Assembly (NCBI GenBank): GCA_032358255.1
Contig: JAULBX010025596.1
Location: forward strand, 1-58,996
DNA: 58,996 nucleotides
Reading direction: 5' to 3'
From: Heterotrichella gracilis
Taxonomy: Eukaryota; Sar; Xanthophyceae; Tribonematales; Xanthonemataceae
Below are positions 1-58,996 of this stretch, in pieces. The notes under the pieces were generated by a model. It searched no databases. It saw only the letters and a list, made by a program, of their open reading frames with translations, and was not told the DNA's origin. Within the stretch, counting starts at the first letter, position 1. Each line of letters opens with the position of its first letter. The position numbers and the translations under genes are program-made.

Positions 1-572
1 GCGGGTGGCATGCAAAAAGGGGGTGGGGTTGGGGTGGGGGTGGGGGTGGGGGTGGGGGCACATGCGCAACTGGCTGCATGCTGGGGAGTGTGAAATTGGA
101 CTGCCATTTTCCTGGATGCATGCGAGGGGTTGATGGGCTGGGTGGGTTGGGGGCAGAAATGGGGCGCACATTTGGATGAGTGTGTGTCGTGGGGAGTGTG
201 CAGGTGGGTGTGGAGGAGGTGGGGGGGTTCCTTCGCATCCACATGACCTGTGTGGGTGAGTGGGTCCTGGTTGCATGCGGTGATTTCTGATGGTGGGGGG
301 TTGCAAATGAGCAAGCGCAGACGTGGAGTGTGGGGGGTGGGGGGTGGAGGGGGTGGGGGGCGTGGGTATCCGGTACATGTGCACAGCTGAGACACCAAGA
401 GCAGCACCTGGCACTCTGCGCATGCAAGTACCAGCAGGGTCTTAAAGGCGTAGGAGCTTTACCATTCGCAAGTGGTGCAAGGCCTGCCTAGACAGAGCCC
501 ACTGGCTCGAGCTGTGCAAGGGTGATTGCTGTACTGCTGGAATGCAATGACTTACCAACCATGGCATTGCAG
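1..572. other. Intronic leader of SEC24, no exon seen
   Basis: This stretch precedes the first recognisable SEC24 exon and ends in a good acceptor (CAG at 570-572). It is G-rich, with a GGGGGT-type microsatellite at about 17-55 and further G runs near 290-360. I searched it for the conserved SEC24 segment that should come before the zinc finger and did not find it, so I read it as intron, with the N-terminal exons outside the window. Confidence 0.5.
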
Positions 573-3500
573 GTGGTTGATTTTGGAGGCCCTCCCATTC
601 GCTGCGGGCGGTGTAAAGCCTACATGAACCCTTTCATGCGATTCGTGGACAACGGGCGCAAGTTTGTGTGCAACTTCTGTGCCTTCCAAAATGAAACACC
701 CACGGTAAGACACCTAGTGGGACCATGCGCACTGTGCAGTTGGGCATTGCCTTATGTTGCACAAACCTCACCCCACCCTTAGTAGGGGTGAGGTTGCACA
801 CTTGCACACCCCACCAGCCACTGGCTTGCATCGAAAGCATGTGCCACTTCCATTTCCCACCCCCGTGCAGTGTGCTCTAGTGCACAAATGAACCATGCAC
901 CTCAACCAGCGGTGAAAACCCTTGTACCGCATCTGTGCTGGAGGGTCAGACTTTCCAGTGTGTTTGCCACCCTTGGTTGGCTTACAACCCCTATTGCCAT
1001 CCCCGTTACACAGGAGTACTTCTGCTACCTGAGCCCCGACGGTAGGCGCAGGGATGCGGATGAGCGGCCGGAGCTGTGCAGGGGGTCGGTGGAGTTTGTG
1101 GCCTCGCCGGAGTACTCGGTGCGCGGTGTAAGGTGTAGGGTTTAGGTGGCAGGTTTTGGAGGCTTTAGGTGGCACCTGCATGGCGTGGTCGAGGGTTCAG
1201 GGTTTAGGGTTTAGGGTTTAGGTGGCACCTGCATGGCGTGGCAGTCCAGTTGCATGGCCAGTACTTCAGGATACAGGGTTGATATGCGTACCTGGTGTCT
1301 CAGATAGTATTCATTACAGGTGTAGTGGTTCCATTGCAATACGGTGTACCATGTTTGCCACTCATGCCACCTGGCATGTGTGACTTGCTTACGGAACTGA
1401 ATAGGAGACCGTTATGGAATCTATTGCCACAAATATATTTATGGCATATGTTCCTTTAAATCAATATCTGCCTCAAGACTTTGCCTCCATGCACCTCACC
1501 CCTTGCCTGTGCCTGTGTGCCTTCCCAGGTGCGCGCCTGCATGCCCCCCACCTACCTCTTTGTCATCGACGTCACCTACACAGCCATAGCCACGGGTGCA
1601 ACGGCAACTGTGTGCTCCTCTATTGCGCGCATACTGGATGAGCTGCAAGGTGAGGGGCCCTAAACCCTAAACCTTCATCCATGAGATTGAAACTCTGTTG
1701 GGAGGAATATCTTTCTGGCCATGAGTGAGCTTGAGCAAAGCATTGTAGTTGGCGGTTGCGACAAAACGTTGCGGTGAATTATTGCCTTTCCTCATTATAA
1801 TCGTTTAGGCACAAATAGTTGTGGGGTGGAAGCGAGCTGAGAACCGATGCCAGTTGCAAGTCAAAGAGAGCGATGCTAGCATATGGCCATATTTCACGTG
1901 CTCAGGAGGCTTACACAAAAGGCAGCAGTTCTGGGCACACAGCACATTGATCTGGTGCATTTGGAGTACAGAATGCACACATGTTGGAATGTATGGATAT
2001 CGCATGCCCCCTCCACACACCCCTCTCCTCCCGCACCCCACACACCCTCCACCCTCAACCCCACCCTCCCGTCCTCCAGGTGGCGCCGCCGCGCGCGTGG
2101 GTGTTGCCACCTTTGACTCCACCGTCCACTTCTACAAGTTGCAAGCGGGACAGGTGTCGCCACACATGCTGGTCATGGCGGACACAGCCGATGTGTACTG
2201 CCCGCTGGCCGCGGCATCGTGCGCGCCGCTGGCAGAGTGCAAAGCGGAGGTGGGGGAGGGTGGGGGTGTTGCAAAAGGCATATGGCTCTGATGGAGAGGG
2301 GAGGTTTATGGGATAGGGGGGTGGGAAGAATGCAAATTGCATGTTGGTCATGGCTGACACCAGCCGGTGATATATATTGCCCACTGGCTGCTGTACGCAG
2401 TATGCGGCTGGTGGGAGTGCAGAGCGGGGTTGGGCAGGGTGGGTGGGCGGTACGGTTGCTGCAAAATCGTGGCCTGGAATGGGAAGGTGCATGGGTGGTG
2501 TGGGGTGTGGTAGATGAGGGGGCACCTGGTCATCTACAGATCTTGCGGTGTGCTATTCTCAAAGGACCTAAACCCCAACCCCAAACCCTAAACCCTAAAC
2601 CCTAAACAGTGCTGTTCTCAAGGGACCTCGGGTACCCCACTCGACAATATTCCTCTCCCTCCCGTTAACATTATATATGCCCCCCCCCTTTGCAGATTGT
2701 ACACCTGCTTGAGTCCATCCCCCGCCTGTTTGCCGGCACGCAAATCAGCGAGGGGTGCGGCGGGGCGGCCATCAAATGCGCAATTGACGCCCTCAAGGTA
2801 AATAAATGTCATCACCCTCGTGTGATCATGTTCACATTGAGCACCATCAGTCATCTGTGATCGCTGATCCAGTCGTGTATATCACGGTTTTTTATCACTT
2901 GTGATTGCCAATGTGAGCGCATGTACCTTCACGCTGGTCACTGGTATCATTCCCTTGTCAAGCTGGTCATCAATCAGCACATTCCCACCAAGCTGGCAAA
3001 GGTAGCAGGGAACGCTGCCTGACCTCTCCCTCCCCTTTCCTCCCCTACACACAGGCTGGAACTGGGGGCAAGGTGATCCCTTTCCTGTCCAGCCTACCGC
3101 GCGTGGGCGACCTGGCGCTCAAACCCAGGGATGCTCAAGTTGGGGATAGGGATCAGCAGGACATTCTCAACCCGGCATCCAAGGAGTACCGCAACATGTC
3201 GGTGGATGCAGCGGACTACCAGGTGTGATGATGCATGAGTACTTACTCATGCAGAGGGTGGTTACCCTAGGGTTTGCTGTGGCATACTTCGCAGTACAGC
3301 CAGATTTGCCTGATCGCGATTCAGCAGGCATCCTCCACCTAGGAGTACCGCTGCATACGGCGGTGCATGCAGCATACTGAATTCCTCAACTGTACTTTCT
3401 ACAGCCCTGAATCCTGTGAATTCCAAGACCCTTGACCCCCCTCTTCCTCCCCTTCCTGCAGGTGTGCATCGACCTCCTCTTGCTCACCCTGAACCCTACA

Positions 3501-6500
3501 CCCTACACCCCATCTCACAATCATCTCCTCCCCTTGACACCCCTTTCCCCCCCTCCACAGGTGTGCATCGACCTCTTCCTGCTGACCCAGGCCTACGCTG
3601 ACGTGGCAACCCTGTCTGAGCTGTGCCACCCCACCTGCGGCCAGGTGTACCACTACCACCCATTCACACCCGCGGTGGATGCCGACCAGCTGTACAACGA
3701 CCTGCGCTGGAACGTGATTCGGCCACAGGTGGGGTGTGTGGGTTTGAGTGCGGAGGGGATGGAGGGGATCGGTGGGGATGGCAGGTGTGGGGGGGCAATG
3801 GAACATGCACTGCAGCAGCAGGCTTTTAGGGTTTATTGCTCTTGGGCTTTTACTCAAGGGTTTTCAGTTGCACTCTCCACTTAAACCCAAAGCCGGCCCA
3901 CCCAACCACCCTCACTCCCACCCCTCTCACCCCACCGCAGGGCATGGAGGCCGTGGCCCGCCTGCGCTGCAGCAGCGGCCTGTCTGTTGACCGCTACCTG
4001 GGCTCCTTCCACAAGCGCACCCCCACAGACCTGGACCTGCCTGCGGTCAGCTGCGAGCAGTGCGTGGTGGCCAAGCTGGTGCATGAAGAGAAGCTGGCGG
4101 AGGATGGCGAGGTGTACGTGCAGTTTGCGCTGCTGTACACCACCATGGGGGGGCAGCGCAGGATACGGTGCGTGGCGGGTGTGGGTTTGGTGGTGGTGGT
4201 GGTGGTGGTGTGGTGGTGGTGGTTACGATGGGTGGTAGGGTGGTTGTGGAGGGTGATGCTGTGTGGCAATTGGGTACCTTAATCACGAGTGGACATCACC
4301 ACCATCCGAGTGGAAATTCCAGGCGCTCCCCTGACGGCCTCACCTGCACTCATTTCTGCATGCCACGTCGCCGGCACGGAACCCTGAACAGTCTCACTGG
4401 CCCTAAGTCCCATGTATACCTGTACTGGTGTTATGCTGTTACATCCATCCCCATCGCCACCCCCTCTCACTACCTTGATCTCCCCCCCCCTTCCCCAGGG
4501 TGCACACCCTTGGCATCCCCTGCACCACCTCCCTTGGCACTGTGTTCCGCGGTGCTGATTTGGACGCAACCACCGCCTACGTGGCGCGGGTGGCGGCGCA
4601 GCAGCTGGCGGGGCAGTCGCTGTCGGCATCAAGGGACAGCGTCACAAAGGTGGGGTACTCATGAGTAAATATATACTAAATAAATAATGATGATTTTCAG
4701 CAGCGCGAGGGACAACGTCGCAAGGGTGCATGGGGCGGGTGGGGGTTTGAGGGCGTCTGTGTTACTAGCAGTGGCATGTCTATCCGGTATACTATCGTAC
4801 GTTTGTTTTGTCATTTAAATTTTGTTTTGACGTTGCAGCATTTCTGTGTTCCGCCACACTTGCTCCTACTGCGAGCAATGACCCTGCCAGTACCCCGATC
4901 CCCTGCAGGTGTGCGTGGGACATGCTGTACTCCTACCCGCTGGCAGGGTTCCCAGACTTGGCGAAATTTGGGGTCCCAGCTCCCAAGGGGAACACAAAAT
5001 AATCATTTAAACGGGGATTTGAACCATTTATAATCACCTATAATGTAGTTTATAATGTAATTTGGAGGACAATTAAGAGTGTAATCATGCATGTAATCAC
5101 ATGTAATGTAAAATGGGCGAAATATGACCCCTCCTGGCTAAGTCCCAGGCGAATTTAGGATTTTGGGGGCTGGCAACCCTGCCCGCTGGCACTGAACCCC
5201 CCTTTTCCCCCATCCCTTGCAGGTGTGCGTGGACGCGCTGTGCTCCTACCGCAAGCACTGCGCCAGCGCCTCCTCCTCAGGCCAGCTCATCCTGCCAGAG
5301 GCCCTCAAGCTCATGCCGCTGTACTCGCTGGGAGTTACCAAGGCGCCGCCATTCAGGTGGGTGGGTGGGTGGGCGCGTGGCCTACTTTTGCTCAGGTGGA
5401 TGTGATCCTTCTGGCTGTCACGCTGCACGCTTTGGCCCCCTGCGCCGTGGCACCCTATGAGCATCCACCCATGCTGTCCCCAATGGTAATGTACCATTGG
5501 AACACACGCACTAAACCCAGCAGTAGGTTCCGGTCCCCCACGCCCCCCCTCCCCTGGCGCCGCAATACTACCCTAAACCCTAAACCCTTGTGCAGGATCG
5601 AGGCCCAGGTGGACAGCCGCTCCTTCTGGCTGTCCCGCCCGCCTCCCCTGACGCTGTAATACCTACCCTAAACCCTAAACCCTTGTGCAGGATCGAGGCC
5701 CAGGTGGACAGCCGCTCATTCTGGCTGTCCCGCATGCTCTCCCTGCCGCCCTGCGCCATGGTCCCCGTGGTGCACCCGCGCATGCTGGCCCTGCACACCC
5801 TACTGGAGGGTCCCGAGGAGGACCTTGCCCTACTCGAGAGTCTGCCCCTGTCCAGTGAGAAGGTGGATGTCGAGGGGGCCTATTTGCTGGAGAACGGGGT
5901 GGAGGCCTTTATCTACTTTGGCAAGCAGGCCAGCCCCCAGCTGGTGTCGGAGCTGATAGGTGCGCTGCTGGGGGGGGGGGGGGTCATTGCACGCTAAATG
6001 AATAACTGCCAAAGAGCTGAAGTTTGATAATACCGGCCCCTTGGTGCCAGGGCCGCTGTGTCACAGCAGGCGCTCCCTGCCCTGTAACCACATGCTCGCC
6101 CTCCGCTAGCTGCATGCATGTGAACTCTGATGATCCCCTGGCATAACACCACTGGGGCACCCCTCGCCCCCGTCGTCTCCCAACTCACCCCCCACCACCC
6201 GCAGGCACCGCCTCCATCGACGCCAGCACCTCCGACCCCCTGCAGCCCCTGCTGCTGCCCCGCCTGCCCACACCCACCTCGCGCCGCCTGCACGCCCTAC
6301 TGGACACAATCCGCCAGCAGCGCACAGCCTACCTGCACCTGCGGGTGATACGCAGGTACATACGGGGCTGTAGGTATTAGGGTTTGCAAGCCGGATATGA
6401 GGGGCGTGTAGTGTGTGCATGCAGCTGTTCTTCTCGCTGGCCCGGGGTGGCATTTAGGGTTTAGAGTTAAGGGGTTGTTGCTGGTCATGACGTGTCCTGC

Positions 6501-6794
6501 AGCACGTGCATGCCCGGGGGAGAGCGTAGTCGTTGCCTCCCCTGTTTTGGTCCATTTGCTGTATTGTACGTTGTAAAACTGCAGTCACATTTTCCTTTAT
6601 TCATTTTTTGTTTAACTAAATAAATTTGTCTATCTAATCAATTTCTAAATCTAAATCGTTTCCTGCTGCACAGGGGCGGCGTGGGCGAGGAGGCCTTCTA
6701 CGCCAACCTCATCGAGGACAGGAGCAAGGCAGGCATGTCCTACGTGGAGTTCCTGTGCCTGGTGCACAGGCAAATACAAAACAGGCTGTCATGA
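573..6794 (+). CDS. SEC24: COPII coat cargo-adaptor SEC24 (5' partial)
   Basis: SEC24 pairs with SEC23 in the inner COPII coat and selects cargo at ER exit sites. Thirteen exons give 672 residues to the stop: 573-704, 1014-1118, 1529-1649, 2080-2249, 2696-2797, 3055-3222, 3561-3728, 3941-4167, 4499-4649, 5223-5356, 5691-5959, 6205-6355, 6674-6794. All phases close. The first exon carries the zinc finger C-x2-C-x18-C-x2-C. The trunk domain follows (YLFVIDV, then GVATFDSTVHFY), then the beta-sandwich (GLSVDRYLGSF, RRIRVHTLGIP), the helical domain and a gelsolin-like domain (EAFIYFGKQAS). The C-terminus SYVEFLCLVHRQIQNRLS is typical of the family. Family members are usually near 1000 residues, so roughly the disordered N-terminal third is missing to the left. 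Several introns hold decoy copies of exon edges (separate entries). Paralogue class was not assigned. Confidence 0.95.
1163..1241. repeat. Duplicated block flanking TTTAGGG repeats, SEC24 intron
   Basis: A roughly 25 bp block beginning TTTAGGTGGCACCTGCATGG occurs at 1164-1188 and again at about 1217-1241. Between the copies lies a run of about three TTTAGGG units (1198-1220). The tract sits shortly after the donor at 1119. Confidence 0.8.
2166..2440 (+). repeat. Degenerate copy of SEC24 exon 3' edge in the intron
   Basis: The 3' half of the exon ending at 2249 (from 2166) is repeated in diverged form at about 2341-2440, offset about 175 bp. The copy keeps words such as TGGTCATGGCTGACAC and GCCCACTGGCTGC but loses the reading frame, and its donor position is GGGTTG rather than a clean GTGGGG. 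Confidence 0.75.
2551..2628. repeat. 19 bp duplication around a CCCTAAA tract
   Basis: TGCTATTCTCAAAGGACCT (2551-2569) and TGCTGTTCTCAAGGGACCT (2610-2628) differ at two bases. They enclose a degenerate (CCCTAAA)n tract at 2570-2607 in the intron before the exon at 2696. Confidence 0.85.
3431..3597 (+). repeat. Decoy acceptor plus exon start, SEC24 intron
   Basis: The segment 3533-3597 holds the polypyrimidine tract, the acceptor and the first 37 bases of the real exon at 3561. It has a close upstream copy at 3431-3495, including a usable-looking CAG at 3459-3461 and the coding words for VCIDL. The copy runs into ACCCTACACCCTACACCCC, a degraded heptamer tract. Only the downstream copy continues in frame. 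Confidence 0.85.
4180..4225. repeat. GGT microsatellite in SEC24 intron
   Basis: A run of GGT units (GTGGTGGTGGTGGTGGTGG with one interruption) follows the donor at 4168. It is simple-sequence intronic DNA. Confidence 0.8.
4893..5254 (+). repeat. Decoy copy of the SEC24 exon beginning at 5223
   Basis: At 4893-4945 lies a diverged copy of the acceptor and start of the exon at 5223: CCCTGCAG, then GTGTGCGTGG, then TGTACTCCTACC. It carries indels, so its frame is broken and it cannot replace the real exon. Nearby, pieces around 4940-4990 resemble 5140-5190 as well. Confidence 0.7.
5395..5790 (+). repeat. Three tandem copies of one SEC24 exon start
   Basis: The functional exon starts at 5691. 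A near-identical copy starts at 5597, preceded by the same CCCTAAACCC tract and the same TTGTGCAG acceptor, and matches for about 48 bases before diverging. An older copy at 5395-5482 still shows CTTCTGGCTGTC, then CCCTGCGCCGTGG and CACCCATGCTG, aligned to the later part of the functional exon. The copies look like successive duplications of different age. Confidence 0.9.
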
Positions 6795-8240
6795 GAGGGG
6801 CTCGCAGGCGGTGGAGGGGTGACAAATCCCTTGAGCGTAATCCTAAACCCTCAGTGAGGGAGGTTGCAGGCGGTGGGGAGAGGTCCTTCCATCCCCCGAG
6901 GGCGGGACATGGGGTGGCCTGGCGTGCGAATGGGTGGGATTGCATGGGCACATGTGTGCAGGGAGCGGGGGGGGGTCGCATGTGCGTGCCTTGTGCAGCG
7001 GAGTGGCTCGGTGTGTGTGGAGAGATTTCACATATTGAGACAGGTGACTTGTCCTGCAACCGCATTAGGCAACGGGGTGGGGGTGGGGGCGGGGGTGGAT
7101 TGCTAGTGGGTTAGGGGAGGCAGTGGTGAAACCTGCAGGCTGGGCTGCGTTCAGCTGGGCTGGGCATGGTACTGTGGTTCAAGCATGGTTTGGCAGCTGC
7201 TACATGGGTGCTCAGCTAGTCTATCCAAGTTGTCACAGTGAGTTGCGTGCTGGTTTGAGTGGCGTGCCGCGGCATGGCCTGGGCAGGGTCTGTCTCGCCA
7301 CTGGGAGACCCTGATGAGGTGTGGTGTAGGGCGTTGTCGTGGGTTCCTGGGGTGTGTGCAGGGGAGGGGGCCAGCAGGGTGATGTAGGATTATTGCGCCA
7401 CAACGTTCTCCTTACACCCAGTACTGCAACATTGTAGTGGATGAGGGATGCCTCAAGATGGCGGTGGGATGCTGTCAGTGGCTATGGACGGATGCAAGTT
7501 GCCAAAAGTGTTTTGTGGAAGCTTGAGCAAGCAAGTATGGTTGTAGGATTTTCCCTTAGGCTAGTCGTAAAAATCAGTGATTACAACAGATTCTGATGGA
7601 TTGGAAGTCCTTCCTTTTATGAACGCGTACACGTCACACACAACAGTTGCTACTGAGGTATTCAGAGAGTCCCAGTGGATAATTGAAACTGTGTAACAAA
7701 CAGTTCCAGTTGACACTCTCAGCGGTGCTGCATGCCATAATATGTGCAACTCACTATGGAAACGGCCCCGGGGTCGCTCACAGGGGCATCATAGGCCTGT
7801 GCTCCATGCCCTGACTCAGATATGTCATGCATGAGGCCCTCAGTCAGGAAGGAACCTCCTCTGGGAGAAAACTTTTGGGAGGGCACAAAGGCATGTAACC
7901 ATGACTTTGCCATTGACAACGTGCGCTCTCCTTTTTACTCAGCATATGTACTTTCTATCTTTAAGAATTGCTTAGCCTATGATATACAAAGTCCCCAACC
8001 AGCAGAGAGGGTGCGTTGCCTCCGATGTAACCAAGTCCAGTCTAGCCAACTCGCGTGGAAAATCGGCCCTGGCCACCCCACACGTGCACTGTCATGTGTC
8101 TGTGTCAACCATGCGCCTCCAGGGAGGACCTCTGCAGGCAACAGACCATCTGCATCCATTGTCAGGTGTCCAACGCATGTCCCTCAAGTTGTAAAAGGAA
8201 GATCAGCTCTCACAATCTCTCCTGTTGTATCCCCCTTGGG
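6795..8240. other. Convergent intergenic region, SEC24 / IMMP2L
   Basis: Two genes end facing each other here. I see no exon with a conserved protein match and no RNA gene. There is a degenerate CCCTAAA element at 6842-6850 and G-rich low-complexity sequence near 7070-7100. A reverse-strand TGTAA lies at 7581-7585, but it is about 650 bp from the IMMP2L stop and may not be its poly(A) signal. Confidence 0.6.
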
Positions 8241-10090
8241 TCATCTGCCATACGGGAAGGGGTCGTCGTACCCCGGTGGCTCCTGCGCCTGCACCAGCAG
8301 CCTGCCTTGGGGTACATGGCTGCGCACAGTGCCAACCCGCGCAGGGGGCCAGCAGATGGCCAGTACCCGGCCCTGAATGAGGGCCAATGGGACCTGCAGG
8401 GGGGGTGGAGCAATGGTGGGCGTTGAAGGGGGACAGGTATGTACATGGCCCTCTAAATATTCCAAATGATAAGTTGAAAAGAATAGAAGCACGACCATTG
8501 GTAGGGGGAAGTACCATTGTTCTTTGTTTGTCATCACAATACCAAGAATGGCACATCATGTCCCAAAAACATTTAGTAATGTTTATTTCCCAACCCTGAA
8601 GCACACCCCTATGCATCTCCAAACACTAGCGCGCCAGTACATGCCTGGCACAGGCCCCGCCCCGTGTCCCCGCCCCATGTCCCCGCAGCCTCACCGCTCC
8701 GTATCGTGTGAGCGAATCCTCGCTGGCGCCCGTGTGGTCACCCTCGACCCAGCAGTGGCCCTGCACGTGCACCACAATTTTTGGTCAGAGTTGGCAACTG
8801 CAAGCATCCCCTGTGGGAAGCGTCTGCGCGCCTGGTGCGCGTCACCAACAGCAGCACCAACATTGATCGATAACGACGACAGGAGGGGAGAGGGGCCATG
8901 CATCACAATGGGTCAATGTGGCAGTGCTCATCTGGGATGAGCATAGGCTGCACCCACGCGGCCCCTCCTCACCTTTGGTATTTTCTCCACCTGCACCCTG
9001 CCGGGCAGCGTGACCCAGTCCCCCTCAATCCCGATCAGGCGCTTGATGAGCAGCTTGCGGGGCTCGTTGGGCGACCTACGCATGCAGGTATGTGTGTTCA
9101 GCAATGTATTGCCGCAACCGACCTTCATATGCCGTTGCAAGTGAGAGTGAGTGCACGCGCCAAGCTAAATGCATCCGCAAAAGTATTCATGCGCACTCTG
9201 ATGCACCACTTCTTCCAATGCCAGCGTGTCGCTTGCCAATGCCCTTGTGTTGCTTGCCAATGCCGATGAGCCGCATGCCAATGCCATCATGTGGCATGCA
9301 AGATGTTGTGTACGAAGCCTGTGAGGTGCATAGAGTACCCAAACTGGTAAAGCATATGTGCCTAGCCATCCACCGCACTTGAGCAGTATCACGTCCCCCC
9401 TGCGGTAGCGATATAACCGCACAGACACCTTCTCCACCACCACCCAGTCGGAGCGCCCGTCGGCAGTTGAGTTCAGGGTGGGCTGCATAGACCTGCGCGG
9501 CACCATGGGCGGTGATTAGGGTTTGGGGGTCAGGGTTTAGGTCGAGTGTGGGCTGCATTGACCTGCGCAACAACATGGGTATTCATTAGGGTATTGGATT
9601 TAGGATTTTGCAGTTGAGCGCCGGCTGCATCGACCTGCGCAGCAACACAGGCGGTGATTAGGGTTTGGCGTTTAGGGTTTAGGGTGGGCTGCACTGACTT
9701 GCGCAGCAGCACGGGCGATGATTGAGCGGTGGTGCTAGTGCACGCCAACAAGCTGCATTGTTCCATACATCCATCTGGCGATTGTAAGTGCATATTGTCA
9801 AGGTACTAGAGCGTGCTGTGAGGATACTCTGCAAAGTACTGCAGCACAGTCAGGCTAGCTTCAATGAGGTGCAGTGTGTCTACAGGGACACGTGGCACCG
9901 GCAAGCCTGACACTGTCTGGACATGCATGCATATGTAAGTTGTGTCTAGGTTCAAACTGCTCCAGTGCTGCACCTACTTGCCGCTCACTCGCGCTGCCGT
10001 CAGCACCACGTCATTGAAGGTCAGCACCACGGGGGTAATCCAGAAGGCGTGCCGCGCTGTATCCTTGACCGTGCGCCACGCGCGTGCCAT
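8241..10090 (-). CDS. IMMP2L: Mitochondrial inner membrane protease subunit 2
   Basis: This is an S26 signal peptidase that removes bipartite presequences in the mitochondrial intermembrane space as part of the IMP complex. Five minus-strand exons (10090-9978, 9492-9379, 9075-8973, 8760-8695, 8393-8241) join to exactly 183 codons, giving 182 residues; human IMMP2L has 175. A hydrophobic N-terminal segment (residues about 16-36) is followed by the catalytic Ser39 in SMQPTL and the catalytic Lys87 in LIKRLIG. The family box GHCWVEGDHTGAS and the C-terminal ICWPPARVG are present. The start codon at 10088-10090 gives a leader of normal length. Intron 1 holds three extra copies of the exon 2 start (separate entry). 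A plastid type I signal peptidase is unlikely, because length and motifs fit the IMP2 subgroup. Confidence 0.95.
9475..9724 (-). repeat. Four tandem copies of IMMP2L exon 2 start
   Basis: In gene sense the functional acceptor and exon start lie at 9494-9475. Three more copies lie upstream in the intron at about 9590-9547, 9663-9614 and 9724-9683, with periods near 70, 72 and 64 bp. Each carries TGCGCAG (CAA in the farthest) followed by GTC.ATGCAGCC, so the active-site Ser-Met-Gln triplet is repeated (Ser-Val-Gln in the farthest). The spacers are CCCTAAA-type tracts in gene sense. The functional copy is the only one that continues into the rest of exon 2. Confidence 0.93.
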
Positions 10091-11242
10091 TCCAGGCCCT
10101 GGTGGGCGATGCCCAGCTGCACAGAGAGCTGTCCAGGTGTGCTGTTTCTGACACTGCGTGCTTGGGTAGCTGTTTTTTAAGGGGGGTAGGTGTGTATCAA
10201 GAATTCTGCACTGTTGCCAGATCGAGCCGTAGCACGGTTCTTATTGCTGGTATGCAAGTGAAACCTCCTTGGCAATCAAGGCGAGGTGGCGTCGTCCAAG
10301 CGTTGCCCAACAGGGCTGAACATCTTAACCAAGTGTTGCTGACACAAATATCAGCGTAAATTTGTACGTCAGCTTGCAAAAAAATACGCGAACATATGCG
10401 GAAGCATACTGAAACAGTAGAAGAAAGTCGCAGCTGTGCTATTGCTATCAAAACTGGTTTTTCCCTTCTGGGCATATGCATGCATGCATATATATGCACT
10501 AGTAAATGGTAACACCCAACACTGAGCGACACTGAGCGAGTGGTGCAGACGTCCAACTCAGTACACAAAAATGCAGCAGCCCATCAAAATATTTATGTCG
10601 GAAGCCTTCCGGGAGGCTCACCTTATCAGATAAGTTATCTTGGGCAACAAGCATCAACTGCCCCGCCCGCGAGAGTCGTGGCACGAGCCCGCAGACTCGT
10701 GGACCGCAGACTCGCCCGGGTTTGCGCTGAAATCCGACGTGGCAAAGCGAGGGGAAAGTGGGGCCCCGTGAGTGGCCACGTCACGTAAAGGACCAAAAGG
10801 GATACGAAGCTCTGTGTGGCCCAGACGAGGTCAACTGGTGAGATGCACGGAGAATGTGCTGACTAGGACTGCCACAGGGGCAGCACTTCGGCGCTGCTGC
10901 CTGTGCACTTGCCTTATTTGTGCGCGCAAACAACGCTCAGGGAACATTCCTAGCCCTTATTGCTGCCCAACGGAACGTTGCTAAGAGAATACGCTTGCCC
11001 TTTCACGTCCTAGATTGACGTCCATCGGAACCCAGCCCTGAATTGCGTTTTGAGACTGTCGGAATTCGCGAAGTCTACGACACCATCCCTACCTGACGTG
11101 TTTCTGCGTGCCCCGAAGCCGTGTTCACCCGCAACCACCAACGCCAACTCCCCTCCAACTTGCTCTGGTGGAGGCAGTAGCGCATTTGGAGTGCATTTGA
11201 TCGGCACCTTGCTTCAGGAGTGTCCATCGAGACCAGGCACCA
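10091..11242. promoter_or_regulatory. Divergent promoter region, IMMP2L / LSF2
   Basis: This 1.15 kb separates the IMMP2L start (minus) from the proposed LSF2 start (plus). It must hold both promoters and 5' UTRs. It contains the alternating CATGCATGCATATATATGC near 10479-10497. I see no exon that matches a known protein and no clear TATA box that I would assign. Confidence 0.45.
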
Positions 11243-12951
11243 ATGGTATGTCCTCTGCCTTAGCACGTTTTGGCTTCCTATGCATTGTCTTGGTATCGCT
11301 GGGCGTTGCGTTGGCATGTCGCAACTTGCGTCTATTATCCGTTGTGGTATGCGGGGGAGTTTGAACGCGGTTGTGCCAAATTTGATTGCAATTTGGCCGC
11401 TCGAGTCATGGCACGGCCACCCGCGGAGTATCTTTTGAACCCCAGGCCCGCGCCTTGTAAACGCTACCACTGCTCCTCGACGATTGAAGAAGCGCAACGC
11501 TGCGCTCGCCCTCGTTGGCCGGACATTTGCACAAAAAATATGCCTTTTGGCTAATTGCTGCGCAGTTTGTGCCTTGCTCCAGTTTCACCCCCGTCCGTGC
11601 TGGTGACTGAAAGGACGGCGCTTGTGGTGTCTGCAGGGGATTTTCTGCGCTTCCAGCGTACTCCAGTCCTCCAGCCTTCTGGGGACCCCCTGCCACCACC
11701 GCAGGGCCCTGGCCTCCCCTGCAGCTGCACACTCAGCAGGCAGGAGTGGCTCCATGCTGGTGTGGAACGTTGCTGCTGGCACCCACGGGAAGATTGCTGA
11801 CATGAACAAGGGCTACAACGCGCAGATGAACAAGATGATGGGGTGGAACCACGGCGGCAACCCTGGCGGCAACCCCTTTGAGTACCACTTTGATAGGGGG
11901 CTGTACTACCACGAGGTCCACCAAGGTGTGTTCACCTGTACTAGGTTGCTGGGGGTTACTAGGTCCCTGTGTTGCTGTAACCCAACGTGTTCAAGCTAAA
12001 TTTGGTCTAAACAAGGTGACTTGTGGTCCACCTGTACTAGATTGCTGGGCAAGGCGACCTATTACACCTGTTACAACCCATCGTGTTCAAACTGCCATCG
12101 GTCATACACTGGTCACCCACGCTGAACCCCTGCCCTTCCAAGCCCCGACGGGGTGGGAGCGTAACCCGTGGTGTTGTATCACAAGTTGCGTGTGCTGACC
12201 TGGCTTGTGCGCAACTGCAGGCCTGATATGCGGGAGCCAGCCCAGGAACGCAGCTGACGTGGAGTACCTGTGCCACCAGGAGGGGGTGACCACCATCGTG
12301 AGCATGCAGGAGGACAAGGATGTTGCCCACTGGGGGGTGAACCTGGACGAGATCAGGAACAAGGCCAGGGAGCTCAACATCAAGCACGTCCGGCGCCCAG
12401 CGCAGGACTTTGACCCCAACAGCCTGCGCTACTCGCTCCCTGGCGCGGTGTCAGCCATCAACCATGCCCTGGAGAACGAAGGAAGGTAGGGAACCCCAGT
12501 ATTATGTTCCTGGCCAATAAAAATCAAGTCCATGTACCTGAATCGTACACTTCTTGTTCATTCTGTGACTGAGACAAAGCTGGGCTGATTGGTCGAGTGA
12601 AGTTTTGCACTGAGGCCTGTACTGTTCAGGTTCTTTTTGTGACTGACACAGGGCTGTTTGGTGTGCAGGGTGTATGTGCACTGCACCGCGGGGCTCGGCC
12701 GCGCCCCCGCCGTGTGCATCGCCTTCCTGTTCTGGTTCAGGAACTTCCAGATGGAGGAGGCCTACAAGCACCTCACAGACATCCGCCCCTGCGGCCCCAA
12801 GAAGGACGCCATCCGCGGCGCCACCTACGACATGCTGCGCGAGGGGGACTGGAACAGGTTCTACAGCCTCCCAGGGGACGCATTTGCGTGGCTGAGGGAG
12901 GACACCAAGCACCAGCTGCGTGCCCGCGTGCTGGAGCTGGACCACTCCTAG
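11243..12951 (+). CDS. LSF2: Plastid glucan phosphatase LSF2 (LIKE SEX FOUR 2)
   Basis: LSF2 is a dual-specificity-type phosphatase that removes C3 phosphate from starch glucans in the plastid. Exons 11243-11245, 11637-11925, 12221-12485 and 12669-12951 give 279 residues; the Arabidopsis protein has 282. The phosphatase loop HCTAGLGRAP places the catalytic Cys191 and Arg197 in a C-x5-R motif. The N-terminal YNAQMNKMM, PFEYHFDRGL, the RRPAQDFDP segment and the C-terminal IRGATYDM all follow LSF2. No CBM48 domain is present, which separates it from SEX4. The first coding exon is inferred: an ATG is followed directly by donor GTATGT, and the next exon encodes a Ser/Ala/Arg-rich transit-like leader. 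The alternative is a start at the internal Met of the exon beginning 11637, which would lose the leader. Confidence 0.93.
11929..12100 (+). repeat. Imperfect duplication in LSF2 intron
   Basis: A block starting CACCTGTACTAGGTTGCTGG (11934) and ending in CCAACGTGTTCAAGCT is repeated at about 12029-12095 (CACCTGTACTAGATTGCTGG to CCATCGTGTTCAAACT). The segment lies just after the donor at 11926. Confidence 0.75.
12548..12668 (+). repeat. Degenerate duplication before the LSF2 last exon
   Basis: The acceptor-proximal stretch 12627-12668 (TTCTTTTTGTGACTGACACA, GGGCTGTTTGGTGTGCAG) resembles 12553-12598 (TTCATTCTGTGACTGAGACA, GGGCTGATTGGTCGAGTG). Only the downstream copy has the CAG used for splicing. 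Confidence 0.65.
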
Positions 12952-13070
12952 GCGCCAGCCTTGACCACCCCTAGGCGCCTTAACCTTGAGTGGTTCTAGG
13001 CGCCAGCCTGGACCAAGCCCTACGCACCAACCCTTGACCACTCTTTGGCGCCAGCCTCGGCGGGTCCTAC
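12949..13070 (+). repeat. About five 24 bp units starting at the LSF2 stop
   Basis: The stop codon TAG is the start of a unit TAGGCGCCAGCCTTGACCAC, which recurs in diverged form at about 12972, 12997, 13021 and 13045. The final coding codons (GACCACTCC) match the end of the unit, so the array probably grew from the last bases of the coding exon. Confidence 0.75.
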
Positions 13071-14673
13071 CAGCCCTTGGTGGCTCCGACTGTCTGCAGT
13101 GATGAGTAGTAGTTTAACGTGTACCTTTATACCTATTAGTTTGACAAGGGAATTCCCTGTGTGGTGGATCTGCCAACTGATTGACGTTGGAGTTTTGAGT
13201 AAATTTGCCTAGCATCTGTTGTGATGTACAGCTGATTGTGTACAGTGGACCGACCGTCCCTAGCCATATTCTTATCATGTCTGACGAGGGTGAGTGCGTT
13301 TTGCGCTCTGTATGCCCAATTTTGTCGTACAATTTTTCATTCATATATTTCAGGTTGCTGTAGATACCTGAAGGGCTAACTTTGTGAGTTTAGCCGCTAC
13401 ATGTGCTGTAGATCCGCCGTGCGTTGATTCTTTTGAGGTAGACAGTCACTTTCGGGGTTAAGGTTTGAACCATGGAGTGTCTGGTGGGGTGGTACGCATA
13501 GGCGTAACAATTTATTTTTTCATAGGTGCAGTGGTACATATTGGGTGCATATCCACTGCACTGTCCTTTGCAGGAGGTTTATGTGGGCTGGGTTTGAAAT
13601 ACAGAGGTAATTTGTTTGGTGGTGTGCTGGGCGCAACCTTGCGTTGTTGCTGAGGTAGCTTGGGTGCAGCCGCAGCTGACGTGTGCAGCACTATTAAATA
13701 TGGACGTCTGATGTCCAACAGCCGGGGTTAGTGCAGGTTGAAATAGTGCATTTTAGCAGTAGTTTGCTAATGGTTGTGACCAACGCAGTAGTTGGATAGG
13801 CGGTATTGAGTACGGTAGTCTATTTTTGCGTTTCCATCCTGTTGTAGGCACACACGATAGCCAATTGGACCTGTTTGTATTTTATCCATGCTTGCAGTGA
13901 TTCGCAATGCTGGGCGCCCTAGCTTGGTTTTGGCCCAATATACGGTATGTACAAGTTTATGTAACGATTATCAGGGGACTTGTTACCATCAGAGTGTGCT
14001 TCTGTATGCGTCCTATGCAGCTGTGGCCAGCATCCATCCCTTCACCCTCAGCCAACTATGGCTGGAAAGATTTATGGCTGAGCCCCACAAACACACGCCA
14101 TGCACCGTCTAGCAGTCCACGGCGTGTGCTACCAGCTCTTGCCATGGTAACCACTGATGTTCGGACGACTCTAGAAGAAAGAAAGAAAGAGGACGCACAG
14201 AGGCGTAGTTAAGGGGCCACAAAACATAAGGTGCAGGCACCCCTGCCTGGTCAGATGGTATATCTGTTAACACGCGGTGAAGCAACATCTTTGCTTGACA
14301 ACTGGTGGTGTTAAGATGAACTGAACACGGTGTGCATCAAGGCAAGCAGGGGTTATCACTGCTGTCGCTTCTGGAAAGAACTTTGGTATAACTTTGGTGA
14401 TAGAGTTTGCAGGACTAATATTTGCAAGTATTTATTTGGGTACCTAGTCACTGTATCCTGCTTTGCTCAACGCTCACCCTTCAGGCTTTCTTCTCGCACT
14501 TCCGTAGTATCCGATAAGTTGCAACACGAATTGTTGCCCAAAGACGGCGTGAGTGTCCCTTTTATGCAGCAGCACGGGTTGCTTACCCAGACTTCTGTGG
14601 CACAAGCACAGTCGGGACTGGTGTCAGGGGCGGTCAGCTTTGATTGCCTTGCCTTCCCGATTTGGCAACAGGG
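12952..14673. other. Intergenic region, LSF2 to R3H-ankyrin gene
   Basis: After the short repeat array, this 1.6 kb holds the LSF2 3' UTR and the upstream region of the R3H gene. I found no convincing exon: the longer open stretches near 13465-13653 and 13907-14212 lack ATG context, splice-site support or a recognisable family. A short GAAA run lies at 14175-14191. Confidence 0.5.
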
Positions 14674-17600
14674 ATGAGGTCAGGGTCCCTCCCGTACACG
14701 CCACCGCACCTGCGGAATAGGCGGGTGTCTGAGGTCCCTGGGGGACCGAAACCATGCAACCTGGGAGGCAGAAACCTTGACGAGGTTGCGCGGTCACCGT
14801 ACGTCAAGGTAACCCTTGTTCTCGCCATTCTAGTAAAAAGACGTAGTTCTACGATCCGTATGTGGTATACGGCGCGTTTCCTGGCACAGCAACACCGCCA
14901 GTCAGTGCATGCATGCATAAACAATTGAAAGCATGCATGTATGTTAGATGCATGCAGAAGTGCATGCCGTAGACATATCCGGCAGCAAGGAGGGCCAAGT
15001 GGGCTATTGAATATCATTACAGAAGTGCAAAGGGTTGTGTGCTTTGGCGCACCTCCCTCACAAGCACACCTTGACCCATGCCTTTGCCCTCACTGGGCAG
15101 GTGCACCTGTTGCTGGCCAGCGCCTCTCAAGAGCCACCTGCAGGCTGCCCCTTTGAGCTGGAAGCCGTTGCGGAAACTCACCTTGCCAACACCGAGGTGC
15201 GCCACCTAGACAACGTTGCCAAAACTGGGTGCCTGTAACCCACCACGATGTGCCCTCTACTTGCCATGGTATCCTGGGGATGACTCACCGCACGGAGTGC
15301 ATCCCTGCTGGTTATGGTGTTACACTTTCACCTGACGTGTCGAGACCCATGGCTGACACCTTGAAATAAAAACCCACTGCAATTGCAGGGCGTGGCTCGC
15401 TATGTGATCAACCTAGCCAACCTGGGTGAGGAAACTGCCGAGGAGCTGCTGGAGTGGTTTGCAAGCATCCTTAGGGACTCTGTTCCTACGCAAGAAGGGC
15501 AGGGCTCAAGGTATTATCCACCGAGTGCTGTCCGTGTCCTTGCCGAGCTGTGAACCCTAAACCCTAGACCCCAAACCCGAAACCCTGTTTGGGCGCCATG
15601 CAAGCTGGCCGCGGCCTGCCATCGCCATGTGCAAACATTCTGTTGATGTTGGCGCAGGAATGGAGCGGAGCTGGTGTTTCCTCCTGAGCTGTCTAAGCAA
15701 GAGAGGGCCATGTGGCACGGCTTGGCACAGGCCATTGGGCTGCACTCAGTGAGCCAGGTGAAGCAGTGTGTCGCCAAAACCTGTCTCATGCAGCAGGTTT
15801 GCCTGACAATTATGTAGCTCAAGAACCTGGGCCAAATTCTTATTGCACGTGCCAATTGGTACCAATTTGCATGATTTAAAATAGGTCTTTGGAATAGGAG
15901 ACGCAAATTAGGGGATTGTTACTTCTCCAATTCATTTTGGAAATTTGCATGGATTGCAACTGGTGCACCGCAAGCCTGCTGGCCAGAGCGGCATGTGGCA
16001 GGAGGAATGCAGATGATTGATTGGCTTACCGGTGCGTGTGTGTTCGCTTCGTAGGGTTTTGGTGAGGATCGCAGGCTGCATATTCAATTGGAGCTGGCTC
16101 AAGCACAGTCGGGCAGCAAGCAGGGCACAAGGGCCAAAACGATATGGGACTGGTGCCAGCTGGAGGGGGGGAAATACTGGAAATACAGCCAGGGGGAGAT
16201 TGCACAGATGCTGGCGGATGACAGCCTGGACCCTAATGTTCAAAGCCTGGTTGATGCAAGGTACAGCCATGTAGTTTCCCCGCATGCATGCGATGTCCCT
16301 CTGCCTGCCTGCTGTGTGGGTCCTGTATGGGGGCGCCATGGATGGATAGCGGCGCAGGTGGCGCCATGCCAGTGGCTATGAGCTCTAATAGGCAATGGCA
16401 TTGGCACCTCCAGTTGTGATGGCGTGCATGCCTTCTTTTTACTCAACACTTTCTGGTTATTGTAAGTAAGTAGGTATTTGCTTTCCAGCATTGAAGCCAG
16501 GTTAGCATGTCTGGGTATTGTATTACCCAATCAATCCTTGTGTACATGAATACATGCATATTTACCCACACCCACGACCCCATTGGCCTTCCTCTCACAA
16601 TTAACCCCGCATTTCCCCACATTAGCCTCAATCCCAAATCGCCCCTCCAATCCCCGCAGGTCCCGCCTGTCCCAGCTGTGCCACTACCTGCAGGAGGGCC
16701 ACAGCCAAGATGCGCTGCACATGCTGGAGGAGGCACCCGAGTTGGCACGCATGCGCGACGACCAGAGCGGGGGCTACCCAATGCACATAGCCTGCCATAA
16801 GGTAAGAGTAGGGTTTAGGGATTGGGTTGAGGGCATTCGTTGCACATTGCCTGCTGGATTGGGCTGCTTTCCCTGCTACGCATTGTAAAGATTGCTCTCA
16901 ATTTCTTGATCTTTATGGGCAGCGTATACACGCCGGCAAAAATATGCTATACATACGTGCATACTCAGTACTTCAACGTATACCTCAGAATGATATCGCA
17001 CAGGGTAATAAGTCATTGTTGTGTTGCAAAGACTTTTCATGGTAATCATAAATTACACCCTTTTCTGATATTGCCCAGGGCCTGGCAGCCATAGTGGCTA
17101 CCCTTGCCCCCATGCCGGGGGTGGTGGAGCAGCGAGACGGGAGGAGGGACACGCCGCTGGCAGTGGCGCGCAAGCGGGGGCACAGCGAGCTTGTCACAAT
17201 TCTGGTGGACTGCGGAGCCAAGGACTACACCAGTGGGATGGAGGAGGGGGCTGTGGGGGCGCGGGGGGAGCAGGCGGGTGCGCCGCACGTGCATGGCAGG
17301 GGGGCCGCAGGTGAGATGTGTGTGTGGCGGGAGATGAGGCTTTTGTGTTTAGGGGTGGTTAGTGTGTAATTGCTGGTGTGTACACAAGGGGTGGAGCATG
17401 GAGGGGGCTGTGGTGCCAGGGACTACACCAGTGGGGAGGAGGAGGGGCTCAAAGGGGCAGGTGAAGGGGGGGATGGCGGACACGGATGTGCATGGCCTGG
17501 GGGCTGCAGGGGAGATGTGTCCCATGTGATGCGTATGAAGCCATTACCCTGGTGAATAATGTAGTGATGTGTGTAGAGGGGTGGTGCTCGTGGCTAATGT

Positions 17601-18056
17601 GTGCACACAGGCGCCTGGTGGGAGGAGGTGGGGGATTATGGTGCCATGGCAGGTGCCACAATGGAGGGATGTGCCCTCGGGATTTGAGCAATTTACAAGG
17701 CATGTAGTCCCGTTGACTGACATACATTCCAAGGTTGCACATCTACTTTATTATTCATGTAGTCTCTCCATTTTGCTGCTGCAGTGGGTTCTCACACTCA
17801 GCCTTCCAGCCAGATGTCCGGGGACCGATTGGGGTCCCCGGGGGATTTTAACCCAGCCGAGCCCTTGCCGCAAGCCTCAGAAGCGCAGGTGCAAGGGGAT
17901 TACTACTGTTCGTGGGACAAAGGGGCTCGCAGGCAGTACTCGTTTGGGGGAGGGGCACAGGTGGGGGGCGGGGACAGGGGGAGGCATCACGGCAAGGGGA
18001 GGGCGGGTGACAGGGAGAAGCAGCAGCGACCTAGTGATGCGCTGGATCGCTGGTAA
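14674..18056 (+). CDS. R3H domain plus ankyrin repeat protein
   Basis: Eight exons (14674-14808, 15101-15196, 15389-15510, 15658-15757, 16055-16260, 16660-16801, 17079-17310, 17785-18056) join with closed phases into 434 residues. Near the N-terminus is PYTPPHLRNR, a motif seen in some RNA-associated proteins. An R3H domain at about 119-163 shows the defining Arg134-x3-His138, with FPPELSKQER before it and GLHSVSQGFG after it; R3H domains bind single-stranded nucleic acid. Ankyrin-like repeats follow at about 235-316 (PMHIACHKGL, then DTPLAVARKRGHSELVTILV). The C-terminus is Gly/Arg/Gln-rich and low-complexity. An RNA-binding adaptor role is my inference; I know no named orthologue. An in-frame TTG 30 bases upstream cannot be excluded as part of a longer exon. 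Confidence 0.85.
17217..17525 (+). repeat. Copy of R3H-ANK exon 7 3' edge in the intron
   Basis: The last 94 bases of the exon ending 17310, plus flanking intron, recur at about 17415-17525: GACTACACCAGTGGG, GTGCATGGC and GGGGCTGCAG. In the copy the donor GT has become GG at the matching position (17510-17511), so it cannot splice. A TTTAGGGG element lies between the copies at about 17346-17353. Confidence 0.8.
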
Positions 18057-19025
18057 CTGTCAATCAAAGATCATCATGATGTGAGGAAACGGTTAGGCCT
18101 ACAATTTGCGCGCAATCTGAGTTGCGTTGAATAGTCAACTAAAATACTTATTTTATGCTTAGAAGTGTGTTGGCAGGTACATGTAAACTCTACAAATAAG
18201 AGTCTCAGAGAACTGTGATAGGTTGTTACAGACGGTGGTGACCACTTTGCAATGGATCCCAATGCAATCCAAAGTGGGGTCCACTGCAGAGTGGGATCCA
18301 CTGCAGATTTTTCGATTTGTTCGCTATCAATTTTCCCTTGTCACGTTGAGTTGCAAAGGCAGGGGCCTGCTCACTGAGCTGGCAGCAGTTACTAAGGATG
18401 GGGCTACAGCAAAATTCAACTGCAACCTAGGGTCACCCGAACTGGTTTGTTCGTATTTGGTGGTATTGTTACAGTCTGTTGCTTGCCAAGGATTTCCGAT
18501 GAAGAGCCGGCTGGCTACTGGCAATCATTGAACCATTGTGGTCTTTTGCGTGTCCCCAAGGTGGGCATACTCCCAGCCTGGGGTTTATTTAGTGTACCAA
18601 TAGGGATAGGCTTGTTTTGCGTGGGAATGCCAGAATGGCTCAACTAGAGCAAAATTAAGGAGGCTGTCAGCTAACTGTAACCCACTGGGAGGTGAAAGTG
18701 TGACTGAGCGGTAAAATAGGACACAAGAGGGGCTTCATTAACATCCTTGATGGACAATGACGCTGACCGTCTCGTGTCACAGCGAAAGAAAATCCTTTTC
18801 AAAAGAGCCGCGACACCAGGTTTGATCAAACCGATGTAAGATCACAATTTTGCGCACTACAGTAGTAGCTGCAGAGTCAGACAGACAGCGAGCCTTGGGC
18901 TGTGGCATGAGACTACACCATGCGCAGCCCACTGGGACTGGACGGCAGCAGTGGAGACTTTGCAGCGGGGTCCACTGGACATGGCTGTTCAGAATCATCA
19001 AAGGCACTGCTCAATAGGCCGAGGG
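18057..19025. other. Convergent intergenic region, R3H-ANK / TRAPPC2
   Basis: Two 3' ends face each other. Around 18245-18310 there is a small cluster of related words (GGATCC, GTCCACTGCAG, GGGATCCACTGCAG), and a similar GGGGTCCACTGG at 18967-18978. I see no exon or RNA gene. Confidence 0.5.
18182..18186 (+). terminator. TGTAA poly(A) signal, R3H-ANK gene
   Basis: TGTAA lies 126 bases after the stop codon, in a normal range for the chlorophyte poly(A) signal. Assigned by motif and position only. Confidence 0.4.
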
Positions 19026-20774
19026 TCATCGGAAGTACTGCTTTGCTGCGCTGCGCACCTTCTGTGCAAACGCGCTTGATGTGATCTTGGTGGACGGGGT
19101 GAAGAAGGGGTTCAGCATCACCTGCAAAGCAGTGGCATTTCAGATGCGAGAGGAGGTGCAATCTGTGGCAAAATAGATACCGTATGCAAAGGTGTGCCAA
19201 CAGTGGCAATGCCCTGAATAGGAACGGGACTACCTTGATCAATTATAACTGGTGGGCTGCTGTAAGCCAGGCGCAATGGACCACAACCATAGTCAATCAC
19301 ATGCGATGCATTCCAGCGATGCATTACTAGTTAATGAGTTTATGCTTTCCAGCAATCCAGCTATTATATCACTGATATAATATCAGATAAGCCCATGCCG
19401 GGCGCATGCAGTTTGGTTCTGGCACTGTTTGCACAAGGACATGTGTGCAAGGAAAGTGTGCGCACCTTCAGGTAGACCTCGTACATCTCCCTGAAGAAGT
19501 TGCGCACAGAGTCTTCGGTCCTGCCGTCATGCAGCAGCAGGAACTTGACCTGCGCCGCAGTGACGTAGGCAGACACCTGCAGCGTCGCGAGCTTTTAAGC
19601 CTCTGTCATGTTTTCAAGGCTACCCGCGTCAAGGAAACATAGCAGCAGCGCTTGCAGAGGTTGCGCGTTTGCGTTGCGACTGCACATTTGCATGCACGCC
19701 ATGCCTGCTGCATGCATTACACCTGATTGATCATTCCAGGCCCGGTCAGTACAAGAGAAATTGAAGATTGAATATGCCCACTCACCCTCTCCGTGAGACA
19801 ACCTGGTACGCAGTGCCTAGTGTACACGATGCCTAGCGTACAATGCCTAGTGTCAACCACCCTAAAATCAGCACCTGCAGCGTGTTGAACTTGTCCACCC
19901 CCCCAAGGTGCATGGCGCTGGTGGTCCACATCTGGTCCTCAACAGCGTCCAGGGCAGCATGGAGCACGAACTGGTGCAGGTATTGCACCCGGTCCTGCAC
20001 CCAAGCACCAAGCACGTGTAAATGCAGGCAAGATGTAGTTATTCTTGCTTTATTTAAATTGTAACTGTTGAGTTACAAGTCATGAGGATCATTTTCCTGC
20101 AATCCTCAGGTGGCATTGCCACCTGCATGGTGTGTGGCAGGCAGGCTAGAGGGTGGAGCATGTGCATGCAGCGGCTGACTCTTGTAGCAATCACACGTGC
20201 AGGCAGGCATGCATGGGGATGACATGTGTTCACACTTCGCCCTTGGCTGCGTTTCCATTGCAGCTAATAGCACAAAGTGGAGCAGGTATGGCACTCAGTC
20301 CTACAAGCAGGTGCAAACCACGAGCCTAAGCATATTCATGAGTTTAACAAGTTTTTCTGCAAGCATCTGCTGCCTGCCGTATGGTATGCGACCCATGTGC
20401 AATGCAATACAGACCCGACAGTGCGCTGCGGATGGATTGGATTTTGTGATGATGTGTTTTTACATCGAACTAATGTAATGCGCAGACTACACAAAACTAG
20501 GACTTGACCAGACAACTGGACTAATATGAGCAGGTGTCTGAAGGGACAATGTCCGCCCGCATACATATCCAACTGCATGCATATACGATATGCATGCATA
20601 TGCGCCAATCAGTGCCCTATAAGTTGGCACCACACGGGTTTCCATGACGCATTTGTTGATCCATATGCTGCGCCTCACCTCTTTCCCGTCGGGTCCTTTG
20701 GTGCTTAGGTCCAGTTCGAAGATGGGGTGGTCGTCATAGCCCACCACCATGAAATTAAGAGTTCCGCTGGACAT
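19026..20774 (-). CDS. TRAPPC2: TRAPP complex subunit TRAPPC2 (sedlin)
   Basis: TRAPPC2 is a core longin-fold subunit of the TRAPP tethering complexes that act on Rab1/Ypt1 in ER-Golgi traffic. Four minus-strand exons (20774-20679, 19994-19875, 19576-19466, 19121-19026) are all phase 0 and give 140 residues, exactly the length of human sedlin. The start MSSGTLNFMVVGYDDHPIFE matches the family. Exon 2 carries QFVLHAALDAVEDQMW; the Asp at 48 corresponds to human Asp47, a site changed in spondyloepiphyseal dysplasia tarda. Exon 3 has VKFLLLHDGRTEDSVRNFF, and the C-terminus NPFFTPSTKITSSAF follows the NPFYEP family pattern. Nothing is missing. Confidence 0.97.
20574..20598. repeat. Perfect 11 bp inverted repeat, TGCATGCATAT
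   Basis: TGCATGCATAT (20574-20584) and ATATGCATGCA (20588-20598) are exact reverse complements around a 3-base loop ACG, in intron 1 of TRAPPC2. TGCATGCA-type palindromes recur through the window. Confidence 0.85.
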
Positions 20775-21327
20775 GGTGCACAGGCGCTACGCTCTACGTA
20801 CACTACATGTTGAGCTGCTTGTTTAAGGAGGATGGGAGGAGCCTGGTGAACCGCCTGTGTTCCCAAGAGGTAGACCAACCTTCGTTTGCTTAGGGGTACA
20901 TGCCACAAAATGTTCAAACGAAAGCGGTGCAAAGTGTCCTCTAGAAACCACAGCTCGCGAAGAACGAGGTTGTACGGTGGGCTGGGGTGACGAATAAGGA
21001 ACATAGAGAAAGCATTTCACCCAAAAAAGCTGCACAAAACAAACTGCAGCAGTACTCGAGCTTCCTCGGCGACGTGGCATTGCTATGTGCCAAAGGGCAA
21101 CCGTGGTTTAACCTTGGCTTACACAGCAGGCTATCCACACAAGTTTTACGTGCCGTAGCACCCAACACAGACGCCCCTCCACCATCGCCACACCTACCAG
21201 AGCTTCTAACCACGCCCTGCGCGCACTGCATGCATGCACTTGAACTGGCAGCATGGGTGCACAGGCTAAGACCAGCCCTACACACCCACAAGACGCCTGT
21301 TGAGGTGCAGTAAACAGTCTTGCCGAT
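20775..21327. promoter_or_regulatory. Divergent promoter region, TRAPPC2 / PPR-SMR
   Basis: These 553 bases lie between two divergent start codons and so must carry both promoters. A GCATGCATGC element lies at about 21228-21237. No TATA box or other element is assigned. Confidence 0.5.
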
Positions 21328-24300
21328 ATGCTACCCTCACGGCGGTGTGCGTTGCAAGCCCTGGTGCGAGCAGCCGTCAGGCAAGGGTGGCCCCCACAGC
21401 CCACCCAGCAAGCGGCCATTGCAGTGCTGGCCAGGTTGACAGAGGGACCCCAAGAGGCTAACACTATATCACGCTATGCCGGTGAACTGCACACGTGGTA
21501 CGTCAATATTTCCTGTTGGAGCCTGTGCTCCTGGCTGTTACCAGGGGCATGCTGTCTGCATCCTCTTGCCAGGCTGCCCAATACCAGCACTGGGGTTTAA
21601 ATTCGTGCTTGAGCTGTGCGTCCTAAGAGGCCCACACTGCCTGTGAATTGCACACCTGGGATGGCAGTCTGGGCCCCTTCTTTGCTTGGCCGTTGCTACT
21701 GTGTTTCTGCTTGCATGACTAAGCCATTTTGCAATGTTGCCCAGCACAGCACTGGGGTCATCCTCCTATTCCTGAGCATCCTATCATACCCATGTTGCAC
21801 GTGCAGGAGGCATTCAGCCAGGTTCTTTGCGTCAGCAGCTATCCCAGCAGCAGCAGACACAGAGGAGGAGGCTGAGGTGGGCCCATCACCATCCATCAAG
21901 GCCGATAGGGAGTTGGGGCGCTTCTCCACCCTACCCAAGCACCTCCAGGAGGATGTACAGGCGCTGGCAACCAGCGCAAAAAGCGGTAAGCGGGATTATG
22001 CACAGGGGTGGGTGGGTGGGTGGGCGTGCAGGTGCAGGTGGGGAGGGTGGGGACGGACCCTAGACCCTAAAACCCCTACGTGTAAGGGCTTACTTATTCT
22101 TGTCACCTGCAGCTTTGTACTACAGCCAGCAAGCCCCTTTTCGTCCCTACCCATGCACTCCAGGAGGACGTACATGCACTGGCAACCACATGCGCCGCCC
22201 CACGTTCGCAGCCCCGCTCTCCGACCCCATCGCTAACCCCATGTGTACCCCATGTGCACCCATCCCCACGCCGAGTGCCTCGCTGCCCCCAGGGGAGTAC
22301 GACAATTCTGTTAGCATCATCCACCACTCTCAACTGTGCCAGCACCTGAGCTACATACTGGCCATAAAGCACCTGCACCCACTGACACCCGCATCCGTAC
22401 CCTCAAGCCCCATCATCAAATCCCCCCACCGACGCTGCCCCATCCCCACCCATGTGCACCCATACTCACCCCGATCCCACCGTTCTCCCAGGGGAGTACG
22501 ACAGGTGCACCCGCATCATCGACAATTCTCAGCTGCGGCCGCACCTGAGCTACAACCTGGCTATAAAGCACCTGCCCCCGCACCTGGCGCTGCGCATGTT
22601 CGATCGCATGGTGCGAACAGGCGTGGCCCCCGACTCCTTTACCCTAAACGAGGTTATCAAGGCCAGGGGAGCGCTGCTGCAGCCCGAGGCGGCTCAGGAG
22701 GTGATGAAGAAGTACCACGAGGTGGGTGGGCAGGGAAACCCTAAACCCTGGATCTGAATCGCCATCATGCAATTGCGATGCTGCATCTGCGTGTGCGTAT
22801 GCGGGAGGTGCGAAGCGGTACAGCCCCGGGTCTCTATACCATGGTATTGTGATGTCAGAGGGGATACAACAGCCTGAGACGGCTTGAGGGATGATCAGGA
22901 AATAAACCCTATTCACTGGTTGAATTTTTGGTAAGCCCCAAACCCATCCAGCCACCTAGGGTGGCACTCCAACAGCTCCAGACAGCCAGGTGGTTCAATG
23001 GAAACCCTAATCCTAACCCTAAGTCGCTACTTTGTTTCCTGACTGATTCTTAAACCCGCCCACCCACCCAGGCCGGCATGGAGCAGCGCATCGAGCACTT
23101 CACCGCCCTCGCCGCAGCCTTTGCCAGTGTGGGCAAGCCAGAGCGAGTGCGGGGGGTCATGGCGGACAGCACCGCGGCTGGCCACCCCCACTCCTCCCAC
23201 TTCTACAGCATCCTCATCCGGGCGCTGTGCAACTCCGGCAGGTGAGGCGCCTGGTATAGGGTTTCAGGGAGGGGGGGCCGCCAGTTTATAGGGTTGAAGG
23301 ACGGGCGTAGCACCAGGGCCCAGCACTAGAGAAATTCCTAAACCCTGAACCCAACCCTTTGAGCTGGTGTGGTTGGTCAGGGGCCCAGCCGCTCAGCTTC
23401 ATGCTATTTATGTATTTGTTTTACAAGTATTAATATTGTCTAAGTTTAATGCTAATATCATCCCTGTGCCCTGTGCGATTTGGGGCAGGTGAGGGGTGCA
23501 TCCTTTGACAGCTCTTCTGCATTCAATAGGAAGCACGCCTTGACAGCTAGGAGTGCAGAAGAGCTGTTATGGGATCGGGGCCTCATGATCTCCCTATGGT
23601 GTAACAACATGCATCCTGTGGTGTAAGCAACATGCACCCACACCCCGCATCCCACCCGTCGCAGGCAGTTTGAGTGTAACGCAGTGCTGGCTGAAGCCCA
23701 GGTGGCGGGGGTGGTTATGACCGAGGACTTGTTCCGCGCCCTCATCTACTCATTTGGGGTGAAGGGGCAGGCGGACAAGGCCAGGGTGTACCTGGATACC
23801 ATGCAGGCAAGGAGAATGGCTGGGCTTACATGGATGGCATGGGATGTTGTTGAAAGATGCGGGGTTGAATGTTACCTCGAAAGCATTAATGTGAATGTGA
23901 AAATGGAAGGGAAATCCAAACGGGTAGACGTATGGTAGATGTGAGTGTGGTTGTGACTATGAATGAACAGGCTGACAAGGGGTACATGTATCTTATTGCA
24001 GGCAAGGTGGGTTCCTCGGATGCATGGCATGGGGTTATTAAGAATGGATAATGGTCTAACGAAGCGTATAACAAAGTAGTTACCGTTGCTTTTCTCTTGT
24101 GTTTGCAATTGGTAAGACAACCTGTAATTGTGATGATTCTGATTGTATAAGGTATCTCAGATCGGTTCTTTTTTTGATGGTGATGTAATGTGTAAGGAGT
24201 CCATGTGCAGACAAATGAAATTGTACTCGTTTGTAAATCCATGATTATTTGTACTGGTTTTCCTACAGGCCATGGGCGTGCGGCCGGGCATCTCCACCTA

Positions 24301-27300
24301 TGGTGCGATGATCAACGCATACGCAGACTCCAAAATGCCGATGGAGGCACACAGGGCATTTGAGCAGATGGTGGAGTCTGGGATAAAGGTAGGGATTGGG
24401 AGGGAAACCCTAGGGTAGGGTCTGACTGGGTTGTGCAGTTGAGAAGGGAAGGGGAGGGGTGGAGGAAACCCCAGGGTAGGGTTTGAGCGGGTGGTGGAAT
24501 CGGTGATGAAGGTGGGGGGTCAGGGGAGAAACCCTAGGGTAGGGTTTGGGCGGGCTGGTTGAGTTGCAAATGAGGCGGATGAGGGCTGATTGAGTGGGGT
24601 GGGTCTACGGTGGCATGCGGCACGGTCTGGTCACTCTCGTTTAGTGGCAAAATTGGTGAGGAGGTTGGGTTTGGGGTGCTGCATTGCAGGATACAACTGC
24701 TTGCCGCTGCATCCGACTGTTCAACATTAAAAATCTGACTGAATTGCTGGAATGTATGTGAATATCTATTCCAAGCTGTGTTAACAACCAACCAAGCCAG
24801 TCAGTTTCCAGTCCGTTTGCGTGCGCTTCAAATGCATTCCTCCTCTGCGCCACCCACCTAACCCCCCCCCTCCTCCTTTCCCCCCCACAGCCCAGCCTCA
24901 TGACCTTCAACATGGTGATCAAGGCATACAGCAGGGTGGGGGATGCGGCACAGGTGCGGGGAGGTAGACAGGAGCAGGGAGGGTATTTTGGGTGCGGGTG
25001 GGGTGTGGGGGCGGCAGGCCTCATGATGGCGGTGTGTGAGCGAATGCTGCTGGTGGGTATGGTGGCTTTGCCCGGGCATGTAGGGATAAGATCAGAACAG
25101 TGCTTGTCTACGCGCCTGGATGCGGGACCCCTAACCCAACCCCGCATGTTCTATGATCCGCTCATCTGCTGGTCGCATCGGCAGGCACATTTAGTGGTAA
25201 GCTCAGCCCTGATGCATACGCCTGAATGTGGTCCCCAAAATCCCTTCCCAATTATCCCATCCCCGTCCGTGCAGGTGCGCAGCATCATCGGCAAGATGCG
25301 CATGAGTGGCTTCCCCCCCGACGAGGTCAGCTACGGGTGCCTGGTGGAGGCGCACGCTCAGGCCGGGCAGCCAGACCTGGCAAGGGAGGCGGTGGATGAG
25401 ATGTGGAGGGCGGGGGTGCGGGTGGGGGCCATACCCTACACCTCGCTGCTCAATGCGTATGCGGAGGTGCGGTGATGTGGGGATTCCTGAGTTGGGGTCT
25501 GTGGAGTGTGGAGGAAGGCAGCAGCTTTGGTTAGTGGGTTTGTGGTTTAAGGGTAGACCTTCTAGTGGGAGAGTGCGATCGTGGGAGGGAGGCGGTGGGT
25601 GTGAGTGGCGGGTTGGAATCACACCATGCACCTCGATTGCTCAATGCATATGCAGAGGTGGGACAGAAAGTGGCAGCAGGATAACACCGTTACTGTGGGC
25701 ACTGCGACCCGGCCAACAATAGTAACAATTGCAATGCAATAATGACAACATACATTTTTTGGTTTAAAGTTGAGCCTTTTCACCTTTCGCTGCAGGCCGG
25801 TGACCTGGCCAGCGCCCAAGGTGTGCTCCAGGAGCTATCTGCCAAGGGCATAAGACCCACCGCCAAGACATACAGCTCCCTCATCATGTGGCTGGGGCAT
25901 TACGGTGGGTGGGGATGGTTTGTAGTATACCCCACTCCCTGATTGCTAAACCCTACGTAATGAAACCTCAAACTTTACAGCTCGCTCCTCGTGTATCGAG
26001 GGCACGCCACGCATGCTTATCTGTCAGTGGCAAACGCTGCAATGTCCTTTAACCATGCACCACCGCTGCCGATGGGTGCCATTGCCACTGCCACTGCTAC
26101 ATCATGCATCACCATGGCTGCCATGCTTACCTGCCCCATCACCCGTCGCACCCAACCCCCACCCCAGGCCGCTACGACTCCGCGCGCGAGCTGTACCACA
26201 CCGCGCTGCTGCTCGAGCACCTTGCCTCCAACAAGGTCATCCACCTGTCATACATAGAGGCAACCATGCAGCAGTGGTCGCATTCACGCACAGATGCGGC
26301 GCTGCTGGCGGAGGCCGAGGGGTGCTTTGCGGCCAACCTCAAGTACTTCCCACCGCTCTTCCAGGTGGGCATCAGGGGGCTGGGCCTGGCGAGGGGCGGA
26401 GGGTTTTAGGGTTTATGTTTTAGGGTTTGGGGTTGAGGGTTTGAGGCAGCCAATCTCAAGTACTTCCCGCCGCTCTTTCAGATGAGAGGGAGAGTGTGTA
26501 TTGGTAACCTGTATTCGACTGGGTAAAATGAATGGTGACCATTTTCTCAGGGCAGCTCAGGGAGCATTTAATTTATAAATGTGTTGTTCTGGGGGGACCT
26601 AGGTGGTATAACCGTTTGATAAACTGCTTTATAGCCCAACTAGCAACTGCGGCGGCATTATCAGCGGCTGCCTATCACCGCTTCATATTGCAGCCTCTCT
26701 ATGGATCAATGGGAAGGATTGTACTTAAGTTAAATTTGTACCTCAGTGTAGAAGCTGACAGCATTTTGTATATAAATTTTCAGGGCCCCACTGGGTACCG
26801 CAGCCTCATCATCGACCTGCACGGCTACGGCCACTTCACCAGCCAGCTGGCGCTGCTGGCGGGGATGCAGAACCTGCTGGAGCGGCGGCGAGCAGGGGAG
26901 GAGCTGCCCGAGTCAGACATGCAGGTGCGCGGATGTGTAAGGTTTAGGGTTTTGGTTGAGGGTTGAGGACAGGCGCCTCTCTGATGCTGCCCGAGTTAGT
27001 AATGCTGGTGTGCGAATTTAGGTTTCAAGGTTTGGGTTTAGGGTTGAGGACAAGGCAGCTCTCTCGGTTTGGAAGCCTCTTCTGTCTATTCAGTCAAATG
27101 CGTTTGCATGGCATGATGGCCACTGTGCTCTTAAGCTGCCTGTGGCGTGTGCTATGGTAGGGTCTTGTGGGCAGGAGGACAATGCCCTCCTCTTTGCTAA
27201 CCCGCTGCCTTAAACAATGGGGCCAGTGTCACTGCCTAGTTGTATTTTTGAGTTTATTTGGGTGTGGTGGTGTGCAGATTGTGACTGGCCGTGGCAAGCG

Positions 27301-27912
27301 CTCCCCCACGCGCCTGCAGCCAGTGACGCGAGAGGTGACGGTGCACCTGCTGCAGCAAATAGTACCTGTCAGGCTAGCCAAAGGGTGCGCACACAATACC
27401 ATTAAACCCTAATCATTACTGTAACATCCCATTGCGCGCACAGCACCAACGCCCCAAGTTCCTAGGCTGGCGACAGCCATGCATTCTGTGTGATATGCAC
27501 CGGCAGTGGGCCTGCATTGCGCATACACAACCCTACAGTAGGCCCCATTGGGCATACGAAGTAGGAAGTATCAGTGATCTGGTCAGAGCAGCAGTTATGG
27601 TTGCACAGTTCGCGCTGCACAGCCTTTGCAAACGTAGGCCTTGGGCAGTCCAAGAGCAAGTTTTCCAACCTTTGTATCAGCGTTATATGGTGCGGGGCCT
27701 GGGGCTGCGACTGCCAGAATCTCCAGGGCTGGAGTGCTGAAACGCATGTAAAAAAGAAAAGTAGCTACTGTTTAATTGTGACGTTGTTGTTGTGCAGGAA
27801 TGAGGGCCTGGTGGTGGTTTACAGGAAGCACCTGCGGGTGCTGCTGGACTACATGAACAACAATGGCATGCGCTTTGACCCAGCCACCTTCCACACCATA
27901 TTCTTTGTATGA
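21328..27912 (+). CDS. Organellar PPR-SMR RNA-binding protein
   Basis: Pentatricopeptide proteins bind organellar RNA; the PPR-SMR subgroup carries a C-terminal MutS-related domain. Thirteen exons (21328-21497, 21807-21985, 22492-22721, 23072-23241, 23665-23806, 24269-24388, 24891-24953, 25275-25466, 25796-25904, 26168-26364, 26784-26924, 27278-27384, 27798-27912) give 644 residues with closed phases. The N-terminus MLPSRRCALQALVRAAVRQG looks like an organelle presequence. PPR motifs run from about 120 to 440 (for example PDSFTLNEVIKA, GISTYGAMINAYADSKMPME, DEVSYGCLVEAHAQAGQPD, TAKTYSSLIMW). The SMR domain starts near 530 with IDLHGYG, then VTGRGKRS at 573-580. One intron appears to use a GC donor (23807). 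Plastid or mitochondrial location is undecided, and no named orthologue is claimed. Confidence 0.92.
21919..22590 (+). repeat. Block duplication spanning two PPR exon edges
   Basis: The end of the exon at 21807-21985 (CCAGGAGGATGTACAGGCGC) reappears at about 22160 (CCAGGAGGACGTACATGCAC). The start of the exon at 22492 (GGGGAGTACGACAGG) reappears with its acceptor at 22289-22385 (GGGGAGTACGACAATTC, then CACCTGAGCTACATACTGGC). One tandem event copying both edges explains this. The upstream exon-3-like copy keeps an open frame for about 35 codons and could be mistaken for an exon. Confidence 0.8.
24361..24560 (+). repeat. Copy of PPR exon 6 3' edge with heptamer-like spacers
   Basis: GAGCAGATGGTGGAGTCTGG with donor AAG/GTAGGG (24362-24394) is echoed at 24486-24518 (GAGCGGGTGGTGGAATCGG with AAG/GTGGGG). 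Around them AAACCCTAGGGTAGGG-type words occur at about 24402, 24467 and 24529. Confidence 0.8.
25420..25662 (+). repeat. Copy of PPR exon 8 3' edge
   Basis: CACCTCGCTGCTCAATGCGT with donor GAG/GTGCGG (25440-25472) is repeated at 25628-25662 as CACCTCGATTGCTCAATGCA with GAG/GTGGGA. Confidence 0.8.
26329..26481 (+). repeat. Copy of PPR exon 10 3' edge across a TTTAGGG tract
   Basis: GCGGCCAACCTCAAGTACTT to the exon end (26329-26364) is repeated at 26446-26481 with a few changes. The copies enclose a degenerate (TTTAGGG)n tract at 26402-26437. The donor GT after the copy has become AT. Confidence 0.9.
26901..27062 (+). repeat. About 82 bp tandem copy of PPR exon 11 3' edge
   Basis: The segment CTGCCCGAGTCAGACATGC through donor, TTTAGGG tract and GTTGAGGACAGGCGCCTCTC (26904-26981) is followed directly by a second copy (about 26986-27062) with CTGCCCGAGTTAGTAATGC and GTTGAGGACAAGGCAGCTCTC. 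Confidence 0.88.
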
Positions 27913-28965
27913 CCAGTACGGTGTGCGCGGTGGCAAGCCGCTGTGGCAAGTTGGTTTCCATACCAGATTCCACCAGTCTGATACCAGTGGCGGCCACATT
28001 AACCGTAGCACCGTTCATAGCACCACCTTTGGTCAGAACTCAAGTTGGTATTGCCTAGTATGTTCATTCTTTGAGTGACCACCTTCGAGGCGTCGTCCCA
28101 CTGTCCCGCAAGTGTTTCTGATGTGCTTTGCAAGGCATGTGAATCAGTGGGCATAATGGGTTGTCACTGTAAATACACCAAGTGTTGTGACCAACTTCCA
28201 CGTGGAGACGCTACTTTTCACTGTGCCTCGAACGCATGTTGGGTAGCCTAAGTGGGCCCACGCCAGCCTGGTTGACCTTCACTATGAGATGTGGCAGCCC
28301 TTGATGTATTTATCCGTCAGTGTGCAGTGTATAGTGAAGATGAGTTGGCAGGGAGAAAAGAAGTTTGCTGTCCTTTCCAATATTTCCCCTTCCAATCATG
28401 ATAATATAACTCAACCTTACAGGCAGTGGTGTGGGAGATTTATCATGTCCTTTCAAGGAGTTGACTGCGGTGTGCTGATAGTTGTGCATAGACTTGCACC
28501 ATACCAGGTGGACGACAGCGTTGCAGTGCTGCTGACAAGGCAGCTGTTGTGACGCAGGTTTGCAGACGCAATTGAAAGAATGCTTGTGTTACAGAAAGGT
28601 GTAATAAGTATTCAAAAAGGTTGGAAGTGTTGCCCTTCACTTCGTAGGCTTGCAAGCACAAACAACTGCAATGCCTTTCCCCATAATCATACAGATAATT
28701 AGTAGTAAATGAATACAGTACACTGAAAAAGTTGACCCCCACATACCCCAATAAAGTGCGTCATGGTTTGCCAATAGGCACGTCCTTTGGCACCAGACGG
28801 AAGTTCATCAACCAAATAGCAGTGCATGATACAACGCGTCAGATATGTCCGAATACAAGTGGCCGAGTACAACCTGCACAGCTAATAGTTGGCTGCATAA
28901 AAATAAAAATAAGTGTTGTAAACGCTGCTGTACTTCTGGGCAAGTTAAAGCTGGGAAGTGGGCGT
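27913..28965. other. Convergent intergenic region, PPR-SMR / ELIP
   Basis: Contains the two 3' UTRs. A reverse-strand TGTAA at 28589-28593 could serve ELIP but is about 375 bases away. I see no additional exon or RNA gene. Confidence 0.5.
28168..28172 (+). terminator. TGTAA poly(A) signal, PPR-SMR gene
   Basis: TGTAA 256 bases after the stop codon; a candidate chlorophyte poly(A) signal by motif and position. Confidence 0.3.
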
Positions 28966-29876
28966 CTAGAACAGCGCCTTGCCGATGATGCCCTCGTAGG
29001 TCAAGAGGGCAGCGAAGCCAAGCATCGCCAACCGTCCGTTGAGCAGCTCTGCGCCAGGGGTGAAGGGGCCGAGGGCCTGCAAAGCAGTTGGGCAACGGAT
29101 CAGCACGTTTGAACTGCAGCTCAAGTGTGTGGCGCATATTAGTCACAGGCAGCCCGTGCAAACATGATAGAAGACACGACTTCCACAGCACGCAACTTAG
29201 GGTTCCAAGCAAAGAGAGTATGCGTATGTTTTCAGCGCTCACCTCCTTCTTGGCACCCTTGACGATGGGCACGATGGAGGCAGCGATGAACAGGAGGAAG
29301 GTGACGATGACGGCAGGGGGGGTGTCAGCGAACTGGGACAGGACGGTCTGCCCGCTCGAAAGCTCGGCGCCCAGGGCCGCGACGAAGCCAAGCATGGCCA
29401 GCCTTCCGTTGACGGTCTCGGGGGCCGCGCCGCTGAAGGCCATCACGTCTGGACCACAAGAACAGGCGGGTGAGTCCATGTATACATGCGAAACGACAGC
29501 ACCCCACTTGCTACAGCCACAAACACAAATAAGCACTCCATACTTCGCAAGGCTGCCAATGTATGGCTATCAAGTCACCAGCAACGCAGCCACACAATTC
29601 AATTGGTCTAGATCTCGCAGCACAGGGCACAAACGACCGCGACTCACCTCCGAACCCAGGAGCGGATGCCTTGGCAGGGACAGCTGCAGGTGCAGGGGTG
29701 GGGATGGAGGCGATCTCGGGGGTAGGGGTTGCCTCGGAGGCAGGGGTGGAGGTGGGCTCGATCTCGGCCCTGACCGCCACGAAGCGCCTGGGAGCGGGCC
29801 TCTTGTTGGCGACGGAGCGCACTGGCGCAGCCAGGCGTGCAGTGGAGAGGGAAGCGGAGATCATGGAGGCAGCCAT
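28966..29876 (-). CDS. ELIP: Early light-induced protein (ELIP), thylakoid
   Basis: ELIPs are three-helix light-harvesting-like proteins of the thylakoid membrane, made under high light and thought to bind free chlorophyll and carotenoid. Exons 29876-29648, 29448-29243 and 29076-28966 give 181 residues. The N-terminus is a Ser/Ala/Arg-rich plastid transit peptide (to about 45), followed by a Pro/Thr-rich linker. Helix I begins ETVNGRLAMLGF (87-98), helix II is the hydrophobic AVIVTFLLFIAASIVPIV (122-139), and helix III begins ELLNGRLAMLGF (155-166). Both E-x-x-N-G-R chlorophyll-binding motifs are intact. The first and third helices are close relatives, as expected for the family. The gene shares its upstream region with SFI1. 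Confidence 0.95.
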
Positions 29877-30522
29877 TGCGAATGTTGTAGCGGAGGGAGG
29901 GGGGTTTGACAGGAGATAAGTGAGCGTAAGCGTATTGATAATTAGATAGCAAGAAGTGGGTTCCTTCAGGCCTTTGTAGCACTGTCAAACCTGCGTTTCT
30001 GTGGCCCAAAACCGGTGCGCTGATGGAGGTTTCAAAGTTGAAGACTTCCCGCCATTATGAATCCACGCTGGCCACAGGATTGGCCCTGGCAGGGTTCTCG
30101 AGTGCCTGAAACCTCCTGGGCTGCCAGAGTGGCCACGTCTGTCCAGCTTCTGTCTGGCTGGAGTGAGTCGAAAGGAACTTTTGGGCCACAGAACAATGCT
30201 ACAGCCATCCCCGGGCTGATGGACTCAATCACAATGCTACAACGAAAACAGAAAAGTGACGTATCTTGGTGGGCCGGCGTGGGCACAGTGTGGGCTTTTT
30301 TCTCAGTGTGGGCGTGGCCAAGCAACAACCACATATGTAAACCGCAGGACGCACCCTTAAATGCTTCGAGACCCACCTGCGACTTTCGGGGGAACGCTGA
30401 CCCTCCGAAACATGTATGCATGCATTACACATGCCACAACGACCAACTGGCTACAAACGCACTGTGTGTAGCCAGTTTGTGTTGTCTGCGAGCTATAATC
30501 TTAGGGACCTCGATATGTAGCT
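29877..30522. promoter_or_regulatory. Divergent promoter region, ELIP / SFI1-like gene
   Basis: 646 bases between divergent starts. It contains a TATGCATGCAT palindrome at about 30416-30426. I see no other gene. ELIP genes are usually light-induced, so elements here may be light-responsive, but I can assign none. Confidence 0.45.
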
Positions 30523-33500
30523 ATGTCTCAGGTTGACTATGACGGGAGGCTGGCCGGGACCTCAGTGGGTCAACTCCTGGGACGAAGTCAAATTGACGCA
30601 CCTGGCAGGAACAGAACCCTAAAGAGCGTGAGGTTTAACCTCAAACCAAGGAAAGCAGGACCAGCATACCTCTCGCCCAAAGCTCCTATTGGGCAGCTAA
30701 TACACAGAGGCAGCCAGTCAAAGGCTGCAGCTGGTGCATTGAAAGTAGGGTCAGAGCTCCAGTATGCCCACACCTGTACACAGCTACAACCCCAACACAG
30801 GTTTCCCATACAGCTGCGGTCCAGTGCATTGCGCAAGCCTGCTGCAAACTTCAATAGTGTGTGGAGAGGGAACCCTTTTGGCCAACTCCAAGCCATGGTG
30901 CAAAGCAACACAGTGCACGTTCAAATGCCACGTATTGATAGCAAAACAGCTCAGACGGAGCAACGCCACAGTTTGCAGTGCAACTTGCACTGCCCAGGTT
31001 TACCAAGTGTAGGAACCCAGTCCCTGCCCATAGCCGGAGGCCCTGTTGCGCAGATAGGTACAGCAAACCGGTTGCAGCACCGCAGTCAAATGCAGCTATT
31101 GTCGCACAGTGAGCAGGTCTCGCCAAGGCGTACGCAGCAAAGGTCACGGGGTCAGGGTGTGCTGCTGCTTTGCGAGGATGACAGCGAGTGGCAGAATGGG
31201 GGCGAACCAGGTAATCGGGGGGTGTTGTCTGGCAGTACATGGGCAAGGAATTAAAATATGCAGAGGCACGCATACTTGCTCCCATGGCAGGTGCTAAAAG
31301 TATGCGGCAATATGCATACCTGCTTAAATGACTAGGCATTTAAAGTATGGAAGTCCGCATACTTGCTGCGTGGCAAGGCAGCACATGGATGTTACCGGGC
31401 TCTGTTGGTCCTGAAATCTAGCACTGTAACGCTTGCAGCCAGCTCGGTTGAGGCACCCGCTGGGCGCACCATCAGCCTTGAAGCCCGTGCACGGCACAGT
31501 GTGGTGGTAGCCAAGCGGCAGCAGCACAGCCGCACCCAGCTGGGCATTTTCAACCGCATCAGGGAGGTGGAGCGTCTGTACGCAGCTGAGCAGGTACTGG
31601 TGGCCTGACAGGAGTTTCAACTCATCCACTGCGCATGGATCTTTGCATGCACGCAAGTAATATAAGATGTGACTTGGCTTGCCTTTGCGAGCGGGCTACA
31701 ACTCTGGAACAGGGGAGCCTGAATTATAACCCCTAAACCCTAAACCCTAGCTAGCTACTCATAGTTGGTGATCAGATTGGCTGTTTACCGCTTATCATAT
31801 CGCATGGTGTGCATTGGTTGCAGGTGCTCTCACAATCTCATGCTAAGCACCCAGCAACTGGGCGAGCTCCCTTGGTTGAGCGTCCCCTGGGTGGGCTGCA
31901 CTGGAATGCCACAGCAGTGCCACAAACCAGCAAGAACAGGCTTGCACACCCACAGCTGGTCAAGAGCAAGCTACCATGCTCTTCCCAGGTGCAGTTTGGT
32001 CTGATCTTGCTCCTGGGATATAATTTGAAGAGGATGGAAAAGCGCAGTAACTTTTACTCGTTACATACTATTCATAATGAAATTACAATTGAAATAAATT
32101 GTGGCATCTGCTCTGCCCTTGGTGGATTTATCTGGGATTGTCATTTGTTGTCGTTTTCCACAGTGAAGTCCCTGTTGGTGGTCGTGTGTACTGATCACCC
32201 TATGCTACCCCCTGCAACCACCGCGTGTTGATCATCCTACTTGTGATCATTGTGTAAAACAGGCCCTGTGAGAGCCTTTTCTTCCCATGTGCAGGCGCCA
32301 GGAAGCGCAAACTCCAGCCAGTACAAGCTCATGCTGCTGGGCAAGCTGCGCACAAGGCTGTGGATGAAGCTGGGCCTTGTGGTGCTGCGCCACAGGTGCC
32401 AGATGGCTGCTGCCAGGCGGCGCTTCTGCATAGAGCTTTCCATGAGCTGGCAAACGTCGCGGCTGAGAAAGGTTCGGTGGTACATATGGAGGACTTATAA
32501 AATGCATATATTGATTTTGCAAAGCTTTTGAATTGCAGTAATGGTGTCAGATCTGGAGGGACTGCTGCATCTTGCAATGTACCGTTTGGAGGAGTTGCCG
32601 CCATGCAAGCATGTGTGATTGCAACAGGCCTTGCTTGATCAATTGTCTACGTTGCTTTCCCATGTGCTCAAGATTGCTATATTAAGTCCACCTTGCACAT
32701 GTATTGCAGGCGTTCTGTGGATGGGCACGTGGTACCCTCAGGAACATGAGGGAGCAAGCTGCAAAAGTTGCAGCGTTTCAGGAGCATCAGCAGTGCGCCA
32801 GACTGCAATCTGCATTGACCTATTGGCATGCCTGGAGCGTGCATTCCAGGTACTGTCTGTGCATTTTCTATTATTTAGGGTTTACGCCCATAAATGGCCC
32901 AATTTAGACAGTTAGGTAGTTACATGCATTCCAGCAATACAGCCAGATTAGCAGTCGGTCTTGCATATGCGGCGCCACGCAGCTCTTTCCTGGCACTGTT
33001 TAAACCACTTATTGAACTTTAAACCAATTTAGACAGATCCCGCATTTATCCAGCATATGGTGTAAATGTGCCGGAAAAAATGCTTCGCGGCTGACTGCTA
33101 ATCTAAATTTTTGCAATGCTTGTGATCACTTTTATGAATATTTCTGCAACATGTTGACCAGCTAGCACAGACAGGTACATGAAGCATACAATCGTTCCAC
33201 CACAGGCTGATCAAACATGCAGAATTCGTAAACGCAGCAAAGCGTCCTGCTGCGCTGCTGAAAAGGGCCTTCAAAGCCTGGGTGTGGCAGTGCAAAGTGG
33301 CCAAAATGAGGCTGGTCAACTCCATCCTCAGCTACCAATGGCAGGTTGCTAGCCTGAAGCTGAAGGCATTCACCCGGTGGAGGGACCTTGCTGCGCGGTC
33401 ACGGGGCATCAGGGCTAAGCTGACTGGCATGGCTACTAGTACAATGGTCACACCCAATGGTACGCTATGCTTAGCGCAATTCGCTTTCATGCATGTTGAG

Positions 33501-36500
33501 CTTTGCAGGAAGATACGGTACGTCTCAGGGTATTTTTGTATGCACATGTGATGATATTAAGACAACATTTTCAGTATCCATCAGTAAATCACCTCTGATC
33601 ATATTCAACCCCATAGCACACCCTGGGTAGCCAAGCAGTCACACAGCCCATCGTGTATGCTCAGCCCCATGTACCCTGCCCCTTTACACATGTTAATTGG
33701 TGTTGTTTGCAGGCTCACCCAGCGGCCGCTCCCAGCGTTGCAACCCCCAGCACCAGTTTGACACAATCAAGCCAATGCTGAGCAGGCTGAGGCAATCCCA
33801 GATCCAGCTGGGCAAGGACTTGAGGGAACTACTGCCAAGGTGCACGCGTTGCCGTCCTCTTGATCATGCAACCACCTCTCCCACCACCACAAGCCAAGTG
33901 CACGCCACCATGCCCGGGTCAGTTGCAGCACGCCAGAATGAGCACAGTTTGCCACAGGCCGCTGGCGATGCGCTGTTTGGTGACAGCTTGAGCAGCAGGT
34001 CTTCATCTTCACCTAGTTCAGAGAGTGGCATGCGCCCTACAGACCCTGGTCATTCGCATGATGGGAAGCTGGCGCAGCCTTGTAATCCTAGTCAGCGTGG
34101 TGGCAGTTCGAGTAGCCGGTATTCATCATCTTCCAACCCAGGGGATATCCACTGCATGCGCCCTGCTCAGGCTGATCATGCTCATGATTGGATACTGGCA
34201 GCGCCTGGCAATCCTGGTCAGCCTGATCATGGTTGGGAGCTGGCAGTGGCTCGCAACCCACGGCCAGGTCAGCACTGTGGGGTGAAGCTGGCTGGATGGG
34301 ACAAGCCAGCAAGGTACCTGGCTCACAAGCTCAGTAGTACCCAACAGCCTGTGGGAATGCCAATGGCAGTCTGCTTTGGAGAGCACACTTCGCCAGCAGT
34401 CATTGGCAGTCAGCTTGCAGTGAGTGCAGAGATGGCAGTCGAGAAACAGCCTGCTGCCATTGCCAATGCCAATGTCAGCCCTGGGACCTGGTCTGTGAGC
34501 TCTGAAGATTCTGTTGATGTTGCCAATCGCCATTTTCCACTGGCAGCCAGCCCACCGAAGTGTGGCGGTGGAACTCAGCATGAGCGTGATCAGCTGGGAT
34601 CAGATGGAAATCTACGTGCAGGGGATCAGATGGAATCAGATAAAATGCTGCATGCATGGGATGAGGCAGACGCGGTGCAGATACAGATGCCTCAGCGCAT
34701 GGCTGTCAGTGCAGCAACACAGCTGAGGGCAGCCCCTAGCCCATCCAGGTCGACACCATTGACAGGCATGGGGTCGAGCACCCTGCACCATCGGCAGGTT
34801 AAATCACAGCATGGCTGGCATCAAGGCAATCAAAAGCTCTGTATGGATGGGCCGCAATTGGTGCAGCCAACTGCACAGCTTGCCGCGCTCAATGGAGGCC
34901 AGGACATGGCTGGCCATCATCCAGCGGCGATGCATATAGATGACCTCCCAAAAGATGGCGCCACCACTGGTCAGGAGTTTGACGAGGCACGTGGGAGCAT
35001 TCCAGCCAACATGCTTTCAACAGCTGATGATAGCCAGATGCACGCAGTTGACCAATCGGATTGGCAGGATCATGGAAGCGCTCATCATCAAGGGAGCCTG
35101 TCCACTTGCACCTTGCCCAGTGCAACCCCAAGCAAGGCCTTGTTCAGTTCCGCTGCCCAGAGGAGTGATGCACCCTTGCAGCCATCAAGGGATCCGTCAC
35201 GGCCACCAGATACTAGGACCTCTATGGTCCAACCACCTGACGTGGTTCCCAAGGCAAACTCAGGGCAGTTGGCACATAGCAGGCAAGCTGGACAGCTGCA
35301 ACAACAAATGTACCAGCAGCATGTTTCCGTCGCTGTTGTTGACCAGCTGCAGCAAACGCACCAGCAGCATGTTTCTGTCCTGGATGTTGATCTAGTTAAT
35401 CAGCTACAACCCGAGGTGCACCAGCAGCCCATTGTCTGCCAAGAGGCATCAGCAGGAGTGCCACACAGCAGCAACCCATCCATCAGCAGCAACGCCTGCA
35501 TTGCCAGCAGCCATGGCTGGTCCACGCGAGCTGCCTGCCTTGCGCCTCTGGCTTCAGGCCATGGGTCTCCCATGACATCGCCAACAACAGCCAATCGGGT
35601 GAGATGGCTACATGTGGCTGGTTTATTTATCATGATTCAATCATCATGAAGTCATTTTTTGTTATCATTCATCATGAATGACTGTCGTCAGAGGGTTACA
35701 TTGGCCATGCGTCAGGCTTGTTGCCAGCCACAACATGAGTTGGGTTGTTTCTTTCATATCGCTCACTCTTGTCTCATCACTGCTGTCTGTTGCTGTGCAG
35801 ATATATTAGGGTCAATGCACGGGGACGACTTTGACAGCCCTGGTGCATCAATGGAGCTATGCCAAAGCGGCTCCAGCTTGCAGAAGGAGGCCAAATGCCC
35901 ACCATGGGCGGGTGACCAGCGGAGCATTGTAGTGGAGCAGCATCACAGCCTTCAGCAATTATCAGCTGATGAACACGCACCCCTGATGGGACTGCCCAGT
36001 GCAAATGTCCCAACGGGTACATTGTCATCCACTTCTGGTGGGTCGTCGCACAGTTCAGGTGTGCCACTAATCAGCAGTACTGCAGATGATTACCTGAGGA
36101 CATCCAGTTCCAGCGGGCGACTGTTCAGCTCTGGTATGACGCAAGCTAGCATCATTGCAGCATATCAGATAAAATCACCAACCAGCAATCCTGCTGCCCA
36201 GCAATCGCCGCCAGCAACCAGCAATCCTGTAGCTTGGCGTTCCCAGCCATCTGCCAGCAGTACTGCACGCCATGCAGCAGCACCAGATGGTGGCGAGCTG
36301 CACCTCCATGGGGGCAGGTTCTCCCTCCTAGACGCAGCGGTTGTGTTCCAGCGGCGCTGGCTGGCCATGATCGCAATAAAGGTATGGCGAGGGACAGGAG
36401 AACACCCACCTCGTTGCAATTTTCGCTTTGCTGTGCCAGCACGCATGCTTAGGGACAGGCTGTGTAGTATTTATCTGTTTTTATGTTAATTTATTCATTT

Positions 36501-39500
36501 TTGCTTGTTCTGTATCTCTGTGGTATCAACTTTTTATCGGGATGTTTTGTTCATTCTCATTATGAAGATAAATCATCTATTCTAATTTTGACCTGTAGGC
36601 TTTCAAGGGGGTGGTCACCCGGGCCCGCACTGCCCTGCACTTGGCTGTGGGCCACTGGGGCAGGAGAACGCTGCAGCAGTGCTGGCTCATCTGGGTGGAG
36701 GCCTGGCTCCGCAACCGGGAGTGGTTGCAAGGGGTGCAGAGGGCGCGGCTGCTGAGCAAGGGGCTGCGTGCATGGCACACATGGATACAGGTACGTTTGT
36801 TGCCGTTGAAATCCAAAGTAAGAGATTTAATTTGAGCGCCAGCATGTTGACCATGGGCCTGATGGCTAGGCATGAGGTGCGTAGCAAACCGCTGATTGCA
36901 GTATGCATTGTGTGTGATGGCTGGGCAGCCGTGGGCCATGCGGGTGGCGTGTGATCGCTTGACACCTGGCTGCATAAAAATAGGAAGACATAATACTTGT
37001 TCAGTATTAATCAATACATTTTTTTTAATGCATTATTAGCGATGTGTGTGTAAGTTCAGGGCATTTCCCTCTTAAGTAGTTTGCATGAATCACTAATGTT
37101 TACGTGGACCATCTGAATGGCGTGTGGTGACCATCTGTGACCTTTGTGGGTGGGGTGTGCAGGCAAAGGGGTTATGCAGGCTCAAGCTACAGCACCTGCA
37201 GCAGCGGCACCAGGTCCACCTGCAGCGGAGGGCCATCACTGCGCTGAGGGGGCATGCGGCCATGCACAAGCTGGTTGGCCTCATGAACTGCAAGTGGAGG
37301 TAAGGGTTTTGGGGGTTAGGGGGTAGCGTTTTATGGTTAGGGTTATAATACAAAGCCTTTGTCAGCTGCAAATGGGGGTAAGGCATTGGAACGTCAAGAA
37401 GATGCACCAGGCGCTGTCATTTCTTCCTTCATTAGGAAGGTGGGTGGATTCTTCAATGGCAGCACGCAACCCTAAGGGTTGTTGTTCAGAAATCCAATGC
37501 CAAGGCTGAGCTGGGTGGCGCAAGCCGAACTGCACCACGTGTGCAAGGGTGACTGCTGTATCGATACTTGTGCCAGCGCTGTACTGCCGGAACACATGCA
37601 ACTCATATCTGACTACTCACCAGCAGGCAAGCACAGCTGCCACAAACTGCCTGATAGTAATATTCCACCTCACCACCATCTGCTTGCTGCCGCAGGAGGC
37701 AGCACGTGAGGCTGTGCATCAGGGAGTGGCGGAAGCAGGCGGCGAGGGGCCTGGCCCTGGGCAGCATCATGAAGCAAGTGCACGCTCGCCACTGTGCCTC
37801 TGTGCTGAAAGTGTGCGTGAGCAAATGGCGCTGGGTGACCGCAAGCAAGGTGGGTGTTGTATAGGGTTTAGGGAGTACGGAGGAGGGTTGAAGGTACATG
37901 CTCATTCCTGGTTGCTTCTACTTTTGCATCATGGCGCTGGGTAACCGCAAAGAAGTTGGGTTTCATATAGGTTTTAGGGAGTATGGAGCAGGTTTTAGGG
38001 TAAATGGGAGTTTCTTCTCGTCTCTGATATCTGGCTGTTTCTTTGCATTACCCACATAAGCAAGGGAATTGACATGATTCTTTGCCCCTACATTCCATGC
38101 ACTACAACCTACTATGGCTTGCTCTTATCAGTCTTCTCAGGCAGCAACCCTGGCCCCGTGTGTTGGACCAATTTCAGCGTGATTTCACTGTTGCAGGCGC
38201 TGCTTGTTCGCGTGTTTGAAGGCGCCCAGCAGCGGTGGCATTGGCAGTGCACCCATGGCCACCACTTTGCCACCTTCAACCTCATGCACAGGGCCATACA
38301 GCAGTGGCAGCAGTTTACTGTGGAAAAGGCAGCCAAAAGGCGGGAGGCTGCCCGGCAGCAGGCAGCCGAGGCATACAGGTGGGCGAGGATGTGGGTGTGC
38401 TCCTGTTGACTGCATGGCATGCCATGAAGATGTGCTCTAGGGTTAGATGGAAGGATGTGTAATGACCTAGTTGGGTGTGTAGACCTGTTGTTTGGCAGTA
38501 TCGCTTTTCATTTTGACAGCAAATTATTGGATTGTTTGAATTCATAGCAAGAAACATAACAAGCTGCTTGTAAGAGTCTCCCTATACAGTATCATATACC
38601 TTGCCATGACAGGACACCCTGGTACATGGGGACAACAAAATAAATAAATTAATTAATAACTACGCTCCTCATGTCAAGAATGAGGGCGTTGGTTGAGGAA
38701 GAGACAGAATGAGAGAGAGCCAGCCTCGGAGGCTGGTCATTCCCTCATGTGTCCCTACCATGGGCGCAACAGTCACCTGCATTGGGTGATGTCCCGTGTC
38801 GGTTACGCAAACCCAGGTAAACCCTAGTCTTTCAACAGTGTGCTGCTGGCTGCTGTGCAGGCGCCAGAACCTGGCAGTGAGCGCGTTCCAAGCATGGCAG
38901 CTGGTGGTGCAGCAAGCATGGCTGGCCACCCTTAGCTACCACCTGCAGCGACGTGCCTTCAGGGCATGGCACAGATTCTCCGCTGCGCAGGCACTGCCAG
39001 GTGGCAGCAGCTTGGCGAGCTGCCGCAAATGCCTGCGGAACAAGGTATGCCGATTCCATGATCACATATTGCGTTATGCCCACAATGGGTGGAGTACCGT
39101 TGGTCTGCTTTTGCTTGCGGGCCTTTCGAAATGTTTTGGTGGCATTTTGAGCATTCTTGCAAGCACGGACCTCTGCCATGCGCTGGTGGAATAAATGATT
39201 CAGTAGATTATATGTCCTGCTTAATTGCTGCAACCAGGTGCCATGCATTTGACAGGACGCCATGCATCCACTGGTGGGTTGCAGGGGTATGCCTCTGAGT
39301 GGGACGTGAGGCGCAAGCGCCTGGCCCGGGCCGCATGGACCGCATTCATGCACAAGCTGCATGCAGCCGATGCCTTTGCGCGCCGCACCCGGCTGCTCAA
39401 GGGCCTGCTGGCGTTGGTGGCGTTTGCTGTGCAGTCCATCAGCAGCCAGCTGGCGTTTGAGCGCAAATGGAACCGCACTGTTCCTCTGGCGCGGGTGAGT

Positions 39501-41487
39501 CGGGGATGCTGGGACCTAGTGCCAGGTGGCAATCTGTGCATTTGGGTTGACTTGACTTGATGATTGTTTGGCAAAAACAACAGCGATGGGTGATGATTGC
39601 GTTGCCTGTACTCTCCACAACTTTACCCTAAAACCTCATGTCATGCCATCCTGCTCACCTCGGATGGTGTGCAACTCCATATGTCCTGGCCCATGACATA
39701 AAAACTGCTCCGCCACGCGGGCAAGGAGGGTCGTGCCTCACTCGACCCGGGGTGCCAACAATCCCCATCTACACGGGGATCGACACAGGGACCTAAAACA
39801 AATTTGCCAAGATTATTTCTAGCTTATTGCTGTGCCGTAGCCTTTCAGGCTAGCGGCCGCCGGTACCCGCCGTCCGCTCGCCTTGTAAAGCACGCCAAAA
39901 ATCGTGTTGGGCCTGCAGGCTGTGCGCACATGGTGGGAGAACCTGCATGCTGCCCAGCAGCACCGCGCACAGCTGGCATGGGCTGCTGGCTACCACATGC
40001 GCACCCAGCTCAAAGGCGCGTGGAGCCGCTGGCAGATGGCCATGCGCGAGCAGTACCAGCATGCGGCGGCTTTGCAGGTAAGCTACCAGACTTCACTGGT
40101 AGCACTATGGGATTGTGCCTGTTGCCACCGAGGTTTTCATGACTGGATTGTCACTGGCTTTGGGCTGCGTCTGGAAATCCAATGCCAAGCTGGTCGCTGT
40201 GGTTGGGTACCCTGACGTGAGCCTTCTTGTGCGTATGCTTGTGCTTCCTCAAAAATTTTGGCTCACAGCGCCTCGCACATTCCCTTGTCTGTCTTCATGC
40301 AGGCAGAACATGGTTTGAATATTTGGCCAGAGTAATATAAACAATTGATAACATTTTGTAACTTTTTGTTTCATTGTACAGGCAGCAGATTGGCACTACC
40401 CGCGGCGGCTGGCGAACAGCTGCCTGCGGGCGTGGGCCCGGAGGTGCCTGGTGAAGCAAATGGCAGCACAGCACTGCAGGGCCAGGCAGCTGAAAGCTGC
40501 GATGCGTGCGTGGTCAGGGGCGCTGGCGGGAGTGCGGGAGGACGCTGCTTGCAATGATCACAGCAATCAAAGGTGGGTTACCGATGTAGTGAGTGGGATG
40601 AGATGCTGCGTTCTAAAATTGAAATCGTTTTTTTGGTGGAAATGTATTTAAGGCACTATAGATTGTTTCTCACTTCCAGGGTAGTGTAATGTCACCCAGC
40701 ACTGCGCACACTATGTGTAGCACGCTGCTGCTGCAATCATGGCTGCATCAGCAAAGCCCGTCAGCAGCACACCCGTGTATGCGGGGTGGCATTGTATGAA
40801 AGGACTGGCTGATACCGGCTTGCAACAACAGCAAATAGGGCGTGTTCTGATGGAAATGCTGATAACACATGAATGGTTGATAAATCGATGTGCTGCATCT
40901 GCAGGTCAACAAGGTCACCAATGCACAGCAAACATCCAGGACAGGTGGTGCTGAAAGCAAAGCCCATTGAGGCACAGGCAAGCTGCCGCAGCCCGGCCGC
41001 ACATTCCAAACCCTTTAGTGGGGTTATCACCTCGGCAAGCTGCCTGCATGCATTGCCGCAACGCACCGGACACAGCGCTGGCGATGCGCGTGCATGGCAG
41101 CTGTACGCACGCAGGCTGCAGTCCAAGGCGTTGGACACATGGCGCCTGGTGGTGCACATGCAGAAGCAACAGCAACAGCAGCCAGGGGCACAAAAGCACT
41201 GGATGCAACAGCAAGGTCAGCCATGGATGCCCTCGTATAGGTCCTATCAACCACATCAACCAGGTGGGGGCCAGGCCCCAGGAGGTGCATGTGCACAGAA
41301 GCGGCAGTTGCAAGGGGCGGGGTGTGCACCACACTGGCTGCTACTGGGGCCGTACATGTTTGCGGGGGGGCGCTGTGCGAGGGAGGAGGAGGGTACCGCA
41401 GGGTGCATAGACCCGCGCACTCTTTCGTGTTTGAATGAGCTGCGGCAGCAGCGGCTGTTGAACAAAAGGGGGCAGGCAGTGGTGTAG
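30523..41487 (+). CDS. SFI1: SFI1-like centrin-binding repeat protein (large)
   Basis: Sfi1 proteins are long helical rods that bind centrin at centrosomes, spindle pole bodies or basal bodies. Seventeen exons: 30523-31210, 31439-31593, 31824-31988, 32295-32471, 32710-32849, 33206-33459, 33713-35598, 35801-36381, 36599-36790, 37163-37299, 37696-37849, 38197-38378, 38861-39044, 39285-39494, 39919-40077, 40382-40572, 40905-41487; roughly 2010-2020 residues. Repeats of the AFxxWxxxx type occur in both halves: AFCGWARG, ALTYWHAW, AFKAWVWQ, AFTRWRDL, LRAWHTW, AFQAWQLV, AFRAWHRF, AVRTWWENL, AWSRWQMA, LRAWARR. They flank a long Ser/Gln/His/Pro-rich exon (33713-35598) that looks disordered. All phases close except exon 7/8: the best donor (35599, GTGAGA) and best acceptor (35798-35800) differ by one base of phase. 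A weaker donor at 35621 would restore the frame. Family assignment is by repeat pattern only. Confidence 0.82.
34020..34290 (+). repeat. Internal coding repeats in the SFI1-like long exon
   Basis: The protein segment MRPTDPGHSHDGKLAQPCNP (about 34030-34089) is echoed by MRPAQADHAHDWILAAPGNP (about 34156-34215) and then, in part, by QPDHGWELAVARNP. Each of the first two is preceded by a Ser-rich run. This points to unit duplication inside the disordered middle of the protein. Confidence 0.65.
35305..35430 (+). repeat. QQHVSV-type coding tandem repeat
   Basis: Codons for QQHVSVAVVDQLQQ and QQHVSVLDVDLVNQLQ lie in tandem at about 35309-35411, with a third partial unit (HQQPIV). The DNA word CACCAGCAGC and its relatives repeat. 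Confidence 0.7.
37285..37395 (+). repeat. Copy of SFI1 exon 10 3' edge
   Basis: ACTGCAAGTGGAGGTAAGGG (37287-37306, exon end plus donor) is echoed by GCTGCAAATGGGGGTAAGGC (37365-37384). Between them is a degenerate TTAGGG tract (37311-37346). The copied donor is still GTAAGG, so a cryptic donor is possible. Confidence 0.75.
37826..38000 (+). repeat. Tandem copy of SFI1 exon 11 3' edge
   Basis: AATGGCGCTGGGTGACCGCA plus donor and a GGGTTTAGGGAGTACGGAG tract (37824-37883) recur at about 37931-37989 as CATGGCGCTGGGTAACCGCA and GGTTTTAGGGAGTATGGAG. In the copy the donor region reads AAG/TTGGGT. Confidence 0.85.
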
Positions 41488-42035
41488 TTTGCCCTAAGGG
41501 ATAGCATGTTGGAGAGCATGTTAAGAGTCTAGGATATATATGCGGGAATTACGAATGCCCGCTATGTGGCAAGTGGTTTGCAGTACTTGTCCGTGTTTGG
41601 TGGGGGGTCAGTCGGGTAGCCTGTACCTGTAATGCCCTGCTTTGTGCAGCTTCAATCTCAGTGTGCTATGCCTGATCTTTCTGCAAATTGATACTCGAGG
41701 AATTGAATCCATCATGCATTGCAAGTTGTGGGGACGCTGGAACCTGGGGATAGGGATCCCAGTTCTGGGCAACTCCAAACATGAGTTTCAGGGGCACGTG
41801 GCAAACTTAGGCAGCTGCGTCCTGGTGAGTTGTGTGCACAAAAGTAGTGCCGTGGAGTATCGCAAGGCACTCCGTTGCGATGGATCTAGCGTATTGACAT
41901 CGGGAGGTGTGGCCGCGACGCCAACTGTCCCTCAGCGAAGTTGCCCTGCTCGCTTTGGACCTAGGCTAGGGTTCCGAGAGTGAGTCATGACTGCATCTCC
42001 AAACTGCGCGGTGGGTGCTCAGGGGCTGCAGCGGT
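41488..42035. other. Intergenic region, SFI1-like to SR45a
   Basis: Head-to-tail gap holding the SFI1 3' UTR and the SR45a promoter. An open stretch at 41642-41983 shows no family resemblance and no splice-site support, so I leave it unannotated. Confidence 0.5.
41628..41632 (+). terminator. TGTAA poly(A) signal, SFI1-like gene
   Basis: TGTAA 141 bases after the stop codon; assigned by motif and position. Confidence 0.4.
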
Positions 42036-43661
42036 ATGGCCTCGCCTGCTCGTGCTTCTGAAGCCATGGCAAAAGGCTCTCCGGGGGACCCATCTGGATC
42101 AGGCGTGCTGCTGTACATAAAAGGGCTAGCTACCCGTGTCACCAACCGCGATTTGGAGGAACACTTCGCCCCGCACTGCAAGGTACAGTGCCCAGCATAT
42201 TGTACAACAGGTTGAGTTCGGACAGCGCTATTATCTGGTCTGATTGGTCCAATATTTTACTCGCGGTTTGAACAAAGTGGCATTGGATTACCCGCGCTGA
42301 GTGGCGCAGATAATTTGGGAACATGCCATGCCGGTTGGTATATTGGTCCAATGCACTTGCCTGGTTTTCACACACGACGAGGGTGCTGATGGTGCTGGAC
42401 TTGCATCTTTGTTTTGCTTGTCGCAATAAGAAGTGCTGTCGAAACCCGTCAATAGGCTTTGCAGACTCGAGTGGCCCAGGACTATTGGCTTTGCCCAAAT
42501 AAGCACATTCTCAGGTTGCACCTGTAAACCCCTCTCGTTCCTGCCACTTCCTAGGTGCTGGAGGCAAGAGTCGTATTAGATCCACACACGGAGGAGTCAC
42601 GAGGCTTTGGGTTCGTCACTGTCCGAGAGGACCTGGTAAGCCCAGCCCTAGTTACAACCCCTGTGTCAATTGGATACTGCAGTGCCTTGCTCAGGTTTCA
42701 CCTCCACTCGACCTCTGAAGTCCCCGTTGGTTCGCTGATACAGGAGGTAGAGAATATGATACAGAGCCTGCACAACTCCATCCTGAAGGGAAGGATCATC
42801 CAGGTTGAAAAGGTGATACACAGGGCTTGGCCCACACCCATGCAGCTTCACGTAAAGAGTCTAGTTAACTAAAAGTCAGGTGTCATTAGTGTTCACAGCT
42901 ATATATTAAAGTCAGCAGCCTGCAGGCTGCTATCAAAGTGTAACTGCTCCTTACTGAAGTCACAATTGCAAAAAGGAGGGCGAGTCGATTTCAGCAGGCG
43001 TGCCACGGTGCGCACACAGTGGATCCAACCTGTGCACAGCCTTAGAGAAGGCTGGGAGTGCCTGCTGCTTGCAGAGCACTGTAAAGAAGATTGTGGAGTG
43101 TCTATGGCAATTTGAGCCTGCCTGTAGACCAGCGCCTAGCATCTAGCTCAACTGGGTTGGTCCCTACATATCTCACCCAACCATAGGGCAGCTCTTCAAC
43201 TTGGTTGCAAGTCCATTACACTTTTGAGGCATGGAAATGGCAGGGAACACTTCTTCCATTTAGCACTGGCTCCTTTACCCAATTGTGCTGTCACCCTGCA
43301 GGCAAAGAGAGGCCGCCCTCGCTCGCCCACCCCAGGAGAGTACAAGGGCTTGCGCTCTGTGCGCCACATGACGCCCTCTGAGCTGAAGCGCTTGCAGATG
43401 CGCAATGATGACCGCTGCCCTTCAAGCAGGCGGGAGCGAGACAGGGAACGGGAGAAAAGCGCCAGCTACCCAAGGGATAGGGATGGTCCCAGGGACCGCA
43501 CTAGAGAGAGGGACGGGGACAGGGGCAGAGGCAGGGATTCAGAAATCGACAGGGGCTGGGAGAGGGAAGGGGTGGAGAGGCGTGATGCCGGCAGGAATAC
43601 TGGCCGGTCCCCACGCAGGCCTCGCAGCCGCTCAAACGAAGGGATCCGCATGCGTGGCTAG
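42036..43661 (+). CDS. SR45a: SR45a/TRA2-type splicing factor
   Basis: TRA2/SR45a proteins are RRM-RS splicing regulators in the nucleus. Exons 42036-42182, 42555-42635, 42744-42812 and 43302-43661 give 218 residues with closed phases. One RRM spans about 23-99, with RNP2 LLYIKGL (25-31) and RNP1 RGFGFVTV (65-72). Directly after it comes KRGRPRSPTPGEYKGL, matching the family linker (RPRTPTPGxYxG in TRA2). The tail from about 115 is rich in RD/RE/RS dipeptides (RERDREREK, RDRTRERDGDRGRGRDS) and ends SPRRPRSRSNEGIRMRG. No N-terminal RS domain is visible, unlike animal TRA2. The ATG at 42036 gives a compact Ser/Pro/Ala leader. Confidence 0.93.
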
Positions 43662-44760
43662 CCAGGCATTGCACTCCTGGCTTAGGGGTGTGCGCCCCCC
43701 GGCAGACCATCTCCCTACCAGTTATCAGCCTGGGAAGATTGTAACTGGCATATTCATTTGCCATGCACACTGATAAGGAACAACTTGCCACCGATTATAA
43801 CTATAAGCGCCAATATTCAGCTCTTGCACATGTCGGCCATTTCACCCCTTGACATCCATTGACAACGTGCGTCACCTTTTATTGCACACATGATATGGTC
43901 CAATCGCATTGTTCTTTACACCTTTGCAGCACTGCAAATGACACCACATTTTCCCTGCCCACAGAAATGCATATGTCCATTTCGGTGTCCATTTGGCACG
44001 TGATCACCCAACAGTTGCAAACTTGGAATTATCATTACTCAGTCTGCTCAGTCTCTCACAAGGTTGTGCAAAACTTTCCACCATGCTGTACATCAATTAG
44101 TTGCTATGCTGGGTGACAAAATCTGGTGTGCGTTTTCTTGTTTCTGCTGGCATGTTTTTGTTACAGCCTCTCAGTACTAGCAGGCTTTATTATCGTAGGC
44201 AATTTTAGTACGCTGTGTTGAGCTGTTATTTAGAGTTGCTAGCATTTTTATTCAAATAATTGCAAAGTGTGCAAGCCACGACACATTCGTCTGGCTTTGC
44301 TGTTTAGACTTTATGGTCGGTTCATTGACAAGACTTGAATCGGGTACAATGGACTTGGCAATGGGATATGCATCTTACCAGCACTGCCTGCTGAGAACTT
44401 CAAGTTGCATTCAATTCTCAAGTTGCGAGAACTCAGTACTGAGGTAGTACTACTTACTCAGTGTAAAGGACGTTCATTGAATTTTGCAGATGAATCATGA
44501 TGATCTGATCCGAATCGGATGGCATCAGACAAATTTGCTTGTAAGGAAAAACAACCAAAACAGCAGACGGGAATCCTGCACCTGCACCCTGGTATACCAA
44601 GCATGCAGCCAACCTCAAATAAGGGCAATGTATTGCGAAAAGATAGTGTTGCCAGGCCCCACTAACAACACCCTTCAACCCTGATTGACGCAGGAACCAC
44701 ATTGATGCACACCATACTGAAATCCCAGTGGCTGCGTAATAGGTGCCAATTCAAAAGTGA
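43662..44760. other. Convergent intergenic region, SR45a / ELMO gene
   Basis: AT-richer than its surroundings. It holds the two 3' UTRs and I recognise nothing else. A reverse-strand TGTAA lies at 44162-44166, about 600 bases from the ELMO stop. Confidence 0.5.
43740..43744 (+). terminator. TGTAA poly(A) signal, SR45a
   Basis: TGTAA 79 bases after the stop codon, a typical distance for the chlorophyte poly(A) signal. Confidence 0.45.
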
Positions 44761-47700
44761 TCATTCCAAAGCACCTTGGGACCGCTTCACCATACCCAAC
44801 GGGTTGCGTTTTGCTCTGTGCTCCATCTCTTTCAGCAGGTACCCTGCATCTTGCATCGTGCACTTCCTGGCCTTCCAAAGGCGGAAGAAACAAAAGAAAC
44901 TGCCAATGTAGAAGTCACCTGAGCAGGGGAAACCCAATGTCACTTAAAAACTCAACAGCAGAGCAGCCAGCTGCACAGCCAAGAAACAATGGAGGCGACA
45001 GAGGACATGAACATCGCCTATGACTGTGATATTCCATCACCCTTGCACAATTTGTACAGTACAGAAGTGCTCCCATCAGCACATCCCCTGCTTACGGCGC
45101 TACACCTAATGCCTCACCTAGCACTTTGGTGAGGAATGGCCTGGACTTGTCTGCTTGGTGCCGCAGCAGCCTGTCTTCCTTGAGCAGGTCCAGAGCCCAC
45201 TTGGTGATGTTGAGAGAGATGGTGGCAAGCGGGAAACCATGGACCGCGTCGCAGGAAAGCTGGTACAGGAGCGCTGCATTGTCCTGAAATCAAACCTCAC
45301 GATTGCGGACCCATCTGGAAGAGTAATAAGCAGGCCCGTGAACACTGATACTGTGTATAAGGTGGATACCTGTGGTTGCTATTGCCAAGGGTAATAAGCT
45401 CCCATATAACATATTATTATCTATTACCCTTGCTATTGCAGAATGCCAGGAGAATGCATCGTATGCCAGGTATATGCATCCTATCTGGGCACTCATGTCA
45501 TTGTAACTGTCATTGCAGAACCCTGTCCCATCCCTTCTGTCATTGCACACATACCTGGTTATGGTGCCAGAGGAGCAGCATATGCAACAGCCCCAGGACG
45601 CCATTGGCCCTCAAATCAGCCCCTGGGTCCTGTGACTGGAAGCCGAGCAATCCCCAATGTTTGCCGGATTTTGAAACTGGGCCATTGCAGCCTGCAAGTT
45701 AGCCATGCATTGTTAACAGCACACATTAAAATAATTGCGGCGCACAATATGTATAATGCTGCATGTACAGCACTGTTAGTGTAGCTCATTCAGAGCCACT
45801 TTATATTGGAATCATTCCGGGAAGCCACGCTATCAATGGAGATCATGTGTGCTACATTCAGATCCATGGACTCTGCATCATTATGGACTGCATGCTGCAC
45901 CCCAGGGTGAGATGGCAGAGGGGCAAGCAACCCCGCACCTGTCCAAATCGGCATAGCTATAAGGCAGCACGATCTTGCACCGCCAATCACTGACCTGTGA
46001 ACTTGATGAACACTGACTGGAGCAAGTTGTGCTGCATCACAATGTTTAGATCGAACTTCATCGCTGCCAGGCACAGGAGCCGGACTTTCTCCTCGTACAG
46101 GATGCTGCTGGTCCTACAAGGTGAGGCAAGAATTTGTAGATAAGAGGGCACAGACAGCAGACGTGATGAATAATCCCACTTGTCCCCCGCAAGGCCCCCA
46201 TATATTCATGCAAATCTGGCAAGCACTGTACTGGGACGGGCATTGAGCCTCAATCATTGAACCATTGCCATGCAGTCCTCATTCCAGCCCTCATTCCAGG
46301 CAAAATATTAAACCATGACATATGTCATGGTTCCAGGCATTGCCACATCATCCGCCCACAAATTAGTTGGATGCCAGCTTGATAACCCTGTGGTGGTGCA
46401 AAAGGTCACAGGTTCAGTTCCACAACCTGGTCCATGGTCACTCACCTCATGGATGTCCCCAAGCATGACCTCACAAAGCTGCCAATGACGCCTGGTTTCC
46501 TGTGCTTGATCTCCCGCAGGACTTGCTGGCGCACGTGGTAGGAGATGTTGGTGGTCATGAAGTAGGACGCAACGGCCTCATACGACAGCGGTGCAAAATG
46601 CGCATGCTGGGCCTACAGTTGACAGGCATGCAAAGCAGGTCAGCGCGTTGGCATGCAGGTACACATCAGGGTGGTTATATTATGGATTGTAAGGATTGCA
46701 GCATGTCAGTGGCAGTGAGAGCGCAAGGATTGGGTGGGGTGGCTGCTGGTTCATACCATGGATGGGCCTGCTTCTGCGTGGGTACCACTCCTGGCAAGGC
46801 TTTCCGTGTCCCAGTCGTCCTCGCACACAGCGTTCCCCAGACTGCTGGGCGATGCAGCTCTGAAGTCATCTGTTATCAACGTGCTCCCACTGACTGACCT
46901 GGCTGTCACCTGAAGGTGAATGGCAGACGCTGAACGGAAGTTGCTTTCTGGGACAATGCACTCCGCACAGAGCGCTGTGGTGGCGGGGCTGTCAAAACTT
47001 TGCTGTATGCCTTGTTTGGCAAACAACTGGGAACCAGAGCCTACTCCCTGTGACGTACAACAAGCCTCGCTCAGAGCCAGCTACATAAGCACAGCACGGG
47101 CGATTGAGGTGCCTGTAAACAAGGGCTACGTGCAGACTGGGTGCTACATACCCCACTTGCTCCTTGCGAGGGAGTTCGGTCGCTGGCATCTCCATTACTC
47201 TCCCATACTGTGGGTAAAATACTTGGTAGCACAGCTCCGGAACCAGGCTCCAGGCTACCAGTGGGCTGTGTAGGCTGAGTAGCCAAGAGCTTCGTGGGTG
47301 ACAGGATGTCACCCGCGCTGATACTGTGCAGTGCCAACTTGTAGTCTCCACTAGGAGATAGTGGGGTTGAAGGTTCGCTTAGTTGATACACCTCCTCTGC
47401 CTGTATTTCAAGTGCACTGGAGGCTGTCACTGTGGTGGTGTGCAACTCCCTAGAAGTGGTGGTGAAAGCAAGGTTCGCGAGCCTCCCTGCAGCAAATTTA
47501 CAAGTGGAGTGTGAAGGGAAAGGACCTAGCTAGGTAAAACAACCTAGCCAGGGTTCCTGCTGGCTAGCTGTGGTGCACTGTGAGCATAAGCAGGTCACCT
47601 GCCTTTTGACAGCTTCTGTGACGGGGCGTTGAGGTCTTCGAGCCTCTCCGCAACATCTATGTCAAAGGAGGTCAGGGAGCTGGTTGAGCAAACGTCACTG

Positions 47701-48451
47701 CCATCGTCTGAGTGTGTCCCCCTGACTGTCCCCAGTGGATGCTTTGTTGAAGTGATAAGTGCACCATATGACTGTGCAGCCTTCGCTTCGGAGGAGTTGA
47801 AGTGCATTGCTTTGATAAACTCGAGGGGAGACGGTTGGTCTGCGAGCTCGATGGACGGCTGCTGTTCCACGATGGATGGTGTGCGTCTGTGAGTAGCTTT
47901 CAAAAGTTCCCCAGACAAGGGACAGCGGGTCGCCTGGAACTAATGCGGTGGCATACAAACTGTCCATAGCTGTGTGAACCAAAATTCCATCCTCACTTGG
48001 CCTTCCAACTGACTCGTATGAAACCGTATTGAAAGTCACGGTGTGCACTGGCTTAACCTTGGCATTGGTGGCATGCCTGTACGAATGCACATGCGGTACT
48101 GGTGAAATTACTGAGGCAAACTTGAGAACTAAACACCAGCTGGTACACAGTGTACTAGGGTCCACTGGCTGTACTTTGCTCAAGCCAATGCCTTTTGATT
48201 TTGAGGGCTAAAACGTAAACCACTTTACAGCATAAAGGCAGGCATAAAGGGGCATATTAATATATCAGTGAGACACACACTTTGCTTATCCTTGCGAGTT
48301 CATAAACTGCTGATCTATTCGATGAAGTGACTTCCAAAAGCACGCTGCTTACATAAACAAACAAACAGTTTGCCAGTTGGTGTAAGTGTAAACTAGAGTT
48401 GGAGTCCTCGCTGGGACACTTTTTGAAGTCGGCTAGGCCAAACACCACCAA
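44761..48451 (-). CDS. ELMO/CED-12 domain protein
   Basis: ELMO-domain proteins act on small GTPases, as GEF partners or as Arf-family GAPs. Well supported minus-strand exons: 47449-47152, 47026-46757, 46612-46446, 46113-45995, 45676-45555, 45283-45118, 44918-44761, with matching phases. The ELMO core is HWGLLGFQSQDPGADLRANG (exon 45676-45555), then FPLATISLNITKWALDLL and a C-terminal FRLWKARKCTMQDAGYLLKE. The acceptor for 47026 is one of two choices. Upstream, 48451-48281 (from an ATG), an exon starting 48207 and coding sequence ending 47599 are likely exons, but between about 47990 and 47880 two open frames must be joined and I cannot place that intron with confidence. The region N-terminal to the ELMO domain is Ser/Thr-rich and unassigned. 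No PH or armadillo domain is recognisable. Confidence 0.8.
45387..45431. repeat. 10 bp inverted repeat in an ELMO intron
   Basis: AAGGGTAATA (45387-45396) and TATTACCCTT (45422-45431) are exact reverse complements with a 25-base loop. The words TTGCTATTGC flank them in direct orientation. Confidence 0.7.
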
Positions 48452-48778
48452 GGATCTTGAGAAGCGACAAACACCAGCTGCCTCCTTCGCGCGTTTGTAG
48501 GGACTGGTACGTTGTTTTCTTGTGTTGTCAAACTTGATCCCTAGTATGTGCAGTGGCCAGAGGTGAATTCAAATGCATGCATATGGAATGGAATCTGATG
48601 CCCCAGCAAGGTGACAGCTCTTCACGTTGCCTGTAGGTAACAACTCACCCAATATCACAGAGACCAATAGCGTTAGAACGAGACAGGTGCACGGCAGTGC
48701 TCTGCAAAAGACCACAACTATCAGTGCATGGCCGTGTCCAGACAGAGGTAGACTGGTTTGAGCGCTTCCCCAGCAGAG
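48452..48778. promoter_or_regulatory. Short divergent promoter, ELMO / thioesterase
   Basis: Only 327 bases separate the two proposed start codons, so this must act as a bidirectional promoter if both starts are right. It contains ATGCATGCATATGG at about 48573-48586. The ELMO start is the less certain of the two. Confidence 0.45.
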
Positions 48779-49901
48779 ATGTTTCGCCACGGCAGCAACC
48801 TTGCAAGGAGAGTCCATGTAGATGTTGTCCAGCAGCTGCTTCGAAACCACAGTACCAGTCCTGGAACAGCTGGCAAGCAGTGGAACTGGCTCAAGTCAAT
48901 TGGGCACGACGTCAACCCCTGCAACAGCAAGCTTCATCCAGCTGTCACTGAGGCAGGCATAGCCCCTGTGGGCGAAGAGGAGCGTGCTGTGCAAGAGGCG
49001 TACACCCCTGAGAGCACGTGCTTTGGCTGTGGTGAGTGGACTGTGCACTGGCGGATATCAATTGCGCACACGTGAACTACCTGGTTTTTCCTAAGAGATA
49101 GCTGTCGCGGCACTTGTGGCAGGGCGTGTCTGCCCAGTATTTGATTTTTGACTCCACCAACATGCTGTTCCACAGGCCCAGGGAATGTGGAAGGCCTGCG
49201 CCTCTCCAGCTTTCGGATACAAGGAGGGCTCGAGGCGAGGGTGACGCTCCCATCTAAGTATCTAGCCTTCCCAGGTGAGCACATATCCAAATAAAAACCC
49301 TAGCTCAGCCCATATCCAAATAAAAACCCTAGCTCAGCCCAGCCCAAAAAGCCCCAATAATTTGCCCTAATGGGTCCAGCTGTTGCTGATAAGCTGCCAC
49401 CTTGTAGGCATCATCAATGGCGGGATCATTGGCGTGCTGTTTGATTGCCATGGCAATTGGACGGCGGCCATTGCGCTGATGGACAGGTCATGCCTGCCCA
49501 GGCCGCCGCTGACGCTGACCTATGAGATGCTGGTAAGCTACAGTACCCTCGCCAATATCTGTGCTGCTCAACGCCACCCGGTGCCCACAGCGCAATTGCA
49601 TGTCAATAAATGGCACACCTCTGGGCGCAAAATAATTCATCCTATTGTGACACCCCGACCTGACAATGGGCACGTGGTGTGGCGCGTGTTGCAGCTCAAC
49701 TACAAGGAGCCCACCCCTCCCGACGAGGAGCTCATCGTGCGCAGCCAGATTGTGAAGATCAAGGAGAGCACCACGGTGGGCAACGGCAAGGCCACCGTGC
49801 AGGTCGACCTGTCGCTGCTGCAGACTGTGGGAGGGCGGGAGAAGCTGCTGGTCACTGGGACGGGCATCTTCAAGAAACTGGGGGCGCTGCGGGCACTTTA
49901 G
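48779..49901 (+). CDS. Hotdog-fold (4HBT) acyl-CoA thioesterase-like protein
   Basis: The protein likely hydrolyses an acyl or aryl thioester; the substrate is unknown. Exons 48779-49031, 49176-49274, 49408-49532 and 49695-49901 give 227 residues with closed phases. The N-terminal about 60 residues are Arg/Ser/Asn-rich (MFRHGSNLARRVHVDVVQQL) and could be an organelle presequence. CFGCGPGNVEGLRL (81-94) is the motif that opens many 4HBT proteins of this subgroup. The hotdog helix region FPGIINGGIIGVLFDCHGNW (116-135) supplies the usual GG turn and an acidic residue (Asp130). The gene is divergent from the ELMO gene. Its stop codon lies inside a TTTAGGG element, and its last 75 coding bases are duplicated just downstream (separate entry). 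Confidence 0.9.
49282..49339. repeat. Perfect 29 bp tandem duplication in thioesterase intron
   Basis: CATATCCAAATAAAAACCCT plus AGCTCAGCC occurs twice head to tail with a 29-base period, just after the donor at 49275. The unit includes AAACCCTAG, related to the heptamer. Confidence 0.9.
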
Positions 49902-50041
49902 GGTTCATCGCCTAGGGTTTAGAGTTTCAGTGGGAGGGCGGGAGCAGCTGCTGTTCACTAGGACGGGCATTTTGAACAAGCTGGAGGCCCTGCGGGCACT
50001 GTGAGCTGTAGGGTTCATTGCGTAGGGTTGAGACTTCCAGT
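49827..50041 (+). repeat. Tandem copy of the thioesterase 3' coding end
   Basis: The segment 49827-49929 (last 75 coding bases plus the start of the 3' UTR) is followed directly by a diverged copy at 49930-50041. The copy would still read VGGREQLLFTRTGILNKLEA and end in ALRAL plus a stop. In the first copy the stop TAG comes from CTTTAGGGTT, a telomere-type heptamer; a second GGGTTTAG follows at 49915-49922. Confidence 0.9.
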
Positions 50042-51498
50042 GTGGCCCCTCAGCAGCATCCACCCCACTGCTGCCTTTTTCCCTCCAATGAGCAGTGTTT
50101 TTACCGACTGGTTTTTGCATGGGGGCTGTGCAAAATTGCTGTGCCGTGTTATTGATGCCTTGGGCGTTGGTTTTTCTTATTTTTGCCAGGTGGTACAGAC
50201 TCGGTCCGGTCCGCCTACTCATGTGCCAGCCCTGCCTTCAATCATGCAGGCTTGTGTGGAATTTTGCAAACTGACTCCGTCGGCAGGCGTCCCACAAGGC
50301 AGGCAAAGTTTTTCTTGGTGCAGGTCTTGAGTGAGTGATGTTCCTTTTTCATCTGTTTAGCACCATAGCAGACAAGTCGCTTGTTGTGGCTCTAAACGCA
50401 AAGCACACAGCCTGTTACCTGAACGCAACATAGCGCATGATTCCAGTTGCAATGGTGATGAATGTAGGCTTCCTTTTTTTGGTCCAAAATTCTTGCAAAA
50501 TGCAAATGTATTGGGTTACAAGTTGTCCCAAGCTGCCTTTTTGTGTGCAGTTGGTTGTGCAAGTACCCGTTGTTTATTGGCTTGTTTGTGCCGACTGAGG
50601 CTGTGCTTCAAATTTCCTGTGCGTACATCCCACTGTAATCTGCGGGTAAGCTGCCGATACTGCCAGGGTTCAAGCAACTTGGTTCTACTACAGACCGCAC
50701 ACATATGTGGGGTCACGTCTTAATGCTGGAAACTAGCACTGCTAGTAGCAGGGACGGTCGTGTGAGATCAGCCACTCAGCCCCATCATGATGCAACCCTA
50801 GGGTTGTGAGGTTTGCCCCCATTGTATCCACCCGGGTGCACCCCTTGGCGTGGCCCCTTGCCCCAGCCAAAACAAGCTTGAAGTCTTCTATTACACCGCA
50901 TGTGGTAGGGACTTGGTTGCACTTTTTTACGTGTCAAATATAGTGTGCACGGCGTCATCATCTTTGGCCGCCAACTACATGCATTCTGCTGTCTAGACGA
51001 CACACCATCAGATTTCTGCTCGCTGATGCTGTATTATAACCCGCCTGATTTCATATGAAACTTGTTGTACGAGGATCTATCTGACCAAAGGAAAGGTCCG
51101 TGTCTGTGGTAGGACATAAGGAGAGCCTGTGTGGCTACATCAGCGGCTTTGCTTTGCGGCGTGACGGTGTGGAGCGCGGTAGTTGGGCGCAGGTACATCG
51201 AGTGTGGTGGACCTTTCTTTCAGGTCGCCTCTGTATGTATTCTGTCGCTCTGAGGTTTATGTGGGGTTGGGAAGCCTACGGTTTTTGAAACCTTTTGGCA
51301 GCCATATATGCATGCATGCATTGCCATCCGCTAAACTAGTCCGGTGATAGCTACCTGCGCGCGGACGCATAGAAAGGCCTGTTTTATTTCCGTGCCAGTT
51401 GAGCTTTACTGACACTACTACAACACGCAACGCGCGTGTCCCTCGTCATTAACGCAAACCACCGTGGGGGACGGTGCAGGGTACAATAGCTGAAGGGC
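49902..51498. other. Intergenic region, thioesterase to RS-rich gene
   Basis: After the duplicated coding end, about 1.45 kb shows no exon I can support. It includes TATATATGCATGCATGCATTG at about 51304-51323 and the proposed promoter of the RS gene. No clear TGTAA lies within 500 bases of the thioesterase stop. Confidence 0.5.
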
Positions 51499-54400
51499 AT
51501 GGTGTTCCTCCCACCCCCAGCGGCGGCAGCCGAGGCCGCTCGCACAGCCAAGCTGGAAGAGGATGCCGCCGCTAACCTACAGGTACGAGCTTGGTATCAA
51601 ACACAGGATGGTGTTCGCCCCTGCTTCCTGAGTCATGCATGCATGATGGCCAGCTGGGCTTGCCACTGGTCATATGGTCACCCACCGCTTGGCGCTGGCT
51701 TGCAGAAATTAGAGGAAGCACTCCAAGAGGCGCAGGATGACGTGGAGAATGCCAGGAACGTACTGGCAGCAGCCCAGACCGAGCTAGAGCTTGTGGCAGG
51801 TGCGCGCACACCCAACCAGTCGCCATCCCACGCCTTGCAATGCCACCTCACACCTCGTGCTCAACAGCTGTCATGCACTCATGCCTACAATTGTGCAATG
51901 GGATACATACAATACACGCCAGGAATGCCAACCGCATCACACCCAACTCCACCCAAGGGCAACAAGCGAGCGCATGCCAAAAGGCGACACGCCATCCAAC
52001 GCCGTCGATAATGCGGCCGTCAATAATGCAATCACAAGGGATGCAATGTCTCCCTTGTGCAGGCCACCGCAGCGAGGTCCAGGTGGAGCTTGAGGCGGTG
52101 CGCTACTTTGCCAACGCCTACGCCGAGGCCTGGGAGCGCAAGGAGGCGCAGCTCAGGGGGGCGCAGGAGCAGGTGGCAAAGGCCGAGGTAAGGGGAGGGT
52201 GGGGTGGTGTGGGGGGTGGGTGGGCAGGAGTTGATGGGCAAGCCTGAGGCAGGGTGAGGAGGAGGTGTACTGGGGCTAGGAACTGGTGCCAATGAAGACG
52301 GCAGGGTGAGGGAGGTGACGGGAGGATTCCGCCAAAGCCGTACTTGTGCCAAGGGGGGGGCTGGGAGGTGTGGTATGTCCCGGCGCCGTTCACTTGCATT
52401 GGGGGCCACTGGCATGCATGCAGCAAATGATTTGTGCCCCTGGCACTCACATGGTCCCATGAGTCAGCAGCCTGCACCGCATGCGGTGGGCGCCCCTCCT
52501 GAAATTTGTCATCCCCTCGCGCACATCCGCAGCTGGGCACCCCTGATGGCCCTCATCCCCCATTCGCACCCACACACCCACATGTAGCGGGACACGCCCA
52601 ATGAACTCCTACAGCCACACTCATCCACAGGCAGGCGAATGCGTTTAACGTGCATAAACCGACACCCACCCTCCACCCCCCCAATCCCACATCCATACCC
52701 ACGCATTTGCAGGCCGAGGTGCGCGCCCGCCGCAGCGCCATCCCCCAGCTGAGCAGCAGTGCGCAGGATGCGGCAGATGCGCGGGACGACGGCGAGCGGC
52801 GGCTTGAGATTGCGCGCAGGCAGGCTGAGAAGGCGAAAGCAAGGGCGATTGAGGCAGCTAAGGTGAGGCGCCTGCAGGGGCTAGGATTTTTTATGCAAGC
52901 TCGATGTTTTCGGTGGTAATTGTCACATGGGGATGCACACGAATGTTCCATGGGATGCATACTTGTGTGTTTGGCATAGTGCAAGCAATGCAAGCATGTT
53001 GAACCCTTCATACTGACTTGGGATCAAGTTTTACAAGATATGCATCATCAAAACTGCTGGGTGCAGGATAATGATGACGAGCCACCCACCGACACCACTC
53101 CACAGCCCTCCCAGGCCACCACGCCCCCTAGCGTCCTACCTCCCCCACCGCAACGCACACCCCGCGCGCGCTCCCCGTCACGCTCGCCCATGCGATCCCG
53201 ATCCCGCTCCAAATCGCGGTCCCGATCCCGGACCCGCGGCGTGCGGCGCCGCCGATCCCCGAGCCGGGAGCGGCGGTCCTCGCGCCAGCGGCGGGTGCGG
53301 CGCCGGTCCCGATCGGCATCCAGGCGCAAGTCGCAGTCGCCCTCCAGGCGCCGATCCCGATCTGCACCCAGAAGGCGCTCGCGCTCGGCATCGAGGTGCG
53401 CAATGAGCCACTGTGTGAGGGGATATAAAAGTGAATAAAGAAAAATTAAGAACCAAATGAATGGTGTCATTGAATCATTGAAATATTCAAGGCTTGGAGT
53501 GTGGCTCAGATATCAGTCCCCAGGAGCCTCCAAAAAATCCAGAAACCTTGCTCAGCAACCAGAGGATCCTGAGCGGCAGCCGCCAGCTGCCATCGCACTG
53601 TGCATCACGTTTGTCGGGAAGAGCATGCAACTGACAGCGCATGTTAGTGAGTAGATACGGTGGTATACATGCGATCTTGAGTGCTCAGTGGTCTATGATC
53701 AATAAATTGGGATGTCATATCAATATTCATAACTATCTCTATGTCAATGTCGACAAGCGGCGTCCTCATCATGTTTATATTACAGTAATCTTTTCCATTT
53801 CACTGAAATTGTTTTCTACCTTGCGCAGGGACCGCAGGCGGAGCCGGCGCAGCCCCAGCCGCAGCCGGCGGAGGTCTCGCTCCGCATCCCGCTCGCCAGG
53901 GAGGAGCAAGAGGAAGAGCAGGGGGGAGGAAAAGGACAAGGACAGGCGGCGGGGCAGCCCTGACAGGAAGACTAAGAAGGAGGCTAATGGGGAGAGGGAA
54001 AAGGTGTGCAGGAGGGGGCCTATTGGGGTCTTGATTTTTCAACATGCCGGGGTCTATCTTGTTGTCATTGGGGCTGGCATTCTAAGGATGCACGTTGGCA
54101 GTGTGATGCTTTGTGATGCATATCTTTTCCTGCGGCATGTAGCAAGGGGGATGGGGTGGGAATGCATCGCATGGCATTGCAAATAACGGAAGGCTGGTGT
54201 GCGCGCTGTAGGGGGAGAGGAGCAGTCGCAAGGAAAAGGAAAGCAAGGGAAAGGCTGACACCAAGGGCCATGAGAAGGAAGCTAAGGGCAAGGATCAGGC
54301 AACCCATGAGAAAAACGATTCCAAGAGCCCAGAAAAGGAGATTCGGGATGCTATTGCTGAGGAGCAGGGGGCGCCGGAGCCGGCCAGGCACTCCCCGCAC

Positions 54401-57400
54401 GCTACCCCCCCTGCTTCGCAAAACGGCGACGCTGACGTGGCGGGTGGTGCCGCCAAGGAGCATGTGGGCGGTGATGATGTCATCAATGAGAAGGAGGAGG
54501 GTGGCGCCACCCCTGCAGCATCCCCCGCAGTTGACGTGGCACCAGAGGCTGCTGGCGACAGTCCAGCTCAGCGCAAGCCATCAGAGTCTCTTGCTGAGCG
54601 TAGCCCATCGGATAGTCCTGCCAAGCGCAGCGCCTCAGGTACTTTCATGAACCCGCCGTCATCTTGTTTTCGTAGTTTATGTCGCTTTTTGTCTGTCTGG
54701 GCGCTGCCATCAGACAGGCCAGGCCAAGCTAAGCATTCTCTTTCATCGTACATGTAATTTTGCTCACGTCACAATAAATGAAAATCTCTATGGATATTGT
54801 AATGCTTTCGAAATTGCTTATGTCTTATTTCATTTCTTCTTAAAAATGAATCATTGATTGATATCTCGTTATAATTTCTTCCTCAGGCAGCCCCGTCAAG
54901 CGCAGCCCCTCAGCCAGCCCCGCTGCATCAGGGAGCAAGTCAAAATCCAAGTCCACCACTTCATCCTCATCCAGTGACGATGCCTCATCCAGCGCCAAGT
55001 CGGGGTCGGCAAGCAAGTCACGGTCCCGCAGCCGGTCGCGCAGCCGCGGGTCGAGGCGGCGGCGCAGCAGGGGGCGCGCCAGCAGGAGCAGGAGCAGGTG
55101 GGGCAACCCTAGACCCAAAAACCTAAGTCATAAACCCCAAACCCTGAGTCATAAACCCTAAACCCCAAACAGGCGTGGGTCGCAGCGGCGGCGCAGCAGG
55201 GGGCGCGCCAGCAGCGGCAGTTGGTTGGGGCCGCAAATCAAAGGAAACCTCAGGTGGACTTTAAAACAAAACAAAACAAATAAATAGTTGATTGGAAAAA
55301 AGCAAACGGTCAGCAAGCCAACATTAACATATTCAGAAAAAGTGAGGAAAAAGCATGATTTGTCCCCAAACATCCACCTGCAGCCATGATGCATCTGCAC
55401 ATGTTTCATGCGACGGTGTTGCTGTTTCTCAACTGTCCCCGTTGTTTTGTCCCAGGGACCGCAGGCGCTCCCGCAGCCGTGAGCGCAAGGCCAGCCCCAA
55501 GCGCTGGGAGGACTACAAGCCAACCACAGAGTGAGTGCATGAACCACTTATGGAAACCCTGGGCACCTACGCCCATTGTTGGCATGGAACCCTGCAACCT
55601 GCCCACTGCACGCATCCTGCTCGACTGCTTGCTTATTGCTGATAAGCTAAGATCAGCTACAATCAGCTATGATCAGTTTTGATCAGCACCAGGGTGGATA
55701 CTGATCCTGGTCACCTGCACACCTTGAGGCTGTGTGTCTCATGAACACCGAATGGTGATTCCCATGCACGCATCTCCCCACGGAGGCGCATAAACCCATC
55801 CAACCCTGCCCTCAGCCCTTGCACTCCCCTCCCGCCACCCCTCACAACCCCCAACCCTCCACCCCACCCAGCCCCACACTGAATGCCCACTACTCCACCA
55901 CCTCACCACCCCCACCACCCCACCCACCGCAGGATTCAGGACCTGTTCATCCGGGCGCTGAAGGAGGTGCTTGCCCGCAAGCGCCCCCCCTGGAACATCT
56001 CCCTCATCAATGACGTCATGCGGCAGTACGACAGGGGGTGGAACGTGCAGCGCAGGGTGGGGCTGGCTTTCTCTGCATTCTGCAAAAGGTGAGGGGTTGC
56101 TTGGTGGGGAGGGAGAGGGGGAGAGGAGAGGGAGGGGGCATGGGTGGAGGTGGGAGAGGGAGGGGAGTCAGGTGGTGTGTGGCAGGTTGCCAGTGGGTGC
56201 AAGGTTTATGGGGGTAGAATTGCGCAGGTGAACAGTGTGGTAGGGGGTGGAATGTGCAGGGGAGGCTTTCTTGGCGTTGTGCACAAAGTGGGCACAAGGG
56301 TGGAGGGGGTGGTAGGGTTTGCAAGGGGAGGAGGGGCAGCAGACTGGGGGCCCAAGGGATGGGGTAGCTGGCATGTGTCCAGTTGCAAGTTATCACATGG
56401 CCGTGGTGTGGTGAGGCTAGCGCAACGGCCACCTGGACATAGACCATCTAAGTTTCTTTTAGTAATAGCCCAAACCCCAACCTAGCCCCTACACCCTACC
56501 CCCCCCCCCCCCTGCAGCTTTGAGCGCGAGGGCCACCTGGACATTGACCATTCAAAACCCTAAACCCTAGACCCTAACCCCGACTCCTGCGTGCAGCTTT
56601 GAGCGCGAGGGCCACCTGGACATCGAGCAGCGCGGCCACTCCATCATGGTGCGCGGGTCAAAGTACGAGCGGGAGGTCAAGCGCAGGTCGCCTTCGCCGG
56701 TCAGGAGGAGGGGGGGCAGGTCGCCATCGCCCATCCGCCGCCGCAGGTAGGGTTTGAGGCTCAGAAGGGGGAATGGGGTGGGGGTGGGGCTGTGCTTATA
56801 CTTTAGGGTTTAGGGTCTGGAACTGTACGCCTGGTGGCGGGTGTGGGGTGGGGCCTGTGCGAGCTGGCGTGTAGGGGGGTGGGTCGCTGCCGCCCGTCCA
56901 CCGCCAGAGGTGGTCATCAAGTGGTGTTCCTGTGATTTAATTGGGTTGTGATCCAATGTGGATGTGGTGCATCGCGATAAATGTTGCTGTTTGCGAGGGG
57001 ATCTGCTGAGCTATGATTTGATGCGAGGTAATCAAATTCAAATTTTTTGCGCAGGTCGCGCAGCCGCTCCCGCCAGCGCCGCAGCCCCAGCCGGCGCAGG
57101 AGCGGGTCAAGGGACAGGCGGCGCGCAGGCAGCAGGGGGGGGGGGTCACCCAGGTAAGGTGGGGGGAGGGAGAGCGGGGGCGTAGCGTATGCGAAGGTCA
57201 TGTGCGCGGTATGCAATTTCACTGCCACGGTGTTGGTAGCAGTGGGGCCACGCGTGCTGCCCCGGTGTAACTCCAAAATAGCGGATGGTAGGGTAGTGGC
57301 AAGGTTGGTAGGGTAATGGCAAGGTGCTAGCAGTGCGCTTGCAAGCTGGTTCCAAGGTGGTAGTTAAGGTGGTTGGCAAGGTGGCCGGAGGGTTTATGCT

Positions 57401-57538
57401 GTAGTTGACGCCTGGTCTTGTCATGGATGCAGGCCGAAGGACAGCGTGGAGCGAGGTGCGCGCAAGCGGTCGCCGGCGGGGGGCGATCGGTGGGAGGCGC
57501 GCGCCGATTATGGCACCGATCGCTGGGAGATGACCTAG
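51499..57538 (+). CDS. RS-rich nuclear protein with coiled coil and unassigned C-terminal domain
   Basis: Thirteen exons (51499-51582, 51706-51799, 52063-52187, 52713-52862, 53067-53395, 53829-54003, 54212-54638, 54887-55097, 55456-55530, 55933-56088, 56597-56746, 57055-57153, 57433-57538) give 726 residues with closed phases. Residues 1-151 are Ala/Glu/Lys-rich and predicted coiled coil (KLEEALQEAQDDVENARNVL). A first RS domain covers about 170-300 (SRSPMRSRSRSKSRSRSRTR), an acidic Lys/Glu/Ala/Ser-rich segment 320-461, and a second RS stretch 475-556. A non-repetitive helical block at about 558-640 follows (IQDLFIRALKEVLARKRPPW, then NDVMRQYDRGWNVQRR, then FCKSFEREGHLDIEQRG). A third RS/RG tail ends in DRWEMT. 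The composition suggests a splicing-related nuclear protein, but I see no RRM and no PWI domain and cannot name the family. An 11-G run lies in the coding exon at 57135-57145; the phase only closes with 11. Confidence 0.85.
55044..55215 (+). repeat. Copy of RS-gene exon 8 3' edge after a CCCTAAA tract
   Basis: GGTCGAGGCGGCGGCGCAGC to GCGCGCCAGCAG (55049-55085) recurs at about 55178-55215 with one or two changes. Between them is a degenerate CCCTAAA tract (55106-55169) ending in AAACAG, so the copy also has a cryptic acceptor. Confidence 0.88.
56030..56295 (+). repeat. Degenerate copy of RS-gene exon 10 3' edge
   Basis: AGGGGGTGGAACGTGCAGCG through the donor (56034-56090) is echoed at about 56245-56290 (AGGGGGTGGAATGTGCAGGG, GGCTTTCTTGGCGTTGTGCA, AAAGTG) with a small deletion. 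Confidence 0.7.
56418..56640 (+). repeat. Three copies of RS-gene exon 11 start
   Basis: The functional start (GCAG at 56593-56596, then CTTTGAGCGCGAGGGCCACC) has a near-identical decoy at 56515-56550 with its own poly-C and CTGCAG. An older trace lies at 56418-56450 (GCGCAACGGCCACCTGGACA). A CCCTAAACCCTAGACCCTAA tract (56557-56577) separates the decoy from the real exon. Confidence 0.92.
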
Positions 57539-58996
57539 CAAGGGGCAAGCTGGACTGCGTTTTGAAGTGTAGCTGGCGCCTTCAGGCTGTTTTACTACAC
57601 ATGGGTGGGTGGGCCCTGAGGGTCCATCCATGCCTCCAAGATAGGCTGTGCGCTGCCACGAGGTCTCCGCTGTGCACAGCCAGATCAGATACTGTGCAGC
57701 TGTAACAGCATGCTGTGGATAAGGAGATTCCCCTTGTCAGGGACACGTGGCTGCACTTTCAGTTGCGCAATCGCACGATACACACCGGTTGGATGCATTT
57801 GGGAGTGTGTCATGATGGTCTAAGAATGGAAACAAAGTCGAAGGTCAAGTCATGAATTGTTTACAACCTAGGAGCTAGATGGGTGGTACTGGGCACCCAA
57901 ACATCACCTGGTACTTTATGTTTCCAGCGCAGGAGCTACGGTTTCCCCTTGAAATGCCACCCGTTCCACTTTCTCTAGTGGGTACAGTGACATTCAATTG
58001 ACATGCAACACGTTGGTTCGGAGTTAAATTTTGTTGTGCCACTGGCTAAGTCATTTTGCCAACTTCAATGGAATTGCGATGTAAGTGCCACTCGCGATGT
58101 CAGAGTGATGCCCTAGACAAACCATCATGCGCAGAAAATGAATTTTAAACAAGTCTTGGAATCCATCCATCCGATGGTGACACACTGTGACATATGAGCG
58201 CATGCATTGCCAACGCGACAGCATGTAGCTCAATAAAAACCTACGCAATTAGTGCCGCTGTTGCAAGGCTTGGCATTGTGCTTGGAGGATGGCGGGTCCT
58301 CCAGGAGGGAACCCAAGTATGCACGCCTTCGCCGTGCAGCGAATGGGGACCGACTAACCGTTACTGAGTTACTGACCAGGCGAATCAACTCAGAACACTC
58401 AGTGCTCAGTGAGGACTCCAGCACTAGCTACAGACTGGCAGGGATCGGCAAGGAGTTGCTGGGGTGTACATGTTACAGATGGGAGGACAAGATAGTGTAA
58501 TACAATGGAGGTCTTGGAATGGGTTTGGAACCCATGCTGGAATGGGTTCCATGCTGGAGCCTCCAGGGTCTGTGCACATGCCAGCAGTGCAGTCAACAGC
58601 TGAGTCTGGATAAAAGGAGGTCCCTGAACTAATGCAAGGTCTGACAAGCAAAGAACAACAAGATGTCGTGCGATGGGGCATGTCAGTGCGATAGTACATA
58701 GCCCAGGGAAGAAATGGTACCACCAAGCTCTAAGAAGAGAAAGATGGGTAGTGCACAATGCCACTCACCAGGGCTGAAGCCTCGGAGATATGGTCAGGAT
58801 AGCTATAGAAGCTCCTCTAGGACAAAGCGGGTTTACTATCTCAAGTATTACAGTGCCTGATCCTCATAAGGGACAGGGTAGGACAAGCAAGGTCCACCAC
58901 TTGGGTTGGAGATGCTAGCAGGGTATGCGGCAGGCTCCTGGCACAATGCACAGGTAGCAGCTGCGATGCTGGGTCGGCCCGAGTATTCTCCTCGGA
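57539..58996. other. Right-end intergenic region
   Basis: Nothing past the RS gene can be assigned to a family. Open stretches on both strands near 58250-58760 have no recognisable motif. A perfect 9 bp inverted repeat (GGAACCCAT / ATGGGTTCC, 58527-58535 and 58542-58550) sits in a small cluster of related words. Confidence 0.45.
57701..57705 (+). terminator. TGTAA poly(A) signal, RS-rich gene
   Basis: TGTAA 162 bases after the stop codon; candidate poly(A) signal by motif and position. Confidence 0.4.

Follow-up and report, generated by a model that had tools for sequence, protein, structure and literature searches.

Local direct duplications and telomere-type heptamer tracts are associated in the introns of Heterotrichella gracilis

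Introduction

The lengthening of introns and the possible mending of breaks inside chromosomes with telomeric DNA are old questions. They have usually been approached through infrequent events, such as the strict telomeric inserts of mammals, which number a few hundred, and the new introns of Daphnia, which number in the tens. Both questions are raised by a 58,996-nucleotide stretch of the Heterotrichella gracilis genome (assembly GCA_032358255.1, contig JAULBX010025596.1, positions 1–58,996 of the forward strand), referred to in the following as the window. A first-pass annotation had proposed that exon edges are repeatedly copied into neighboring introns and 3' flanks, often around degenerate TTTAGGG or CCCTAAA tracts, through break repair with telomerase-type or templated filler that makes introns grow and sometimes creates new ones. 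Here we ask how far this proposal holds, in the window and elsewhere in the genome.

Materials and Methods

The window was analyzed together with a blind sample of 20 further genomic regions of 10 kb each (the sample, 200 kb), giving a total of 259 kb. Splice sites were those predicted by a self-trained gene finder from sequence only. Because short predicted exons persist in the gene models, we restricted the intron set to 227 of the 479 predicted introns, with both flanking exons at least 45 bp long and a score above 8. TTTAGGG/CCCTAAA tracts were masked before the copies were aligned; low-complexity pairs were removed before duplications were counted. The count of duplications reaching an exon edge used the 58 introns that had a pair score of at least 15 and one copy inside the intron. 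Scanning the window for Rfam families and tRNAs gave no matches.

Results

Direct duplications in introns

Local direct duplications were found in 73 of the 227 confidently predicted introns (23 of 67 in the window and 50 of 160 in the sample), compared with 1 among shuffled introns. Internal direct repeats, as in the staggered-break introns of Daphnia, are thus more frequent here than chance predicts. The duplicated introns in the window were spread over eight gene models, with one more case where a coding region ends, bearing out the proposed recurrence in introns and 3' flanks. When the 60-bp exon edges were searched against their own introns (score ≥14), the donor-side edge was found again in 18 of 227 introns and the acceptor-side edge in 19, where other introns predict 0.27 and 0.20, respectively. 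No exon-edge copies were found on the reverse strand of the same 227 introns.

The duplications were 19–98 bp long, and the best pair in each intron was spaced 20–314 bp from copy to copy, a wider range than the 30–100 bp first described; the spacings formed two clusters. Identity among the 39 best pairs of the window and sample ranged from 72 to 100%, indicating, as had been suggested, that the events differ in age; 56513–56629 in the window and L010 3735–3877 in the sample are examples of young loci. The copies had also been said to include the splice site; this applied to the 40 of 117 pairs in which a copy spanned a predicted junction, whereas 49 pairs were wholly intronic. In 41 of 58 introns, the duplication extended as far as the exon edge, against about 19% expected for uniform insertion. 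This excess is inflated, because the best pair was chosen and because exon copies decay more slowly. The main loci in the window are as follows.

1125–1169, plus strand: older tract beside the donor in the intron of the first gene
1170–1188 and 1223–1241, plus strand: 19-bp direct copies around a TTTAGGG tract (1192–1222) in the intron of the first gene
1658–1673, plus strand: CCCTAAA tract beginning 8 bp past the donor at 1650, with no recognizable flanking copies
3429–3484 and 3531–3583, plus strand: acceptor-edge duplication (86%) around a CCCTAAA-like tract (3486–3510)
5589–5654 and 5684–5749, plus strand: acceptor-edge duplication (89%) with a tract ahead of each copy (5570–5588, 5665–5683); unit 95 bp
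9470–9747, minus strand: intronic array of four exon-edge copies in a minus-strand gene, spaced 70, 72 and 64 bp, with tracts at 9516–9541, 9586–9608 and 9658–9685
21921–21973 and 22137–22188, plus strand: direct copies (85%) with a tract between them (22057–22074)
26332–26367 and 26449–26484, plus strand: donor-edge duplication (89%) with a TTTAGGG tract (26400–26446)
26903–26931 and 26986–27014, plus strand: donor-edge duplication (83%) with a tract after each copy (26935–26968, 27017–27049), the far ends of the tracts agreeing
37825–37855 and 37931–37961, plus strand: donor-edge duplication (87%) with a tract after each copy (37859–37895, 37968–38001)
49827–49896 and 49930–49999, plus strand: 70-bp copies (87%) at a coding-region end, around a TTTAGGG tract (49897–49927)
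55042–55104 and 55171–55231, plus strand: direct copies (83%) that abut a CCCTAAA tract of 66 bp (55105–55170)
56513–56550 and the exon's own 56592–56629, plus strand: acceptor-edge array (95%) with a CCCTAAA tract (56555–56581)
56419–56447, plus strand: older third copy of the preceding acceptor-edge array
56711–56748 and 56874–56911, plus strand: older donor-edge pair (76%) with a TTTAGGG tract between the copies (56802–56816)

At 49827–49999, the stop codon is the TAG of the heptamer, and the second copy has TGA at that place.

Heptamer tracts and their link to the copies

We counted 95 tracts in the 259 kb (28 in the window and 67 in the sample), compared with 0–12 for each of 19 composition-matched control heptamers. 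Provided that the sample is typical, its density corresponds to approximately 23,000 tracts in the whole genome of 68.5 Mb. In gene models that contain no UTRs or promoters, 92 of the 95 fell in predicted introns. The heptamer is also the chromosome-end repeat of this genome: six contigs (C70, C140, C526, C609, C717 and C770) carry the 42-mer (TTTAGGG)6 in their first 76 bases, with CCCTAAA outward. The tracts inside contigs thus place the same repeat at non-terminal sites.

Direct copies flanked 41 of the 95 tracts on both sides (15 of the 28 window tracts and 26 of the 67 sample tracts). Swapped flanks predict 0.58 such cases, inverted copies were found at none, and tract-free intron positions were flanked by copies at 51 of 715 (7%). 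The gap between copy and tract was often 0–5 bp, which is partly an effect of masking. Tracts and duplications were associated (P = 2.4e-5; 0.0016 when stratified by length), and 28 of 41 tracts lay between copies, compared with 13.4 for relocated tracts. Heptamer 6-mers reached 91 per kb between copies, while the remainder of these introns had 10.6 per kb; after removal of the strong tracts, the values were 21.7 and 5.6 per kb; the 19 control heptamers gave 0.9–10.2 per kb between copies. The enclosure of tracts by copies is not a rule: 54 of the 95 tracts had no recognizable flanking copies and 45 of the 73 duplicated introns had no strong tract. A shuffle and heptamer-placement test, set beforehand and run on the independent sample, did not refute the link: duplications exceeded chance and heptamers were linked to them (P = 3.5e-4 for the sample alone), extending the pattern beyond the window.

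The tracts also crowded the donors. The tract start was within 20 bp of the donor in 20 of 63 cases, compared with 5.9 expected (9 of 24 in the window, 11 of 39 in the sample), while no peak was seen at acceptors, with 14 of 63 within 50 bp and 12.8 expected. Tract divergence and copy divergence showed no significant correlation (rho 0.17, P 0.31); their medians were close, at 0.115 and 0.143 (P 0.18).

Growth and birth of introns

Growth of introns fits the evidence, as had been claimed. Duplicated introns measured 359 bp compared with 276 bp for the others, although this is no proof of growth, because longer introns have more room for duplications. In addition, the copy adjacent to the exon was the most similar one in all eight multi-copy arrays.

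The further claim that new introns arise was not sustained. Intron gain by tandem duplication would leave in-register copies at both intron ends, and none of the 227 introns had them at 19 or more matches in 30. At lower thresholds there was a weak, one-sided excess between the end of exon 1 and the end of the intron (8 vs. 3.1 expected at 15; 2 vs. 0.2 at 17), with no in-register excess between the intron start and the start of exon 2.

A single hint of an intron missing from related sequences came from an amidase intron (L016 3337–3774), which is bridged unbroken by three distant paralogs (33–44% identity). A search of the genome for a second copy (haplotype or paralog) of a 1.2-kb piece of the window, as a possible empty site, found none, and two larger searches led to dispersed repeats, one of them with 39 of 874 candidates scored.

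Source of the telomeric repeats

A TERT-type domain (PF12009) was detected in two pieces at C626, with E-values of 4.8e-13 and 8.0e-9. Telomerase extending one broken end would leave the tract flush on the side given by its strand. This simplest prediction failed in the 28 informative pairs: in the sense strand, TTTAGGG was flush on the left in 6 and on the right in 3, and CCCTAAA on the left in 10 and on the right in 9. The specific proposal of a telomerase-type filler was thus not borne out in this form. Action of telomerase at the break is plausible, and the repeats may instead have been copied from telomeres or from other tracts rather than synthesized there.

Discussion

The copies, the tracts, their linkage, the direct orientation, the proximity to donors and the layered similarity are direct observations. 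The account that we consider probable is staggered-break repair, which would place telomeric and other filler between duplications of 19–98 bp, followed by tandem expansion of some units. The two strands would be cut roughly 20–100 bp apart, in many cases next to an exon edge or straddling it, and repair would leave the stretch between the cuts on both sides as a direct duplication. Between the copies would lie telomeric heptamers, together with some filler of other, unique sequence. Where the duplication contained a splice site, the outer site would work, and the tract and second copy would join the intron. As the outer site is still functional, the event would be tolerated, and the intron would be longer by about one unit. 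Adjacent direct copies would sometimes expand further in tandem, tract included. That the process starts with a break, that the cut is staggered, and that insertion and duplication are one event is our inference. Changes of the repair type, direct copies (41 of 95) and fillers, are seen at the tract sites. Against this account speak the missing correlation between tract and copy divergence, the strand of the tract, which fails to predict the flush side, and the lack of a tract peak at acceptors.

A rather unlikely alternative is that the tracts came first. Telomeric tracts beside exon edges would have made the DNA fragile, through fork stalling and template switching, and edge and tract would later have been duplicated in tandem. 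The 39 best pairs speak both ways. A single tract lay between the copies and nowhere else in 18 of them, a pattern that plain tandem duplication does not suffice to explain, as the first-pass annotation had argued, and that a tracts-first history could produce only with later loss. In the other 21, a further tract lay just outside, so that a tract was in or beside both units; this counts against insertion, because duplication of a pre-existing tract gives the same pattern. Neighboring units also share tract variants (26935/27017, 37859/37968 and L022 8385/8455). These observations suggest that simple tandem duplication still plays a part, copying edge and tract together. The many tracts lacking flanking copies likewise suit a tracts-first history. 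At 24 flush boundaries, 3.9 bases on average continued into the tract, compared with 0.6 after shuffling; this may reflect bases in register with the repeat at a broken end, but duplicated tracts, which produce the same result, are a confounder. The origin of the tracts themselves is left unexplained by this alternative.

It is improbable that the duplications are ordinary tandem duplications of exon edges and the heptamers an unrelated intronic signal, such as a splicing enhancer, a branch-site-like CTAAAC or a telo box. Selection at the RNA level would give the observed sense-strand bias towards CCCTAAA (44, with 19 TTTAGGG), which reaches 12 to 2 near acceptors, the difference between donors and acceptors being borderline (P 0.055); near donors, however, the two strands were equal (10 and 10). 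The association of heptamers with duplications, also when stratified by length, and the placement of heptamer words between the copies largely refute this explanation.

Equally hard to credit is an introner-like mobile element with telomere-like repeats at its end that duplicates its target site. The anatomy, an insert between direct repeats, would suit such an element, and dispersed repeats are present in other introns of the window, but the length of the duplication varies over the whole 19–98 bp range. Apart from the heptamer, no sequence was shared in the three fillers searched: combined into a single query, they matched only their own places and are single-copy, and we rejected the mobile element on this basis. 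Assembly error, to which tandem arrays are prone, or chance can be dismissed, since there are sequence differences between copies and since almost no such cases arose after shuffling or with swapped flanks.

Staggered-break repair with telomeric filler might also be a standing, genome-wide engine of intron growth at exon edges, chiefly just behind the donor, which we regard as possible rather than probable. Each round would copy the edge, add telomeric DNA and push older layers inward, so that introns would be layered records of repair, and telomerase or telomeric DNA would serve as a general patch for internal breaks. Such a mechanism would explain the build-up of exon edges, decoy splice sites included, inside introns. 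One genome here shows both together, and with 67 tracts and duplications in 50 of 160 introns, all in the 200-kb sample, they are dense enough to permit proper statistics and dating by copy divergence and, if the organism can be cultured, direct tests.

Comparison with known systems

In primates, rodents and horse, short interstitial telomeric sequences were inserted during break repair (PMC2246262, PMC7215372). They resemble the present tracts in placing repeats inside chromosomes, with an occasional staggered-break target duplication and occasional random filler. As these reports describe them, however, target duplications are a minority outcome, at 3 of 66 loci plus 2 of 66 complex ones in horse, 6 of 130 in rodents and 4 of 25 in primates, whereas at least 41 of 95 tracts are copy-flanked here. 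A strict count (at least four repeats) gave 229 in human, with an intronic placement compatible with random (PMC2246262, PMC7215372); here, 67 shorter tracts occur in 200 kb and crowd introns and donors. In horse, non-template sequence of the telomerase RNA has been reported once in such a filler.

In Daphnia pulex, intronic direct repeats, present in 55 of 90 new and 100 of 617 established introns, were interpreted as traces of staggered breaks that recur and make young introns longer (PMC4202315). The exon-edge repeats there are 4–12 bp long, while the copies here are 19–98 bp and carry telomeric inserts; the string "telomer" has 0 occurrences in the main text of that paper. The Daphnia system concerns neointrons, whereas intron gain here finds at most a weak, one-sided excess of in-register copies. 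Direct repeats near the borders of many introns have similarly been read as break-repair scars, but these are 4–30 bp long (mean 11.4), and the abstract mentions no telomeric insert (PMC11782384). In the tandem genomic duplication model, a segment containing splice sites is likewise duplicated, but the new intron lies between AGGT copies that are in register (PMC3443670); in the present genome, the exon edge with its splice site recurs within an existing intron, and an insert separates the copies.

Plant telo boxes are also short telomeric motifs scattered through genes, for which telomerase and recombination were proposed as the origin (PMC3022908). They are densest in 5' UTRs and reach 72 per Mb in rice introns (PMC3022908), compared with 1282 per Mb in the confident introns here (96 in 74,862 bp), where the motifs form short arrays with flanking duplications.

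Our literature search of open-licence papers found none combining telomeric inserts, exon-edge duplication and introns, which argues only weakly for novelty. The insertion of telomeric repeats at breaks is known already, as is intron growth by staggered breaks; the present variant is new in that it combines the two and in its long duplications, its density and its placement on the donor side.

Gene models and genome context

The genome comprised 68.5 Mb in 903 contigs, the window being contig C308; an independent sample of 20 10-kb stretches (L009–L028) was picked blind from contigs C2–C21. A small self-trained gene finder predicted 479 introns, of which 227 were kept. Pfam matches were found for 6 of 8 gene pieces tested (amidase, CAF1B/HIR1 propeller, PsbP, glycosyl hydrolase 18, gelsolin repeat and PPR), by which, judged from sequence, the predicted genes are real where checked. 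The confident introns (both exons ≥45 bp, score >8) of the window and L009–L028 were skewed in base composition, with 35% G and 19% C in the first tenth at the donor end, and 35% C and 20% G in the last tenth at the acceptor end. Near the contig end, positions 58664–58863 aligned at 93% with the opening 207 bases of contig C725, reflecting either a repeat common to both contigs or a join that the assembly missed.

Three short dispersed repeats each lay within an intron, all of one long gene:

≈32902–33015, window: dispersed repeat, ≈110 bp
≈38638–38761, window: dispersed repeat, ≈125 bp
≈39699–39903, window: dispersed repeat, ≈200 bp

These were 82–98% identical to many sites elsewhere, at least as many as found among the 39 of 874 candidates scored, and are SINE-, MITE- or introner-like.

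Exon edges are duplicated within introns

Local direct duplications were present in 73 of the 227 introns (window 23/67, sample 50/160), compared to 1 after shuffling. Exon edges reappeared within their own intron far more than in other introns, bearing out the first-pass annotation, and no inverted recurrences there were seen at score ≥14. Copies were 19–98 bp long (median 49) and 72–100% identical (39 pairs). Duplications extended to an exon edge in 41/58 introns, where uniform insertion predicts ≈19%; the observed share is inflated by the choice of best pair and because the exon copy decays slowly. In all eight arrays with at least two intron copies, similarity was highest for the copy closest to the exon (1 in 864 by simple chance, by our own arithmetic), an order that any exon-adjacent tandem growth tends to give. 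Copy-to-copy distances clustered at ≈80–136 and 186–215 bp with few between (64 best pairs, one per intron; window and L009–L028); nucleosome-scale spacing is one guess.

Heptamer tracts are linked to the duplications

The TTTAGGG repeat stands at the extreme start of six contigs and is therefore the telomere repeat of this genome, which also encodes a telomerase RNA-binding domain. Together with the PsbP match, this telomere type would suit a green alga. At score ≥12, the window and sample contained 95 tracts, whereas the 19 control heptamers gave 0–12 apiece. Across the whole genome, exact double heptamers numbered 2845 + 2784 and the reversed pattern 2 + 3.

When the 140 bp on either side of each tract were compared, independently of the gene model, the flanks were direct copies at score ≥14 for 41 of the 95 tracts (window 15/28, sample 26/67). 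Swapped flanks predicted 0.58, inverted flanks gave 0, and tract-free intron positions gave 51/715. Duplications occurred in 28/48 introns with tracts and 45/179 others (P = 2.4 × 10^-5; length-stratified, 0.0016; sample alone, 3.5 × 10^-4). In introns holding both, 28 of 41 tracts were located between copies; relocating the tracts gave an expected 13.4. Between copies, heptamer words reached 8.6 times their density elsewhere (3.9 times without strong tracts), control heptamers reaching at most 10.2 per kb there. The proposed association of heptamers with duplication junctions thus held: checked against shuffles and controls in window and sample, both duplication and heptamer placement exceeded them.

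Placement of tracts

Confident introns carried 0.84 tracts per kb (63 in 74,862 bp), compared to 0.13 per kb for sequence lying >300 bp away from every predicted exon (6 in 47,359 bp). Among the 63, 20 started ≤20 bp from the donor (window 9/24, sample 11/39; 5.9 expected), equally on both strands (10 and 10). There was no acceptor-side excess (14 within 50 bp, 12.8 expected), and CCCTAAA outnumbered TTTAGGG there 12 to 2. Since TTTAG in sense is a would-be false acceptor, selection may remove TTTAGGG near acceptors.

One tract supplied a stop codon:

49887–49902, window: stop-codon site with TTTAGGG inserted at 49897, at a coding end without an intron

The TAG of the insert takes the very position that TGA occupies in the second copy, and the protein end is therefore unchanged. 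Shortly downstream follows the duplicated old coding end, which carries this TGA.

Proposed intron growth and birth

Duplicated introns were longer (359 vs. 276 bp, P = 7 × 10^-5), by about one unit, although longer introns also present more target; the suggested intron growth is compatible with this difference. The further suggestion of occasional new introns found no support at high threshold, with birth by tandem duplication in 0/227 introns, and lower thresholds gave a weak excess on one side only. An amidase intron with duplication and tracts (L016, 3337–3774) was bridged unbroken by three distant paralogs (C35, C442 and C111), and may therefore, from this alignment, have been gained or lost; its inner exon copy matched as a frame with four stops.

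Anatomy and origin of the inserts

Tracts often touched a copy, part of the exact flushness being an effect of masking tracts before alignment; the rest of the insert was unique filler, with no second copy in the genome for the three fillers searched. The tract lay solely between the copies in 18/39 pairs. In the other 21/39, a further tract lay just outside one copy, a level reached by 3.7% of random 40-bp intron stretches. Because the tracts share private variants in several of these pairs, we read them as a first insertion with duplication, after which edge plus tract would have been copied in tandem as one unit.

Telomerase is a candidate maker of the tracts, and copying from telomeres or other tracts is as compatible with the data: tract strand did not predict the flush side, divergences of tract and copy had similar medians and were uncorrelated, and in-register bases at tract/copy boundaries were confounded.

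Comparison with known systems

Among open-licence papers, we found none uniting mammalian telomeric inserts, Daphnia-type staggered-break growth and telo boxes. Plant telo boxes have been attributed to telomerase and recombination (PMC3022908). In mammals, breaks are the insertion sites of interstitial telomeric repeats, a minority of which show target duplication (PMC2246262, PMC7215372), and Daphnia introns grow with short direct repeats from staggered breaks (PMC4202315). By analogy, the feature described here appears to work like telomeric insertion at staggered breaks.
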